Assembly: GCF_032854445.1 (NCBI RefSeq)
Contig: NC_088306.1
Span: forward strand, 20,183,764 to 20,247,763
DNA length: 64,000 nt
From: Liolophura sinensis
Taxonomy: Eukaryota; Mollusca; Polyplacophora; Chitonida; Chitonidae
Reading direction: 5' to 3'
Below the pieces are notes generated by a model. The model saw nothing but the letters and a program-made list of their open reading frames with translations, was not told the origin of the DNA and searched no databases. Positions 1 to 64,000 of this stretch are shown piece by piece. Every line of letters starts with the position of its first letter. The stretch's first letter is position 1. Made by a program: the position numbers and the translations under genes.

Positions 1-40
1 TTCACCATCTGTTTTCCTGTCACCCCAAAGTATAATATAC

Positions 41-204
41 CTGATCAAAACCATGCAGCAAATACTGGTCGCCATGGCAAATCTCATAGCCCACGATGTA
101 TATGGCATTGGGGAACAGATTCAGGTTGCCCACGTGATCCGAGTGACCATGCGTGCAGACGACAAAGGCAATCGTATCAGGTTTTACACCCGACTCCGTC
201 AACT
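41..204 (-). CDS. MBLAC1: MBLAC1-like coding exon 3 (HxHxDH metal-motif exon)
   Basis: This 164-nt exon encodes LTESGVKPDTIAFVV, CTHGHSDHVGNLNLFPNA and then IYIVGYEICHGDQYLLHGFD. The acceptor is ATTTATCAG|AG and the donor CAG|GTATAT. Joined to exon 2, the split codon reads Lys, giving ELILEKLTESG. It holds three zinc-ligand positions of the catalytic site. Confidence 0.85.
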
Positions 205-3200
205 CTGATAAATAAAGTGGAAAATACAGCCATGTACTGGCTCTGTTGGTTTTGTTTTTCAAAATTGCCATCCAAGAAAGAAGATTTTTTTCAAGGACTT
301 TCAAAGATAATTCAGTTCAAAGATCTGTCTATACAATTATTCGAATGACTGATAGATACTATTTCTGTTGCTTATATTACTTATCTGCCAGCTTAGAACA
401 GAGCACAAAATCTGACCTTGAAAATCTATTTACTTTCAAGGGCGTACCCCCGCCCCCCCCCCCCCCCTCCCAAATTTTTGCACTTTTGAACACTTTGTAA
501 ACCTTGTAACAAAACATAAATCAATTAACATAAGTGATGTTTCCTGGGACAGGATAGCTATTTCCAGTGTCATTACACTTGTAGTGCTGCCTCATTGAAC
601 AATGTGGCCAAAGACACTGCACATGTCATGTATCTTGATCATGTTCCATCAGAATGACACATATCCAACTAACTGTTAAGCAGAGTTAGCAATGTGCTTG
701 ACTACCAAGATTACCAAAACCATGGCCATTTAAAAGTTTTAAAGGATACTTAAATGTATGGTTTAAATTTATTTCTGATAACAATAAGAACAATAAAAAA
801 AGCCTTGCTTTTGGAATGAAAATAGTTTTGAACTACCGTCAGCCTGAAGCCTTAGCTGTCACTAGCCTGCAGTCATGACGTCAATGGTGAAAGCTATCAA
901 AATAAGACTGAATGAAGGAAGTGTGCGCATACTAATACCTCGGACATTTTTCTACAAATTCTCAGTCTCAGAATTTTGAGAAATTTTAAGGTCTTTATTT
1001 ATTCCAGAATTCATTTTTGGATATTTGACTCCATCCATGATGTCATCAATCTCTAGAAAGTCATTATTGCTATAAACAAACTTCACGTAATTAAAACGAC
1101 ATTCTCTTCTAAGAACCAAAAAATCTAAAGTTTGGATAATAAATTGAAGTTCAGTGTCAAAAAATTTTTATTTATTCTTTTTTTTCTTATTTCCTTTCAC
1201 TTCTATGATTCTGTTGATCATCAATCAACAATGAGGCCTACAGTCGTAGAATTTGTTATACATGTATGCTTTCATATCATAAAGTACCCATAGCATGTGG
1301 TTTATGAGTGATGAAATGCCCCATACTTCTACACAGAGCACCACATGATGTCATAATACCAGTATTCCATGAACTACTTGTAAGCCCTAAACAATGATAG
1401 TTAATAATGCATCCATATAAGAAATGAGAAAGGATCTACCTTAAAGACAATTCCTTCACCACACTCAAGAATTTATTTATTTATCTGATTGGTGTTCTAT
1501 GCCGCACTCAAGAATATGTCACTTTATAAGGACACCCGCCAGCATTTTGGTGGCAGGGAACTCAGAGCCCAGGGGAAATCAGTTCAAAGGAAAATGCACC
1601 TAAATGAGGAGTCAAAATCTGACAACAAATTCACCAAGAATCACGTCACATTCCACGTTTAGATGTTAATCATGACAATCACATTCCACATTTTTCAAAA
1701 CAAAAATGGCTGCCATCCAGAACATTCCACATGTCACAGTCGATTTTTAAGTAAGTCTGCCTAAACAAGGGATAAATAATTAAATAAATAAATAAATAAA
1801 TAATAGCTTTAATAGGCCAATGAAGGCACATCATACCTTCAACACATTTTGTTTTTCATGAATTTGATGATTAAATTCAAGCTTTTTAAGTATGTATGTT
1901 GAACCATGTCATTAATTCATCACAAAATAAAAATAACTTGACAAGTACGATGTAAAACTTGGTAACGTGTACTAAAATGGGTACTAAAAAGAAACTTTTT
2001 TTCTTTGAATCCAAAATTTTGAATTTCGCATGTCTCTAAAATATACAACGTGTATCCTCTTGTTCTAGGCAAAGTTACAACAACCACCATTCCTGTTTTG
2101 TTGCCTTGGATACCTGATCAAATTCGTGGATGTAGAATTGATCCCTGACACAGAGGTCAAACCCAACAATATGGATGCCCTTGGGAACAGATTGAGGTTG
2201 CCCACTTTGTCAACATGACCACTGGAGCAGACAACGTAACTAATCTGCTCTGGCGATATTTCATTCTGGAGCAACCCTGGCGATCACACAAACAAATATG
2301 TCAGACCCTATAACTTCAGAGATGATAGACTGGTCACCTAACTGAAGCAAATTAGTTTTATGTTGGCCTTCACCTTTTATATACAGGATATCTTGGGAAT
2401 ATATAGAGATGTACCATCAGTTTTTTCAAATATATTTTTGTACTCTTCTATATGCACAGTTACAAAACAGAGTATGTTTAGAACGTATTACTAGTAATGC
2501 CATAGGCCCAGAGATCTTGAAAAAATGCGTCAAGCTCGAATAAAACAAATGTTTTGCTGCACGGCTAGGTGCATATACTGTATGGCACAAGTTTGAAGAG
2601 TGAAGGATTTGTCACTACTATCCTTAGAACGCCCAGATCATACTGCAAGTGGATCTGAGCTTTGACTGGTTCCTGGGGCTGATGCCACAAATCCATTTCT
2701 AACTCAGGCCAAAATGTGAAGTACAATCTGAAAGTTTGCTTTGGCTTTAGAGATTAAAATTTTGTCCCCTCATCAATGTTGTCTTAAGACAAATGTGTCC
2801 ACATTTCAACTTGTACCAAAAACCATCATCACAGAGTTTTGAAATTTTGACATAAGTCATAAAGAGCTTTGTCAAATTGGCCCTAGATGCCACAAAAACT
2901 ATGTTACAAGAATAATTAAAAACACTCCTTCTAAAAAATGATCTAATATTGGAATTTCTTTAGTGAGGACATGTAAATGTATCAGTAATAAAAGTCTGAC
3001 ACCAAACAGCACCATCAAATAAATTACATTTCCAATAAAAAATTTATCAGGTGGGTATAACGAGAGAATATATATATATATTTGTCATATAAATATACAT
3101 GTGAAAATTTGGATATGTAATATGATTTATAATATGTACATTATATCCTGACAAAATAGCAAACAGGACTATCATCAAACCTTAAAACCTACTGAACCCT

Positions 3201-5961
3201 ACTGATCCATGTAATTTTCAAGTTCTTATGACTGTCCTTCATCTAACTGTCTCGTACCATGCACCTTTTGGACCATACTAGCTCATTTTCAGTTGATTTT
3301 AATCGAAACCTATTCCAACAAGAACCTAAACTCTTACACATTTATGACTCCAAATATTCAAAAGGACTTCATTCTTATTTTTTTAACTTTTTGGCCATCA
3401 TGTCTTAAATGAGCCAGAACCAAACTCCTCAATGTTAACTTAACCTTCCGTATTTCTACAACCTTTTCGCAAGGAGCTGAGACGAGCTCAGATTGCCGCA
3501 TGGCCTGCACGAACATAAAAGCCCCTGCCGTGAGAAGGGGGACCAACTTGACCCACTTTGCAGCAGAGCGTGCGATGGGTGGTGTAGGTACAGACTATAC
3601 TCATAGGGTTAAGACTTGCGGCGTAGGCCTCTATAAATATAACTGGTGTAATGCAAAGCTTTAAAACAGCACTGCTATCCAATTAGATACAAAATTTCAT
3701 GGAATTCCCCCAAATTCCCATCATGGTGTGCCGTAAATTAATCGGTAGTCGATTATGGTAACGACCATCAAACAAAGTTGAGTGCCTCAGTCAGGGGTTC
3801 AATACCAGTGAAATCGAGGTCAAACTTTCTACGCCAACATCTGTCTAACAGTGGTAAACTCGCTAACACCTTAAGGGAAGAGTGTATTTTTAACCACGCA
3901 ATTATTGCACAGTATTTTACGCAGTACTGAAGAATATTTTCACTCATATGACGGCGGCCAGCAGTCTTGCTGGTAAGCCATTGATAGCCCTCTAATACTC
4001 TCGTATACAGATGCAACCAAGAGAATACACGATTACTGTTATATTGAGAAATGAACACGGCAACCACCTGTTGTGTGTCATATTTTTGGACTGCATATTT
4101 CTGGTAAATATTATAAAGAATGGCCAATATTTGTCATCTACTTCCAACCCAGTCACTACGACACGGCTATGCTACCTGACTGACAGATGTTGTTGTAGTA
4201 CCAGGTCTCTCGGCACATGGGGGTTCACACGTCAGACCTCCTGCAGTGCAGGATGTGCTTCTTACGGGAGCAGGATTACCCCTAATTTCCTAAACTCCCT
4301 GTCATGGATTCAACCCTGATTTTTTCGTAAGTTTTACTGCCCGCTTCTTGCGAAAAGGTTGCGGAAATACTGGATATCTTCACCACTCAGTAAGCCATAA
4401 TGAACGAAGACCACCCAGTACACCACTTACTCTCCAGGATAAGCTCCCTGTCCCAAGGATTGCCAGTATCCACGATGATATTTTGAGGTCCTTTCAGCAA
4501 AGTGGATGAGCCACTGGCCTTCATCTGAGCTGTAAAGCACAATGATAACACGTAAATCGTTAACATGTAATATATCAACATATTCAGTGTCTACATGTAA
4601 CCTATTACATTTAGGCACCTACATGTAACATAGTAGGTGTTTTGAAGCAACATACACGTATTAGCATACTGGTTGTTTAAATGTAACATACTAACATATT
4701 ATGTTTTCATTTAACACATTTTTATTTTTCATTTCATATTAACATAGTAGATCTGCCAACAACCTGCTGATGGTCGTGGGTTTCCCCCAGGGTCTGCCCA
4801 GTTTTCTCCCACCATAATGCTGGCCGCCATCGTGTAAGTGAAATATTCTTAGGTATGGTGTAAAACACCAATCAAATAAATAAATAAATTAACATTGTAG
4901 AACATGTATGTGTCAAGTTTGGATAAAACATGTTTGTATAAAATATGCTGTGTTTCTATTAAACATACTACATTTCCATACAACATGTTACGTTGCCTAC
5001 AACATATTACATTTCCATACAACATGTTACGTTTGTTTACAACATATTACATTCCCATACGACACGTTACGTTTACTTACAACATATTACATTTCATTAC
5101 AACTCCCTTATAAACATATTTTAACAACCCGTTAAATTTCCATGTAACATACAATTCAACATACATACAATTATTCACTGGAGGTTTTCACTTATTTTAA
5201 TAGCGTAAGTCAGGTTCATGTGTAGACTAAAATCGAGTTCTAGCATAACAACTACCCCTCACCCAGAACCTGACAAATGTGCTGACTTACAGACACTAGC
5301 AAGAGTTGTAATCGAACCCAAAACATCATTGTTAAGACACTTTCTCGCTGCAAACTAGGCCAGTGCTTCAGCGGAGTGAACTAAGGTATTTAATGTAGGA
5401 AACAAGTCATAAGCCCTGGACTTGTCATAAGGGCAAAAATCCTGTTGATTTGATTGTTTTCATGCCATACTCATAAATTTTTCACACTCATAAAAACTAT
5501 GTCACTTTTATAGATGGTGGAAACCAATGTGCAGATGTGCCCATAGAAAACCACAGATATTTGGCGTGTTACTAATGAACTTTCCAACATGTGACATACT
5601 GCTATGCACTTGTGAAAGACAAGTGGTCCTCAGTGAAACGAACCTTACATTGTACACTAAGTAAACAACCTCAGTGTTGTATCCTTGGCCCCATAAGCTG
5701 TAGAGTCTGAGACATGCCAGGCAGCTAGGATGACTGCCAGAGACCATGGAGGCCGTGGGCAACACAGGTTTAGCCAGAGGGGTGTCTTTGAGACTCCTTA
5801 TTCTGACAAAATTAACATGGAGGAGATAAAGAGAAAATTGGAAATGAGTTCTAATTCGGGTTAAATCTATGGATTCGGCAATGCAACAACAAGTCAGACT
5901 TACAAGATGAAGCATCATCCATAGAGCTGTAGCCCTCCTTTAGGATGATGACCTCGTACAT
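41..5961 (-). CDS. MBLAC1: MBLAC1-like metallo-beta-lactamase-fold hydrolase, 5' part (3' end off the window)
   Basis: Three coding exons join in frame on the minus strand: 5904-5961, 4431-4529 and 41-204. The product starts MYEVIILKEGY and continues with VDTGNPWDRELILE, the conserved N-terminal part of the fold. It then has CTHGHSDHVGN, which contains the HxHxDH zinc-binding motif, followed by NLNLFPNA. This order and spacing match metallo-beta-lactamase domain-containing protein 1. Family knowledge: human MBLAC1 is reported as a nuclease in histone pre-mRNA 3' processing, and the worm homologue SWIP-10 acts in glia. Exon 41-204 ends at a GTATAT donor in phase 0, so at least one more exon with the remaining metal ligands lies outside the window. 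Intron phases are 1 and 1. The ATG at 5961 is chosen because it opens the conserved beta-strand start with no longer in-frame extension needed. Family assignment is firm; orthology needs the missing part. Confidence 0.85.
1470..1575 (-). repeat. tRNA-derived SINE fragment (family A), 3' part, old
   Basis: The plus strand reads TTTATTTATCTGATTGGTG then CCGCACTCAAGAATATG and CGCCAGCATTTTGGTGGCAG. This is the reverse complement of the SINE tail and body, with several substitutions. It lies between the two exon 3 copies of the MBLAC1-like gene. Confidence 0.7.
2114..2276 (-). pseudogene. Decayed duplicate of the MBLAC1-like HxHxDH exon
   Basis: Read on the minus strand, this encodes LLQNEISPEQISYVVCSSG then HVDKVGNLNLFP, colinear with the intact exon at 41-204. 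The metal motif THGHSDH has become SSGHVDK, losing the first and last histidines. A one-base frameshift follows LFP: the second half matches the intact exon (IHIVGFDLCVRDQFYIHEFD) only in another frame. The length is 163 nt, against 164 for the intact exon. Both splice sites survive (CGCCAG|GG acceptor, CAG|GTATCC donor). Inclusion would shift the reading frame, so it is either silent or a poison exon. Confidence 0.75.
2671..2890. mobile_element. MITE-like foldback element (GGGGCYGATTCCACAAAGCC family)
   Basis: The left end reads GGGGCTGATGCCACAAATCC. The right end, AGAGCTTTGTCAAATTGGCC, is its imperfect inverse. Related copies lie at about 19412-19617, 49597-49741 and 52148-52387. There is no coding potential, so it is probably a non-autonomous DNA transposon. 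Confidence 0.5.
3908..3968 (-). repeat. SINE family A fragment
   Basis: The plus strand contains TTTTACGCAGTACTGAAG and CATATGACGGCGGCCAGCA, a degenerate inverse of the SINE 3' body. Confidence 0.55.
4431..4529 (-). CDS. MBLAC1: MBLAC1-like coding exon 2
   Basis: This 99-nt exon encodes KASGSSTLLKGPQNI followed by IVDTGNPWDRELILE, the first core motif of the fold (VDTG). The acceptor is TTTACAG|CTCAG and the donor A|GTAAGT. It is phase 1 on both sides, so it can join either exon 3 copy in the correct phase. Confidence 0.85.
4755..4892 (+). repeat. SINE family A, 3' half
   Basis: Contains GATGGTCGTGGGTTTCCCCC, CCACCATAATGCTGGCCGCC, GTGAAATATTCTTAGGTATG and the AATAAATAAATAAATT tail. It lies in intron 1 of the MBLAC1-like gene. 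Confidence 0.75.
4900..5115. repeat. AT-rich imperfect tandem repeat
   Basis: Repeats of CATACAACATGTTACGTT alternate with ACAACATATTACATTTC. The two open plus-strand frames here are a by-product of the repeat. Confidence 0.6.
5904..5961 (-). CDS. MBLAC1: MBLAC1-like coding exon 1
   Basis: Encodes MYEVIILKEGYSSMDDASS plus one base of the next codon (58 nt). The donor is T|GTAAGT (plus-strand ACTTAC, 5898-5903), phase 1. It joins the acceptor at 4530 to give a serine codon. Confidence 0.8.
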
Positions 5962-8265
5962 GATGACTGACCGCAACCAAACTCACAACCTCGCAGCGTC
6001 AAACTACAGCCACAACCCAGTCTGCACGTTCATGTGTTGTAGCCTAGTTCTTTGTTTTATCGTGGGCCAAGGGCCTGCCGCTCTGGCGTAGCGTTCCAAA
6101 ATTACAAGTTAAGAGTCATCTGAAAGCAATAAAAATAAGTATTGGTTTAAATAGACGTCAGATGAATGAGTAAGAGGGCAAACTGACAAAGGTGATTATG
6201 CTACAGGCTTTAAACAGAGTAGTCCACAGCATCAAGGTTTGCACATAAATAAGTTTGGCCCAGGGGCATCTCACTGTCTTACTACGCGCTATTGTGACAA
6301 AAATAAATATGTGAGACAGAGAAAATTGCAAATGAGACAGCCTGATTTCAAATTCTGACTAAATCTATGGCCACGTGGCAGTGTTCTAGCATTCTGCAGA
6401 CAGTACAATCAAGGTCTATCATAGGTTTAAATGTACATATTTTAGTACATTATCATAAATTTTATTCTCAACCAAGGAGCCAATTCTAGCTCCTTTCAGC
6501 ATACTGGCTGGTTAAAAAAAGTGCTTTCAATAGTTTGTTTATATTCCACAGAAACTTATTTGATCCACCATGCAGGTTCTTCTCAAGGGGCAGGAGGTGG
6601 AGTTAAATAGGCTAATTACTGATTTTTGCAAATTACTCAAGCTTTATCAGCACTGCAAGGCACTGTAACTATAGCATCTGCAGAAAAGACATATTCTCAT
6701 CTATTATCATTCAAAAAGAGTTTTCCATGTAAAAGATTTTCATTTTTTTTATGGTAAAATCTTATTCAAGACCTATCTTGCCTACATTAAATTTACTTTG
6801 TTTACACCTCCAGTGTAGTTCCTCACGTGACCAAAGAGAGTGTCAATGTGTGGCTGAGAGCAACTATGACATTAACTTGTCATTGTCCATTCATGTAAAT
6901 TTGTACTAAAGCAGAAAGATAAAGCAATCTATGTACTAATGTATTCATGCACTGAAATTTAAAAAAGACGTAAATCTAATTATAATCCATACCCAATCCA
7001 TGCCATGAAAACAATCGAATGACAAGTGAGCCACAGTGGGGCGTCTTTAGCATTGCACGTGTACTAATAGGCAAGGGACGAGCCAATGACTTTATGGCCT
7101 ACATACACGATCAGGTCAATGACCTGTAAAATCAATACCGGCACATACCTGGGTCAACAATGGAAGTTTTGGTTATGTACCCAGTATTGTTTCCCTTCAA
7201 AACAGGATTTAGACATGTTTGGGAGTAGAAAACCAGCTACCAAGTATCCAGACAACGTCTTGCAAGCACTAGAATCTAATATGCCAAAAATAAATTAATA
7301 AATGCCCAAGACAACATCATATCAACTCGAACTTGGATGAGCTGAATTCGTGCTTCCAAAATTCCAAAAAGAAAGAGCGAAATATACCTACCAGCGTGTG
7401 CATTAAATGGTATTAGATGACACAGACCGAATCCCAGGTTATTACGTTAACTTTTATCAAAAATAAGTGTCGGAGGTTTCCTTCTGGTCGTGGAGATAGA
7501 ACAGTTCCCACCTCCGAGCTGGACCGAGGATTGGCCGAGGCAAGGTCCAACAACAACAAAGTAGACTGTGGAAAGTTCTGAGTGACGTCACAACATCCCC
7601 ATCAATGTCCAAAATGCTAGAAAATTCGGACTATGCATCATGTGATTTTGTTGTGAATATGTGAATCAAGAGCACTGGGGGTCTAGGTATTGAAAAATTA
7701 GTCTCAAAGAAAAACGAAAAGTTTAGACGTTAGCCTTTACAACGCAAAATTATCAACATTCAACATTATCAAGGGAGTTTATTAAAGACATCTTTCGAAA
7801 AGCGCCAATGCGTCAAAGTTGTCTCCCTTGGTAATAAAGCTTCTACGGTAACGTGTCATTGCTTAACTTGATTAAGAGGGCTCAAATTTAGCACCCACTT
7901 TTATTTCACTGTTGTCATCATCTCATTAAACAACGTTGCGACACTACATTTCGTTTTCATCACATTTTATAGATTTTGGACTTCCGGCAATATTCTTAAC
8001 TGGGTTTGGGTGTGTATTAATACAGTGTGAGCAGATCTGAACTACTCAGTGCATGTGGTCGTGTTTGTCAACATCCCCGATAAATAACCAAAGAAAAGCA
8101 TACGGAAGGGGCATATGTGTTTTGAAAACACCCAACAACAAAAAGCGTGTTGATTTTTCCCCTGTCACGCAAACATGCATTGCCCTAAACCACAGTGGCG
8201 TTACACTAAAAAAATGTCTGTTATATTTTACATAAAGTCTGTTATCCAAGTAATGCTAGAAAGTA
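5962..8265. other. Upstream region of the MBLAC1-like gene, no gene seen
   Basis: This is AT-rich DNA with only short scattered frames. I see no exon with recognisable protein similarity and no clear repeat. Promoter elements of the MBLAC1-like gene should lie here, but I could not pick out a convincing core promoter. Confidence 0.5.
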
Positions 8266-8269
8266 TTGT

Positions 8270-8465
8270 GCCACTGTAGTAGATTATTTTGTTAAATACA
8301 ACATGCATATTCTATTAATTCAACCTAAAGATTCTATTACACTAACAGGATGTTATGTTGAACATGATAAACTATTGTGTTGCAATAACAGATTACATTC
8401 TAGCAACAGTCAGGCAACAGACTTTCTGTTAAAATTAACAGATTTATTTTTTGAGTGTAGGAAGT
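8270..8465 (+). repeat. Interspersed repeat family C copy
   Basis: Matches 43489-43685 (inverted) along its length, and 30428-30560 and 35000-35110 in part. Shared blocks are AACATGATAAACTATTGTGT-like, TACATTCTAGCAACAGTCAG, GCAACAGACTTTCTGTTAAA and the end TTTTTTGAGTGTAGG. It is about 190 bp, non-coding and of unknown class. Confidence 0.6.
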
Positions 8466-8884
8466 TCATCGCTGAATCGACCTCAGCTTTAAGTCAGGGT
8501 AACTAGTCCAAGTGCACTGACTGTTGATTGATGTATATTTGGAAACGCCATAGGGCCTATTCATTGGTTACTCGACTTACAATATGGCGCATATAGCGGG
8601 TCTATGCCAAAACTTTCAACCAACAGTCGGTGTAGACCTGTTCGGACAAGGTAGCCTAACTGGTGAAGGGCGATATTTTTTTCCTGGGTCTGGCCGATTT
8701 TAAATACCTAAACCTGACTGCCGTGGTATTTGTGTATATGTGAAATATTCATGACTATACAACGTTACGCTATACAAGGAAAATGTCATCTTGGGAGACG
8801 GAAAGATACCATGCTGTTTTGATACAATTTTATGAGAATAGCCATGCGTATTGTTCTGAACTTGCAAGGAATGGCAAATTATTG

Positions 8885-9162
8885 TTTTTATCCCATTTCA
8901 CGGAATCAGTCAAATTCCTCTACGGATTCTGCACAGAATTGTTAAATTTCAGAAAGATGTCATTGATAAACTCTCTTTATGTTTTATTGTTATTCTTTTC
9001 TTTGTTTCTTTTTAATTTTTATTATGTTCTTTTTGTTTTTGTTGTTGTTTTGGGGGGAGTTTTTTTTCACCCCATTTCATGGAAACAGCCACATTCCTCT
9101 ACCGATTCTGCACGGAATGGCCAAGTCTGTTTTTACCCGATTTCACGGAAACAGTCATGAAA
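8885..9162. repeat. Degenerate three-copy repeat
   Basis: Related blocks at 8887-8943, 9067-9122 and 9137-9160 share CCATTTCACGGAA, CATTCCTCTACCGATTCTGC and GCACGGAATGG. A T-rich stretch separates the first two. The open frames across it are not gene-like. Confidence 0.5.
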
Positions 9163-9246
9163 TTGTGGGGCAATCAACAAACAAATGCATTATAATAAAT
9201 GGCATAATTTTGTTGTAATCCCATTTTATATCTAGCTCCAAAAGTG

Positions 9247-9290
9247 GGAGGTGGTGTGTGTGTGTGTGGGGGGGGGGGGGGTGTGTCAAT
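9247..9290. repeat. (TG)n/(G)n microsatellite
   Basis: A simple run of TG dinucleotides leading into poly-G. Confidence 0.85.
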
Positions 9291-9754
9291 TCTGGCTGGC
9301 TATGGACAGCCCACATTTATAGGCGCAATGTAAGTGGCTGCGTTATTGAACATGTAATGGAACACAGGTTCAAGTGAGATAGGCAAACGGCATATTCTAC
9401 AATATAATGTATTCACGTTATATCTATTATTGGCCCGCCTTATTTCACCACCAATCTCTAAATGCATGGCTGAAAGTATTTAAAAAATCTTACTTAATCT
9501 GGGGATATAAGGTATACAGATATATTATTTTTTTTTTTTGACAAAACTTTAGGGGTTTCAGTGCTTGGTGCTCGAATCTTTAGAATACTTACGGTAATTG
9601 TTGACCAATGTCCTGGAAATTGGAATGATGTTCTGGGTCTGTTCGGCTAATCACACAGAGACGATGTTATATACATATGTTGCCTCTGACACCAAACAAG
9701 TAGTCGCTTGGTTTTTTTCCGTCAGCCATGATGCAGAGGTGACATAACATGTTG

Positions 9755-9868
9755 CATGTTTACTTATTTCATTTGATTGGTGTTTACGCCGTTCTCAAGA
9801 ATATCTCACTTATACGACGGCGGCCAGCATTATGGTGGGAGGGAACCGGACAGAACCCGGATGAGGGG
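9755..9868 (-). repeat. SINE family A, 3' half
   Basis: The plus strand reads TTCATTTGATTGGTGTTTAC, GCCGTTCTCAAGAATATCTC and ACGACGGCGGCCAGCATTAT. It ends in a poly-G and (TATG)n microsatellite to about 9915. Confidence 0.75.
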
Positions 9869-10127
9869 GGGGGGGGGGGATTTGTAGGTATGTGTGTATG
9901 TATGTATGTATGTGTATATGCTTTGGGTTTTATCCTGGATCAGACAATATACTCCGCTTGTCACTGGACAACAACTTTCTCGTGGGGCAAAGTTATGTTC
10001 TCGAACCCTACAGATGTGACGTCAAATGTGTCTGCTGACTAGGTTATCTACCTTTGTTGGGGATCCAACGATGAGCACACATCGCTGAAGAGATTCACCT
10101 TAACATCGGTCTTCGCCGGATTAATGT

Positions 10128-10239
10128 GTTACATGGTCACCCAGTGATAGGATACGCAAATATATGGTGCCAATAATCTTCATACTGGGATTACTGACAG
10201 AATATATTTGCGTATCCTATCACTGAGTAGCCATGTAAC
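10128..10239. repeat. 37-bp inverted repeat with 38-nt loop
   Basis: Arms are 10128-10164 and 10203-10239. They match at 34 of 37 positions and share CAGTGATAGGATACGCAAAT. One of the three mismatches would be a G-U pair in RNA. Confidence 0.85.
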
Positions 10240-10324
10240 TAATATTATGTCGTGCTTGGCAAATTTTCAATCATAGGCCTATGTCGAAGTGCAGTCATTA
10301 GGTGTGTATAGATAAATTGTGTCT

Positions 10325-10425
10325 TCTTGCTGCAGGGTGAGTCCATGCCGCCAAAGTGCTGCCTCCATTGAAGTATCATGCCGAAGACACCAGACATCAA
10401 ACCCCCGCCATACAATGTTGTAACA
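10325..10425 (+). repeat. Interspersed repeat family B copy
   Basis: Contains GCTGCCTCCATTGAAGTATC and ATGCCGAAGACACCAGACAT. Other copies are near 585-640, 20527-20690, 48841-48990 and 49180-49312 (inverted). Confidence 0.6.
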
Positions 10426-10429
10426 AGTG

Positions 10430-10697
10430 TTTTATTTATTTATTTATTTATTTGATTGGTGTTTTACGCGGTAGTCAAGAATATTTCACTTATACGACGG
10501 CAGCCAGCATTATGGTAGGAGGGCACGGGGCAGAGTCCGGTGGAAACCTACGACCATCCACAGGTTGCTGCCAGACCTTTCCACGTACGGCTGGAGAGGA
10601 AGCCAGCATGAGCTGGACTTGAACTCACAGCGACCGCATTGGTGAGAGGCTCCTGGGTCATTACGCTGCGCTAGCGTGCTAAACAACTGAGCCATTC
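10430..10697 (-). repeat. SINE family A, near full length
   Basis: The complete inverse of the element: a TTTATTTATTT tail, ACTCAAGAATATTTCACTT-like body, CCTTTCCACGTACGGCTGG, B-box region GGACTTGAACTCACAGCGAC and A-box region to about 10693. It serves as a reference copy for the family. Confidence 0.85.
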
Positions 10698-11589
10698 AAT
10701 TCATTCCTTCAATCCCTCAATCAGTCAGTCATGTATTCAGTCATCACTCCATTTATTCATTTATTTTTTTCATTCATTCATTGACTGATATATTAGAACC
10801 AGTTCCGGATATATAGAACCCCTAGCACTTGACCGGTATCTACTATCCTGCCCTATATTCACGAAGAACAGTCCGACATATGGCCCTGGCTTTCCCCTTC
10901 CCCCAACGCCCCACCCACCAGTCATCTAGTGCACGTGGTATCTAGTTATCCATCCCGTAAGGCTCAGCAGTCGCATCTGTTTTTTTGACCCAGTTAGATT
11001 CGGGCTGTCAGTTACAGACCGCTCCCTGGCGCGCTCACCCCTTTTTCGCCCCTATCAGGTTTTACTGTGAAGCTAAGCCAACCTCCGAATCAGTGCCTCA
11101 CACTCAGTGCTGTTTGGATCTTTACACCCATTGACTGGCTGTTACGTACACTTTTTACTTCAGAACTGTTCGTAAAACCGTAAGTACTTTTTATGCCGTT
11201 TTTCTTCACTGGCTGTGATGTATGTTACACTTTTTAGCTAAGTTCTTGAAATTCCAAAGACTTAAAACTTTACCCCCTCCCCTCCCTCCTCTTCCCGAAG
11301 CATCACCTGTGAATATACTACAGGGTGGTGCTGGTACCCCACTTGGCGCTGAAGACACGGGTTGACTTAGCAGTTCTCACTAAGAGGGTGCTTGAGGTAT
11401 AGAGTGCTAAATATAACTACATGTGCCAAGACATTAGGCACTAATCCAAAATGTGGTTTTAAGGTCTGTGACCCACCCAGATGGTGGATGGAGCACGCGT
11501 CTTTGTGTATGTGGTTTTGTGTACATCCAGAAGTTTCAATGTACCACAGTACGCGTTACCCAGACTTAAAACAAAGGATAACATTCTTT

Positions 11590-11760
11590 TTGTAAGGTGG
11601 TATGAGTAACCCTTCATAACATATTGCATATGCCGAATACGCTTTTTTTTAGGGTGGTATGCGTAAGTTTTCATAACTTGAATGATGGCAGATAGGCCTA
11701 CCGTGCATGCGCTTTTGTAGCATGGTATGAGTAATTTTTTATAACTCAAACGATTGTATA
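11590..11760. repeat. Degenerate tandem repeat
   Basis: Three units of roughly 75 bp carry GGTATGAGTAA / GGTATGCGTAA and TTCATAAC. It lies directly before the 46-bp array. Confidence 0.5.
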
Positions 11761-11979
11761 TATACTGATTGTATTTGCTGTTATACCACATGATTGTCCA
11801 CCGACATATCGTTGCATACACATGTGTATCATTATGACGAAAACGACATGGAGTTGACACGAATGTGAATAGAATCGTTTCAGTAGTTCTAATTCCAAAA
11901 TGCCAAAAGTGAATTGTCCAAACAAAGTTAATTGTAAAACAAACCTGTTTTACAGACACTAGAGGTGACGTAAGACGTG

Positions 11980-12545
11980 TATGCAGCAATTACACCATGG
12001 ACGCGTGAGGTTACGTAATAAGTGTTATGCACCAATCACATCCAAGGACTGTGAAGTTACTAATAATCATATCATAGGCGTGTGGGGTCACGTACTACGC
12101 GTTATGCACCAATCACATCCACGGCGTGTGAGGTTACGCGGCCCGTGTGTACATCAACAATACCCCAGGCGTGTGAGGTTACGTAACACGTATACTCACC
12201 ATTCATGCCCAAGGCGTGTGAGGTTACTAATACCGGTGCGCACTTATCATATCTCACACACGTGAAGTTACGTGACACGCGCATGCACCAATCACATGCG
12301 AGGCGTGTGAGGTTACGTGACGCGTGTGTGCACAAAAAAACATGCCAGGCGTGTGAGGTTACGTAATACGTATATCCACCAATCACATCTAAGGCATGCG
12401 CGGTGACGTAATACGTGTACGCACCACATCACATCCAAGGCACAAGAGGATACGTGACTCGTGTGTGCACCAATCACACCCAAGGCCTGTGAGGTTTCGT
12501 GACACGTGTGTGCACCAACAACGCCCAAGGCATGACCATAAAGGT
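11980..12545. repeat. 46-bp CpG-rich minisatellite
   Basis: About 12 imperfect units of about 46 bp contain GGCGTGTGAGGTTACGTAA, then ACACGTGTGTGCACCAATCA. Most units keep GTTACGT, often as the palindrome TTACGTAA, plus ACACGTGT-like blocks. The overlapping frames on both strands come from the repeat. Confidence 0.85.
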
Positions 12546-12742
12546 GTGCAGAAATGGGGCACGTTTTCCAGCGCAATATAGAGTGTGATTGGGGTCTAAG
12601 CCGTAGGGCCTACTGATCATATTTCTCCTGCAATGCATGAGTACTACGATACCAGTTTGCAAAGTTCTCAAAGGATGTTGGAACGGACAATGGCCTAGAG
12701 AGATTGAGCACGAATCACGTAAGGTAGGATATGTTCTGCATA

Positions 12743-12770
12743 AATTCCCAGGAATTCACATTCCTGGGAA
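12743..12770. other. Perfect 12-bp palindrome with 4-nt loop next to CACGTG
   Basis: ATTCCCAGGAAT (12743-12754) and ATTCCTGGGAAT (12759-12770) are inverse copies. Each contains a TTCN4GAA core. An E-box CACGTG follows at about 12772. Confidence 0.7.
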
Positions 12771-12899
12771 TCACGTGTACGTACTGATTACCTCCCGTAC
12801 TTGTACTTGTAACAGGAGTATGTATCAACCACATGACCACCACATTTTAACCATGCCGTGGTTGAACACAGCAGATTATGATATTTTCATTGCGTTCTA

Positions 12900-13598
12900 A
12901 TTGTACATAAATGACCAATCCGGCATTTTTCATACCACTCATCAGCCAGAGCTGAAGGTTGTATGTCGTTAAAATAGCAAGGCAAATTTAATGTATCCGT
13001 ATACATATGGATAAAGGCTGCTCAAAATATTAAAAAGAAGAAACCGCCACTTTGAGATTTTAAAATTTGTCGATACGATTAATTAATTAATTTACTATTG
13101 CCATTCACCAGGTGCTTTACAAAACTCCTGAATTATGCCGCTGCTGAACTAACAAGGTGTGGTTTCGAACTCGCCACCTCATCAGTCATGAGGTTTACAA
13201 TCGCAGCGAATCAAGACTTCAATGTCCGAGCCAGCGAAGGCTCTCAGAATCTGACATGTTTTGCTGTTAACATTCATCACGTACTGGTCTTGCCAAAAAA
13301 ACCACGAATTTTAAACCAGTTAACCCAAATCTTCTGATAAATATCTGATAACAAATAGCATTTGGCACACAGTCATCATATTTCGCATCAAGGTTTTGTA
13401 ATGAGTATTTATATCTGAATTTAGTAAGTATCGTAAGAATGTGCCATGGCAATATCGTATTTGATTATAGATAACCACTAAAAACATTTCATTTTTGACA
13501 AAGTTTCATTCGAGGTCTGTGCAGGACAGTGTTCAAAGAGCAAGTGAGGATTCGTTTACCTACGATTTTTACTTTACTTCTGCGCTATCAATAACTGT
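12900..13598. other. No gene seen
   Basis: AT-rich intergenic DNA with two short open frames of no recognisable similarity. Confidence 0.4.
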
Positions 13599-13887
13599 GG
13601 GGCCTCCGTGGCCAAGGTGATTAGCGTGCCAGCACACCGCAATGACCGAGGAGCCTGTCACCAATGCGGTCATTGTGAATTCAAGTCCGGCCTATGCTGT
13701 TTTCCTCTCTTTGGTCGTATGTGAAAAGGTCCTTGAGCAACCTGCGGATGAGCGTGGGTTTCACCTGGGATCAGCCCTTTTTCCTTCCACTATAATGCTG
13801 GCCGCCGTGGTATATGTGAAATATTCTTGAGTACGGCGTACCATATCAATCAATGAAATAAATAAATAAAACAAATAAATAAATCAA
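13599..13887 (+). repeat. SINE family A, full length
   Basis: Starts GGGGCCTCCGTGGCCAAGG, has B-box-like TGTGAATTCAAGTCC, then CAACCTGCGGATGAGCGTGG, ATAATGCTGGCCGCCG, TATTCTTGAGTACGGCG and a repeated AATAAATAAA tail. The head looks like a class II tRNA but has no intact acceptor stem, so it is not a tRNA gene. Confidence 0.85.
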
Positions 13888-14599
13888 CCAATTTTACTGT
13901 TGGCAACATTTTACCAGGTGAAGATGTACAAAGTCATTTCCTAAAGTTTCAACGCAAAGGACTCCCGAGCCGATATACCTCAAACTTAGATCCACTGGAG
14001 AATGAATTCCTGTTCATCCTTTACATTTTCTGTGTAGTGATGACGGCCTATAGGTGAGGTATATACCCGTGAGAAAGTGGGTGGGTGACATTATATCAAA
14101 CGAGTTTTAATTTCTCTATTATATTCGACATTACATCTCTTCTTTTCTCTCCATCATTTTGTTGCCTTCTGGACAGGAAATGGCCAATTTTCTCGCCATG
14201 GATATTATATTTGAGTTAACCTTAGACTATCAAACTTTTGTCGCTCTGATCCTCGTGAGAAGCTGCTGTGAGCGGATGAACGCATGAAGGGGAAAATACC
14301 ATCGTTTTTAGTGTGGATGCGCTGTAACTTTGGTAGACATCTCGCGAATTACGTAGTTAAATCTCCTGCGTTAATATAGGTATAGGGGGCGAGGAACGTA
14401 TGGCCGTTTCCACTGCACGTGACATCATCACCCTGGAAGAACAATGGCCATATTGGAGTCCTTCTAACATGTGCTAGTATAGTCACAGCTCTCCAATGTG
14501 TCCGGCAAACATAGGTCATGCAGCCCCTCCATATAACCTGCTTTGTTTGTAAGGCAGCCATGAAAGAGTAAGTCATTTGCTTGCCAAATGTCCGTGGTT

Positions 14600-14642
14600 T
14601 ACCTCGTGAGTATTCTTGAGTATGGCGTTCAGCATCAATCGG
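14600..14642 (+). repeat. SINE family A tail fragment
   Basis: GTGAGTATTCTTGAGTATGG then CGTTCAGCATCAATC. It is a short remnant of the 3' end. Confidence 0.5.
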
Positions 14643-14748
14643 ACAAAATGTGTATTATTCCCCAACTGACGGCATCACACCCATGGTACTTAGACAGCCC
14701 CTTGATCCTTATACACATCTCATACTGGCCTTCTCTCCAATCGTACTT

Positions 14749-14905
14749 GGGAAGGCCGCCCAACAACCTGTAGATGGCCATGAGTTTCTTCCCCTGGCTC
14801 TATCCGGTTACTTCCCATCATAATGTTGACTGAGTGAAATATCACTAATGTCGCATAAGTGAAATATCCTTAAGTATGGCGTCAAACATCTATCAGATAA
14901 ATTAA
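14749..14905 (+). repeat. SINE family A, 3' half, degenerate
   Basis: Contains CAACAACCTGTAGATGGCCA, CCCATCATAATGTTGAC, two copies of GTGAAATATC and AGTATGGCGTCAAACATC. The doubled GTGAAATATC suggests a small internal duplication. Confidence 0.65.
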
Positions 14906-15127
14906 TGCCCTTGTTGCTTATACCTCTTTACTTCCTGAAACATCACTTTATGCCTAGATGCTTTATTCCCTCATTTAATGTTTGTGTCCCACTTGGTACT
15001 GATTACCGTAGCGTTTGATGCTTATAAGTTCCAGAGAAGACTTATATCCAACTTATTGCTTCTGGCAGGAGTAAGTGTCCCGGAGGCCTGGTCCCATTGC
15101 ACCGTCTTATGATATTGTTCATTAGTT

Positions 15128-15225
15128 GTTATTATTTATTTATAATTTATTTGATTGGTGTTTTAAGCCATACTCAAAAATATTTCACTTACACGACGGT
15201 GACCAGTATTATTGTGGGAGGAATA
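15128..15225 (-). repeat. SINE family A, 3' end
   Basis: The plus strand reads TTTATTTGATTGGTGTTTTA, ACTCAAAAATATTTCACTTA and CACGACGGTGACCAGTATTA. Confidence 0.75.
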
Positions 15226-15239
15226 TGGTGCGTTATGGT

Positions 15240-16330
15240 CTTTACTGTTCACGAGTAACTAGATGATATGAAGTAAAAAGGATTACAGAAACATGATTTT
15301 GTTGCGTACAGCTTCGACATGTTGAGGACAGCATACACTGAAGGACCGAGTTCCAGGTTAGTAAATGGAAGTGTACAGATCTATATTTCTGAAAGTTAAG
15401 CTGGGAAGAATGAAAAAGATCTCAGATCTACTTTCACTCCCTCTTGATGCGTATACCCCAGTTGATGCCCCCCCTCTCCCCCTCCTTCTTGAGCATTTAC
15501 CCCGATTGATGCTCAACCATATTCTCTTATTGCTGTGACATGGCTGCAATGATCACTGGTGATAACCAAATGTGTCGATTCATTGCTGCGCTCTTACACA
15601 GTCTTGATGTTATAACAATTAGCACTGTGTCATCGCTTTAGAAGTTACGAAAGAATCCAGCATCTGATATATCTTATAGCATTCATCTCCTGATGCTGAT
15701 ATCATCACTTGCTTCTTATGCAGCCCCATGATTATCTTAGGCACCCATACATCGCCGGGTAAAGCCGAATCAGACAGAGCTGTGGAACAGAATTTCACAG
15801 TCCAGTGCATACCTCTACGCCATAAGTATGAAAATCAGCCTGGTTTTAAAAGGGATCCCATGTTTCTTCTCCCCCATGGGATCCACAGAACCTTGTTATC
15901 CAGAAACCTGTTAAAGTCGACACGTGCTGTCTGCCCTGTGTTATAATGTGAGCGGTCTGTTTCACGGAAGAGCTGACAAGTGGACAGAAATGTGCCTGGA
16001 GAAACGTCACGAAATAACAGAAGAATTGATCTGGGTGGGTATTAATCTCCCAGGGATCGATTAATCCGTCATTCAGTCAGTCAATCAGTCAGTCATGAAA
16101 GTTTGCATAATTACAATGATCTCAAGCTGTACAGATTTATAAATAAGTTCATGTTCTATCTGCATCTGAAAATAATTTCTTTAATTTCGAATACAAAACC
16201 ACTTTGCTTGGTTTCATTTTTGGGTGGGGACAAAATTTACCAGCCTTAACTTTTACAAGGTTGTCCAATGCATAATTGGTGTCGGTTTATTGAGCGTTTG
16301 GAGTATGTCTTGACCCGAGACATCCAAGAA
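15240..16330. other. No gene seen
   Basis: Intergenic DNA. The short open frames have no recognisable similarity. A 10-bp stem, GGATCCCATG (from 15853) with CATGGGATCC (15875-15884), is present. A short SINE tail remnant follows at 16337-16372. Confidence 0.4.
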
Positions 16331-16387
16331 ATTGTATTTATTTATTTTTTGGTTTGATTGGTGTTTTTAAGAAATTGTATTTAATAC

Positions 16388-16530
16388 CACTGCACTGCTT
16401 TATGTAATTCTGCTTAAGTCACATTGCTGCGGTGGGGTGTTTAAGTTACTACTTTCTAAGTTAAGTACTAGTAGCTGCTAAAATTTACCCACTATCACAA
16501 TGTCGTCGCTGCTCTGGCTGTATATACCAC
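16388..16530 (+). repeat. Interspersed repeat family D, copy split by a SINE nearby
   Basis: Contains TAATTCTGCTTAAGTCACAT, GTTACTACTTTCTAAG and ACTATCACAATGTCGTCGCT. The same blocks recur in order at 17023-17215, 19739-19975, 24061-24290, 25190-25400 and 40735-40890. Confidence 0.6.
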
Positions 16531-16603
16531 ACTGTAGTGTTTTATTTTCATATTTATCTTCTGTAATAGTCTTGTCCTGTAACACACAAAACTCAGTAAT
16601 AAG

Positions 16604-16784
16604 GTTTTATCTATTTGATTGGTGTTGCACGCCGTACTCTAGAATATTTCACTTATACGACGGCGGCCAGCAATATGGTGGGAGGAAACCGCGCAGAGCA
16701 AACCCAAGGGGAAACCCAAGATCATCCGCAGGTTGCTGGCAGACCTTCCCACGTACGACCGGAGAGGAAGCCAACATGAGCTGG
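16604..16784 (-). repeat. SINE family A copy with target-site duplication
   Basis: The inverse of the SINE body up to AAGCCAACATGAGCTGG, where it stops short of the tRNA-like head. AAAACTCAGTAATAAGG (16588 on) recurs as AAAACTCAGTAATACGA (16785 on); the 23-bp duplication matches at 21 positions. Confidence 0.8.
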
Positions 16785-17022
16785 AAAACTCAGTAATACG
16801 ATTTTATTTCAATCTGAAGGTAATACCGAATTTCAGTGGTGTTAAACGTTTGCTCCACCAACTGGGTCCAGATGCATGTCATTAATTTCTTACCAAATGT
16901 CGCAAACTTAAAGGTGTTCAGAAACTATATTGTACCCCTTCATAAACCAGGATTCTGCTGTGATAACAACACAGCATCTTGTGTAATTCTAGACCAAGGA
17001 CGCCTAAGAAATTGCCATTAGC

Positions 17023-17215
17023 ATCACTGCATTTTTTTTACCTAATTCCGCTTAAGCCATGGTGCTAGGGGACGTGTAAATGGCTACTATTTATGCATTT
17101 ACATGAACATGAGTTAAACTGATAAGCGGCGTATGGCTATTTGCAAGCTATCACACTGTCGTCGCTGCTTTGATTTTACTCTCTATGCTGTACGTCTTTA
17201 ATTACATTCACTTTC
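17023..17215 (+). repeat. Repeat family D, full copy
   Basis: Ordered blocks: CCTAATTCCGCTTAAGCCAT, GGTGCTAGGGGACGTGTAAA, TTTACATGAACATGAGTTAA and CTATCACACTGTCGTCGCTG. A partial inverted copy lies at about 17750-17875. Confidence 0.65.
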
Positions 17216-17879
17216 TCTAAGAATGACCTTTTGTAATACAATTGTTGGCTGAATTCCTTTATCCATCCAACATTAACCATGTCATCATGAAGGCATGCTG
17301 GTTGCGTTATTCGCTCTTGCTAAGTGTGATTCTAGTTTTTTAATTACCCGGATTCATGGCACAATCCCTACTCTTCGGGCAACCAACAAAGTGGTGCACA
17401 AGGACTGATGGTGACACCGCCTCTGTAGCTCCGGGTTAACCGTTTAGAGGAATACGACATAACTATAAGGAACAGATACTAGTTAATCCACAACTTAGCG
17501 TAGTAGTATTCAAGAGAATAGACAGAAGTAGTATTGTTTAGGATTCAGTATTTGGATTCAGTATATCTCTGACCCTGTTCCAGTTAATATAATATGATAT
17601 AAAAGACTATAGCACAAAGAGCAAAACCAGAGCAGTGACGATAGTGGTAAATGGTCTCTGGTGAACCTATGCGTCGAAATACACATTTGTATACCAGCCG
17701 TTAACCAAAAAGGACGTTCCCGGTCAATAATCTCAAGGCGACCTCCTGTCAGTTTACCTCAGTTAGAGCTTTGTTCTACCTGTTCTTGTAAAGGCTAAAA
17801 CAGTAGTAACAAAGCCTCACGCCGCTAGCACCATTGCTTAAGCAGAATTGGGTAAACAGTAATTTGACTTAAAATGTTG

Positions 17880-18890
17880 AAGAAGCAAACGAAACGAACA
17901 AAATACTCAGTGATTTTAATTGCAAGTTGTATTTAAGTATTGTTAAATCTTTCCTTTGATTTGACTGCATTAAGATGAAGACATTTCCAAAGAGCTGATC
18001 AACCTATTCGAGTTCTATTAATGCAATTTCCGTGTTGTTTGGATTCGTACCCCCTGGGGTCTGTATTTACAAGTACAGTGTTCTGACAAACTGTGGCTAT
18101 CACACCGACCCTCAGTTGACTGCATGGGCGCTTTGGCAGACGGGAATACGATATACTACTCGCCATTCTATCCACGCTGTGATCTCGACAGAGAAAGAGA
18201 GTGTGACGTCACTGCCAGAAGTGTGAGAAACCCGAGGAGGGAGAAGTCATTATTTGACTGAGCATAAACAAAAAGGGTTGTTACTTGCACTTAAAAACGC
18301 CAGTGGTAAACTAATGCAAATTAAGAACATTTTTTAAAGAAAGATTGTAACTTTTAATGAGCTGTAATCTTCGGTTTTTGTGTTTTCCTCCCAACCAAGG
18401 AATTCATAGTCTTTTCCCGCTGTCTACCGTGTTGAATGTTGCTCCAAATAAGTGTGTGGCTTATCTGTTCCCTTAACCTATAAACGAAAGGCTTATGCTG
18501 TCTATACATTGTAAAGGAACACAAACAGATGAATCACTTTCTACATTCTTTTGTCTCCATTAACCAAAGATTGACATTTCTCTAAAAATTCTGAAAATCC
18601 CATTTTTTATACAAAAGATTGGTATATGGACAATATGGACAAAAGTTAAGTGTTAATTCTAGGGTGTGTAGAAAATGAAGCACGTGAAAATGCTTGTCAG
18701 GTGTTTTCCGTCGTACTTATATTTTACTAAAATTATAGCGGCCGTGTTTATACACGAGTGGAAAGTTAGATCAAAGGCGAATCAGGGAAAACAACACCCC
18801 ACTGATCAGAAAACTACCTGACAAACCTGCTAAGAAAATAGTATTCCGTAAGAAATTCTCTTTGTGTGTTCCTTGAGATTGACTGAAAAC
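17880..18890. other. No gene seen
   Basis: Intergenic. The promoter and any 5' non-coding exon of the downstream cysteine-rich gene probably lie here or just after, but none could be placed. Confidence 0.4.
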
Positions 18891-18896
18891 GCTTTA

Positions 18897-19030
18897 ATAT
18901 GGAATAATTCCTAAACACGTACGGACTAAATCCTTAACACGCACAAAATAATCCCTTAACACGTGCGGAATAATCCCTTAATACGTACGGAATAAACTAT
19001 TAACACGCACGGAATAATATATTAAGACGT
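18897..19030. repeat. About 27-bp tandem repeat, five units
   Basis: Units resemble AACACGTACGGAATAAT plus CCCTTA. The array ends about 270 bp before the start codon of cysteine-rich paralogue A. Confidence 0.75.
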
Positions 19031-19300
19031 ATATTACATTTGATTAATCAGATTGTGAACTTTTTGATTGTGAAAGAAAGTGGTTCTTGATTAATCACTG
19101 TGAACAGGAGAATTTAACTTATGCCGTGTTCTGCAAAACATGTCAAACTATCTCACTGAAGATTCCTTGTGTAAAGAGGAACACGTTTAATTAATCACCT
19201 TACCCTCCAGTAATGGTATTTCTCATAATTTCTTTTGTTTGGTGAGGCTGAGTTATAATCATCCAGTTTCTTTTTTTTCTGTCCGCAGCTCTGGTGAGAG

Positions 19301-19384
19301 ATGAGGTCGCTCGCTATCTTGTCCGTTTTCGTCGTGGTTGTCTATAGCAACACGGAGGTCAGCCGGGTCGAGACAGAGGTCGTG
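19301..19384 (+). CDS. Paralogue A exon 1 (signal peptide)
   Basis: Encodes 28 residues: a hydrophobic leader and the start of the mature protein. The donor is GTG|GTAAGA, phase 0. Confidence 0.75.
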
Positions 19385-22300
19385 GTAAGAGCTCAGCTCT
19401 CCGGGGTTCGGGTGGGGGCTGATTCCACAAAGCCATTTCTGAATTAAGTTAAAATTAAAACCTAATCACGGTGCATAGTTTTAGACACATGTTTATCTTA
19501 TGATAACATTTAAGACATTCGCAAAACTTTAATTTCTCGGCCGCAAAAATAAACGCCATAATTCAGTTTAAACTTTGAAAACTTAAATCGGAAATGGCTT
19601 TGTGGAATTGGCCTCAGACAAGTCCCTTTGCATTGTTTCATGTTATTGTTTATTATATATGACGACAACACAGTGTACTGAGTACATGTAATTTTATACC
19701 AATAACGTCTTCTAATTTCCAATTATTATCACTGTTTTTTTTTTTACGTAATTCTCCTTAAGCCATGGTGCCAGGGGTCAAGGGTTACAACTGACTTACC
19801 ATTTTTTTTTACTTAATTCTTCTTAAGCCATGGTTTCAGGGGTCAGGGGTTACAACTGACTTACCATTTACATGAAGAGTTTAAACAGAATAAAACCCTA
19901 ACTGAGGTAAAATGGTAAGTAGCCGGTGTCATCGGTTAAGTGTGACTCTTTGCAGCTTATTACACAGTCGTCGCTGATGTTGTTTTTTCATTTTCCCCTA
20001 GGACATTTCCCCTATGGATAATTTCCCCTATACGGACATGTTCCCGCTTGGACACTTCCCCTATGGACAATTTCCCCTGTGGATAATTTCCCCTATGGAC
20101 ATTCTCCCTAGGGACATTTTCCTTATGGACAATTCCCTTTACGGACATTTCCCCTATGGACAATTCCCCCTACGGACATTTTCCTTATTGACAATTCCCT
20201 TTACGGACATTTCCCCTATGGACAATTCCCCCAACAGACATTTCCCCTTTATAGACAACTCCCCCTAGGCCGTTTTCCCCTTAAAGACAATTCCTCTTAG
20301 AAGGTTTCCCCCTTAAAGACCATTCCCCCTAGGACATTTCCGCCCTAAAAACAATTCCTCCTAGGACGTTTCCCCCTTATAACCAGGCACTGGACACGTA
20401 TATTGTTGTTCTAATTTGATATCATTTATTAAAGTCTGTCATTGTTCATACAATGGTTGATATTTTTGTTCATTAACTTAAAGTTCATGGCGAAAAAAAG
20501 ATAGGTAAAACAAGCTTAAATGCGCAACATGGTGCCATTGAAGTATCATGCCGAAGACACCAGACATGACACCCCACCCAGTCACATTATACTGACACCG
20601 GACCAACCAGTCACGTTTCCTTGTTCTAAGCTCTCAGTGCTGAGCGCCAAGCGAGGCGGGAACAAGTGACATTTTTAACGTCTTTGGTAGGCTTACTTCA
20701 TATAAAAATAATATAATAATATGTGACTGAATATGCCGCTTCACTCTTGAAAAGAGTGCTACGAAGGGCAATAGAGCTTGCCGAACTGTCACTCAAGAAC
20801 ACGTAACTGACCAATCATAAACAGTATTGTTGCAAATAAGTCAACTGGGTGTCCCACACATCGGTTACAAATGTTCAATCTGTCTGTGACGTCATGATGT
20901 ACCAATTGCTTTCACCGGGAATGAAATGAAAAGTAACGTTGTCACGAGAAGGGGTGCTGGGGGATCAGATGTGTTGGATCTATCAATGCCAGTATCGAAA
21001 CTAACAGAATTTTATTCATTTTACCTTTTTTGGACAGCGAAATAACGATATATGTCCACCAAGGGCTGTGTGTGCCGACATCTTTGATTACAACCAAACA
21101 AACCAGACGACGGGAGAAGTGGTTGCTAAGAGACGGCGCGTGGTGAACTGTATGTGCCCAGAGAGAGGGGAATGCCCTAACCAGAGGCGTTACACCCTCC
21201 ACGCCACTTCCAGACACAGGTGGGTTCACCAATACCGCCGTTAACACTATTGTACTTACATGTTGAATAGAGCTCTTCTTTTTTTTTCACATTTGAAAGC
21301 ATTTTCGCCTGGGCCCCGCCTTGTCTAACGGGGTCTTGTTCTACGACTCATCATTGATTAATGACGTAATCAAGTCGGATCCAGGAACCGATTTCACAAA
21401 GCAACTGTAGACGTATGTCACAGTTTTAAAGACAAAGAAAACACTAACGTAAAGCATATGTCAGATGAAAGAGCATCAGATGCTTATCCATGGAGATAGT
21501 TCAGTTTATTTATTTTATTTTTTTTTTAGAGTTTTTTCAACTTAGTAAAATGCATTTGAAGTTTGGATTCTACGGCGGCCCTTTCTGATAGTTTTGGGGG
21601 CCAGTGACGTCACATCAGGTTTTTGTCACTGATACATTCCATCATTAAACACGTGTGGATGTGACGTCACTGATACGCTCTGGTTCCCTACAGACCACCG
21701 TAGACTCACATGTTCAAAAACCATTTTACTCGGTTGGAAAAATCATAAAAAATTAATCGAATTTTTTTCTTGAACTACATTCAATGGCCTTTGATCTGAT
21801 TAATACTTCATTTTAGTATTTTCTTTGGATTTAAAGTTCAATTTAATATGTGGGCATTGCGGTAGATTTTCTTATATTATCATTTTATAGGCGAACTCAA
21901 TTTCAACTTCTAACGTTCGAAAGTATGTGATAAATCCAAAGATAATAAAAAAAAACATTTGTACACCGGCCATCAACCAAAATGGACGTTCTAGGCCAAT
22001 AATGACAAGGCCATTTCCCAAAACAATGTTAAATACAAACCACTAAAGAACTAAGAAAATCTGTTAAATGTAAAATTAAGATGGATTCAATCAAAGGGAA
22101 TTTGTCAGTAGTTTTCAATGGAAAATCTGATTTCATATTTTGAATTAGACCAGAACTATAACTTTGTGGAAACAGGCGATGAATTCAATGGTTTAACCGC
22201 GGAAGAGAACTTGGAGCTGGGTAAAGCAAACACTGAAATAAAAAGGTACTGCTGTTATAATGGCGAAACACAGAAGCCGATACAGGACTGTTCGCTACCT

Positions 22301-25300
22301 GGCTAACTCAACTTTCGCAATACAGGGCGAAGTAGAGAAGCGTTGAGGTTGCGAAATGTGATTTCCTGCCCCCTATACAAAAGTTTTTCGGAGTTTCATC
22401 CTTTGCTGACAGGAAGATGGTGAGACGGGGTTCTGATTATTAGTCTTGGGTTATAATTTTGACTTCATCTTGTGTATTGTGTGACGACTACAAGTTATTG
22501 CTGCAATAATTGTTGACTGTGTCTCAAGATTATTCCGTCAAACGTTTTTGCTCTAAGTTTCATAAGTTTCACAGTGAGTATGATTTTATTGTAAGGTAAT
22601 ATGAACAGAGCGTCTAGAACCCGTGACACTTTGCTTCATACCTGTGTTTAAATCCTCGTAACCTTGGGCTTTTGGCTCTGTTTTCATCGTGTTGAATTAG
22701 AGTGTGACCTTGGATATATGAAAAGTTCCAATCAAAGCGTAAGTGAGATACATGTTTTGCTCATCGACAACTTACATACCAACATAGTACACGATTTAAA
22801 TACTTATTCATACATTCGCCTACAACGTGTGCCTTTCTATCACCGCTGAAAACTGTTGACTGTTTCTATTTGAATGATTCCGTCCTAATTTCGTACTTTA
22901 TATACTTTCTTAATTTTTTGGTGGTTTGTGTTAAACGTCGTTTTGGGAATTGGCCTTGCAATTTTGGACCCGAAACCTCTATTTTGGTTGACGGCGGGTA
23001 TACGAATGTCTGTTTCGACTTATAGATTAAGGTTTAATCGGTACCTCTTTCGTACATCTAGAAGTTTACTTATTTTTTTCCATGATCTTTTCCCCATCAT
23101 TAGGCAGCAGATCTGCGAGTCTCGTAATTCGCTGAGTCGGTGTAAGAATGGAGATATAGCTGAACAGATGCACGTCGAAGCGGACTTATTTGACGGTAAA
23201 ACCTATTATAAGGTGAGAAAATGGCGCTGGTCACCATGAGAACTGTAACTAAGAAAGCTGAAACTAGGGCGTAATCAAGGTGAGGATATATCGCTGGATA
23301 CCATGGGAACTGTAGCTAAGAAAGCTGAAATCAATACGTAACCAAGGTGAGGAAATGGCAACGGTCACCATGGAAACTGTAACTAAGAGAGCCGAAACTA
23401 GGGCGTAACCAAGATGAGAAAATAGCGCAGGACACCATGGGAACTGTAACTAAGGGGAATGCAATTAGTACGTAACCAAGGTGAGAAATTGGCACTGGTC
23501 TCCATGTGAACTGTAACTAAGGGAACTGAAAGTAAGGAGTAACCAAGGTTACAAGGACCAGAGCTGTATCCTCATACAGCTCTGGTCACCATGGGAACGG
23601 TAAGTAATGGGAGTGAATCTAGTGCTTAATAATGTTGAGAAGATCGCACTGCTTACCATGGGAACTGTTATTAAGGACACGGGAACTAATGAGAAACCAT
23701 AGCGTGAATTGCTAAGGGGTTATTGGGGATAATAACTAAAACGTGCGACAACCGATAACCGGTAGATAAGCGTACTGTGTCGCATGTGCTTTAGTCACGT
23801 TTCACCTTTAGTTCCTGTAAAACGCCCCACCACTTATTGGTGGTTGCGAGGAGGTTGACTTCCAGGGAAAACCAATCAGCCAGAGACATGTGTCTTTAAT
23901 TGTATTGTATTCCTGCTTAACCCAGGATTCTGTTGGCGGACTAAGCATCTCCGAGACCTGGTCCTTTTGCATTCTTTTTTATATTATTGTGTGTTAAGTG
24001 AGACGACATCAGATCATTCTGAGCTATTCTAGACCAGTTACGTCTAATAAATTGAAATCAACATCACTGCATATTTTTCACCTAATTCTGCTGAAGCCAT
24101 GGTGCTAGGATGCGTGTAGTTTGTTACTATTTATGCATTTTACATGAACAGTTAGAATAAAACACCTACTGAGGTAAATTGACAGATGCCGTACTAGATC
24201 GCGCTTCACCGATTACGTGTGACCATTTGCCAGCTATCACACTGCCGTTGCTGGTCTGGTTACGCCTTTAATTGCATTGCACCCATTTGCTTTTATTTTC
24301 AGATGAACTGCAGATGCCGACGCCACAGAAACCCCGTGCCTAACGGGGGTTTCCGAGACAGGGCAACAGAATTGCTGGGACGAGTGTTCGAGGAGGACCA
24401 CTGGGTGCATAATTACGTCTGTGCTCGTGAGTAGGCTGGAATGGCATAGTGTATTAGATGCCTTTAGAGGTGGGTAAAACATAAAAAATTACATTATGTT
24501 CAGATGAAAGCGTGAGAAAAGTTAGTGGTAAATGTAGTCTTCAATATGTTTTGCAATTCTTTTAAGAGAAATGGACACTTGAAAGTAATGTCTTCCATGG
24601 TGGGTAGTTAGGACCACATCGAGGTATAAATTATCTTCACGTAATTCTATAAATGAGGATATTACATATGTTTAATAAATATACGTGCACAAGAATTTGT
24701 TTTTTTTGTTTTTTGTTGTTTCAGCTAACAAATGTGTTCAATCTGGATTTTGATCATATTTATGTTTTTCATATATTCAAAAATGTAATCATAATTCATA
24801 TTAAACGCATGTGTTTGGATATAAACAGCAAATTTACATTAAATTAGAAATGCATCACATACTTATCTGGAACATTACTATATATCAGTCGATATATACC
24901 AAATACCCGCCATACAAAAATATTTTCAAATACCCTTTTCTCCTGAAAAGAAAATATGACAAAATATTAAAGACCATATTTAAAAATAAGTTTTCACCTT
25001 CATCTGATTTTCACGTCATTTTTATGTTTTCTTCTCCTTTAAAGGTATATATGTTTCCCTTCGAACAGAATCAACGTGCGATGTGTAGATTTAAGGACAG
25101 GTTTTCATATGACTGTCTATTAAATGTGATGACAAAACAATACTCGAGTAGTTCTAGGCCTAAAATTGTGATTGTACTAATCAGTATCACCTTTTTTTAC
25201 CTAATTCTGCTAATGCTGTTCTGCTTTGGGGATGTCTAAGTTGCTACTATTTAAGTATTTACATGAACAGTTAGAATAGCTCAGTTCGAATAAAACAAGA

Positions 25301-25795
25301 CGCCGTATTTCACCGGTCACGTGTCGCCATTTACCAACTATCACACTGTCGTCGTTGCTCTGGTTTTACTGTCCAGGTTTTATACAGTGCTGTTTGAGGC
25401 ATGGTGATAGGGGGTGATAAGATGTAGGCCTAATTATATTCGCATTGAACAGTTGACAATGACAAGAAAATAATTTGAAAGAGGCCACATTTCACCAACT
25501 ACGTACTGCTATTTGCCAACCACCTCGCTCTGGCTGCAGCTCTCGTTTTAATCTCCATGCAGTAGTTTTTTTTATCTTTGCTTAATGGTAGCGAAGCTGA
25601 GGATTAGCAATATCGCCTATGGTGAAATGACATTCATGGCACTTTCAAAGATTATTTGCTATCTGAAATCACAACATATCTGGTGTACAACTCCTCACTT
25701 TCGTGTATATTTTCTCTGTGACTAATATCGGTGTGTAATTGTTTTTGATTTCAGGCAGCAACCGACGCAGTCGCTCGAGAAGAACCAGAGAGTGA
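19301..25795 (+). CDS. Secreted 10-cysteine protein, paralogue A (179 aa), five coding exons
   Basis: Coding exons are 19301-19384, 21038-21219, 23104-23212, 24303-24426 and 25755-25795, with intron phases 0, 2, 0, 1. All junctions are GT-AG and the joined frame is open to TGA at 25793. The start MRSLAILSVFVVVVYS looks like a signal peptide. Ten cysteines follow at residues 34, 40, 66, 68, 74, 93, 102, 128, 130 and 165, suggesting five disulfides. NQTNQT at 47-52 gives two N-glycosylation sequons. The C-terminus is arginine-rich (RSNRRSRSRRTRE). CTGTCCGCAG at 19279-19288 is a good acceptor 12 nt before ATG, implying a 5' UTR intron. The gene downstream at 33548-40368 has the same structure. 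I do not recognise the family; extracellular location is inferred from the signal peptide. Confidence 0.8.
19412..19617. mobile_element. MITE-like foldback element in intron 1 of paralogue A
   Basis: The left end GGGGCTGATTCCACAAAGCC and right end GGCTTTGTGGAATTGGCCTC are inverse copies extending about 36 bp. It belongs to the same family as 2671-2890 and 52148-52387. Confidence 0.65.
19739..19975 (+). repeat. Repeat family D, with an internal head duplication
   Basis: The head block TAATTCTCCTTAAGCCATGG occurs near 19750 and again near 19813 (TTAATTCTTCTTAAGCCATG), each followed by AGGGGTTACAACTGACTTAC. The rest of the family continues to about 19975. Confidence 0.6.
19998..20385. repeat. 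GGACATTTCCCC/GGACAATTCCCC minisatellite in intron 1 of paralogue A
   Basis: Alternating half-units of about 14-15 bp: TATGGACAATTTCCCC and TACGGACATTTTCC. They drift toward CCTAGGACGTTTCCCCCTTA at the end. The frames on both strands are artefacts of the repeat. Confidence 0.85.
20527..20690 (+). repeat. Interspersed repeat family B, longest copy
   Basis: Contains GCCATTGAAGTATCATGCCG, AAGACACCAGACATGACACC, CAGTCACATTATACTGACAC and GTGCTGAGCGCCAAGCGAGG. Confidence 0.65.
21038..21219 (+). CDS. Paralogue A exon 2
   Basis: Encodes NDICPPRAVCADIFD, the two sequons, and VVNCMCPERGECPNQRRYTL. It supplies five cysteines (C-x5-C and C-x-C-x5-C). The acceptor is TTTTTGGACAG|CGA and the donor CAG|GTGGGT, phase 2. 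Confidence 0.8.
21430..21850. mobile_element. Foldback element, family E, in intron 2 of paralogue A
   Basis: Left arm AAAGACAAAGAAAACACTAA; right arm TTTAGTATTTTCTTTGGATT, its imperfect inverse. The interior has GTGACGTCAC twice. A second copy lies at 56575-57085. Confidence 0.6.
21955..23020. mobile_element. Non-autonomous DNA transposon with about 170-bp inverted terminal repeats, in intron 2 of paralogue A
   Basis: Arms 21955-22130 and 22845-23020 are imperfect inverse copies. The outer ends share CCATCAACCAAAATGG-like and GGCCAATTCCCAAAAC-like blocks; the inner parts share AAACCACYAAAGAAYTAAG-like sequence. The interior of about 715 bp has a 62-codon frame with no similarity I can name. 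Solo pieces occur at about 17690-17770 and 36985-37080. Confidence 0.65.
23104..23212 (+). CDS. Paralogue A exon 3
   Basis: Encodes QQICESRNSLSRCKNGDIAE through DGKTYYK (109 nt, the same length as paralogue B exon 3). It has two cysteines spaced C-x8-C. The acceptor is CCATCATTAG|G and the donor AAG|GTGAGA, phase 0. Confidence 0.8.
23209..23705 (+). repeat. About 68-bp tandem array that starts at the exon 3 splice donor
   Basis: About seven units. Each early unit opens with CCAAGGTGAGRAAATGGC-like sequence, matching the true exon end and donor (TATAAGGTGAGAAAATGGCG). It then reads CACCATGGGAACTGTAACTA and AGCTGAAACTAGGGCGTAA. Later units decay. A 13-bp perfect hairpin (23557-23586, ACCAGAGCTGTAT stem) lies inside. 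Confidence 0.8.
24061..24290 (+). repeat. Repeat family D copy abutting exon 4 of paralogue A
   Basis: Contains CACCTAATTCTGCTGAAGCC, ATGGTGCTAGGATGCGTGTA, ACATGAACAGTTAGAATAAA, GAGGTAAATTGACAGATGCC and CTATCACACTGCCGTTGCTG. Its tail runs into the pyrimidine tract of the exon 4 acceptor. Confidence 0.65.
24303..24426 (+). CDS. Paralogue A exon 4
   Basis: Encodes MNCRCRRHRNPVPNGGFRD through HNYVCA plus one base (124 nt, identical in length to paralogue B exon 4). It has three cysteines: C-x-C then x34 then C. The acceptor is TTTTATTTTCAG and the donor C|GTGAGT, phase 1. Confidence 0.8.
25190..25400 (+). repeat. Repeat family D copy
   Basis: ACCTAATTCTGCTAATGCTG, TTGCTACTATTTAAGTATTT, ACATGAACAGTTAGAATAG and ACTATCACACTGTCGTCGTT. 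A second, more degenerate copy follows to about 25570. It lies in intron 4 of paralogue A. Confidence 0.6.
25755..25795 (+). CDS. Paralogue A exon 5 (arginine-rich C-terminus)
   Basis: After GATTTCAG it completes an Arg codon and encodes SNRRSRSRRTRE and the TGA stop. It is much shorter than the 34-residue acidic/basic tail of paralogue B exon 5. Confidence 0.7.
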
Positions 25796-26602
25796 GAGAG
25801 TTGCAATCATCGTGACATGGATTATCTGCCTTTTTTTCCTGGCACCACTAAATTTCTCTGGGTTTCTCCAAATAACCTGACCATCTTAGCGTAAAATAAC
25901 CAAAATCTTGTTCATAAATTTATAAATGTACAGTTTGTAAGGGTTTTTCTAGTTATCAAGATATATTTTTCGGCATGGTCAATTGTTTATATATACCGCC
26001 GTCATGTCGCCAAGTTGGAATGCGGGTACTACACAGAAGTAGTGTTCACATGTTTAGATGACTAACTAGAGTTACGCCCCTTAGAAGAACTAACCGGGCC
26101 ACCATACGGGAAGGATCACTCGGCCATTTTCGACACCACTTCCGAAAACTTCGCCAATGAGAAACTGGGAAGTAAAAGTTACCGAGAGGTCGGGCCATTA
26201 CGCAACATCTTATTACCGTCAGTGATATATGTCCAGTATTTGTTATTTGATATTAAGATATATTTGTATATCATGTAGACTTGTTAACAATCATGTTTAC
26301 AGAGATTCCAGGTAATCCATAACCGTGTACGTTTAATTTTATGTGAAAAAGGTTGAAGTCGAATACAGGACCGTGAAATCGAAGACGTCAGAGTTTCGCT
26401 GAAGTATAATCGACTGAGCACAGTCGACCAGGAATACAAAGGCATTACTATGTAGCTAAGCGAGAGCGCTTCGGGTTTAAAACTTTTGGATATGGAAATT
26501 TCCACAGTTAGGAACGAAATGATTCCACATACATGAAATTCTTTATGCCTATCTGAGAGTTTAATGTGACTGATAAGAAAACTGTTATTTTGACCGATTG
26601 TT

Positions 26603-26608
26603 AATAAA
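26603..26608 (+). promoter_or_regulatory. Candidate poly(A) signal of paralogue A
   Basis: AATAAA followed about 25-45 nt later by a T/GT-rich tract (TTTTTTTCCTGTCTTGTTTT). It implies a 3' UTR of roughly 800 nt. Confidence 0.5.
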
Positions 26609-26874
26609 AATTATAAGTGTCACCAAAATTTTTTTCCTGTCTTGTTTTGGTTTTCCATCGCCGGAAATCTCAGCCACTTGACAAATGAGTTCAGAAGTCA
26701 GGTCGAGATTTGTCAGGTAGTCCTAATTTTAAGCTATGCCCAGGGGTGTGGGGGCGATTTGTCCCGGGCTATTTCTTCTGTCCATAAACATTACTACCAT
26801 CATTAAGGTTAAAGATTTTTAGTACGGCTTACAACGCCGATCAAAAATAGAATAAATACATTTTAAGCATGTGA

Positions 26875-27795
26875 CAAACCATCTTCCACCCCGAAAAAAC
26901 ATCTCCCACCCCGAAAATGCAATCTCACAAACCGAATAAACATCTCCCACCCCGAATATGCCATCTCACAAACCACCCCAAATGTGAAATCTCACAAACC
27001 GGATAAACATCTCACAAACCGAATAAGCATCTCACAGACCGAATAAACATGTCCCACCCCGAATATGCATTCTCACATACCGAATAAACATGTCCCACCC
27101 CGAATATGCATTCTCACATACCGAATAAACATGTCCCACCCCGAAAATGCAATCTCACAAACCGAATAAACATCTCCCACCCCGAATATGCCATCTCACA
27201 AACCACCCCAAATGTGAAATCTCACAAACCGGATAAACATCTCACAAACCGAATAAGCATCTCACAGACCGAATAAACATGTCCCACCCCGAATATGCAT
27301 TCTCACATACCGAATAAACATGTCCCACCCCGAATAAGCATTCTCACACACCGAATAAACATGCCCCACCCCGAATACGCATCTCACACACCGAGTAAAC
27401 GTCTCCCACCCTGATTAAGCATCTCATATACCGAATTAACAGCTCCCACCCCGGATAAACATCACACAAACCCATTAAACATCTCCCACGACGAATATGT
27501 AATCTCACAAACCGAATAAGCATCTCACTCACCGAATAAACATTTCCCACCCCGAATAAACATCTCCAACGCCGAACAAACATCTCGCACACTGAGTAAA
27601 CACCTCCCACTCCGAATAAACGTCTCCCAGCCCATATAAACATTTTGCACCCCGAATAAACATTTCCAACGCCGAACAAACATCTCGTACCGTGAATAAA
27701 CACCTTCCACACCGAATAAACGTCTTCCACACAGAATATACATCTTGCGCCCTGAATAAACATCTCAATAACCGAATAATCATCATGTCCCATCA
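26875..27795. repeat. About 21-bp minisatellite with a 230-bp higher-order repeat
   Basis: Units resemble CCCACCCCGAATAAACATCT and TCTCACAAACCGAATAAGCA. The block beginning CCGAAAATGCAATCTCACAA at 26911 recurs at 27141, a 230-bp higher-order duplication. Because 21 is a multiple of three, several minus-strand frames stay open, giving repetitive peptides that are not genes. Confidence 0.9.
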
Positions 27796-27935
27796 TGTCA
27801 AAAAAGCATGTCCCATCAGATTAAATTGACACATTAAATTTTGAGTGTAGTTCTCCTGTATTGCCAAAGAGAATACTGATTAATACATCTAGGACCCGAG
27901 TCAGAATTTTAATGTTCTTATGACAGTAACCTATA

Positions 27936-28152
27936 AAACCTTCCACCAATACGGTCGCTGTAAGTTCAAATCCAGCTCATGCTGTCTTCCTCTCCGCCGG
28001 ATCGTGGGAAGGTCTGTCAGCAACCTGCGGATGGTCGTGGATTTCTCCCAGGCTCTGCACGGTTTTGTCCCACCATAATGCTGGCCGCCGTCATATAAGT
28101 GAAATATTCTTGAGTAACACGTAAAACACAAATCAAATAAATAAATAAATAT
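27936..28152 (+). repeat. SINE family A, 5'-truncated
   Basis: From CCACCAATACGGTCGCTGTA through AGTTCAAATCCAGCTCATGC, CAGCAACCTGCGGATGGTCG and the AATAAATAAATAAAT tail. Confidence 0.85.
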
Positions 28153-28915
28153 AACACCTACAATTACAGTATTACTCAACTATTACCAACTATTTAAAAC
28201 CTAAACATAAAGCAAACACATTCAACGACTGTAATGTGTTGCATTAGACCTGGATATGACGGTACAGTCATACAGAGAGTCATAGGAGACCCTAGGGGTC
28301 TCTATAGTACTTAACCCCTAATATGTGTCACATTATTCCTTAATGATCCCTATTTTCGGATAATTTCGCCATAACTGCGCGCCAGTCTGTATTTAAAGAT
28401 CACAGACAGCCCTACTCCAAATATTAACTATACGCCATGCGTTAATATGCTTGTATTTACCGTACGCTGACTGTACGTACATAACTTTCATAGCTGTACC
28501 AGAACTGGAAAATTAATCCTCGAATCTGTATCTGTATAGATTATGAGATATATGACTAATGCCCCTTGATACTTCTCGAAAATTAGATGAAATAAAACAA
28601 TGTATACGCTAATTTCAAAGTACAGTGATTCCACAAAGAGGACAAAATACTTTCTGTTTCATTTATGCGAAAACCTGTGCACTGTAGCGGAAGCATTCGT
28701 CACACGAACACGGTTGTGGGCGAGAACAGACTGAACACAAAGCTCACAACTGAAATTCAAGTTGACTTTCTGTCCTCATTTAGATGCGCTGACTGTATAA
28801 GGTAAGTTAGGCTTATCAAATTGCTTTCTCATATCAAGTGCTTACATTTCGTGATCTTGTAATCGCACTTCAGGTTTCCATTGTTTAATGAGGGGTATGG
28901 AGGGAGAGAGGGAGC
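28153..28915. other. No gene seen
   Basis: Intergenic DNA with no recognisable repeat or coding signal. Confidence 0.4.
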
Positions 28916-29145
28916 TAGGGGCACCGTGGCTCAGTGCTTACGGTGCTTTTGAGCCTATGAGATCGCTGTGAGTTCAAGTCCAGCTCATGGAAGCTTCCTC
29001 TCGGATCGTACGTGGAAAGGTCTGTCAGCCACCCGCGAATTGCTCTGTCTGGTTTCCTCCCACCACAATGCTGGCTGCCGTCGTACAAATGAAATATTGT
29101 TGATTTACGATGTAAAACTGAAATCAAATAAATAAAATCAAATAC
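28916..29145 (+). repeat. SINE family A, diverged head
   Basis: GGGGCACCGTGGCTCAGTGC replaces the usual head. The B box CGCTGTGAGTTCAAGTCC and the body are typical, and the tail is AATAAATAAAATC. Confidence 0.8.
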
Positions 29146-29507
29146 ACCCAGTGTTTAATACTGCCAATGTGACGTTATGGCCTATATAATAATCCATTCA
29201 TTCCACTGTTTGTCCTCACTGAAATAAGGCGGCTGTAGCGATACTATATACTCAGATATGTACTAAATCACAATGCCTAGTGTTTCGGTATTTACTACAC
29301 TAGTTCAACTTTGACGGTTCTTGTAAAAAAAAAACTGACACCCTATAGTAGTATTAGCGCTGCTTTAAAAGGTGTGGATTTTATGAAATGTTTGATCAAT
29401 TTTAAATTCAGACAGCCGCCAAAACTTGGTCTGTCTGTGAGTTCCATGGACAGCTTGTGCTATACATGAAACATTGTTTTAAACGTTGGTTAATTCTACT
29501 TGACAAA

Positions 29508-29737
29508 TGTATTTATTTATTTCATTGGTGTTTTATGCCGCACTCAAGAATATTTCACTTATACGACGGCGGTCAGCATTATTGTGGAAGGAAACCCATT
29601 GGTGTTTTACGCCGTACTCAAGAATATTTCACTTATTCGACGGCAGCCAGCATTATGGTTGGAGGGCGGCATTGGTGAGAGGCTCCCGGGTCAATGCACC
29701 GCGCCGACGCGCTCACTACCTCGGCCACGGAGGGCCT
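29508..29737 (-). repeat. Two SINE family A copies in tandem, the second with an internal deletion
   Basis: CACTCAAGAATATTTCACTT (near 29540) and TACTCAAGAATATTTCACTT (near 29613) show two 3' ends in the same orientation. The second then jumps from GGAGGGCGGCATTGGTGAGA to the tRNA-like head, ending TCGGCCACGGAGGGCC. Confidence 0.8.
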
Positions 29738-30427
29738 TCTACATCACAAATGTACATCATCTAAATGCACAGCTGTATATATGTATAACGCGCAACAAAC
29801 TTTCTGCAAATAACCTCCCTTGTTTCTCTAAACTGTGGTGCTACATCTCGTAAATCGATGAACCGTTCTGATTTTGATGCTAACCTCTGCACTGGTGTTC
29901 CATGCATGATGGCCTTGCTTCTTAGGAGAAGTGAATCTCTCAACTTGTACTTTGTTCTAAATCACTACGCTACGCTATTCCACGTAGCCCCATAAGTATA
30001 ACGTAGCTGATGTATATATGTACACTCGTCAGAATTGGATTTCATGCACGGACCTCATACATATTATGATTCATGACCTTGGCTGAGTTAAACACACCCA
30101 AAATTAGCAGCATAGTCACGGCAATGTTATGGGGTAATCACAAACAACAGTTGTATTTATCCGCAGTCATCCGGTATCCATGACGGTATTTACTGTTAAA
30201 TTGTCACTACTAACTTCCGGAGCGCAGACATGTACAATATTAGCCTGGGAACAGGAACATAATGACGTCATTCCTTTGCCATACATGTACTTGTATATGG
30301 CAAAATCTACTTTGCATGTCTCATGCACAGGGAACGATACCGGAACATAAATGTACATAGGTGAGAACGATTGTTCTGTTAAATGTAACATACATGTATA
30401 TTATATTAAGTCAAGATAAATATTTTA

Positions 30428-30560
30428 TTAGATGAACAGGATATTATGTGGAATATGACAGAATATTGTGTTTTGATAACAGAATATATTCTAGCATCAC
30501 TCAGACAACAGACTTTCTGTTAAACATAGGCTAACAGATTAATGCTTTGAGTGTAATAGT
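30428..30560 (+). repeat. Interspersed repeat family C copy
   Basis: GAACAGGATATTATGTGGAA, ACAGAATATATTCTAGCATC, AGACAACAGACTTTCTGTTA and TTTGAGTGTAATAG. Confidence 0.65.
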
Positions 30561-30877
30561 GCAAAATGCATCGTCGTGGAAAAATCAGGCGATTCCTTGA
30601 GGCTTTCATATGTCATTGTTGCAGGAAAAACTTGTATAAACAATGAATATGAGCAATAAATGAGATATATATAGAAGATGAAACTTTCACATCTTAAACA
30701 GACTGAACGACTGTCTGGAGGATTTTCAAAAATATACTAAAATAAAGACATATCTCCACAATGGTTGAACAGTATAGCTATAGGGCGTTATGGGGGTGCA
30801 ACCAGAAGAATCAATTTGATGAAACATGAATGAAAGTTTCCAGTCCACGATGCATGCGTGAAACCTGTTTATATCTC

Positions 30878-31012
30878 TTCCTGAGTTTTTTTGTTTTGTT
30901 TTTTTTGCAGCGAGTTCTGTGTCAGTTTCTTCTAGTTATATATATATATAACTATAATAACATAACTATAACAAACTGACACAGAACTCGCTGCCAAAAA
31001 AATCTCAGGAAT
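30878..31012. repeat. Foldback element with a nested TA palindrome
   Basis: Left arm TGCAGCGAGTTCTGTGTCAG is matched by right arm CTGACACAGAACTCGCTGCC. Outer ends TCCTGAG and CTCAGGA also pair, with T-rich and A-rich runs between. The loop holds TAGTTATATATATATATAAC, itself a near-palindrome. Confidence 0.8.
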
Positions 31013-31069
31013 TCGGTAGAAGTAGGCAGCACAATTTGGACACGGTTTCTTTTCTATCGAGAAGGTATG

Positions 31070-31446
31070 TATGGTGGCTGATAGCGGCCATTTTCACCGC
31101 CCCCGAGGCGGAAAACAAGGCTTTAAGAAAACCGTGATCTCCGCGCCCTCCGCACCTTCCGCGAATTTATTAAAACCGCGACCACCGCGACCTTGGCGAC
31201 CCAGCGGACAGCGTGGAAGTCGCGTGGAGGGCGCGGTTTTAACAAAAGCGAGTTTTAACCTTCCACGAGTTCCGCGGGGGCGCCAAGGTCGCGGTTGTCG
31301 GGGTTTTAATAAAAGGCACGCGGTTCGGCGCCATACGCGAACTCCGCACCTTCCGCGTGTTCCGCGACCCCGCGGAGGTCGCGGTTTTCTTAAAACGGGG
31401 GTGCGGAAGGCGCGGTCAAAAATGGTCAAAAAAATCAGCCACCATA
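31070..31446. mobile_element. CpG-rich MITE with 13-bp terminal inverted repeats and 6-bp TSD
   Basis: TATGGTGGCTGAT (31070-31082) and ATCAGCCACCATA (31434-31446) are perfect inverse ends. GGTATG flanks both sides (31064-31069, 31447-31452). The interior is very CpG-rich in an AT-rich context, with inverse-related blocks of GCGGTTTT/AAAACCGC and CCGCGACC/GGTCGCGG. Long open frames on both strands result from this composition. No transposase. Confidence 0.8.
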
Positions 31447-31452
31447 GGTATG

Positions 31453-33547
31453 AGGCCTACATATGCATTGCGCTCAATAAATAACAATCAAACACACATA
31501 GCTCTTTGGAAATAACATTTTGAGCAGAGGTTTTTCGTTCCCGTTATGATTCACCAATGAGCCATTCATGTTTTAAAATGTCTTTCCAGTCCAAAATAAT
31601 TTGAGGGTAACCAGGCCTACTCAAGCGCAAAATTTGTCAAACAGCACCTCATTTCGCGCAGGCATCAGTCCGACATAAGATGACGTCACGAATTTCCCTG
31701 ACATTGCCCCAAGGATCAATATCTTGTGTGGAGTTTCAAACTGATAAGAAACCTTTGGCTCTGACACAAAGTAGAATGTTTTACGAGCGCTACAGTGATG
31801 GAGAAAAAGAGGTCAACAATTAACGTGCCTAACCTGGAGACGTCAATAGCAAACTCAATGGAGCAGGGCGGAAATGTCGAAGGGACCACTCTCTATGATT
31901 ATTTCCTCTGATGTGCAAGCCTTCAAGGCCCGGAGCTCTCTTTACGAACGTAGTATGCTTGTGTAAGGCCACTAAATAAACCTGTCCAATTCGCATAGAT
32001 CAAATAGATCCGGTTTTCTACCTGACCCATGAATCAATAATCTATCGATACCGGTATGGGTTGAAGGCTCACTGTTTAGAAGTAGCCACTATATTGCAAG
32101 GCGTTTTCCGCCTGTGGGCAAATATGTGTAGATCTATAGACCTACATGATACTCTCTTTTTCTCACTGGCTCACTTTCCTACAATGCAGCCGTCAGAAAC
32201 TAATCCCTATGGCAGATGGATAGTGTGGGACTGCAAAGTGTGGAGTAAGACAGCATGGACGAACAAATGATTATATGGCTTAACGCCACATTGGCAATGT
32301 TTCAACCATATCGCTGCGTTCACCTTCGTCAGATATCTAATCAACGGGAAAGAATGCTTATATCTACTTCTAAAAATAATGAAATTCCAAGGCTAATCCG
32401 AATTCGGTGGTCGCTATATACATTTTGGGGGGGTTTATTTTTATTTTAGTTTTGCTATCAAATTTCATTCACAACACATTAAGCATTTTCACATGATTCA
32501 CTTTCGGAAGTTAATCATACAGCGGCCAATGGCCCAACGATAACATAATCAAATGGCAGTCTGCATGATATATTTTAATTTTATCGACGCAATGAACACG
32601 TTTTGTCAGAGTATCCTGTTAGAACCGAACACTGTTGACTACTTGTCTTTATATGGCTTCTTTGTAATTTCTTATATACAAGGTCGAGAGTCTTGTCCAT
32701 TAAAATCAGCTGAAATTTCTTGTATTATAGCTGACCCCCATTAGTGAAAGGATTCGTTATGGCAATTTTTGCCAAAGATTAGATACTTTGAATGTGCTGA
32801 TTTCCATTGAACTCAGCAGAAACTTCCCATCCTTGTGTATAATTTCATAGATTTTGGGTGGTTATATTCTACCTTGTTGTGATCTTTCCGTTGTACGTCT
32901 TTAATTATATTGAAGAGTTCGTAATGGTGGAGGGGCAACATATGAAAGTCTGCTGCGACGACAAGATCCAAGGATTTAGTTTGCTTTTTTGTTCTTTTGT
33001 GGAATAACATAGCTTTCAGTTTTTTCCAATGTATTCTGAAATTGTTTGCTGCATATCCAGATTTACATGCAAAAGGCGAAAAAAAATTGTAATTGCATGT
33101 AGGACGTACTTAAAAGCACGGATATCTACATGTGATATTAAATTCAACTGAAAGCTTGTACACCACAAATAACACTTGTTTCCCATTTGCAAGTTAACAG
33201 CTTACAGAACTGACTTGATGCAAAAACGGGGAAAACTTGTAATTTTGCCAAACATGACTCCCTTGAAGCGTTCAGGCGCTATGTCAATATCCCTGGGATC
33301 GATAAAGCTATGTAATTAATATGCTCATGGATTTGTACATACCAAATCCTTGATACGGCAGTCAGAATACCCACGGGCGGTTATAGATCAAACAGAAGTG
33401 TACGGTTTATCTAAAAGTGACATCGACGTAAAGCGTAAACTTGGTGGGAGTGTCTCTTATCCTGAAAAGCAAGTCGCGCTGGCACGCAGCTCGTGTTTGT
33501 AGCTTTCCAAGATATTATTGTCTTCACACAGATCAAGGGATTGCAAG
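31453..33547. other. Region upstream of paralogue B, no gene seen
   Basis: Two adjacent open frames (32061-32449) have no recognisable similarity or splice support. A candidate acceptor TCTTCACACAG at about 33531 lies 16 nt before the ATG of paralogue B, parallel to the 5' UTR intron inferred for paralogue A. Confidence 0.4.
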
Positions 33548-33637
33548 ATGGCGTCAGTAACTCATCTCCTGGTGGCCGCATTTGTCGTAATCACTATTGC
33601 TTTTGCCAAGAAAGATCGGGGAAGTTTCTCCTTCAGG
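33548..33637 (+). CDS. Paralogue B exon 1 (signal peptide)
   Basis: Encodes 30 residues: the leader and KKDRGSFSFR. Its last bases, TTTCTCCTTCAGG, followed by donor GTGAGT, look like a 3' splice site joined to a 5' splice site. Phase 0. Confidence 0.78.
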
Positions 33638-36600
33638 GTGAGTATGCTGTTTCTTGTCTGGAAAAAAAAAACCCAAAATACAAACACGATATAAAGTCGA
33701 TCGTGAATTAGCAATGTTGCAGGGAAGTTTTTCCTTCAGGGTGAGCATATTGTTGCTCGGTTCATGTTTATCGTGTTTGAATAAGAAACCGATCCCTAAA
33801 GGCTGAAAAGTTAATCCATTTCCATATCATGTAATGGTTAAGATCAGGGGAGCTTCTTCTTCCAGGTGAGCATACTGATCCATGGTTGATGATTATCTTG
33901 TCTGAACAAAAACAAAAGCGATCTAAAATTGATCCTCTTTTCATATCAGGTAATAAGACAGCTCGTATAAGTTTCCCTTTCAGGGTGAGTATATTACCTC
34001 ACGGTGCACATTCATATCTTTAAAATAATGGCGATATTTTTTATCCAGTTTCCGTGTTAAATCTCTTCTTATAGTCAAAAGCCAATTCGAGTTTACTGTT
34101 TCACAATTCTTGTTTATATCTTGTCTGAACAAAAAGCCAATTGCGATATAAAATGGATCTTCTGTTCATATCATGTAATAAGACAGCTAGGGAAAATTTC
34201 TCTTTCAAGGTAAGTATATTGCTCACGGTACAGGTAAATATCGTAACTTCACGATACAGGTTTATATCGTTACTTCATGGTACAGGTCAATATCGTTACT
34301 TCACAGTACAGGTCTATACCTTTACTTCACGGCACAGGTCTATATCATTGCTTCACGGTACACGTTTATATCGTTACTTCAAGGTACAGGTCTATATCGT
34401 TAATTCATGGTACAGGTCTACATCGTTACTTCATGGCACAAGTTTATATTGTTACTTCACGGTACAGGTCTATAACGTTACTTCACAGTACCGGTCTATA
34501 TCGTTATGTCACGGTACATGTTTATATCTTTACTTCACAGTACAGGTCTATATCGTACTTCACGGCACAGGTCTATATCGTTACTTCACGGTACAGATCC
34601 GTGTCGTTACTTCACAGTACACGTTTATATCGTTTCTTCACAGTGCATGTCTATATTGTTACTTCACTGTACCGGTATATATCGTTACTTCACGGCACAC
34701 CTTTATATCTTTACTTCACAGTACAGGTTTATATTGTTACTTCACGGTCCACGTTTATTTCCCTATCAAATCCGTACTTGTAGTCAAAAGTCAATTCTCA
34801 TACTAATATGAACCATTAAAGCTTTAGGGAAGTGGTGTAAAATTCAGATAAAACTTAATAATGGTCAAAAGCCATTTTGGGGCCTCCGTGACCGATAGGT
34901 TTAGCACATCAGCACGGCACAATGACCCACAAACTTCTCACCAATGCGGTCGCTGTGAGTTCAAGTACAGCTCACGCTGGCTTCCTCTCCAACAGAATAT
35001 TATTATGTTGAATTTGACACAATCTGGTGTTATACCAACAGAATACATTCTAGCATCTCTCAGACAACTGACTTTCTGTTAACATTAAGGGATTACTTTT
35101 TTGATTGAAGTGATAACACAAATCTGTAACAGCAACACTTTCTAGCCATGGCATCTCGTATTTCTGGCAACTATACGGCGTGTATACGGTATCGGCCTAG
35201 AACGTGTACCGAGACATGCTGTTATATTTGTACAATCAATATCTTACTTATACCTAACTGCGCAATCTCTCTCGTTTTTTTCTTGCCCAATGACTATAAT
35301 TGTGCACACCCACAGCTCTCTGTTGTGCTCAGTAATTGTTAATCCTTATTCCCCTAGCAGAAAAATCTACAACCGAACAAAAAAACCTATCGATTACAAC
35401 AGAGCCTGACGTCTACATCTACATACTGGTTGGGTTCAGCGAGATTGACGCAACGAGATTCCCTACAATATAGGACTATGGCGGTTAAGGGCTCACTTAT
35501 CTTCGTGAGCTTCATCAAAACAGCCCCAATGCTGGAAGAATATGAACGTTAAGGCACCCGGAGCATTTCGAAGTATTACGACTTGCCGACCGGAACCCTT
35601 CGAAGAGTTGCAAGCGTCATGAAAGAATAATTCCAACCTCTCGTTGTCGTAGTTCACGTAAAACGATGACGTAGTATTGCGGAAAACTGGATTGCCCGCA
35701 GTGATTTTTTTGGAGAGTTACTGCACCTCTTTCCACTTGTGACGTAGGCTTATATACGTCATATTAGTGGAAAGCAGGTGGCCTCCAGCAAACCTTGCAT
35801 AGGCACAGAACAAAGCAGTGTAGAACTCCTATGCCACTAATACCCTGAGAACAATGAATGAAGGGGTAACATTGATAAGGCGAGTCGGCATCTCAGGAGT
35901 CCGCCGAGTTCGCACAGATATGGACGAGGCAGCTTGGGGCTCTCGAAAATTAACGCAGTTAAAATGCGAGATTTTACGGTACTTGCGAGAATGAATACAC
36001 ATCTCGCACAGCCGGGTGTGTCAGCTCAACGTCGCCGTTAGCAGCCACCGTAAAACCACGCCTTTTAGTCGCGTTAGTTCGGGAGAGCTCCCACTCTGTC
36101 TCACCTCATCTTGCGTGAACTCGTGAGATTCCTGAAATGCCAACTCGGCTTATTGGTCCACTCTTTCATTAATCCGTCAATAATGTCATTAATGTAGATT
36201 TATCTATCTATACTTTTTTTTTTCCTTGTCATTCCCAGTATTTGCCCCGCCCCTTGTGCCCGGAAAACGCCGTGTGCGCCGAGGTAAATACACTGAGCAG
36301 GAAACCCTGGGACGAGAATGACGTCTCACTGCCGCTCTTTACCTCATTCATATGCAAATGTCCGGAGGATCAGGAATGCCCTACACATCCGGGCACCCAC
36401 ACGTTGCATGTTGGGAAGGGGAGATGGTAAGAAAAAAGGTTTATTGAGGTTTTACCGGAGACGATGATCTACAAAAAAAAAAGTACATATCCAGTCGAAT
36501 TTTTGTTTTTAGTTTAAAAGAGACCAATTATTTACTTTTAATACAGCCACGTTTGTGCATGTTTTACCGTTTAGAATCGTTAATAAGTTACCTGAAAAGC

Positions 36601-39600
36601 GGGCTGCGTTATCAAACTTTTTCAAAATTTAGAATCATTTTAAAACTATTAATAATATAGTTTACGATTCAAATATTTATTGAAAGGTAATAATCTGAGC
36701 CAGATTGAAAAATATATTTAATTTGATTAGCGAATACATGTTTTGGGCCGAAAATCACCGGTATAGCCTCTGTAATTTACTATAATTTAGACCAATAACG
36801 AGCAACACAGGTGTAAAATGGCGAATTCTGCCTTTAGGTATTCCATGTGTAAGCCTATCTGTTCATTCGAGAAATGTGAGAGGCGGGCTATAGCGGAGGA
36901 GGTCCTGTACAAGGCCAAGGACTTTGGGGGCCGTACTTATACCAAGGTAAGATAACCAATACCGAGGTAAGATAGCCAAACGATGTTTAAAACAAACTAC
37001 CAAAGAACTAAGAAAGTATATAAAGTACGAAACTAGGACGGAATCGTACAAAGAGAAGCAGTCGACAGTTTCCAATAATGTTGAAAAGATACAAGGTATG
37101 TTGTAGGCGATCGAGCGAAATCAGTGTTCAAATGGTGTACCATGCCAGTGTATCGATGTTATCGATAATAACAAATATGTTGCGCTTTGATGGTAAATGT
37201 TCATATATCCAACGTAGCGATTTAACTTAATACGATGAAAATACATCCCCTCGCCGCGGGTTGATCGGAACTAGACGCAATCATGAAGCAGAGCGCCAGA
37301 GATAACCCACACGAAGGTAAGATAACCTACACAAGGTTAAGATAATCTACAACAGGGTAAGATAATCTACAACAGGGTAAGATAACCTACACCAGGGTAA
37401 GATAACCTACATTAGTGTAAGATAGCCTACAACAGGGTAAGAAAACCTAAACCTGGGTAAAAACACTCATGAGGGTAAGATAACGTACAGCAGGGTAAGA
37501 TAACCTACAGCAGGGTAAGATAACCTACAACATGGTAAGATAACCTACATCAGGGTAAGATAATCTACAGCAGGATAAGATAACCTACAACAGGGTAAAA
37601 TAACCCACACCAGCGTAAGATAACCTACAACAGGGTAAGGTAACCTAAACCAGGGTAAGGTAACCTTCACCAGGGTAAGAAAACCTAAACCTGGGTAAAA
37701 ACACACATGAGGATATTATAACCTACAGCATGGTAAGATAACCTGCAGCAGGGTAAGATAACCTACAACAGGAAAAGATAACCCACATCAGGTAAGATAA
37801 CCTACACGAAGGTAAGATAACCTTCACCAGGATAAGATAACCTTCAACAGGGTAAGATAACCTACAGCAGGGTGAGATAACCTATAGTAGGGTAAGATAA
37901 CACACACCAGGATAAGAAAATCTACACCAGGGCTAGATATCCTACTCCAGGATGAGATAACCTACATCAGGGTAAGATAACCTACAACAGGGTAAGATAA
38001 CCTACATCAGGGTAAGATAACCTTCAACAGGGTAAGATAACCTACAACAGGGTGAGATAACCTATAGTAGGGTAAGATAACACACACCAGGGTAAAAAAA
38101 TCTACACAAGGACTATATGTCCTACTCCAGGATGAGATAACCTACATCAGGGTAAGATAACCTACAACAGGTTAAGATAACCTAAAACAGGATGAGATAA
38201 CCTACATCAGGGCTAGATATCCTACTCCAGGATGAGATAACCTACATCAGGTTGGATAACCTACAACAGCGTAAGATAACCTACATCAGGGTTAGATATC
38301 CTACACCAGGGTAAGATAACACACTCCAGGGTAAGATAACTTACAATAGGGTAAGAAAACACACAGCAGGGTGAAGAAAACACACACGAAGATAAGAATG
38401 TCAGGGGGAACCAATCTGATTAAAGCCTGGCCGTATGTGGTTTAAAGCAAAGCGATGTACAATCGATCTGATTTTAATCAGATTGAGAAACACGCTTTAA
38501 GGAAGCGTTTTATTTATTTGTTTATTTTGCAATTGTTTTTTTAGCCGATGGCGGCCTAAAAGAAATGCTTAAAAGTAATATCTCTGTATGGGAGAACCAT
38601 GAACTTGTTTCTTACTTTTTGACACTGTCCTTGGATATTGATAGTGTAAGCTGAGTGCAACTGCCACTGACATACGTTGCCAGGGTAGACTCTATATTGA
38701 TAGTACGGATATGAGAGTGATCTCCATTGTCCACAGGTGAACTGCCTGTGTCCAGGCCACGAAAACAGCGACATGACCGACGAGGAGGCGGCCACGATGT
38801 TCCGGGAGAGTAAGACTGACGACCCCCGGGCCGATGTGGTCTACCAGAGGACATGCACATGTGAGTGGAGATGGAATTATATCTGGGGGAGGTTAAAGAT
38901 GATGTACCGGAGATTTGTGGCAAAAAATCCATATTTGCTAATCATAACAAATTTTCTGTATTTGCCAAGAATACCTCAGATCATTGCCTTTCGTAAATAT
39001 CTGACTCGTGTCTTTAATATTTATAGTTTTAAAATGATTTCAGAGTTTGAAAATGTTATAAAGAGACCTGCTGCATACACTTTAGGATCCAGTACTCGAT
39101 ACGGTAGCACATACGCAGACGAGGCTGATATTTTGTAGCAATTAAAGTCTAAAATAATAGCAAAAATTCCAGTGTATTTGACGCTGATCGATTTTTTTTT
39201 TGCCAAAAATCTTTGATATGACCTTAAAAAAAAACATAAACTCAAAGACAAATGAAACTGACAACGCCTGGGCCTATAGACTTCTACCTGCACGAACTGA
39301 GCATACTGTACGCACGTTGTTACACATTGCATGAAAACGAAAGTAATTTAACATTTTACAAAAAGACAAAAAAAGAGGCCGTCATCACTGGACACACCTT
39401 TTTAAAGCATTCTTCAATATAATGGTGTGTTGTGGCGACTCTCTCGGGTCCAAGATGGACTGAGCATTGTACTCTTGGAGTCTGTGACAATATTAGGTTA
39501 TCCAAAACTTATCCCTAAGAGAGGAATGGTCAGGACCGAATTATTCAAGGCGAGAAAAATTCCCTATTAAATGCCCCTTGGGTTTCGAAGGTGTCACACG

Positions 39601-40368
39601 GACTGACCATTTTTCCATCACTTTGACTGTTTAAATAATTCTTTAGAAGTGCATTATTTAATGCACATTATATAATACATATAACGAGCTGTTCAGGTCA
39701 TAAATACTTGGTTTGGAATTTAATAGAAAAGCAATGTTAATGTTTTTTACACCCAGTAGGCCTAATGTGTAGTATCAACGTACTGTCCATAAAACCCACC
39801 TTTGAATTCAAAAATCCGAAACCTTTTCAATTCAAGACAATCAAAGGGAGACAAAGGGAAAGTTTCTGCGGTATAGTTTTCAATGGTGTGCCTTATCAGG
39901 TTGATTGAATTTTGTGCTGCGATTTCCTTTAAACGTAATTTAAAGTTTCTAGAATCAGCCTACTTCTTTGTAAAATTCATTATAGCTATCCAGGCACAAC
40001 ATAGTTCTTCAGTTTATAATTTGTCTGTCAATTCTTTCACAGTTGTGCCACTTTATGCCACACGGATGCAGTGTGCAAATAAAGAGATTCCTGGTTACGT
40101 AAATGATTTCCAACGGCCGTTTAGGCTTGAAATTTCCTGTCTAGATTACATCAGAGAAAATGTCGCAGATACAGTTTTTCATCAAAATGCCTCAACTTAA
40201 ATTTGATGGGCCAAAGGCCTAATTATGTTGTTTGGTTCATAGCTGTTGTTATCTCCCTTGTTTGCAGCCTATCACCCAACTTGGAAGAGAGCAGACGATG
40301 AGCTAGAGATCGAAGAGTTGGAGAAGCGCAGAAGTCTGAGGAGTGAATTATTCAAAAAATGGAATTAG
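33548..40368 (+). CDS. Secreted 11-cysteine protein, paralogue B (203 aa), five coding exons
   Basis: Coding exons are 33548-33637, 36239-36426, 36838-36946, 38737-38860 and 40268-40368, intron phases 0, 2, 0, 1. All junctions are GT-AG and the stop is TAG at 40366. The leader MASVTHLLVAAFVVITIAFA has a good cleavage site before KKDRG. Cysteines are at residues 37, 43, 69, 71, 77, 97, 101, 106, 132, 134 and 169. Ten align with paralogue A with identical spacing except one residue (x18 versus x19 before the sixth); Cys101 is extra and unpaired. Exons 3 and 4 have the same lengths as in paralogue A (109, 124 nt). Shared motifs include AVCAE/AVCAD, CxCPExxECP and IAExVxxxAxxFxG(R/K)TYxK. The C-terminal tail (EIEELEKRRSLRSELFKK) is charged and probably helical. 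Family not recognised; role unknown. Confidence 0.82.
33618..34220 (+). repeat. Tandem copies of the exon 1 end plus splice donor
   Basis: The real exon end (33618-33644, GGGAAGTTTCTCCTTCAGGG then TGAGT) is followed by related copies at 33721-33748, 33847-33874, 33969-33995 and 34190-34220. Copy 3 reads TTCTTCTTCCAG|GTGAGC. Between the copies lies shared sequence such as CTTGTCTGAACAAAAA and TTCATATCATGTAATAAGAC. Confidence 0.8.
34205..34770 (+). repeat. About 26-bp minisatellite in intron 1 of paralogue B
   Basis: About 21 units of GGTACAGGTCTATATCGTTA plus CTTCAC. The first unit (GTACAGGTAAATATCGTAAC) still resembles the neighbouring donor (TCAAGGTAAGTATATTGCTC), so the array may have grown from a duplicated donor. 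Frames of up to 221 codons here are repeat-derived. Confidence 0.85.
34877..34993 (+). repeat. SINE family A, 5' part only
   Basis: GGGGCCTCCGTGACCGATAG (A box region), TCGCTGTGAGTTCAAGTACA (B box region), stopping at GGCTTCCTCTCC. A family C repeat begins at once. Confidence 0.75.
34994..35110 (+). repeat. Interspersed repeat family C copy
   Basis: ACAGAATATTATTATGTTGA, ACAGAATACATTCTAGCATC and CTGACTTTCTGTTAACATTA. Confidence 0.6.
36239..36426 (+). CDS. Paralogue B exon 2
   Basis: Encodes YLPRPLCPENAVCAEVNTL, then FICKCPEDQECP and HTLHVGKGRW (188 nt). It supplies five cysteines. The acceptor is CATTCCCAG|TAT and the donor ATG|GTAAGA, phase 2. Confidence 0.8.
36838..36946 (+). CDS. Paralogue B exon 3
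   Basis: Encodes YSMCKPICSFEKCERRAIAE through GGRTYTK (109 nt). The acceptor is TGCCTTTAG|G and the donor AAG|GTAAGA, phase 0. It carries the extra cysteine absent from paralogue A. Confidence 0.82.
37306..38395 (+). repeat. About 20-bp minisatellite of splice-donor-like units in intron 3 of paralogue B
   Basis: On the order of 50 units of CAGGGTAAGATAACCTACAA. The unit matches the true exon 3 donor and its flank (ACCAAGGTAAGATAACCAAT at 36941). A second donor-like copy (CCGAGGTAAGATAGCCAAAC) is at about 36962. Most units keep GGTAAGA, so the pre-mRNA would carry dozens of U1-compatible sites. Confidence 0.9.
38737..38860 (+). CDS. Paralogue B exon 4
   Basis: Encodes VNCLCPGHENSDMTDEEAAT through VVYQRTCT plus one base (124 nt). 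The acceptor is TTGTCCACAG|GTG and the donor T|GTGAGT, phase 1. Confidence 0.82.
40268..40368 (+). CDS. Paralogue B exon 5 (charged tail)
   Basis: After TTTGCAG it completes a Ser codon and encodes YHPTWKRADDELEIEELEKR then RSLRSELFKKWN and TAG. Confidence 0.78.
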
Positions 40369-40668
40369 AAAAACATCGAAAAAAAGGATAGGGAACCTAA
40401 ACGATAAATTATGGGGTGCATGCTAAGAACGGCGTATATTAAGTTATGAATATGGTAATAATCCGTGCATTTTTATGGAAGATCTGGTAAATGTACATTC
40501 TGATTGGAGATGATGAAATGTAGCTTTTGGACTTACAATCAACAACGAATTAGTACATGTATTTCCATTTTCAATACTTTAACAATTAAAGGGTGGCTTT
40601 GTCCAGGTATTAAGGCATAGAAGCTGGTGGCAGTTTTGTCTCGATAATTGTGACGTAGTAAAGGACAG

Positions 40669-40674
40669 AATAAA
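40669..40674 (+). promoter_or_regulatory. Candidate poly(A) signal of paralogue B
   Basis: AATAAA in GGACAGAATAAATGAG, about 300 nt after the stop, followed by a GT-containing stretch. Confidence 0.5.
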
Positions 40675-40734
40675 TGAGTTCACAGTTTTGGACCGTCTTG
40701 ATACAGTGATAGTGCCATTCGGCGTATAATTTGC

Positions 40735-40890
40735 AAAGTCTATTTAAGCATTTATATGAACAGTTAGAATAAAACCCTGACGGAGGTAAATTGACAATAG
40801 GCCGTAATTATCCGGTTACGTGTGACTATTTGCCAACTATCACAATGTCGTCGCTGCTCTGATTTTACCATCTGTGCTGTAAGTCTTTTA
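40735..40890 (+). repeat. Repeat family D copy downstream of paralogue B
   Basis: ATATGAACAGTTAGAATAAA, CTGACGGAGGTAAATTGACA and CTATCACAATGTCGTCGCTG. The family head is missing. Confidence 0.6.
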
Positions 40891-42085
40891 TTATATTATA
40901 TGAACTCATGACAAATAATATTGTAACGCTTAAGGAGTAAAATATACGTTTTCCACTTTATGGCATGTTTTACTGGTGTTCACCAAGTTATACGAAATAT
41001 CTGTTCTCGCCATATTTTACTAACGGTGCACGATGTCATACCCTAATGTCAAATACATCCTCCACAGTCAGTGAGCGTGAAATCCCTCAAACTAACCTGT
41101 TCTCATACCTTTATGATTGTTGAAAGCTTTTTTAAGTACATCGAGCATGTTTACTGTTAACGTTATTCTGACATTTGGCGATTAATAAATGTATTATTCA
41201 CTCCAGGCTTTCAGTTAATATATTTTATATTCGATAATATTGTCTTAATGCCGCGTACATTCAAGAAAGTTAATTTACAAGATAAGAAAATCGTACCATG
41301 CCCAGAGAAAAAAAATCTACAAATCGGCTCATTAGTCCAGAGCCGAATCAGGAGAGAGAAGTGATCTTTTAGTTGAGTGATCCAGCACACTGTTCCTTTA
41401 CATTCAGTTTTATGGTCTGAAGTTGTTACTATAGAGCTAGGTTTTAAGAAACAACCAAACATACAGCGCCCGCTTAACTGTCTCCTTAGAGACCGTTGTT
41501 CAAGCCTATATGGCGTTTATGAAGTTTGATGCGGGATCGGCTTTTCACGCTTTATCACGCGAGATTATAGTATGGCTTTAACATACATAATCTGAACAAG
41601 TTTCTAAAGCCCCATCCAGACTATCCAACATCGTTCAAACTTTTGTTGAATCAGCAGCAAGTGGAAGTTGAGGTAAGTTGAGTGTCCCGTCCACAATACA
41701 AATCAGATAGGTCAACCTTGTCTAATACTGTTGTCGTGTGTTGAACATTGTTTTTTGGGGTTTTTTTTTAAAGCCCCTTTCAGACCACCGTGCAAAGCAG
41801 CATCGTTTATCGCACTTCATGCCATTAACAGTCAAGCCCCGCTTCCGACCTGACTGGTCGATCCCATGCAACGACTGATATAATCAAAAAGCGCTGAAGT
41901 TTTTCCGCCGACAAGTGTGTTACAGGATCCAAGGTTGGAATGTGCCAATATGATCTTTTCTTGCAGCAAATAAATTATATCGGGAATCTGGAAACATTGT
42001 AGTCTGTTGCATCACACGATATATCAAGTAGTTACGACGTAGAAATGTTGCGGTTATATACTGATGTACATGTACTTTACTGCGA
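40891..42085. other. No gene seen
   Basis: Intergenic. An imperfect, old repeat around 41605-41790 has AGCCCCATCCAGACTATCC and a later AGCCCCTTTCAGACCACCG. No coding signal. Confidence 0.4.
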
Positions 42086-42089
42086 AGAT

Positions 42090-42275
42090 ACGGTCTCGCT
42101 GGCTCAGATGGTTAAGTGGTCTGGCTCACTCCCACTGAATCAAAGGTCGCGTGTTCAAATCCAGTTCTTGCTGTTTACACTGCGCATTCCGGTTTATTGC
42201 ACTCACATAGACCTGATAACCGTCATATAATCGACAAAATTCTTGAGTACGCGGCGTTACCTGCAATCAATCCGA
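42090..42275 (+). repeat. Second tRNA-derived SINE type
   Basis: A-box-like TGGCTCAGATGGTTAAGTGG and B-box-like GTGTTCAAATCC are spaced as in a tRNA. The tail shares ATTCTTGAGTACGCGGCG and CAATCAATC with family A. The head differs clearly from family A. Confidence 0.65.
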
Positions 42276-42318
42276 TCACAAAGTTAGGTACCCTTACATG
42301 CGATATACCATCATGGTA

Positions 42319-42480
42319 CACATATTTATTTGATTGGTGGTTTACGTCGTACTCCAGGAATATTTGTATTTTCACTTATACCACGTTGGCCAGCAATATG
42401 GTGGGAGGAAATCTGGAAGAGAACGGTGTAACCCACAACTATCCGTAGGTTGCTGCAAGGCCTTCCCACGTACGGTCATG
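42319..42480 (-). repeat. SINE family A, 3' two-thirds
   Basis: TATTTATTTGATTGGTGGTT, CCAGCAATATGGTGGGAGGA and CTTCCCACGTACGGTCATG. It directly follows the second SINE type in opposite orientation. Confidence 0.75.
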
Positions 42481-43485
42481 GTATATATAACTTCATAAGA
42501 CATGATGTACAATAAACAAGCTGAAACATCTACAATATTGATATGCATCTATTTTTATTCATGATCATTTCACTCGTGACATCTAATAGGCATCAGTGTG
42601 AATTTCTACTGAATGCACGCATGTGCGATTTGATGACAGAAAAAACGGAGGACGAATAACGCCACTGGGAAACCAACAGACACTGGTGGAACAAAATTAA
42701 TCACTAAATTCCAAAAGTATATCATGTATAAAGTAATCTGAAATCAGTGAGGGTATGATTCGAAAATTCGTGTGATGAAAACGTACACCAAAACTATTAT
42801 ACTGTTAACATATTTCTTTTTAAAACAAATGAAATAATAATAATAATAATAAAGCTCTATGAAAGATAAATGAAAACATTTATCTGTACAAAGTACATGG
42901 ACGGCGGTCATACAATCACACACAAAAAGTGGCAAAAAGGACGGAGATGAACGTTAACACATTTAGCTAACTTGTATATACGTACTGTTATTCTTCAACA
43001 ATTTCGCATGTTTGTAAGGTGTTTATTCAAGCACATTCTGAAGGCATTATTCTGTGTAGACTGGTAAAATTACACAGATTTTGAAGCCCTCAAATTGGCC
43101 AATCCGGTCAATGTAGTTTTGGCTCCAAAATCAAATTAAAAATGTGCAAAAATTGCACTGAAAGGTGCTCTTTTATATGCGAAAAGGTTGAGGTGACTCT
43201 CGACTGGTACAAAATACTGTGAAAAGCGGACGGACATATGCGGTTAATTATAATTAAAACTACTCGAACAATTTAATATTTCACGTCAGTCTTCAACTGG
43301 TGAACGACAAAATCACAACAAAATACATATACAGAGAAGTCGATATCATTCTTCCATAATAAGCTATTTTGGTTAGATATCAGACTGGAACGATCCCATG
43401 ACAAAGCACCATAAAAATAGGGCATTATATAAATGAATAGGACACCCAACTGGATTCACTTCATGAGATAACCAAACCGGTAACC
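42481..43485. other. No gene seen
   Basis: AT-rich intergenic DNA with a short (AAT)n run near 42835-42852. Confidence 0.4.
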
Positions 43486-43488
43486 AAA

Positions 43489-43690
43489 TCTACACTCGAA
43501 AAATTAATGTGTTAATCTCAACAGAAATTCTGTTGTCTGTTGAGTGATGCTAGAATATATTCTCTTATTGTAACAAAATACTATGTCATATTCAACGTTA
43601 TATCCTGACAGCCTACTAGAATCTTTATGTTGAATCAATAGAATGTGTATGTTATATTATTTAACAGAATAATCTGTTGCAGTAGCAGAA
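43489..43690 (-). repeat. Interspersed repeat family C, full-length copy
   Basis: Reads CTACACTCGAAAAATTAATG, TCTGTTGTCTGTTGAGTGAT, GCTAGAATATATTCTCTTAT, CCTACTAGAATCTTTATGTT and TTAACAGAATAATCTGTTGC. This aligns end to end with the inverse of 8270-8465. Confidence 0.7.
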
Positions 43691-43734
43691 TACATGTGAC
43701 GTACGCTTAATTTTTGTTGGCAGTACTTTAATTA

Positions 43735-43904
43735 CTTTAAGTACTCACAAATCACACCAAGGTTGTTCTTTTTCATATGTGACGACGTCACTCCAGATAG
43801 CTATAACATGGCAAAATGGCTTTAAGTACTCACAAATCACACCAAGGTTGTTCTTTTTCATATGTGACGACGTCACTCCAGATAGCTATAACATGGCAAC
43901 ATGG
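43735..43904. repeat. 85-bp near-perfect tandem duplication with CRE-like sites
   Basis: Copies 43735-43819 and 43820-43904 are the same over about 80 bp. Each holds ATATGTGACGACGTCACTCC. After copy 2 a further CATGGCAA unit is inserted. Confidence 0.9.
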
Positions 43905-44067
43905 CAAAATGGCGTCACCAAATGAGTGCTTAGGTAATGACGATTGTTTGCTATTTACTTTGTTGATAATCGGTGTAAAATTTTTTAAACATTTTTAGCA
44001 CATTTCTGGAAAACTACTTTATTAATTAATTCAGTTTTATTGGATGACTTTATGTTCACTTTAAAGG

Positions 44068-44370
44068 GTGACTTTCGCCCAATACCGAGTGTGCTGGGAC
44101 TACCTCCACAAAACCTTTAATACTATACTGTTTGGCCTCTTTATTTTCCTGTGTGTAACGGCCATGACAGTCCATGTCTCAAACGCGAGTTGCCAATGCA
44201 GTTGTAATCAACAATCCCAGAATCAACTTAATCATGTAATAAAAGCTTTGCGGGACTCCAACCTTTTTGGCATAACTTTCTTCATTTTCCTTGAAACCAT
44301 AATCTTCAATAAACCATGTTTCCATGTACCCTTTTGGAAAGATCTTGGTATCAAAGAAATTATGAGCTAG
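44068..44370 (+). other. Open frame of 100 codons with a hydrophobic segment, unrecognised
   Basis: Encodes a hydrophobic stretch (TILFGLFIFLCVTAMTV) followed by a cysteine cluster (CQCSC). No upstream promoter, splice context or similarity that I can name. It may be chance or an old repeat. Confidence 0.2.
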
Positions 44371-44825
44371 GTAAACCGAACCTCTGTATAGGAGTACTAC
44401 ATACAGAAGATGTTAGCCAATATCTAAAGCTATACAAGTTTTGGGACTATGTTAAGATGTTATATCTGATGCTATACAATTATGTGACAATTTTGTCCGA
44501 CTTTTATCCAGGAATTTCCATCCATATAAATACATGTATATGCCAGTAACTTGTAGGTAAGATTCTTCCCAGGTTTTGATGGTAAATTACCCTAATTTTC
44601 CAACCTCTTCAACCGCCTCTGCTAACAATATTTTGAAACACTCTGAGAGAACCATAAGGTATAAGAGATATAATCTGCAGTTCTATGAAACTTGTATCTG
44701 TGTTTGATAACACAAACAAATCACTAGCATCATTTTCATAATAACTGTATACATAAATTCCACTGAAAAATGCGCTGTAGTGGTTGAAAAGACTTCAGAT
44801 TTACAGAAAATGAGGAAAATTCTAC

Positions 44826-44935
44826 TATTTATTTATTTATTTATTTGATTGGTGTTTTACGCGTTACTCAAGAATATTTCACTTATACGATGGCTGGGGA
44901 AGGGGAAAGCCCAGGGGGAAACCCACGACCAGAAA
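44826..44935 (-). repeat. SINE family A, 3' end
   Basis: TATTTATTTATTTATTTGAT, TACTCAAGAATATTTCACTT and CCCAGGGGGAAACCCACGAC. Confidence 0.75.
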
Positions 44936-46850
44936 ATTCTTCTTAGTCTGCTCACGATAAGGTATCTATACAATTCAATACCATTAAGGGTATTTACATG
45001 GTGTGATTTTGCATGGACAACTATTACAGAACAAAAGTAGAACAAGCTGTACCTTATGTGATCTCTATCTTTTGATTACAACTTTCGATTCTGCATCTCG
45101 GCACTATTAACCACATATATAAAAGATTTACAGAGATAAACTATTTTCAAAACCATATAACCAAAAACATAATAAATACGTTAAAAAGCTGGAATGACTA
45201 AGTGCAAATAGAAAGGAACATAACAATTTTTAAAATGTGAATTCCATAAATTACAAAATATTAATAGAATTATATGGTTTCTGTTACATACATGAAATAC
45301 TGTTTAATATGGAATATGCTTATGATGACAACTGTTCTGAAGGAACATCCAGAATCAATAATACTTCATTTCATTGGACATGATCTCATTTTTTTAAAAA
45401 TATCTTAACACGGCTTAAATATTCCTTTTCACAATGTTACAAATCCTTACAAACTTTATGCATGAACCAGAATGGAATGAATACAAATATGATTTCTTTC
45501 TGTGACAAAAATGCTTTATGTCCTTGTGCAATACGAATGTTATTAAAAACTGAATTTACATTTCACATGAGGCGACTATTTACATAGCAAACATGAATAT
45601 ATCGATGAATTTCAAAATACCAGTAACAAATAACATTTTCTCTATGGACATTTGGAGAATTTGATTAACCAAAACAGTAACTGTTGGAGAAGATTTTGTG
45701 ATTTGCTTTTCGATCTGACTAATACTAGTAAATTGGATGTTGATTTTTTACATACATTGTTTCCTCATCATACACATATGCCATTTCATTTCTGCTACTA
45801 ATGTTTGTCAATAAATTCATTAAAACTGTTGACAATAACTTTGGCCCTCATGGCTTGCTATTTATAGTAAGACATCATGTAGTATGTTTATTTATTTCAT
45901 TGGTATCTTAAGCCGTACTCAAGAGTGTTTCTCCAACATGTGTTCAATAGGGTCTAGCACTCTAATGGGTAATTGTACATAGACAAGATCTGTTATTTTC
46001 AGACACCTTACCACTAGAAAATCCACAGCAATTCAGCATTCCCTTTCACAACAAATAAAATTTTGTGAGGTATCTTAATTCTTCTATGCTTTGGGACACC
46101 TGTTCGGCTCTTTTTAGTCAACAGACATGTAACTGCAGCAGGAATATTTAGTTTCCTTTTTTTTTTGACATGACTCATATTCATATTTTTGCTTTTCAAA
46201 AAAACATGGGAGACATGTAATTCTTTGCTATCTGCACTGCTATAATATCTGTCCTAAAAAATTAGAAGAATTAATTGCCAATGTATGCAAATGTGGATGT
46301 ACTATTTTAACCCCCTGGTTCAGTTAGCAAATAAACTATGGGGATCTTCTGAAACAAGTCCAATGAGCTTTCTGTGCCATATGGAATGTTCTTCTACTTT
46401 GGTAAATTTGCTTCACAGGTATATATGTTCAAAATGAAAAAAAAAATATATATATACAAAAATTAACAAAAGGAAAATCTGTCAGTTCACAAAAAAGAAA
46501 AATGTTTTTCCAGAAAATATTAAGTCGTAACTTTAAAAAGACAATGAAGCACTGGAAAACAGCATAGTACATGGGTATTCACTGACCGATGAAAACAATC
46601 TGACTTTGACACAAAAAGTTTTGCACTGGATGAAGGAAGCCTCTGAAAACTGAGCTTTTGATGTGACTGGAATGATTGACTTGTTCCTCTTCATTATTGA
46701 GATACTGAACCTTTGTCTCACGAAACTCCAAAAAATCATCTCTTCAATTACTCAAACCGTGATGAAATGAGAGTGACAGTTGATGTTCCATCAACATGGA
46801 CATCGTATTGACGGACAGATGACAACAGGTTTGATTACACTTGTTCCACC
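44936..46850. other. Downstream flank of DAW1, no other gene seen
   Basis: AT-rich. It holds a SINE tail remnant at 45891-45935 and should contain the DAW1 3' UTR. I did not find a clear AATAAA on the minus strand close to the stop. Confidence 0.4.
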
Positions 46851-46852
46851 TC

Positions 46853-46887
46853 TCATCTCCACAGGCGACAGGTGTTGTCTTTACTTC
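46853..46887 (-). CDS. DAW1: DAW1 exon 12 (last coding exon)
   Basis: After TTTTTAG it completes Gly and encodes [10 protein letters not shown] and TGA, the C-terminal strand that closes the propeller. Confidence 0.93.
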
Positions 46888-49800
46888 CTAAAAATCAAAA
46901 CACAAACACAACAATTAAATACTTCACAACAGCTAAATTGTCACATTTGGAGTAAGACGTTCGCATATTCAAACACCCACCAGATTTTTTCCTGATGTTT
47001 GCTGAATTTCTGCCATGAGAAAACTCAACAGATGGACACTGAATTCAAAACCCACACCACGCATTGAAACAATCTGTTTCCTGAGGTGAAATTTCAACCA
47101 TGGATATACAACAAATCAAGTCTGAGTCCAGGGAATTTCAGTACACAAAATTTAAACTTGTACGCATGATTAGCAGCCCAAAATACTTTACATCTGTACA
47201 TGTCTTAATATACAGTTGGCAACAAGGATACACTGCATCCTTTTACCAAACACAGTTTGTATGTGTAGCAAAGCCCAATATCTTGTCATCATCTGTGATA
47301 TTTTGTCACTTTCCCTACTTCACGTGTTATAACGGTAATCACCTTATAGTTAAATGCACAATTCAATATCTAGTCTTCCTCTGTGACATTTTGTTACCTG
47401 CCCTATATTACCTCTAAAAATGATATTCCCCTCGTAGTCAAATGCACAGCTGAATATCTAGTCATCATCTGTGATATTTTGTTACCTGCCCTATCTTACC
47501 TCTAATAATGATATTCCCCTCGTAGTCAAACGCACAGCTGAATATCTAGTCATCATCTGTGATATTTTGTTACCTGCCCCACCTTACCTGTTATAATGGT
47601 ATTTCCCTCGTAGTCAAACACACTGCTGAATATCTAGTCATCATCTGTGATACCTTACCTGTGATAATGGTATTCCCCTCATAGTTAAATGCACAGCTGA
47701 ATATCTCGTCAGTGTGACCCTCCAGGATCTGTTTGCACTTCCCCGTCTCTGGATCCCACAGTCTGGCCGTCTTGTCAGAGCTGGCAGTGAGAACGGACGT
47801 ACCTTGTGGATTAAAGGTTATCTGGAGCAAAGACAAACATTGTGTTAAAGGAAGTTTCAAAACCTTAAAGGTATGCCAGTCATGATAGAGTGACTAACAG
47901 ACAATGTATTCAGGTTTGGAACTCGTGATCGAAATGAAGAGTCCTCAAATTTCAAACTCTCAAGTAAAGCAGTTCTTCAAATACCGTAAGTGCTGACATG
48001 AAAAACCAACAAATTATAAAACTGGAGAGAGCCGGGTTTGAACTCTGAACCATCAAACTCACCTTGGAGATCTCCCCTTCATGGCCCTCAAACTTGGAGA
48101 CGAGGTTATGAGTGGTAGCGTTGTAACAGCGCGCGGTGGAGTCTGCCGAGGCTGTCAACAAATGCTGACCAGTGAAATCAAAGGCTACATCCAGTACTTC
48201 ATCCTCGTGTCCTCGCAGGGTGCCCACACAACGACCTGCCCAAGGAATTAGGGGTAATCATGAAACAACCCAATCCCACATATCACATGAATATCTACAG
48301 GTAATATCAAGTCAACAAGACACGCATACACAGGCCATGATGATGCAGGCAATATGCCAAAACTTCATGTAACAAGTTTTTCTTTCATTATGGTCCTTGT
48401 ATACTAAACTAAAATAATATTTCATTTGCATACTACACAATACTGTAAATAACTACATCTACCATATCTACAAGTTCTAGGAACATCCAAACAAGTTTTT
48501 ACTGTCTTGCACTGAAAACACTTCAAGCCAAGTCCAGCAAACTTCTCACGTGTTCTTTGGTCAGTATATTAAAACAATACTGATAGTTCCATATGCACAT
48601 GTACACAAGATTATTAGACATGTATAATGGTGGTACAGTAGCAGTACCTGAAGGGAGATGACTTACCGTTAGAGGTGTCCCAGATTTTACAGGTTTTGTC
48701 CATGGAGCCTGTGGCCACTAGGGAACAGTCCCAGTTGAACTGTGCACTACTGATCTCAGCCTTATGACCAATCAGAGTGTGGATACGTCTGCAATGACAT
48801 GTGAATCAATTAATGAATGTCCTAAATTGAACTATTCCTGTGCGATCTGCTGCCTCACTGAAGTACCATGTTGACAACGCCAGACATGACACCTAGTTCA
48901 TACACCCACAGCACTGTGACACTAGGCTGATCAGAACTTGGCTTATCCATGTCTGCGGAATGTCCAAGGATGAGAGTGAACTGCGATCGTCCCCAGACAA
49001 GACAGACACTTATCCTCCCATAACTCTGCTTATTTATTATTCTTCATAGGCTATAGAAATGCTTCCGCAGCTTATGTGGTTAGACAGTCCACCTGGAAAT
49101 CGGGGGACCTCAGCTAACATCAAGCTCGGTTCATATCCAAAGACTTTAAAAATGGTACTTTTTGCTGCTTCACTTGGTACTCAGCACTGACAGGTGACAG
49201 GAAAGGTTGGCCTGCTGTGAGTATAATGTGACTGGGTGAGGTGTCATGTCTGGTTTCTTCAGCATGATACTTCTGTGGTGGCTGCACTTTGGCAGCATGG
49301 ATTCTCCCCTGCCACAAGAAGACACAGTATACATGCACATGTATGTCCATACACCTAATGACAACTCATCATGATATGACTGAAAAATTACATACACAAC
49401 CCAACAACCCAAGCATAGATACATAGGATATATCCAACTTTTTACCAGAATGGTACTTAGTTGTCTCGGGGACAGCATGCTAGTGAGGCCTACTGACCCA
49501 GGAGAGCCCTAACAAAGCAATGACGTGAGTTAAAGCCATTGCCGCTTATGCTGGTTTTTCCTCCCAAAGCAGGATGGTCTCTCAGGGCCCAGTTTCACAA
49601 AGCGGGGTATAACATCTCTCAGGGCCCAGTTTCACAAAGCAGCAAATAACATTTTTGGATCATAAATTTGCCGTACGATATTTTGTACATCACTATTACA
49701 GCACCATTGTACTCTATGTGCAACTGTGAAACTGGGCCCAGCAACCTGCGGACGGTCGTGAGTTTCCACTGTGAGAGAAATATTTTTTGGTACGGCTTAA

Positions 49801-52800
49801 AATACCAATTAAATAAATGAATAAAAAAACATGTCGACTAGACACACACTATGTCAGAAAAATCAGTGACATGCATGGTATCATAAGAAAATATTAATTA
49901 TTACTCATGGATTACTCCATCTTGATTGTCCCTACTGCTATAAATCAGTTACACAGATTATCTTACCTGCTGCTTCTCACATCCCACACTGACACTGTGT
50001 GATCAAATGACCCTGTAATCAACTGAGTGCCAGTCGTGTTGAACGCAAGGGAGATAATCTCTGCAGTGTGGCCCTGTGATTCAATGAAGTAATAAATTCT
50101 ATGACCAACAGCAATTGCATGTTTGTAGTGTATCTAGCTTACATCTGCATATTTATGAAATATTAATATTCTGTATATATGCACACAGAGTAAATGTTAA
50201 CACTGCACAGCTATTATTGATGGCATGGCTTCATTTAAATCTTGAATCTGACAAACCGAAGTCAAATAGGCAGACAATGTGACCATATAATTAAATAAAT
50301 GAATAAATGAACAGTATGGTACAGTAAACTTTACCGCTAGAGTGCCAAGATCTTGTCCTGTCTCCACATCCCAGAGTTTGGCAGTGTTGTCCATGCTGCC
50401 CGTGGCCACCACAGTGCTCTGAGGGTTGAAACTCAAACACACCTACAACGAAATAATACATGCACTCTGACTTTTGTCTTCTTATCCCCAAAATATGAGA
50501 ATGAATTTCCAACACGTTTATTGTTAAAATTTTGTTTTTAAATTAATATATTTTTCAATTAAATGCTTTTAATTAAATATTACATTAAATCTTCCCACCA
50601 TACAACAACATTAAGTCAAAAAATACTACTGTTAACTGAAACCTTTGGCTATGAATGTTCACATAAATACCACCATGTGGAAAACCTATAAATATTCTGA
50701 AATAGGGGCCTGATGCATCTGACATATCCTTGTCAAATGACCAAATTTACTGCATTTAGACTGTATTTAGAAACACCAATTTTAGTTTTTTTTTTACAGG
50801 CAACACTAAAAAATGCAAACAACTTGAAAATCTACCTTTTATTTTGCCAGATCTGTTTTGTCTGATTATGATTTTTCTGTTTTTCATGACATTCCGATCA
50901 CATTAATGTGTCTTTAACAAACAATTGTTGAGACAGTCTACATCTACCACAAACATGACAAATGAGTTGATTTTTCAGTCAGTTTTTTCTTTCCTTTTTG
51001 AAAAAAAAAAGGAAAAAAGATCCTTTCTGCCTTTAAAAGAAAAATTTAAATTAGTGTGGCCTTAAGGAAGATTAGTTGTACTTACAATTTCAGCAGAGTG
51101 CCCTCTGTAGGTATGGTAACACTTTCCGGTCTCTGCGCTCCATAACTTACAGGTTTTGTCAAAAGATCCTGTAGCAATCTTATCCCTAAAAAAAAAAAAA
51201 TCAGAAAAAGGGAAACCTGTAATAAACTGAAGTTCAAGGAGTGGTGTTCTTTGTTTTATACAAAAATGAAGGTATCTTGGATCACGTTTCTTCAAAGTTA
51301 TAATATTAATAGACTGACAAAACTGCCGGACAAAATAATCCACACAAAAGTAATAATACTACTACAAATGAAAATATCTCACATAAGGCCTTTAATTTAT
51401 TTATTTATTTCATTAAACAAACGCTTATACCAACAATAACTGGAGCTGAAATATTAATTAATTATTCAACTTGGAATTTTAATAACCTGAAAAGTCTCAA
51501 AGGTATGCTATAATATGTAAACAGTGTAGGAAAACATGAGGAGGTTGAACAAATCAGGATGTTTAACAAAATGTATTTCCTCTGACAGGTGTTATATGCC
51601 ATACTCAAGAATATTCCACTTATACAACGTATGGCAACCAGCATAAAGGTGGGAGGAAACCGGCCAGAGCACAGGGAAAAACCCATGACCATGGAAAATC
51701 CAAAGTTTATACAAATAAGACTGAATGTTCAATGTGAGGATGACCATAAGACTTACCCATAGGGGTTGTTAAATGCTATAGCGTAGACAACATTCTTGTG
51801 TCCCTCCAGGGTGTGTAGCTCTTCCCCAGAGGCTGTATCCCACACCTTACAAGTACGGTCATAACTTCCAGTGATGAAGCTGACCAAAGAACAGGTGAGC
51901 GGTTAATTAACTTTTCCTTTGAAGTCAGGGAACACTAAATAAGTCCTTTTAAATATTGCACTTCTGATGACAAATCAGAATCTATTAAAGACATGTTTTT
52001 CTTAAAAGCATTAAATAACCAACTGATTGTTACCTGTGATAAAATTAGAAACCGATGATAAATCAAAAGACACATAAAGGTTTACTGCCTTTTCTGAACT
52101 TTTATCTTCACACGTCTAATAAACAGAACTGAGGAATCTTCATAAAGTTATTTAAATGAAAAATGTTTGGGGCCGAATTAAAAAAGCCTTTTTTTAACTT
52201 AAACCAAACTTTAAAAACTCTTAAATACATGCAGTTTTTGGTACTCAACCTTGAAATTTGAACACCTTTGTTTAAAGATAACATCAGTGACAAGGTCAAC
52301 AAAATTTTCATTTCTAAAGCTTAAAAAATAATCTTTTGTATTTCAAATTTTGACTGGAGTCAGAAAAGGCTTTGTCGAATCGGCTCTACATCTGTATGAG
52401 GTGTTCAGTAGTATTCAAACCTGACTGTCACGCCCACTGCTGATATTGATAAGCATGTACTTACCTGGATCCAGATTTATTAAATGACACATTAGTCAGC
52501 GGAAGAATATGTGCTCGTAGAACTTTGAACAGGTAGAAGTGATGGTCATCTTTCTGAGCGAGCTTTTCCTGGAGGCCTGGTACAAAGTCAAGGTCAACAG
52601 ACACATCAAGGTCACATCAATTCCCCTTTGTTTTATAACATGAAGATTAAATATACTGCATGACCTCTATTAAACCTGGTGTTGACACCAGGTACTGATG
52701 ACTTTTACGAGTGATTGAATTCCAAGTAATACAGTTTTGTAATAGTTGTTGAAATAATAAAAGGCATTTACTTTTACATTATTTCTGTATCGAGCCATCC

Positions 52801-55800
52801 TTAAAATTTGGTAATATCCAACCATATCAGAAAAGACAGGGTCATTTGGTAGGGATTTCCTTTTTATATATAGATATATTCTAGCCCTTGGAAAAAGAAA
52901 CTAGATTTTAAAAGAAATTAACAGACATGACAGAGAGTTCATTTATAGGAAAATCAAGTTATTCCCAACATATACATTTTTATCAGATGCGTATTAAGTA
53001 AACGTTGTATCAATTCAGTGTGTTAATGATGATAATTGCGATGTACAAAGGATACGCTGAATAAGTTTCCGGACTTGCTCCGCTTTTGAAGCTGTTATCA
53101 AAGGCTCTTTTCTAGATATCTCATCAACAACAGCATCAGTGTCCGTCCTGAAACAAAGGCACATCCACATGTCTATCATAAGGGTCTACCATACAAAGAT
53201 GTGACTTTACATTATGCTGTAATTATATATATGTGGACATGTACTTGTTTTCTTTCATTTTCAATAACGTCTCGTTACTGTACTTACATTCTGTACTACT
53301 GCCATAACATTCTGATTGCTTAAATTTGAGATTCTATACATGACATGTATGCTGATTAGCTGTGAAATAAAATACAGTACATAATAAACTGAAAAGAAAA
53401 TACTATATTTACCCTAAAAACTTGGCCAATAAAGTGCATTCACAGAGGTAAATAAGGGTCATAAAATATTATTTTTATTCTCCACTAGGATATCATTGTA
53501 TCTTCCAAATAATCATAAACAGTGCCTTTGTAAGAATATGACATAAATTGTATTCATGGATGAAGTTTTAGATAATACACTGTACTTACTCTGGTCTCAA
53601 GTCCAGCAGATCTATGGATTTGGTTTTCAGTTTACCTCCTTGTTCATATTCCAGAATGATACCTAAAACAGATACAGTAACAAATAAGTAATAGTTAGAT
53701 AATACAATCTTCCTTTACCCACATATTATGATAAGTATTTGTAATAATACATTAATCACAGCATAACTCTTGCATATAAATTAGGGATCACCAGTATTTT
53801 TTTTTGAGGTCTGTCACTGGCTTGAGATGGGCATCCTTCTGACTTCATCTCTAATAAACCAACATCATCACCCTATCACATGATGACACTTGATTCTTTA
53901 TAACTCCCCTAGAGTGATCAAACTAGTCCATTCCACAGCGATGCTTACAGCCGTACTCAAGAATATTTCACTTATACGACGGTGGCCAGCATTATGATGG
54001 GAGGAAACCGGGCAGAGCACTGAGGAAACCCACGATCATCCACAGGTATCTGCCAAACCTTCCCAGGTACGGCCAGAGAGGAAGCCAGCATGAGCTGGAC
54101 TCATTTGGTGAGGGATTTCTGGGTCATTATGCTGCACTAGCGTGCTAACTGACTGAGCTGTAATGATTTAAATCACTGCCACTACTTGCAAATTTCGAAC
54201 ACGAATCTTGAAGTCACTGGGGTCACAGTGATGAGGCAGGAAGTCATGACAGAAAACATATAAACTCTGTTTTAATCTTTCTTCCTGGTAATACTTAATA
54301 CACATACATTTTCTTTGACTGAAGATTCCAACCAATACCTCCAACTATTTCACTGATGAATGTTGATTAAATAATTCCACAAGAGGACACCACTGGTGAG
54401 GGTAAGGATAAGCCTAAGCCTTAACCCAGTGAGGTTCACTGACGAAGAAGTCAGATCTCGCCCACTTTTATAGATGCATGAACATCTATTAAATATGCTT
54501 ACCACATTAACCAAATTTATATATATGATTATAAATTTGTATGCTCAATACCAAGGCAATAACGCACACACAAGAGCAAATTAAAACTGCACAGCTCATG
54601 GCTAGAATCAATGATGACACAGTCTAATCCAACAAGAAATGGGAATCACTGAACTTTTAATAACAAAACATTAATAATAATTCAGGTAAATGCAAGTGAT
54701 ATTATTTCCTTTTCTATATTGTTATTCAGGTGTAACCGGTTTGACTTCTCCTTGTCTTTAAATCGATAACTGTACTGTGTTTGTATTCTGTAGTATAGTA
54801 TTTGCATTGCATTGTATATTTAAACATGTTTGTTGCAATAAAAATTTTTTTCACAAAATATGCAAAAAATATATATATTTATATATTTAAAATATATAAA
54901 AACAGAAATCTTAAACAACGCCATGGACACTGGAGTCACATTGATGTAAATGGTAAGCCTAAGCCTAAACAAGCCTGCATGTGTCTCACACCCCAAAGAT
55001 CAAGCTTGTTTAGTGGTGGCAGTGAGGTGAAGTGAGCATAAACAGAGCTGCACATGTGACATAAGTAGTATGCTAAACTGTAATTTTGGCATTTACTGTT
55101 ACACTTACTCTGTTGGGCAGTACTTAATCAGCATTACATTCTTTCACTCTACTCAACCATAGGAATATATAAGCAACCTGTGTTGAAAACTTAACGCAGT
55201 GAGATTCACTGAGGAGGGAGTCAGATCCTGCCCACATTCATACAGACACATGTCACAGGTCACATGCTGACAACCATTTGTTAAACACCGCCATGAATGG
55301 CCACTGTCAAGTCGGTAGACACTTTAATCCGCACTGATTTGCATGACTGATCCATGCTGTGTCACTACTGATCACAGTGATTAGAATTGGGAAAGAGCAT
55401 AACCCCTATAGGGCCTATCCACTGTATGGCCTGTATGGAAGGGTATATTACACTATAATGACGAATGTCAAAATTTAAATGCCATTACCCAGCTGGTAAT
55501 GAATGGACTGTAGTTGTCGACAGGCCGCATGGCTTAAAACAGCACACTTACTGATCCAGATGGACTTCACAGTCTAACCTTTCTGATCTGGTATTTGCAG
55601 AACTGTAACATTTAGCCATTTTTTTCATTCAAACTTTAACCTTATGGTGTACAGCTATACACGGAAAATAATCAAAAAGGTTCAACTCAGGTCCATAGCC
55701 TATGCCCTGTCTTCCGATAGACTAGTACCAAAGGTTTGTGTGCAACAGTCATGCAGGCTAGTCTGCTACATTAACAAGCACTATGTCGTTGTTGTTGCAC

Positions 55801-55938
55801 ACATTTAGCGCATTCATGGATCGGTCTATAACGAGTTGTTTTTGAAAATCGTTGTACAAACCAAATCCTGTACAGAGTTTCTTTTGGATAAACATTACCT
55901 GGAGGGTAGTATCGGAGGAGAAATCGTTTCAGTCTCAT
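46853..55938 (-). CDS. DAW1: DAW1/ODA16, dynein assembly factor with WD repeats (complete, 415 aa)
   Basis: Twelve coding exons join to a 415-codon frame with stop TGA at 46853-46855. This equals the length of human DAW1. Known role: a cytoplasmic adaptor that links outer-arm dynein to the IFT machinery (IFT46) for import into motile cilia. Residues about 1-90 are the N-terminal domain (start [39 protein letters not shown]). Eight WD40 repeats follow, with typical GH and WD-type ends such as [32 protein letters not shown] and [11 protein letters not shown], ending [10 protein letters not shown]. Coding exons from 5' to 3': 55899-55938, 53590-53662, 53056-53147, 52465-52576, 51757-51879, 51086-51185, 50335-50442, 49967-50073, 48667-48788, 48063-48235, 47659-47821, 46853-46887. 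Exon phases all agree. The last intron holds degenerate copies of the penultimate exon's end. Confidence 0.95.
47262..47658 (-). repeat. Tandem degenerate copies of the DAW1 exon 11 end plus splice donor
   Basis: About five units spaced 70-90 bp. On the minus strand each resembles ATATTCAGCTGTGCATTTGA, CTACGAGGGGAATATCATTA and then AGGTAAGATAGGGCAGG. The real exon has the same order ([24 protein letters not shown]). In copies with readable frame, the codon that is GAG (Glu) in the exon is TAG. Confidence 0.88.
47659..47821 (-). CDS. DAW1: DAW1 exon 11 (penultimate)
   Basis: Residues 351-405: rest of WD repeat 7 ([20 protein letters not shown]) and most of repeat 8 ([17 protein letters not shown]). 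The donor is ACAG|GTAAGG, phase 1. Degenerate copies of its last part follow in the intron. Confidence 0.95.
48063..48235 (-). CDS. DAW1: DAW1 exon 10
   Basis: Residues 293-350: WD repeat 6 ([30 protein letters not shown]) and the start of repeat 7 (GHEGEISK). It is the longest coding exon. Confidence 0.95.
48667..48788 (-). CDS. DAW1: DAW1 exon 9
   Basis: Residues 252-293, WD repeat 5 ([30 protein letters not shown]). Phase 2 to phase 1. Confidence 0.94.
48841..48990 (+). repeat. Interspersed repeat family B copy in a DAW1 intron
   Basis: CTGCTGCCTCACTGAAGTAC, ACGCCAGACATGACACC, GCACTGTGACACTAGG. Confidence 0.55.
49180..49312 (-). repeat. Interspersed repeat family B copy in a DAW1 intron
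   Basis: The plus strand reads GTATAATGTGACTGGGTGAG, GTGTCATGTCTGGTTTCTTC, AGCATGATACTTCTGTGG and GCTGCACTTTGGCAGCATGG. It lies inverted to the copy at 48841-48990 in the same intron. Confidence 0.65.
49578..49741. mobile_element. Foldback element with GGGCCCAGTTTCACAAAGC ends, left end duplicated
   Basis: Left end GGGCCCAGTTTCACAAAG occurs twice (near 49580 and 49622). The right end GTGAAACTGGGCCC is the inverse. A SINE family A fragment (to about 49830) follows directly. Confidence 0.65.
49742..49830 (+). repeat. SINE family A, short copy with internal deletion
   Basis: CAACCTGCGGACGGTCGTGA joined to GTGAGAGAAATATTTTTTGG and ending AATTAAATAAATGAATAAA. Confidence 0.65.
49967..50073 (-). 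CDS. DAW1: DAW1 exon 8
   Basis: Residues 217-252, WD repeat 4 ([30 protein letters not shown]). The acceptor is GAATCACAG. Confidence 0.93.
50335..50442 (-). CDS. DAW1: DAW1 exon 7
   Basis: Residues 181-216, WD repeat 3 ([29 protein letters not shown]). Thirty-six whole codons, phase 0 on both sides. Confidence 0.95.
51086..51185 (-). CDS. DAW1: DAW1 exon 6
   Basis: Residues 147-180: [20 protein letters not shown] of WD repeat 2 and the start of repeat 3 (RGHSAEI). The acceptor follows a long T run. Confidence 0.95.
51583..51697 (-). repeat. SINE family A fragment in DAW1 intron 5
   Basis: ATACTCAAGAATATTCCACT, GGTGGGAGGAAACCGGCCAG, AAACCCATGACCATGG. Confidence 0.7.
51757..51879 (-). CDS. 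DAW1: DAW1 exon 5
   Basis: Residues 106-147: rest of WD repeat 1 ([20 protein letters not shown]) and the start of repeat 2 ([16 protein letters not shown]). Confidence 0.93.
52148..52387. mobile_element. MITE-like foldback element in DAW1 intron 4
   Basis: Left end GGGGCCGAATTAAAAAAGCC and right end AGGCTTTGTCGAATCGGCTC are imperfect inverse copies. It belongs with 2671-2890 and 19412-19617. Confidence 0.55.
52465..52576 (-). CDS. DAW1: DAW1 exon 4
   Basis: Residues 69-106: end of the N-terminal domain ([20 protein letters not shown]) and the first strand of WD repeat 1 ([15 protein letters not shown]). Confidence 0.93.
53056..53147 (-). CDS. DAW1: DAW1 exon 3
   Basis: Residues 38-69 ([20 protein letters not shown]). 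The donor CAGC|GTATCC is the weakest in the gene. Confidence 0.9.
53590..53662 (-). CDS. DAW1: DAW1 exon 2
   Basis: Residues 14-38, including [20 protein letters not shown]. The acceptor is CTGTTTTAG and the donor GA|GTAAGT, phase 2. Confidence 0.92.
53940..54163 (-). repeat. SINE family A, near full length, in DAW1 intron 1
   Basis: GCCGTACTCAAGAATATTTC, CCTTCCCAGGTACGGCCAGA, GCTGGACTCATTTGGTGAGG and the head inverse TGCTAACTGACTGAGCTG. The AATAAA tail is missing. Confidence 0.8.
54164..55898. other. Rest of DAW1 intron 1, no separate gene seen
   Basis: AT-rich. Two related stretches (about 54385-54480 and 55165-55260) share CACTGANGAVGNAGTCAGATC-like sequence, suggesting an old repeat. 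Short plus-strand frames have no recognisable product. Confidence 0.4.
55899..55938 (-). CDS. DAW1: DAW1 exon 1
   Basis: Encodes [13 protein letters not shown] plus one base. The donor is CAG|GTAATG, phase 1. It completes a Gly codon with exon 2, as in the vertebrate protein (YYPPGI). Confidence 0.9.
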
Positions 55939-56570
55939 TCTTCAAAACGTGGTTTCTAAGCGGTTTCTACAGAAGCTTTCGTGTCAGAGCACCTTGGACG
56001 ACTGGCGGCCGCCGTCAAATGTACTCGGTTAGGGGAGGGAACTCTGTCGTTGGTTACCCACGCTAAGTCAAGACCTGTCAGATCCTGTCATAACATGACC
56101 TTTCCGTCTTGGGATTAAATAGATTAGTATAAGGAAATGTGTAAATGTTTGTTTGATCACAGATATCCTCGAAACTCTGGTCAATATCAGGGACTATGCT
56201 CTAAATATTATCATGAAATTAAGTTTCACGATTTTTGTCAGGTAAATAAGATCAAAAACAGAAACACTTACATATTCCAAAATTAACCAATGATAACCTA
56301 CATGCCGTCATGGCAAGACGTTACTGAATCGCAAACATCAGCATCCACTACACAAACTTAAGGTTTGCAGAACAATAAATATAGTTCCGAACAAACAATT
56401 ACAATGGTATAACACTCCAGCTTTACCCGTTGAAAAAATATGAAAATATCAATGATTTTATACAGGCCTAATCGGTGGGTATTTATTAGGCTATGCAGCC
56501 CGCATGGATGAGGAGATGAGACTTCTCTATAGGGGTATACATAGACATAGACACAGGGGTTATATGTTAT
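55939..56570. other. DAW1 5' flank
   Basis: Probable 5' UTR and promoter of DAW1. No TATA box in a clear position. A GC-richer patch (GACTGGCGGCCGCCGTCAAA) lies about 60 bp upstream of the start codon. Confidence 0.35.
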
Positions 56571-56574
56571 TTTA

Positions 56575-57085
56575 CTAAGATAAAAGATATTAAGGCAAAG
56601 AAAACACTAAAATAAAGTATTGATCTGATGAAAAACCATTAAACACTGTCCAGGAAAATGGTTTGATTTATTTTTTTTTTTTTTTTAGAATTTTTCTAAG
56701 AGACTAAAATGTATTTAAAACATAGGATTCTATGGTGGTCTGTTGGGACGCAGGGTTGTCAGTGACGTCACAGCAATATTTTTGGCTTGAAGTAGTTCGT
56801 TTCAAGATCTAATTGTTGAATGCATTCATAGCTCTAAATGAGGATGCATTTTGAGTGACGAAATACAGCAATCTATGTGTGTCACGTGGCACAAAGCCGA
56901 AGTGACATCACTGGCCCCAATATAGTCAGAAAAGACCACAGTAGAATTCAAAGTCTTAAACGCTTTTTACCAGAGCGAAAAATATTCTAAAAAAAAAAAT
57001 AATAAAATTATTTTCTCGGACAATATTTAATGGTCTTTCATCTCACATGTACTTCATGCTTGCGTACTTTTGCCTTTAAACGTCC
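56575..57085. mobile_element. Foldback element, family E
   Basis: Left arm AAGGCAAAGAAAACACTAAA, interior CAGTGACGTCACAGC and a matching GTGACATCACTGGCC, right arm TACTTTTGCCTTTAAACG. It is colinear with 21430-21850. Confidence 0.6.
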
Positions 57086-57304
57086 GCGAGGAAATGACCA
57101 ATATATATACTTGCTGTCCACACAAGCGTAGGCCTACTGGTATAAATAAACATCCAGTCAATGTGAACAGCCCGAGCTTGCTATAACGAGAGCTTTATAT
57201 TAATTTAAATTGACGTAGATAGCCTATATGATATGAGCTAATCTGAATAAATCAAATATATTTCTATATAGGTGTATCCTGCCGGGTTTATTCAGAATGA
57301 ATAT

Positions 57305-57577
57305 GATTTATTTGTTTCTTTATGTATTTATTTCATTGATGTTTTTACGCCGTACGAATATTTCACTTATACAACGGTGGTCAGCATTATAGTGGGAGGA
57401 AACTAAGCAGAGTCCAGGGGAACCCACGACCATCAGCAGGTTGGTGGCACACCTTCGCACGTGCGACCGGAGAGTAAGCCAGCGCTTGAGCTCACAACGT
57501 TCACATTGGCGAGAAGCTCCTGGGTCTTTGCGCCGCGCAAGTACGCTAACCATGCATGGAGGCTACGGAGGCCCCCA
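57305..57577 (-). repeat. SINE family A, full length
   Basis: TATTTATTTCATTGATGTTT, CGCCGTACGAATATTTCACT, CACGTGCGACCGGAGAGTAA and the head inverse GGAGGCTACGGAGGCCCC. Confidence 0.8.
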
Positions 57578-57724
57578 GAGTGAATAGGGCAGATCCACGC
57601 ATTTGGGAAGGACAACATATCTGGCAGAATAGTTTTATTGGTTATATCTAACATTTCATGTAGAAAAACAACATATACAGCTGTATCGGAAGTGGAGTCA
57701 TCATTGTGTATGTAGGCCTATGAC

Positions 57725-57963
57725 AGGGCCTCCGTGGCCGATTGATTGCCTTGCTAACGCAGAACAGTGCCTCAGGAGCCTTCAAGCTCAGCTCATCATG
57801 CTGGATTCGTATACGGGGGAAGGTTTGGCTGCAACCTGCGGATGGTCGACGGTTTCCCCCGGCTCTGCCCGCTTTGCTTCCATCACCCAAATTATGGCCG
57901 CCGCTGTAGCCTACACATGAAATGCTTTTGAGTACGTCGTAAAATACCAATCGAATATATAAT
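57725..57963 (+). repeat. SINE family A, full length
   Basis: AGGGCCTCCGTGGCCGATTG, CAACCTGCGGATGGTCGACG, TGCTTTTGAGTACGTCGTAA. The head-to-head partner at 57305-57577 is 147 bp away. Confidence 0.8.
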
Positions 57964-59097
57964 GAAATTAATACTTTTTCAGTCTTTGTGCCAACAATGT
58001 GAAAAATTTCAGAAACGGTAAGGGGTGAGTGTTATCTATTCGTTAACTTATTAATTCTTATATATCTATAGAAATATTTAATTTCCTCATCAATTCCAAC
58101 ATATTTATTAATGTTTGATAATTTCACCGCTTTAGCGTTACTATAGCTATAGTTGGACTGTCAGTTATCCCTGCGAATGGGGGAAGTGTCCTTTGATGTT
58201 TACTGCCGCGGTATGAGTCATCTGTAATGCAGTGAGTCGTCTTGTCGACTCACTATATGCCTATATATTGGGAGGCCTATATACTCGGTTTACGCTAAAT
58301 AACCCAGTGTGATATTTGTGAACTTGTGTTGTTGACGTGTTTTGAGACAACCTTCGTCTTACCAACATAGTTTACGCAAAAATCTTTCACCATGCAGTGA
58401 CAAAACGTGGTCGCGGTAGTATACCTTCGTTGAAGACCGCGCTTCTCTTCCACCAATATGGCGTAATTTGGTGATTTACTTCAGGCATTTCCGATTTCAT
58501 CCACCCATAGAACTAACCACCGTCGTACAAGTGAAAACTCTTGAGTGAGGCGTTGAACAATATCCCACCAATCAATCTACCAACGATTCATTCATTCAAA
58601 TCTGTTCAACTACGTCAGCAGTATAAACGCGAAGGAGTGTGAAGCTAAATGATTTCTTTGCTAACAAACACGAATTAAATGTCTGGATCTTATCGCGAAT
58701 TCCATATAAAATTCGTCTAAGACATGAACATGCAATGGCAAATAATCATACCACTCAGCAAACATTCGACGATATATAACCTTTCAGCATCCTAAGTGTG
58801 CAATAATTTTTTATTATTTATCAATTTGTAGATTTTCTCACCCGGCGGGACTGTGTATGGAGTATTGTGCAATGTCCAGCCGAATAAATACACATGCTAT
58901 CTGTGTGTGTTGCAATGGCTATATACTAGTTACAAGAAACAATGCAATGCAGAGACACTTTCGAGATACCCTTATTCTCGGCACAGGAGGGTGCCTTAAT
59001 TGTATTGTGGAACTTAATTACAGGTTCACGATAGAGAGTCTTATCAACACTTGTGGAAATTGTTGAAAATGCTTTAAAAGCTGTAGATTCAAGACGA
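57964..59097. other. No gene seen; weak SINE remnant
   Basis: At about 58500-58580, ACCACCGTCGTACAAGTGAA and CTCTTGAGTGAGGCGTTGAA resemble a decayed family A tail. Otherwise nothing is recognisable. Confidence 0.4.
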
Positions 59098-59284
59098 AAC
59101 TTCAAGTCCAGCTCATGCTGGCTTCCTCTCCAGCCGCACGTAGGAGGGTCTTCCAGAAACCTTCGGATGATCGTGGGTTTCTCATGGGCACTGCCCGTTT
59201 TTTTCCCACCATAACGCTAGCCGCAGTCGTATAAGTGAAATATTCTTTACGGCGTAAAGCACTAATCAACTAAATAAATAACAT
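59098..59284 (+). repeat. SINE family A, 5'-truncated
   Basis: TTCAAGTCCAGCTCATGCTG, CCTTCGGATGATCGTGGGTT, CACCATAACGCTAGCCGCAG and the AACTAAATAAATAAC tail. A short inverted remnant follows at 59380-59455. Confidence 0.8.
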
Positions 59285-59459
59285 AATACTGGCCATCTGT
59301 CATACATGTGACTTCCAAAAAGAAAACAAAAACAAACAAAAAATGTATACAGAAGATCATAAGAATGTTTATGTGTGTATGCTTGGGGTTTTACGTCGTA
59401 CTTAAAAAGCCGGGCCTCCCGACTTCCAAGAAACCGTTCTAACCAGTGGGTCACTGAAG

Positions 59460-62380
59460 CGGTATATCATAAAATTAGCATGCATGGATCATTGCGTTGA
59501 CTATAACTGGATTCGAACCTGCGTACCTTGCACTTCATTAGCTGAGCTATTGCATGTGCACGCGAGAAATATAGTTAAGCATAGGCCCTGTATGGTAAGA
59601 ATGTGGCACCAATCTATGCCTATATACTTCTGAATAGCCCAGGGTAGAAAGACCTATATGTTCAGCCATGTGTGACGTGTCCCAAACGTCTTTGGTGAAG
59701 CACTTTGTCGCAAGGGAAACTTGATCTTTTATGCTTGAATGTCCGTAAAACGAGTAATAATATTGTCTAGTAAATGTATATTTAATTTAGATTTAATCTG
59801 TTTATAGAGGACAGAACAATTAAAACTGCAAGAGGGGAGAGGAAGCCGATTCTACTTTAACATCCTATGTCTACAATGTGTGTACCAGTAGCTACTGAGA
59901 ACCCGTTTCACGATCGCACGATAAGGTCCGTTAATTTGCAGGTTTACAGCACTTTCCAGGTGTGTATAGTACGGTATACGTTGGATCGTAAGTGCATATA
60001 CTGTACGCCTATAACCACGGGCAGAACTGCTCTAGCGACTTGCTGATGGACTTAATTGCTTCTATATAACACCATTGGAAAGAAAACGTATATATGTACA
60101 TATGTACATGTATATTTTGGATATATTTATGACACGGTCATGATTAGCTTTACACGGTGAACGTGCAGGCACCTTTTGAAACTTGCCGACGCACAATCCA
60201 ACGTTAAATGTATAAGCCTTAACGAACATGGAATTCAACCAACCGAACTAACAGAATGGTCTCTGCGATAAGGTATGTTGTATTCGTATGTTCCAGGTAG
60301 AGACTTTGATATCGTGTTAGCCATATACGATAATATACTGCAAATATATAGTTCGCAAATACTCACACGTAACCTCGGCAAGGGATCTTTTGTCAATCTA
60401 CCCTAGATATAAGGGTTTTATTATACACCTGCTCATGTGAACGCTTTATAATAAACAGTATAGTATCTTACACACCCTCTAGTACCAAGCTGTAAAGTGA
60501 ATAAGGTAAAAAAAAACGCACTGATGTTAATAGCAATTTTATTGCACTTCAAAATGTGTGTTAATTATCACATTTAACAAATATGGAAACACTCTATGAT
60601 ACCTTATGTATGTTATTCGTTTATTCTGTCAAGAGCAGATTCTGTGCACCTATAGATTTCTGTATAGGCCTACATCATGTAGACTGGCAACATTGATTGT
60701 TTTTGGCGGATTAAGATCTTCAACGCATAGGCTATAATGATTCTGGATCAGTATAGAAGAAGCACTTCATGGCCTGCGATATGCCATAAAATACATACAG
60801 CATTCAATACTCTTTTATAACTCAGACGTTAAGCTCGACATTCTTGCAGATGTGGAGAAGGGAATGCATGCATAATGTTGACATTTCCTATAGTGTTAGC
60901 AATTTATCACTTTACAAAATTCTTACAAAATGGCATAATCTAACAGATTAGCAAATTAAAAGCTTTCAATGCTGTGTTGAGATTTTAAGATTGTTGATAA
61001 AAATGCGTTTTCTAAGACACTTAGTGGTAGTTGTGCGTTTTCTTGTCTATAGTTACTACGAGAATGTGTCTTATATCACATATTGTGAGTTAAATTCGAT
61101 TAAGTAGTGGGATTCGGTAACATGTCCATTGAAGCTTGTCTCCTTCACGACAAATCAGTACGTGTGTACAACGATGTCATCAGTTCGAGTGCACCATGTC
61201 ATCAGAAATACAAGCTATATTAGGTGATAGTTAGACTAGGCCACACATTTTGGAACTGCCGTAACTGGCTTAGTACGCGGGAAAGGTTCATTTGAGATTT
61301 CTCTGAGAGTTCTCTGAGCCGCATGAATTACAGTACGTTTGCAGAACTTTCGTAGCAGGGCCATATGGTCTAGGATATCTTAACGTAAATCCTTCATATC
61401 CCTTGCAATACCCCATGATTTTACATATATCTCTTAAAGGGACATATTGCGGGAAGAAAGTTAGAATTTTGGAGTTGGCTTTGGAACATGAAAAGACATG
61501 CGCAGAGATTTCCACAATGTAGCGTGGAAACATGTAAACAATATGGCAGATTGAAGGCGCATTGTAACACTAGTGAATGTAATAGGATCATCTTTTCTGT
61601 CGATAACGTATTATTAAGTACTTGTAATTTCCAACGATCCAATAACATTAAACATCTCTCGGCGTCTACACTACCAAGGGGAGGTGATCCAGTCAAAAAA
61701 TGTAGAACCTCGGCTATGTTTCTAAATATAGCGACTTCAGTGAGCTGATGATCGAAGGGAAATCCCGGATAAAACTGAACATTCGATTGTTCACTTAAAG
61801 TCAGAAACATATGTCAGCAAACATCTGGAAGTCCTAACTTTATGTAGATGACGCTTAAAAAGGCATCACAATATTTTCCACGGGCAAAATGTCTCCTGTA
61901 GAAGACTTTTGGTTCTAACCCACTTAACTGCACATGAAAACGGGGAACCCACTTGATTCATATTGATCAAAACATGATTATGACGTGTTACAATTTGACA
62001 AAACAGATTTTTGTTTTATTTTTTTTGTTTTATTCACCAACAGTCAGAATACAGATGTATACAAAGATATAATAAAGGAGATAGTAGAAGAAGATTAGTA
62101 TAAACATTTATGATAATAAACAAATGTTTAGATGACTGCAAGACGGAAATAAAGTCCGAGTAGACTTCTTCTATCCCGCCACACATGTAGTTAAAAGTAC
62201 TTACAGTAAGCATAACTGGAGAAGAAAAACTGGACATGCATATATGCACCGATATGACAAGATACAAGTCTGGCTGATGGTAATACGAAATTAGTTACTT
62301 TCTTGCTAGAGATCTGATTTCATGATATTCATGAGGTAGTCATTTGATTTATTTTTAGATAAAAAAAAATTTGATAGTTT
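59460..62380. other. No recognisable gene
   Basis: The longest frame (61421-61810 minus, 129 codons; VDAERCLMLLDRWKL) has no similarity I can name and no splice context. The rest is AT-rich intergenic DNA. Confidence 0.4.
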
Positions 62381-62499
62381 TGAGTTATTGGGGAAGTTTG
62401 TTCCATTCTCGAGGGCCTTTCGAATGGACGGAATATACGGAGACGTTAGTTCCTGAAAAAGGTCTATGGAGATCTAGTCTTTGATTTCGTGTAGGGTAA

Positions 62500-62612
62500 A
62501 GGTGTACATCAGACATGTAAAAGTGTACATCAGACATGTAAAAGTGTACATCAGACATGTAAAGGTGTACATCAGACATGTAAAGGTGTACATCAGATAT
62601 GTAAAGGTGTAC
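62500..62612. repeat. 21-bp tandem repeat inside the LINE
   Basis: Five units of CATGTAAAGGTGTACATCAG and close variants. It expands one short peptide (DVHLYMS-like) near the end of the LINE frame. Confidence 0.88.
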
Positions 62613-63487
62613 ATTTTGAAAATGGTCTGAAACGTTGTTGGAAGGTTAAAAGGACTATTATCAACTCATGGACAATATGGAGGAAAGAGAAGGCGTTGAG
62701 TTGAAATATATTAAGGATTTTTAATTGATGGAATAAGTGTGGGATGTATGCAAGTCTGTGTGATGAAGTTATAATGCGGATTGCCCGCTTTTGCAAAATA
62801 TACAAGGGATTTAGGTGAGTCATGTATGTGTTGCCCCAAAGTGCATTTGTGCAGGAAAGGTAGGGTAGAATGAGGGGGAAAGAGGGCATTAGAAATGTGT
62901 TTTTTTTAATAATTTCTTTACATGTTTTGTAAATTTTTTTTTTGAAATATATGCGATATGTGATGTTCATGACAGGTTTGCGCTGTAAACAACGCCAAGA
63001 AACTTGAAATCATCAACGAATTCTATTTCATAGCTGCCCATTTTTATTTTCGAGATATCTGAAGGGAGTAATTTCTTGTATGGTTTAATGATCATGAATT
63101 TGGGTTTATTAATATTTAGTACAAGCTTGTTGGCATGGAACCAACGTTGAACTGACTCCAGCTCACCTGTCATAATATCAATAATTTCCTGAATATAATA
63201 ACCAGAAAAATGAAGGTTAGTGTCACTGGCCAAAGAAATGAAGGTGAGAAGAGACGAGTTGATTATGTCATTTATATAGACTAAAAACAGAAGGGGTCCT
63301 AATATGGAGCCCTGGGGCACTCCACAGTCAACTGGAGACATAGACGAGATGGTATCTCGAGATGGAAACACATTGTGACTTGTTGGACAGATAGCTCTCG
63401 AACCAGTCATGTATTATATCCTGACAATCATAATGTCGTAGTTTCTGTAGCAATATATTATGGTCTACTGTGTCGAAAGCTTTGGGC

Positions 63488-63734
63488 GGGGGCCTCCGTG
63501 CGCGGCGTAATGACCCAGAAGCCTCTTACCAATGTGGTCGCTGTGAGTTCAAGTCCAGCTCATGCTGGCTTCCTCTCCGGCCGTAAGTGGGAAGGCCCTC
63601 CAGCAACTTGCAGATGGTCGTGGGTTTTCCCTGGGCACTGCCCGGTTTGCTCCCAACATAATGCTGGCCGCCGTCGTATAAGTGAATTATTCTTGAGTAC
63701 AGCGTAAAACATCAATCAAATAAATAAATAAATA
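63488..63734 (+). mobile_element. SINE family A inserted in the LINE, with 12-bp TSD
   Basis: Head GGGGGCCTCCGTG, B box CGCTGTGAGTTCAAGTCC, body ATAATGCTGGCCGCCGTCGT and tail AATAAATAAATAAAT. AAAGCTTTGGGC flanks it at 63476-63487 and 63735-63746. It is inverted relative to the LINE and splits the conserved KAFDTVDH motif. Confidence 0.92.
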
Positions 63735-64000
63735 AAAGCTTTGGGCAGGTCAATGAAGGTAACTAAGATGAATTTCCGCTGTTCCTTGGCCAAAACTAAT
63801 TTTTCGTATAGGGCAGGGCGGCATGTACAGTGGAATGTTTGGATCAAAAACCGTATTGAGTATTTGTTATTATGGCGTTTTTGTCCACAAAATCTTAACA
63901 TGTGGTGCCAATATATATGAATTACTCAAGCATGTGAGTAGTGGACAGAACAATATACAAAGCCATAGTGGAATACATTAGAGCGAAGTTATAAAGTTAC

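Follow-up and report, generated by a model that had tools for sequence, protein, structure and literature searches.

The closest described systems are the mirages of amphioxus, reportedly the subject of work by Canestro in 2002, and the minisatellite of the human IFI6 (6-16) gene, said to have been treated by Turri in 1995. According to the consulted parts of the literature, the amphioxus mirages (Adh3, globins, TnC, PGBD5) are minisatellite-like tandem duplications over 5' or 3' exon-intron boundaries and are reported as not disturbing splicing (PMC3087553, PMC3902484). In IFI6, the consulted part of the source describes a minisatellite at an exon end that gives many donor-like sites, with two downstream repeat units serving as donors (PMC4526556). 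Internal tandem repeats at exon-intron boundaries, with units averaging 30 bp, are tied to novel introns and alternative transcripts in human segmental duplications (PMC2812944, in part), and introns gained by tandem genomic duplication likewise derive from splice-competent sequence copied in tandem (PMC4974935, in part). The consulted part of a cone-snail intron paper (PMC3862624) makes no mention of boundary-spanning arrays.

Boundary-spanning tandem units were found in Liolophura sinensis, both in a 64,000-nucleotide stretch of contig NC_088306.1 (the window; positions are counted from its first letter, Table 1) and at loci of a sample from the same 609-Mb genome. With the amphioxus mirages they have in common the duplication over the boundary, the presence of splice signals in many copies and units of 10 to about 160 bp, as far as the consulted parts of those papers describe them. 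The host, however, is a mollusc and not a cephalochordate, the copies number up to 54, and a sample rate can be given (about 6% of donors and 3% of acceptors). Unlike both the mirages and the human boundary repeats linked to alternative transcripts, these arrays are known from genome sequence alone. Unlike IFI6, no scored copy would preserve the reading frame, and unlike intron gain by tandem genomic duplication, the copies sit in existing introns.

Table 1. Exons and tandem arrays at or near splice donors in the window
Feature	Positions	Strand	Basis
Paralogue A exon 3	23105..23212	+	open frame, acceptor before 23105, donor at 23213; ends ...TATTATAAG
Paralogue A intron 3 array, 67-bp unit	23210..23549	+	TRF and sequence; unit starts with AAGGTGAG
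Paralogue B exon 1	33548..33637	+	open frame MASVTH..., phase 0, donor GT at 33638, TTCAGG/GTGAGTAT
Paralogue B intron 1, four diverged copies of exon-1 end and donor	33715..34222	+	copy donors 33741, 33866, 33985, 34210
26-bp array after fifth paralogue B intron 1 junction	34223..34748	+	TRF; starts 13 bp past that junction
Paralogue B exon 3	36845..36946	+	donor GT at 36947
Paralogue B intron 3, two-copy 20-bp duplication of exon-3 end and donor	36939..36979	+	TRF and sequence
Paralogue B intron 3, 54-copy array, 20-bp unit CACCAGGGTAAGATAACCTA	37300..38381	+	TRF, column conservation
DAW1 intron 11 array, 88-bp unit	47277..47652	-	TRF, sequence, junction score 54
DAW1 exon 11	47659..47821	-	WD40 match of frame, splice sites; donor GT at 47658

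Five arrays of the window had been claimed in a sequence-only reading to contain, or derive from, the adjoining exon end and donor, and four of them are real. The units in DAW1 intron 11 comprise the donor together with about 45 nt from the end of exon 11 and some intron sequence, and in paralogue B the exon-1 end and its donor recur downstream as claimed. In intron 3 of the same gene the donor is directly followed by the second 20-bp copy and then, after a gap of about 320 bp, by the 54-copy array, whose 20-bp unit is similar to that of the exon-3-end duplication. In intron 3 of paralogue A the array starts at position -3 of the donor, which lies inside the unit, but the exonic share of the unit is AAG only (3 nt). 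Self-similarity here extends to about 23699, and the junction score of 25 is below the cut-off of 30 used in the sample junction test. For the fifth array a donor origin finds no support: the similarity of its 26-bp unit to the preceding donor does not exceed that of random segments of the window (P = 0.10). A Pfam search with paralogues A and B returned no family, and the sole genome match of the paralogue A exon 3 peptide at E <= 0.1 is its own locus.

Similarity tests gave P = 0.015 for paralogue B intron 3, 0.016 for paralogue A intron 3 and 0.006 for DAW1; these values are ceilings, because the three backgrounds include the arrays themselves. The junction test (score >= 30) was positive at 3 of the 17 donors and 0 of the 16 acceptors of the window. 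Among these 33 sites three, namely DAW1 donor 3, paralogue A acceptor 1 and paralogue B acceptor 2, have low splice scores and an unreliable placement.

The genome sample was drawn from the surroundings of exons for myosins, kinesins and dyneins and comprised 160 stretches with 253 kb in all. Downstream junction copies were detected at 17/266 donors and junction copies at 9/275 acceptors, compared with 4/5,320 and 1/5,500, respectively, in mismatched-pair controls and none at either kind of site on the opposite strand of the site's own target. One donor and one acceptor match, both in L009, reflect the duplication of an exon and not an array, and were dropped, leaving 16 and 8. Of 267 donors, 128 lack a paired acceptor; each of these was set at the highest-scoring donor around the domain-match end, and some are possibly misplaced. 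Arrays containing donors thus recur across the sample, but they are not specific to donors, and boundary arrays of the sample include both 5' and 3' sites. With a fixed 250-bp target, 15/230 donor junctions were positive versus 26/209 positions at +60 (P = 0.048) and 25/198 at +120. The share lying inside arrays is therefore roughly double for intron interiors (about 12%) what it is for donor junctions (6.5%), and arrays are not concentrated on donors. TRF arrays of period >= 10 make up 11.4% of the 253 kb sampled.

Protein matches in the genome agree with a molluscan host. The closest match of the muscle myosin exon is 3i5f, which we take to be from squid. The hemocyanin beta-sandwich domain has eight matches in tandem on C8, one unit of which matches molluscan hemocyanins such as KLH1. 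A search of the genome for GFP, as a test for amphioxus, gave no match, a weak result, as the controls likewise matched nowhere.

We suggest that these arrays are probably minisatellites of the mirage kind, that is, products of a minisatellite turnover to which exon edges are not immune, the donor next to the exon presumably being the one used. Arrays arise throughout introns, exon boundaries not being exempt, and a local tandem duplication would by chance span the exon-intron boundary. Slippage or unequal exchange may then lengthen the array and make its units alike, until the real donor is trailed by anything from a few copies to dozens. At donors such arrays would be tolerated because splicing takes the exon-proximal, first-transcribed donor and leaves the copies inside the intron. 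In its favour are the junction copies at both kinds of site, the interior counts and the TRF coverage given above, the reports that amphioxus mirages leave splicing intact and, as detailed below, the lack of frame-compatible copies, the unit lengths, the GT columns of the 54-copy array and the mean donor scores. Several observations stand against this explanation. Left edges of arrays are denser near donors (29 within 100 bp, 11 at 100-300 bp) than mirrored right edges are near acceptors (21 and 23 in the same two ranges; P = 0.027); further, tandem occurrences of the donor motif AGGTAAGT across the genome exceed those of its reversed control about 1.5-fold, and the donor 9-mer is kept slightly better within copies than the rest of the unit.

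The first two of these observations bear on the proposal that donors, or the sequence just inside them, are favoured sites of array nucleation, for instance through breaks tied to R-loops or to U1 binding at the intron start, which we regard as unlikely. In the sample, left edges within 100 bp of a donor show a 2.9-fold near/far excess (P = 0.002); between -60 and +100 relative to the donor their density is 0.61-0.77 per kb, compared with 0.15-0.34 per kb farther out, and the acceptor side has a ratio of 1.0 and no trend; however, the 100-bp cut was picked after inspection of the data. Within the 50 bp named by the sequence-only reading the excess falls to 1.8-fold (P = 0.064; donor versus acceptor, P = 0.27), and of the 17 arrays in 16/126 full introns, 9 are nearer the donor and 8 nearer the acceptor. 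The motif counts are similarly divided. Per single motif, genome-wide, tandem pairs of AGGTAAGT are 1.48 times and triples 1.55 times as frequent as in the reversed control, a comparison with one control motif in which matches sharing an array lack independence. Among the first 100 listed sites (all on C1), 29, grouped in 7 clusters, lie no more than 150 bp from another site on the same strand, as against 0/100 in the control. When the reach is set to 500 bp, on the other hand, the first 100 listed single sites on C1 give 7 donor clusters (40 sites) versus 6 control clusters (13 sites), and triple-motif arrays among the matches listed on C1 occupy 15 loci for the donor motif and 15 for the control. 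It is conceivable, if doubtful, that the first 100 bp of introns are a preferred birthplace of arrays in this mollusc, where about 1 in 16 donors would be followed by between 1 and 53 copies of itself, any of which would disrupt the protein if used.

Selection for redundant donors was among the causes considered in the sequence-only reading, and it finds little support here; that the copies are kept as redundant or decoy donors, either as splicing insurance or for U1 binding along the intron, we judge very improbable. In 15 of 19 arrays at least one copy is as strong as the true donor. The mean donor score, which speaks for the mirage reading, is 10.0 for true donors versus 7.8 for copies (P = 0.0006), a difference tilted towards the true donor because some donors were chosen by best score. 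The donor 9-mer conservation is 0.925 versus 0.905 for the rest (18 arrays, P = 0.039), a test that took in 14 of the 16 curated sample donors, L124 and L040 (one copy) being excluded. The comparison of GT columns with other adjacent pairs, however, gives P = 0.07. In the 54-copy array the G and T of the donor are conserved at 0.78 and 0.93, and the other 18 columns at 0.78-0.96 except one at 0.35, so that the best-kept position is not the GT. Further, of the 175 donor-like copies scored across 19 arrays, not one would yield an in-frame, stop-free product. A copy here means a match to the junction core at >= 14/22 bases, a few such matches being out of register (+45 in paralogue A intron 3, the second AGGT in the L158 unit), and the count took in 15 of the 16 curated sample donors, L124 at index 1281 being excluded for its irregular copies. 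For the 19 first copies the zero is weak evidence, as by a rough estimate chance alone would leave about 2.5 of them in frame and stop-free. Only 2 of 17 unit lengths are divisible by 3 (paralogue B intron 1 and L069 are left out for irregular spacing), and acceptors are duplicated too.

Finally, it is scarcely credible that several arrays near donors are a local coincidence of the window with no broader pattern: 3/17 donors is not much higher than the 16/266 of the sample (P = 0.079 for at least 3 of 17 and 0.017 for at least 4, both for a window selected because of the pattern itself) and intron 3 of paralogues A and B represents the corresponding donor in two paralogues, but the pattern recurs in the sample, on several chromosomes and in genes for myosins, kinesins and dyneins.

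Arrays of the mirage kind in this mollusc show that a phenomenon described from a small number of amphioxus genes occurs in another phylum as well, and they add a rate to it. Near-identical donors lie 20-140 nt apart here with the first alone compatible with the protein, and the choice of 5' splice site could be studied on them without engineered minigenes. Arrays that copy an exon-intron boundary are also plausible raw material for intron gain. If the first 100 bp of introns were indeed a preferred birthplace of arrays, the genome would hold a large natural experiment in which the spliceosome reliably picks the first of many equal donors, as well as a standing source of new introns.

Four of the 17 donors (5' splice sites) tested in the window lie inside adjoining arrays, namely those of intron 3 of paralogue A, introns 1 and 3 of paralogue B, and intron 11 of DAW1, and none of the 16 acceptors (3' splice sites) tested there adjoins an array that contains it; three of these 33 sites score low and may be misplaced. 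In the clear case, B intron 1, the donor and the end of exon 1 are present four further times, with spacings of 103, 125, 119, and 225 bp. The sequence-only reading had counted four or five such arrays: these four stand, while for the fifth, a 26-bp array following the junction copies (repeated exon end plus splice signal) of B intron 1, derivation from the donor was not demonstrable by similarity. The gene models rest on open frames together with splice sites. Paralogues A and B, two separate genes each modelled with four exons, encode small, apparently secreted proteins, which matched no family in a Pfam search of the modelled products. The minus-strand gene is presumably DAW1, as in the earlier reading; its WD40 frame was confirmed by domain search.

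The surrounding 609-Mb assembly was sampled through exons found by Pfam search (81 matches to myosin heads, 132 to kinesins, and 90 to dynein AAA_6), which gave 141 adjacent exon pairs. Sequence was obtained for 160 of the 162 stretches chosen, 253,243 bases in all, and 267 donors and 276 acceptors were placed in it. A 42-nt piece of each junction (30 exonic, 12 intronic) was aligned to up to about 890 bp of the adjoining intron on the same strand; the target was too short at one donor and one acceptor. At a score of at least 30, junction copies were found downstream of 17 of 266 donors and at 9 of 275 acceptors. With targets swapped from other loci the counts were 4/5,320 and 1/5,500, respectively, and no donor or acceptor passed against the opposite strand of its own target. 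Thus, donor-containing arrays recur beyond the window, but acceptors have copies too. Most of the passing cases listed are arrays, their units measuring about 25 to 140 bp. Among the sampled stretches, L040 has a single additional copy, copies are few or irregular in L039, L024, and at one site of L124, and one donor and one acceptor of L009 pass owing to a duplicated exon, with no array. After removal of the latter, donors exceed acceptors by 16/266 versus 8/275 (P = 0.096). Arrays detected by TRF span 15/267 donor versus 7/276 acceptor sites (P = 0.082). The difference is a trend rather than a demonstration.

The L009 locus (~430-1625; C1:26.642-26.643 Mb) is a muscle-type myosin gene with the same exon twice side by side (profile positions 118-152 and 121-152), a candidate pair of mutually exclusive exons. 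The closest match of a muscle myosin exon was 3i5f, which we take to be squid myosin, followed presumably by scallop and then vertebrate entries.

The position of arrays was compared using a fixed 250-bp target for all sites. On the donor side, the share in arrays is 6.5% (15/230) at the junction, 12.4% (26/209) at +60 (P = 0.048 versus the junction), and 12.6% (25/198) at +120; on the acceptor side it is 3.3% (8/241) at the junction versus 10.8% (22/204) at -120 (P = 0.002). Since the shares rise inward from both junctions, arrays are commoner in intron interiors than at either edge. Array starts give a partly different picture. Left edges number 0.69 per kb at -60 to 0, 0.61 at 0 to 50, and 0.77 at 50 to 100, and 0.15 to 0.34 beyond, whereas mirrored edges at acceptors (0.23 to 0.80 per kb) follow no comparable trend. 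Placing the cut at 100 bp, a choice made post hoc, gives a near-to-far ratio of 2.9x (P = 0.002), the far zone reaching 300 bp; within the 50 bp proposed for nucleation at donors, an excess is seen (1.8x) but at P = 0.064. In full introns, 17 arrays occur in 16 of 126, nine nearer the donor and eight nearer the acceptor.

Genome-wide, the donor motif AGGTAAGT occurs 26,582 times versus 29,090 for its reversed control, the one control motif used. It forms 550 versus 389 triples at periods of 20-50 bp and 1,341 versus 992 pairs at 51-81 bp; scaled to the single-motif counts, the ratios are 1.55x and 1.48x, respectively, with matches in one array being non-independent. Among the first 100 triple matches listed per motif, all on C1, each motif has 15 loci. 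Among the first 100 single sites listed, a same-strand neighbour lies within 150 bp for 29 donor motifs (7 clusters) and no control, and within 500 bp for 40 (7 clusters) and 13 (6 clusters). The direction of these counts fits a mild donor excess, though genes may simply be richer in arrays.

Selection for redundant donors, suggested earlier as a possible cause, finds little support. We scored 175 copies in 19 donor arrays (four from the window, plus 15 from the sample, where 16 cases remained after curation). At least one copy is as strong as the true donor or stronger in 15 of the 19, and the donor 9-mer is slightly more conserved within copies than the remainder (0.925 versus 0.905, P = 0.039, 18 arrays). 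However, the GT pair differs from other pairs at P = 0.07 (18 arrays), and its conservation is unexceptional in the 54-copy array of B intron 3. Unit lengths are divisible by three in 2 of 17 cases; 48 of the 175 copies are spaced from the true donor by a multiple of three, and no copy offers an in-frame, stop-free extension. For distant copies this is expected by chance; for first copies, 0/19 is no strong depletion, as about 2.5 would be expected by a rough estimate. The sequences give little indication of copies being retained for use.

Other features of the window
Feature	Position	Strand	Remarks
Reverse transcriptase fragment	62967-63410	minus	RVT_1, E 1.2e-8
Inverted repeat, AT-rich centre	~30905-30995		by eye
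GC-rich, repeat-like stretch after inverted repeat	to ~31450		
Dispersed SINE-like repeat	4.7k, 9.8k, 10.5k, 13.7k, 16.7k, 27.9k, 54.0k, 59.2k, 63.6k	both	six-frame self-matches
21-bp array	62496-62614		starts directly 3' of apparent stop codon of short open frame

A stretch resembling the SINE-like repeat is also present in L124. Elsewhere in the genome, the hemocyanin beta-sandwich domain has eight tandem matches in 11.4 kb (C8:37880506-37891931; L162, L163). A single one of these units was compared with the PDB, where it matched hemocyanins such as KLH1. From this and the myosin match above, we read the genome as molluscan. A genome search for GFP-like genes gave no match, a weak result since its controls matched nowhere either.

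We met no report of boundary-spanning arrays in molluscs in the open-licence literature, mostly judged on less than full text, which does not imply absence from print. In amphioxus, such minisatellites are called mirages; according to PMC3087553, globin genes carry them at both 5' and 3' boundaries, RT-PCR suggests that they leave regular splicing undisturbed, and they may give rise to introns. PMC3902484 adds PGBD5 as a case and cites Adh and TnC. The kind of array is therefore already known, and what is added here is its frequency and its occurrence in a different phylum.
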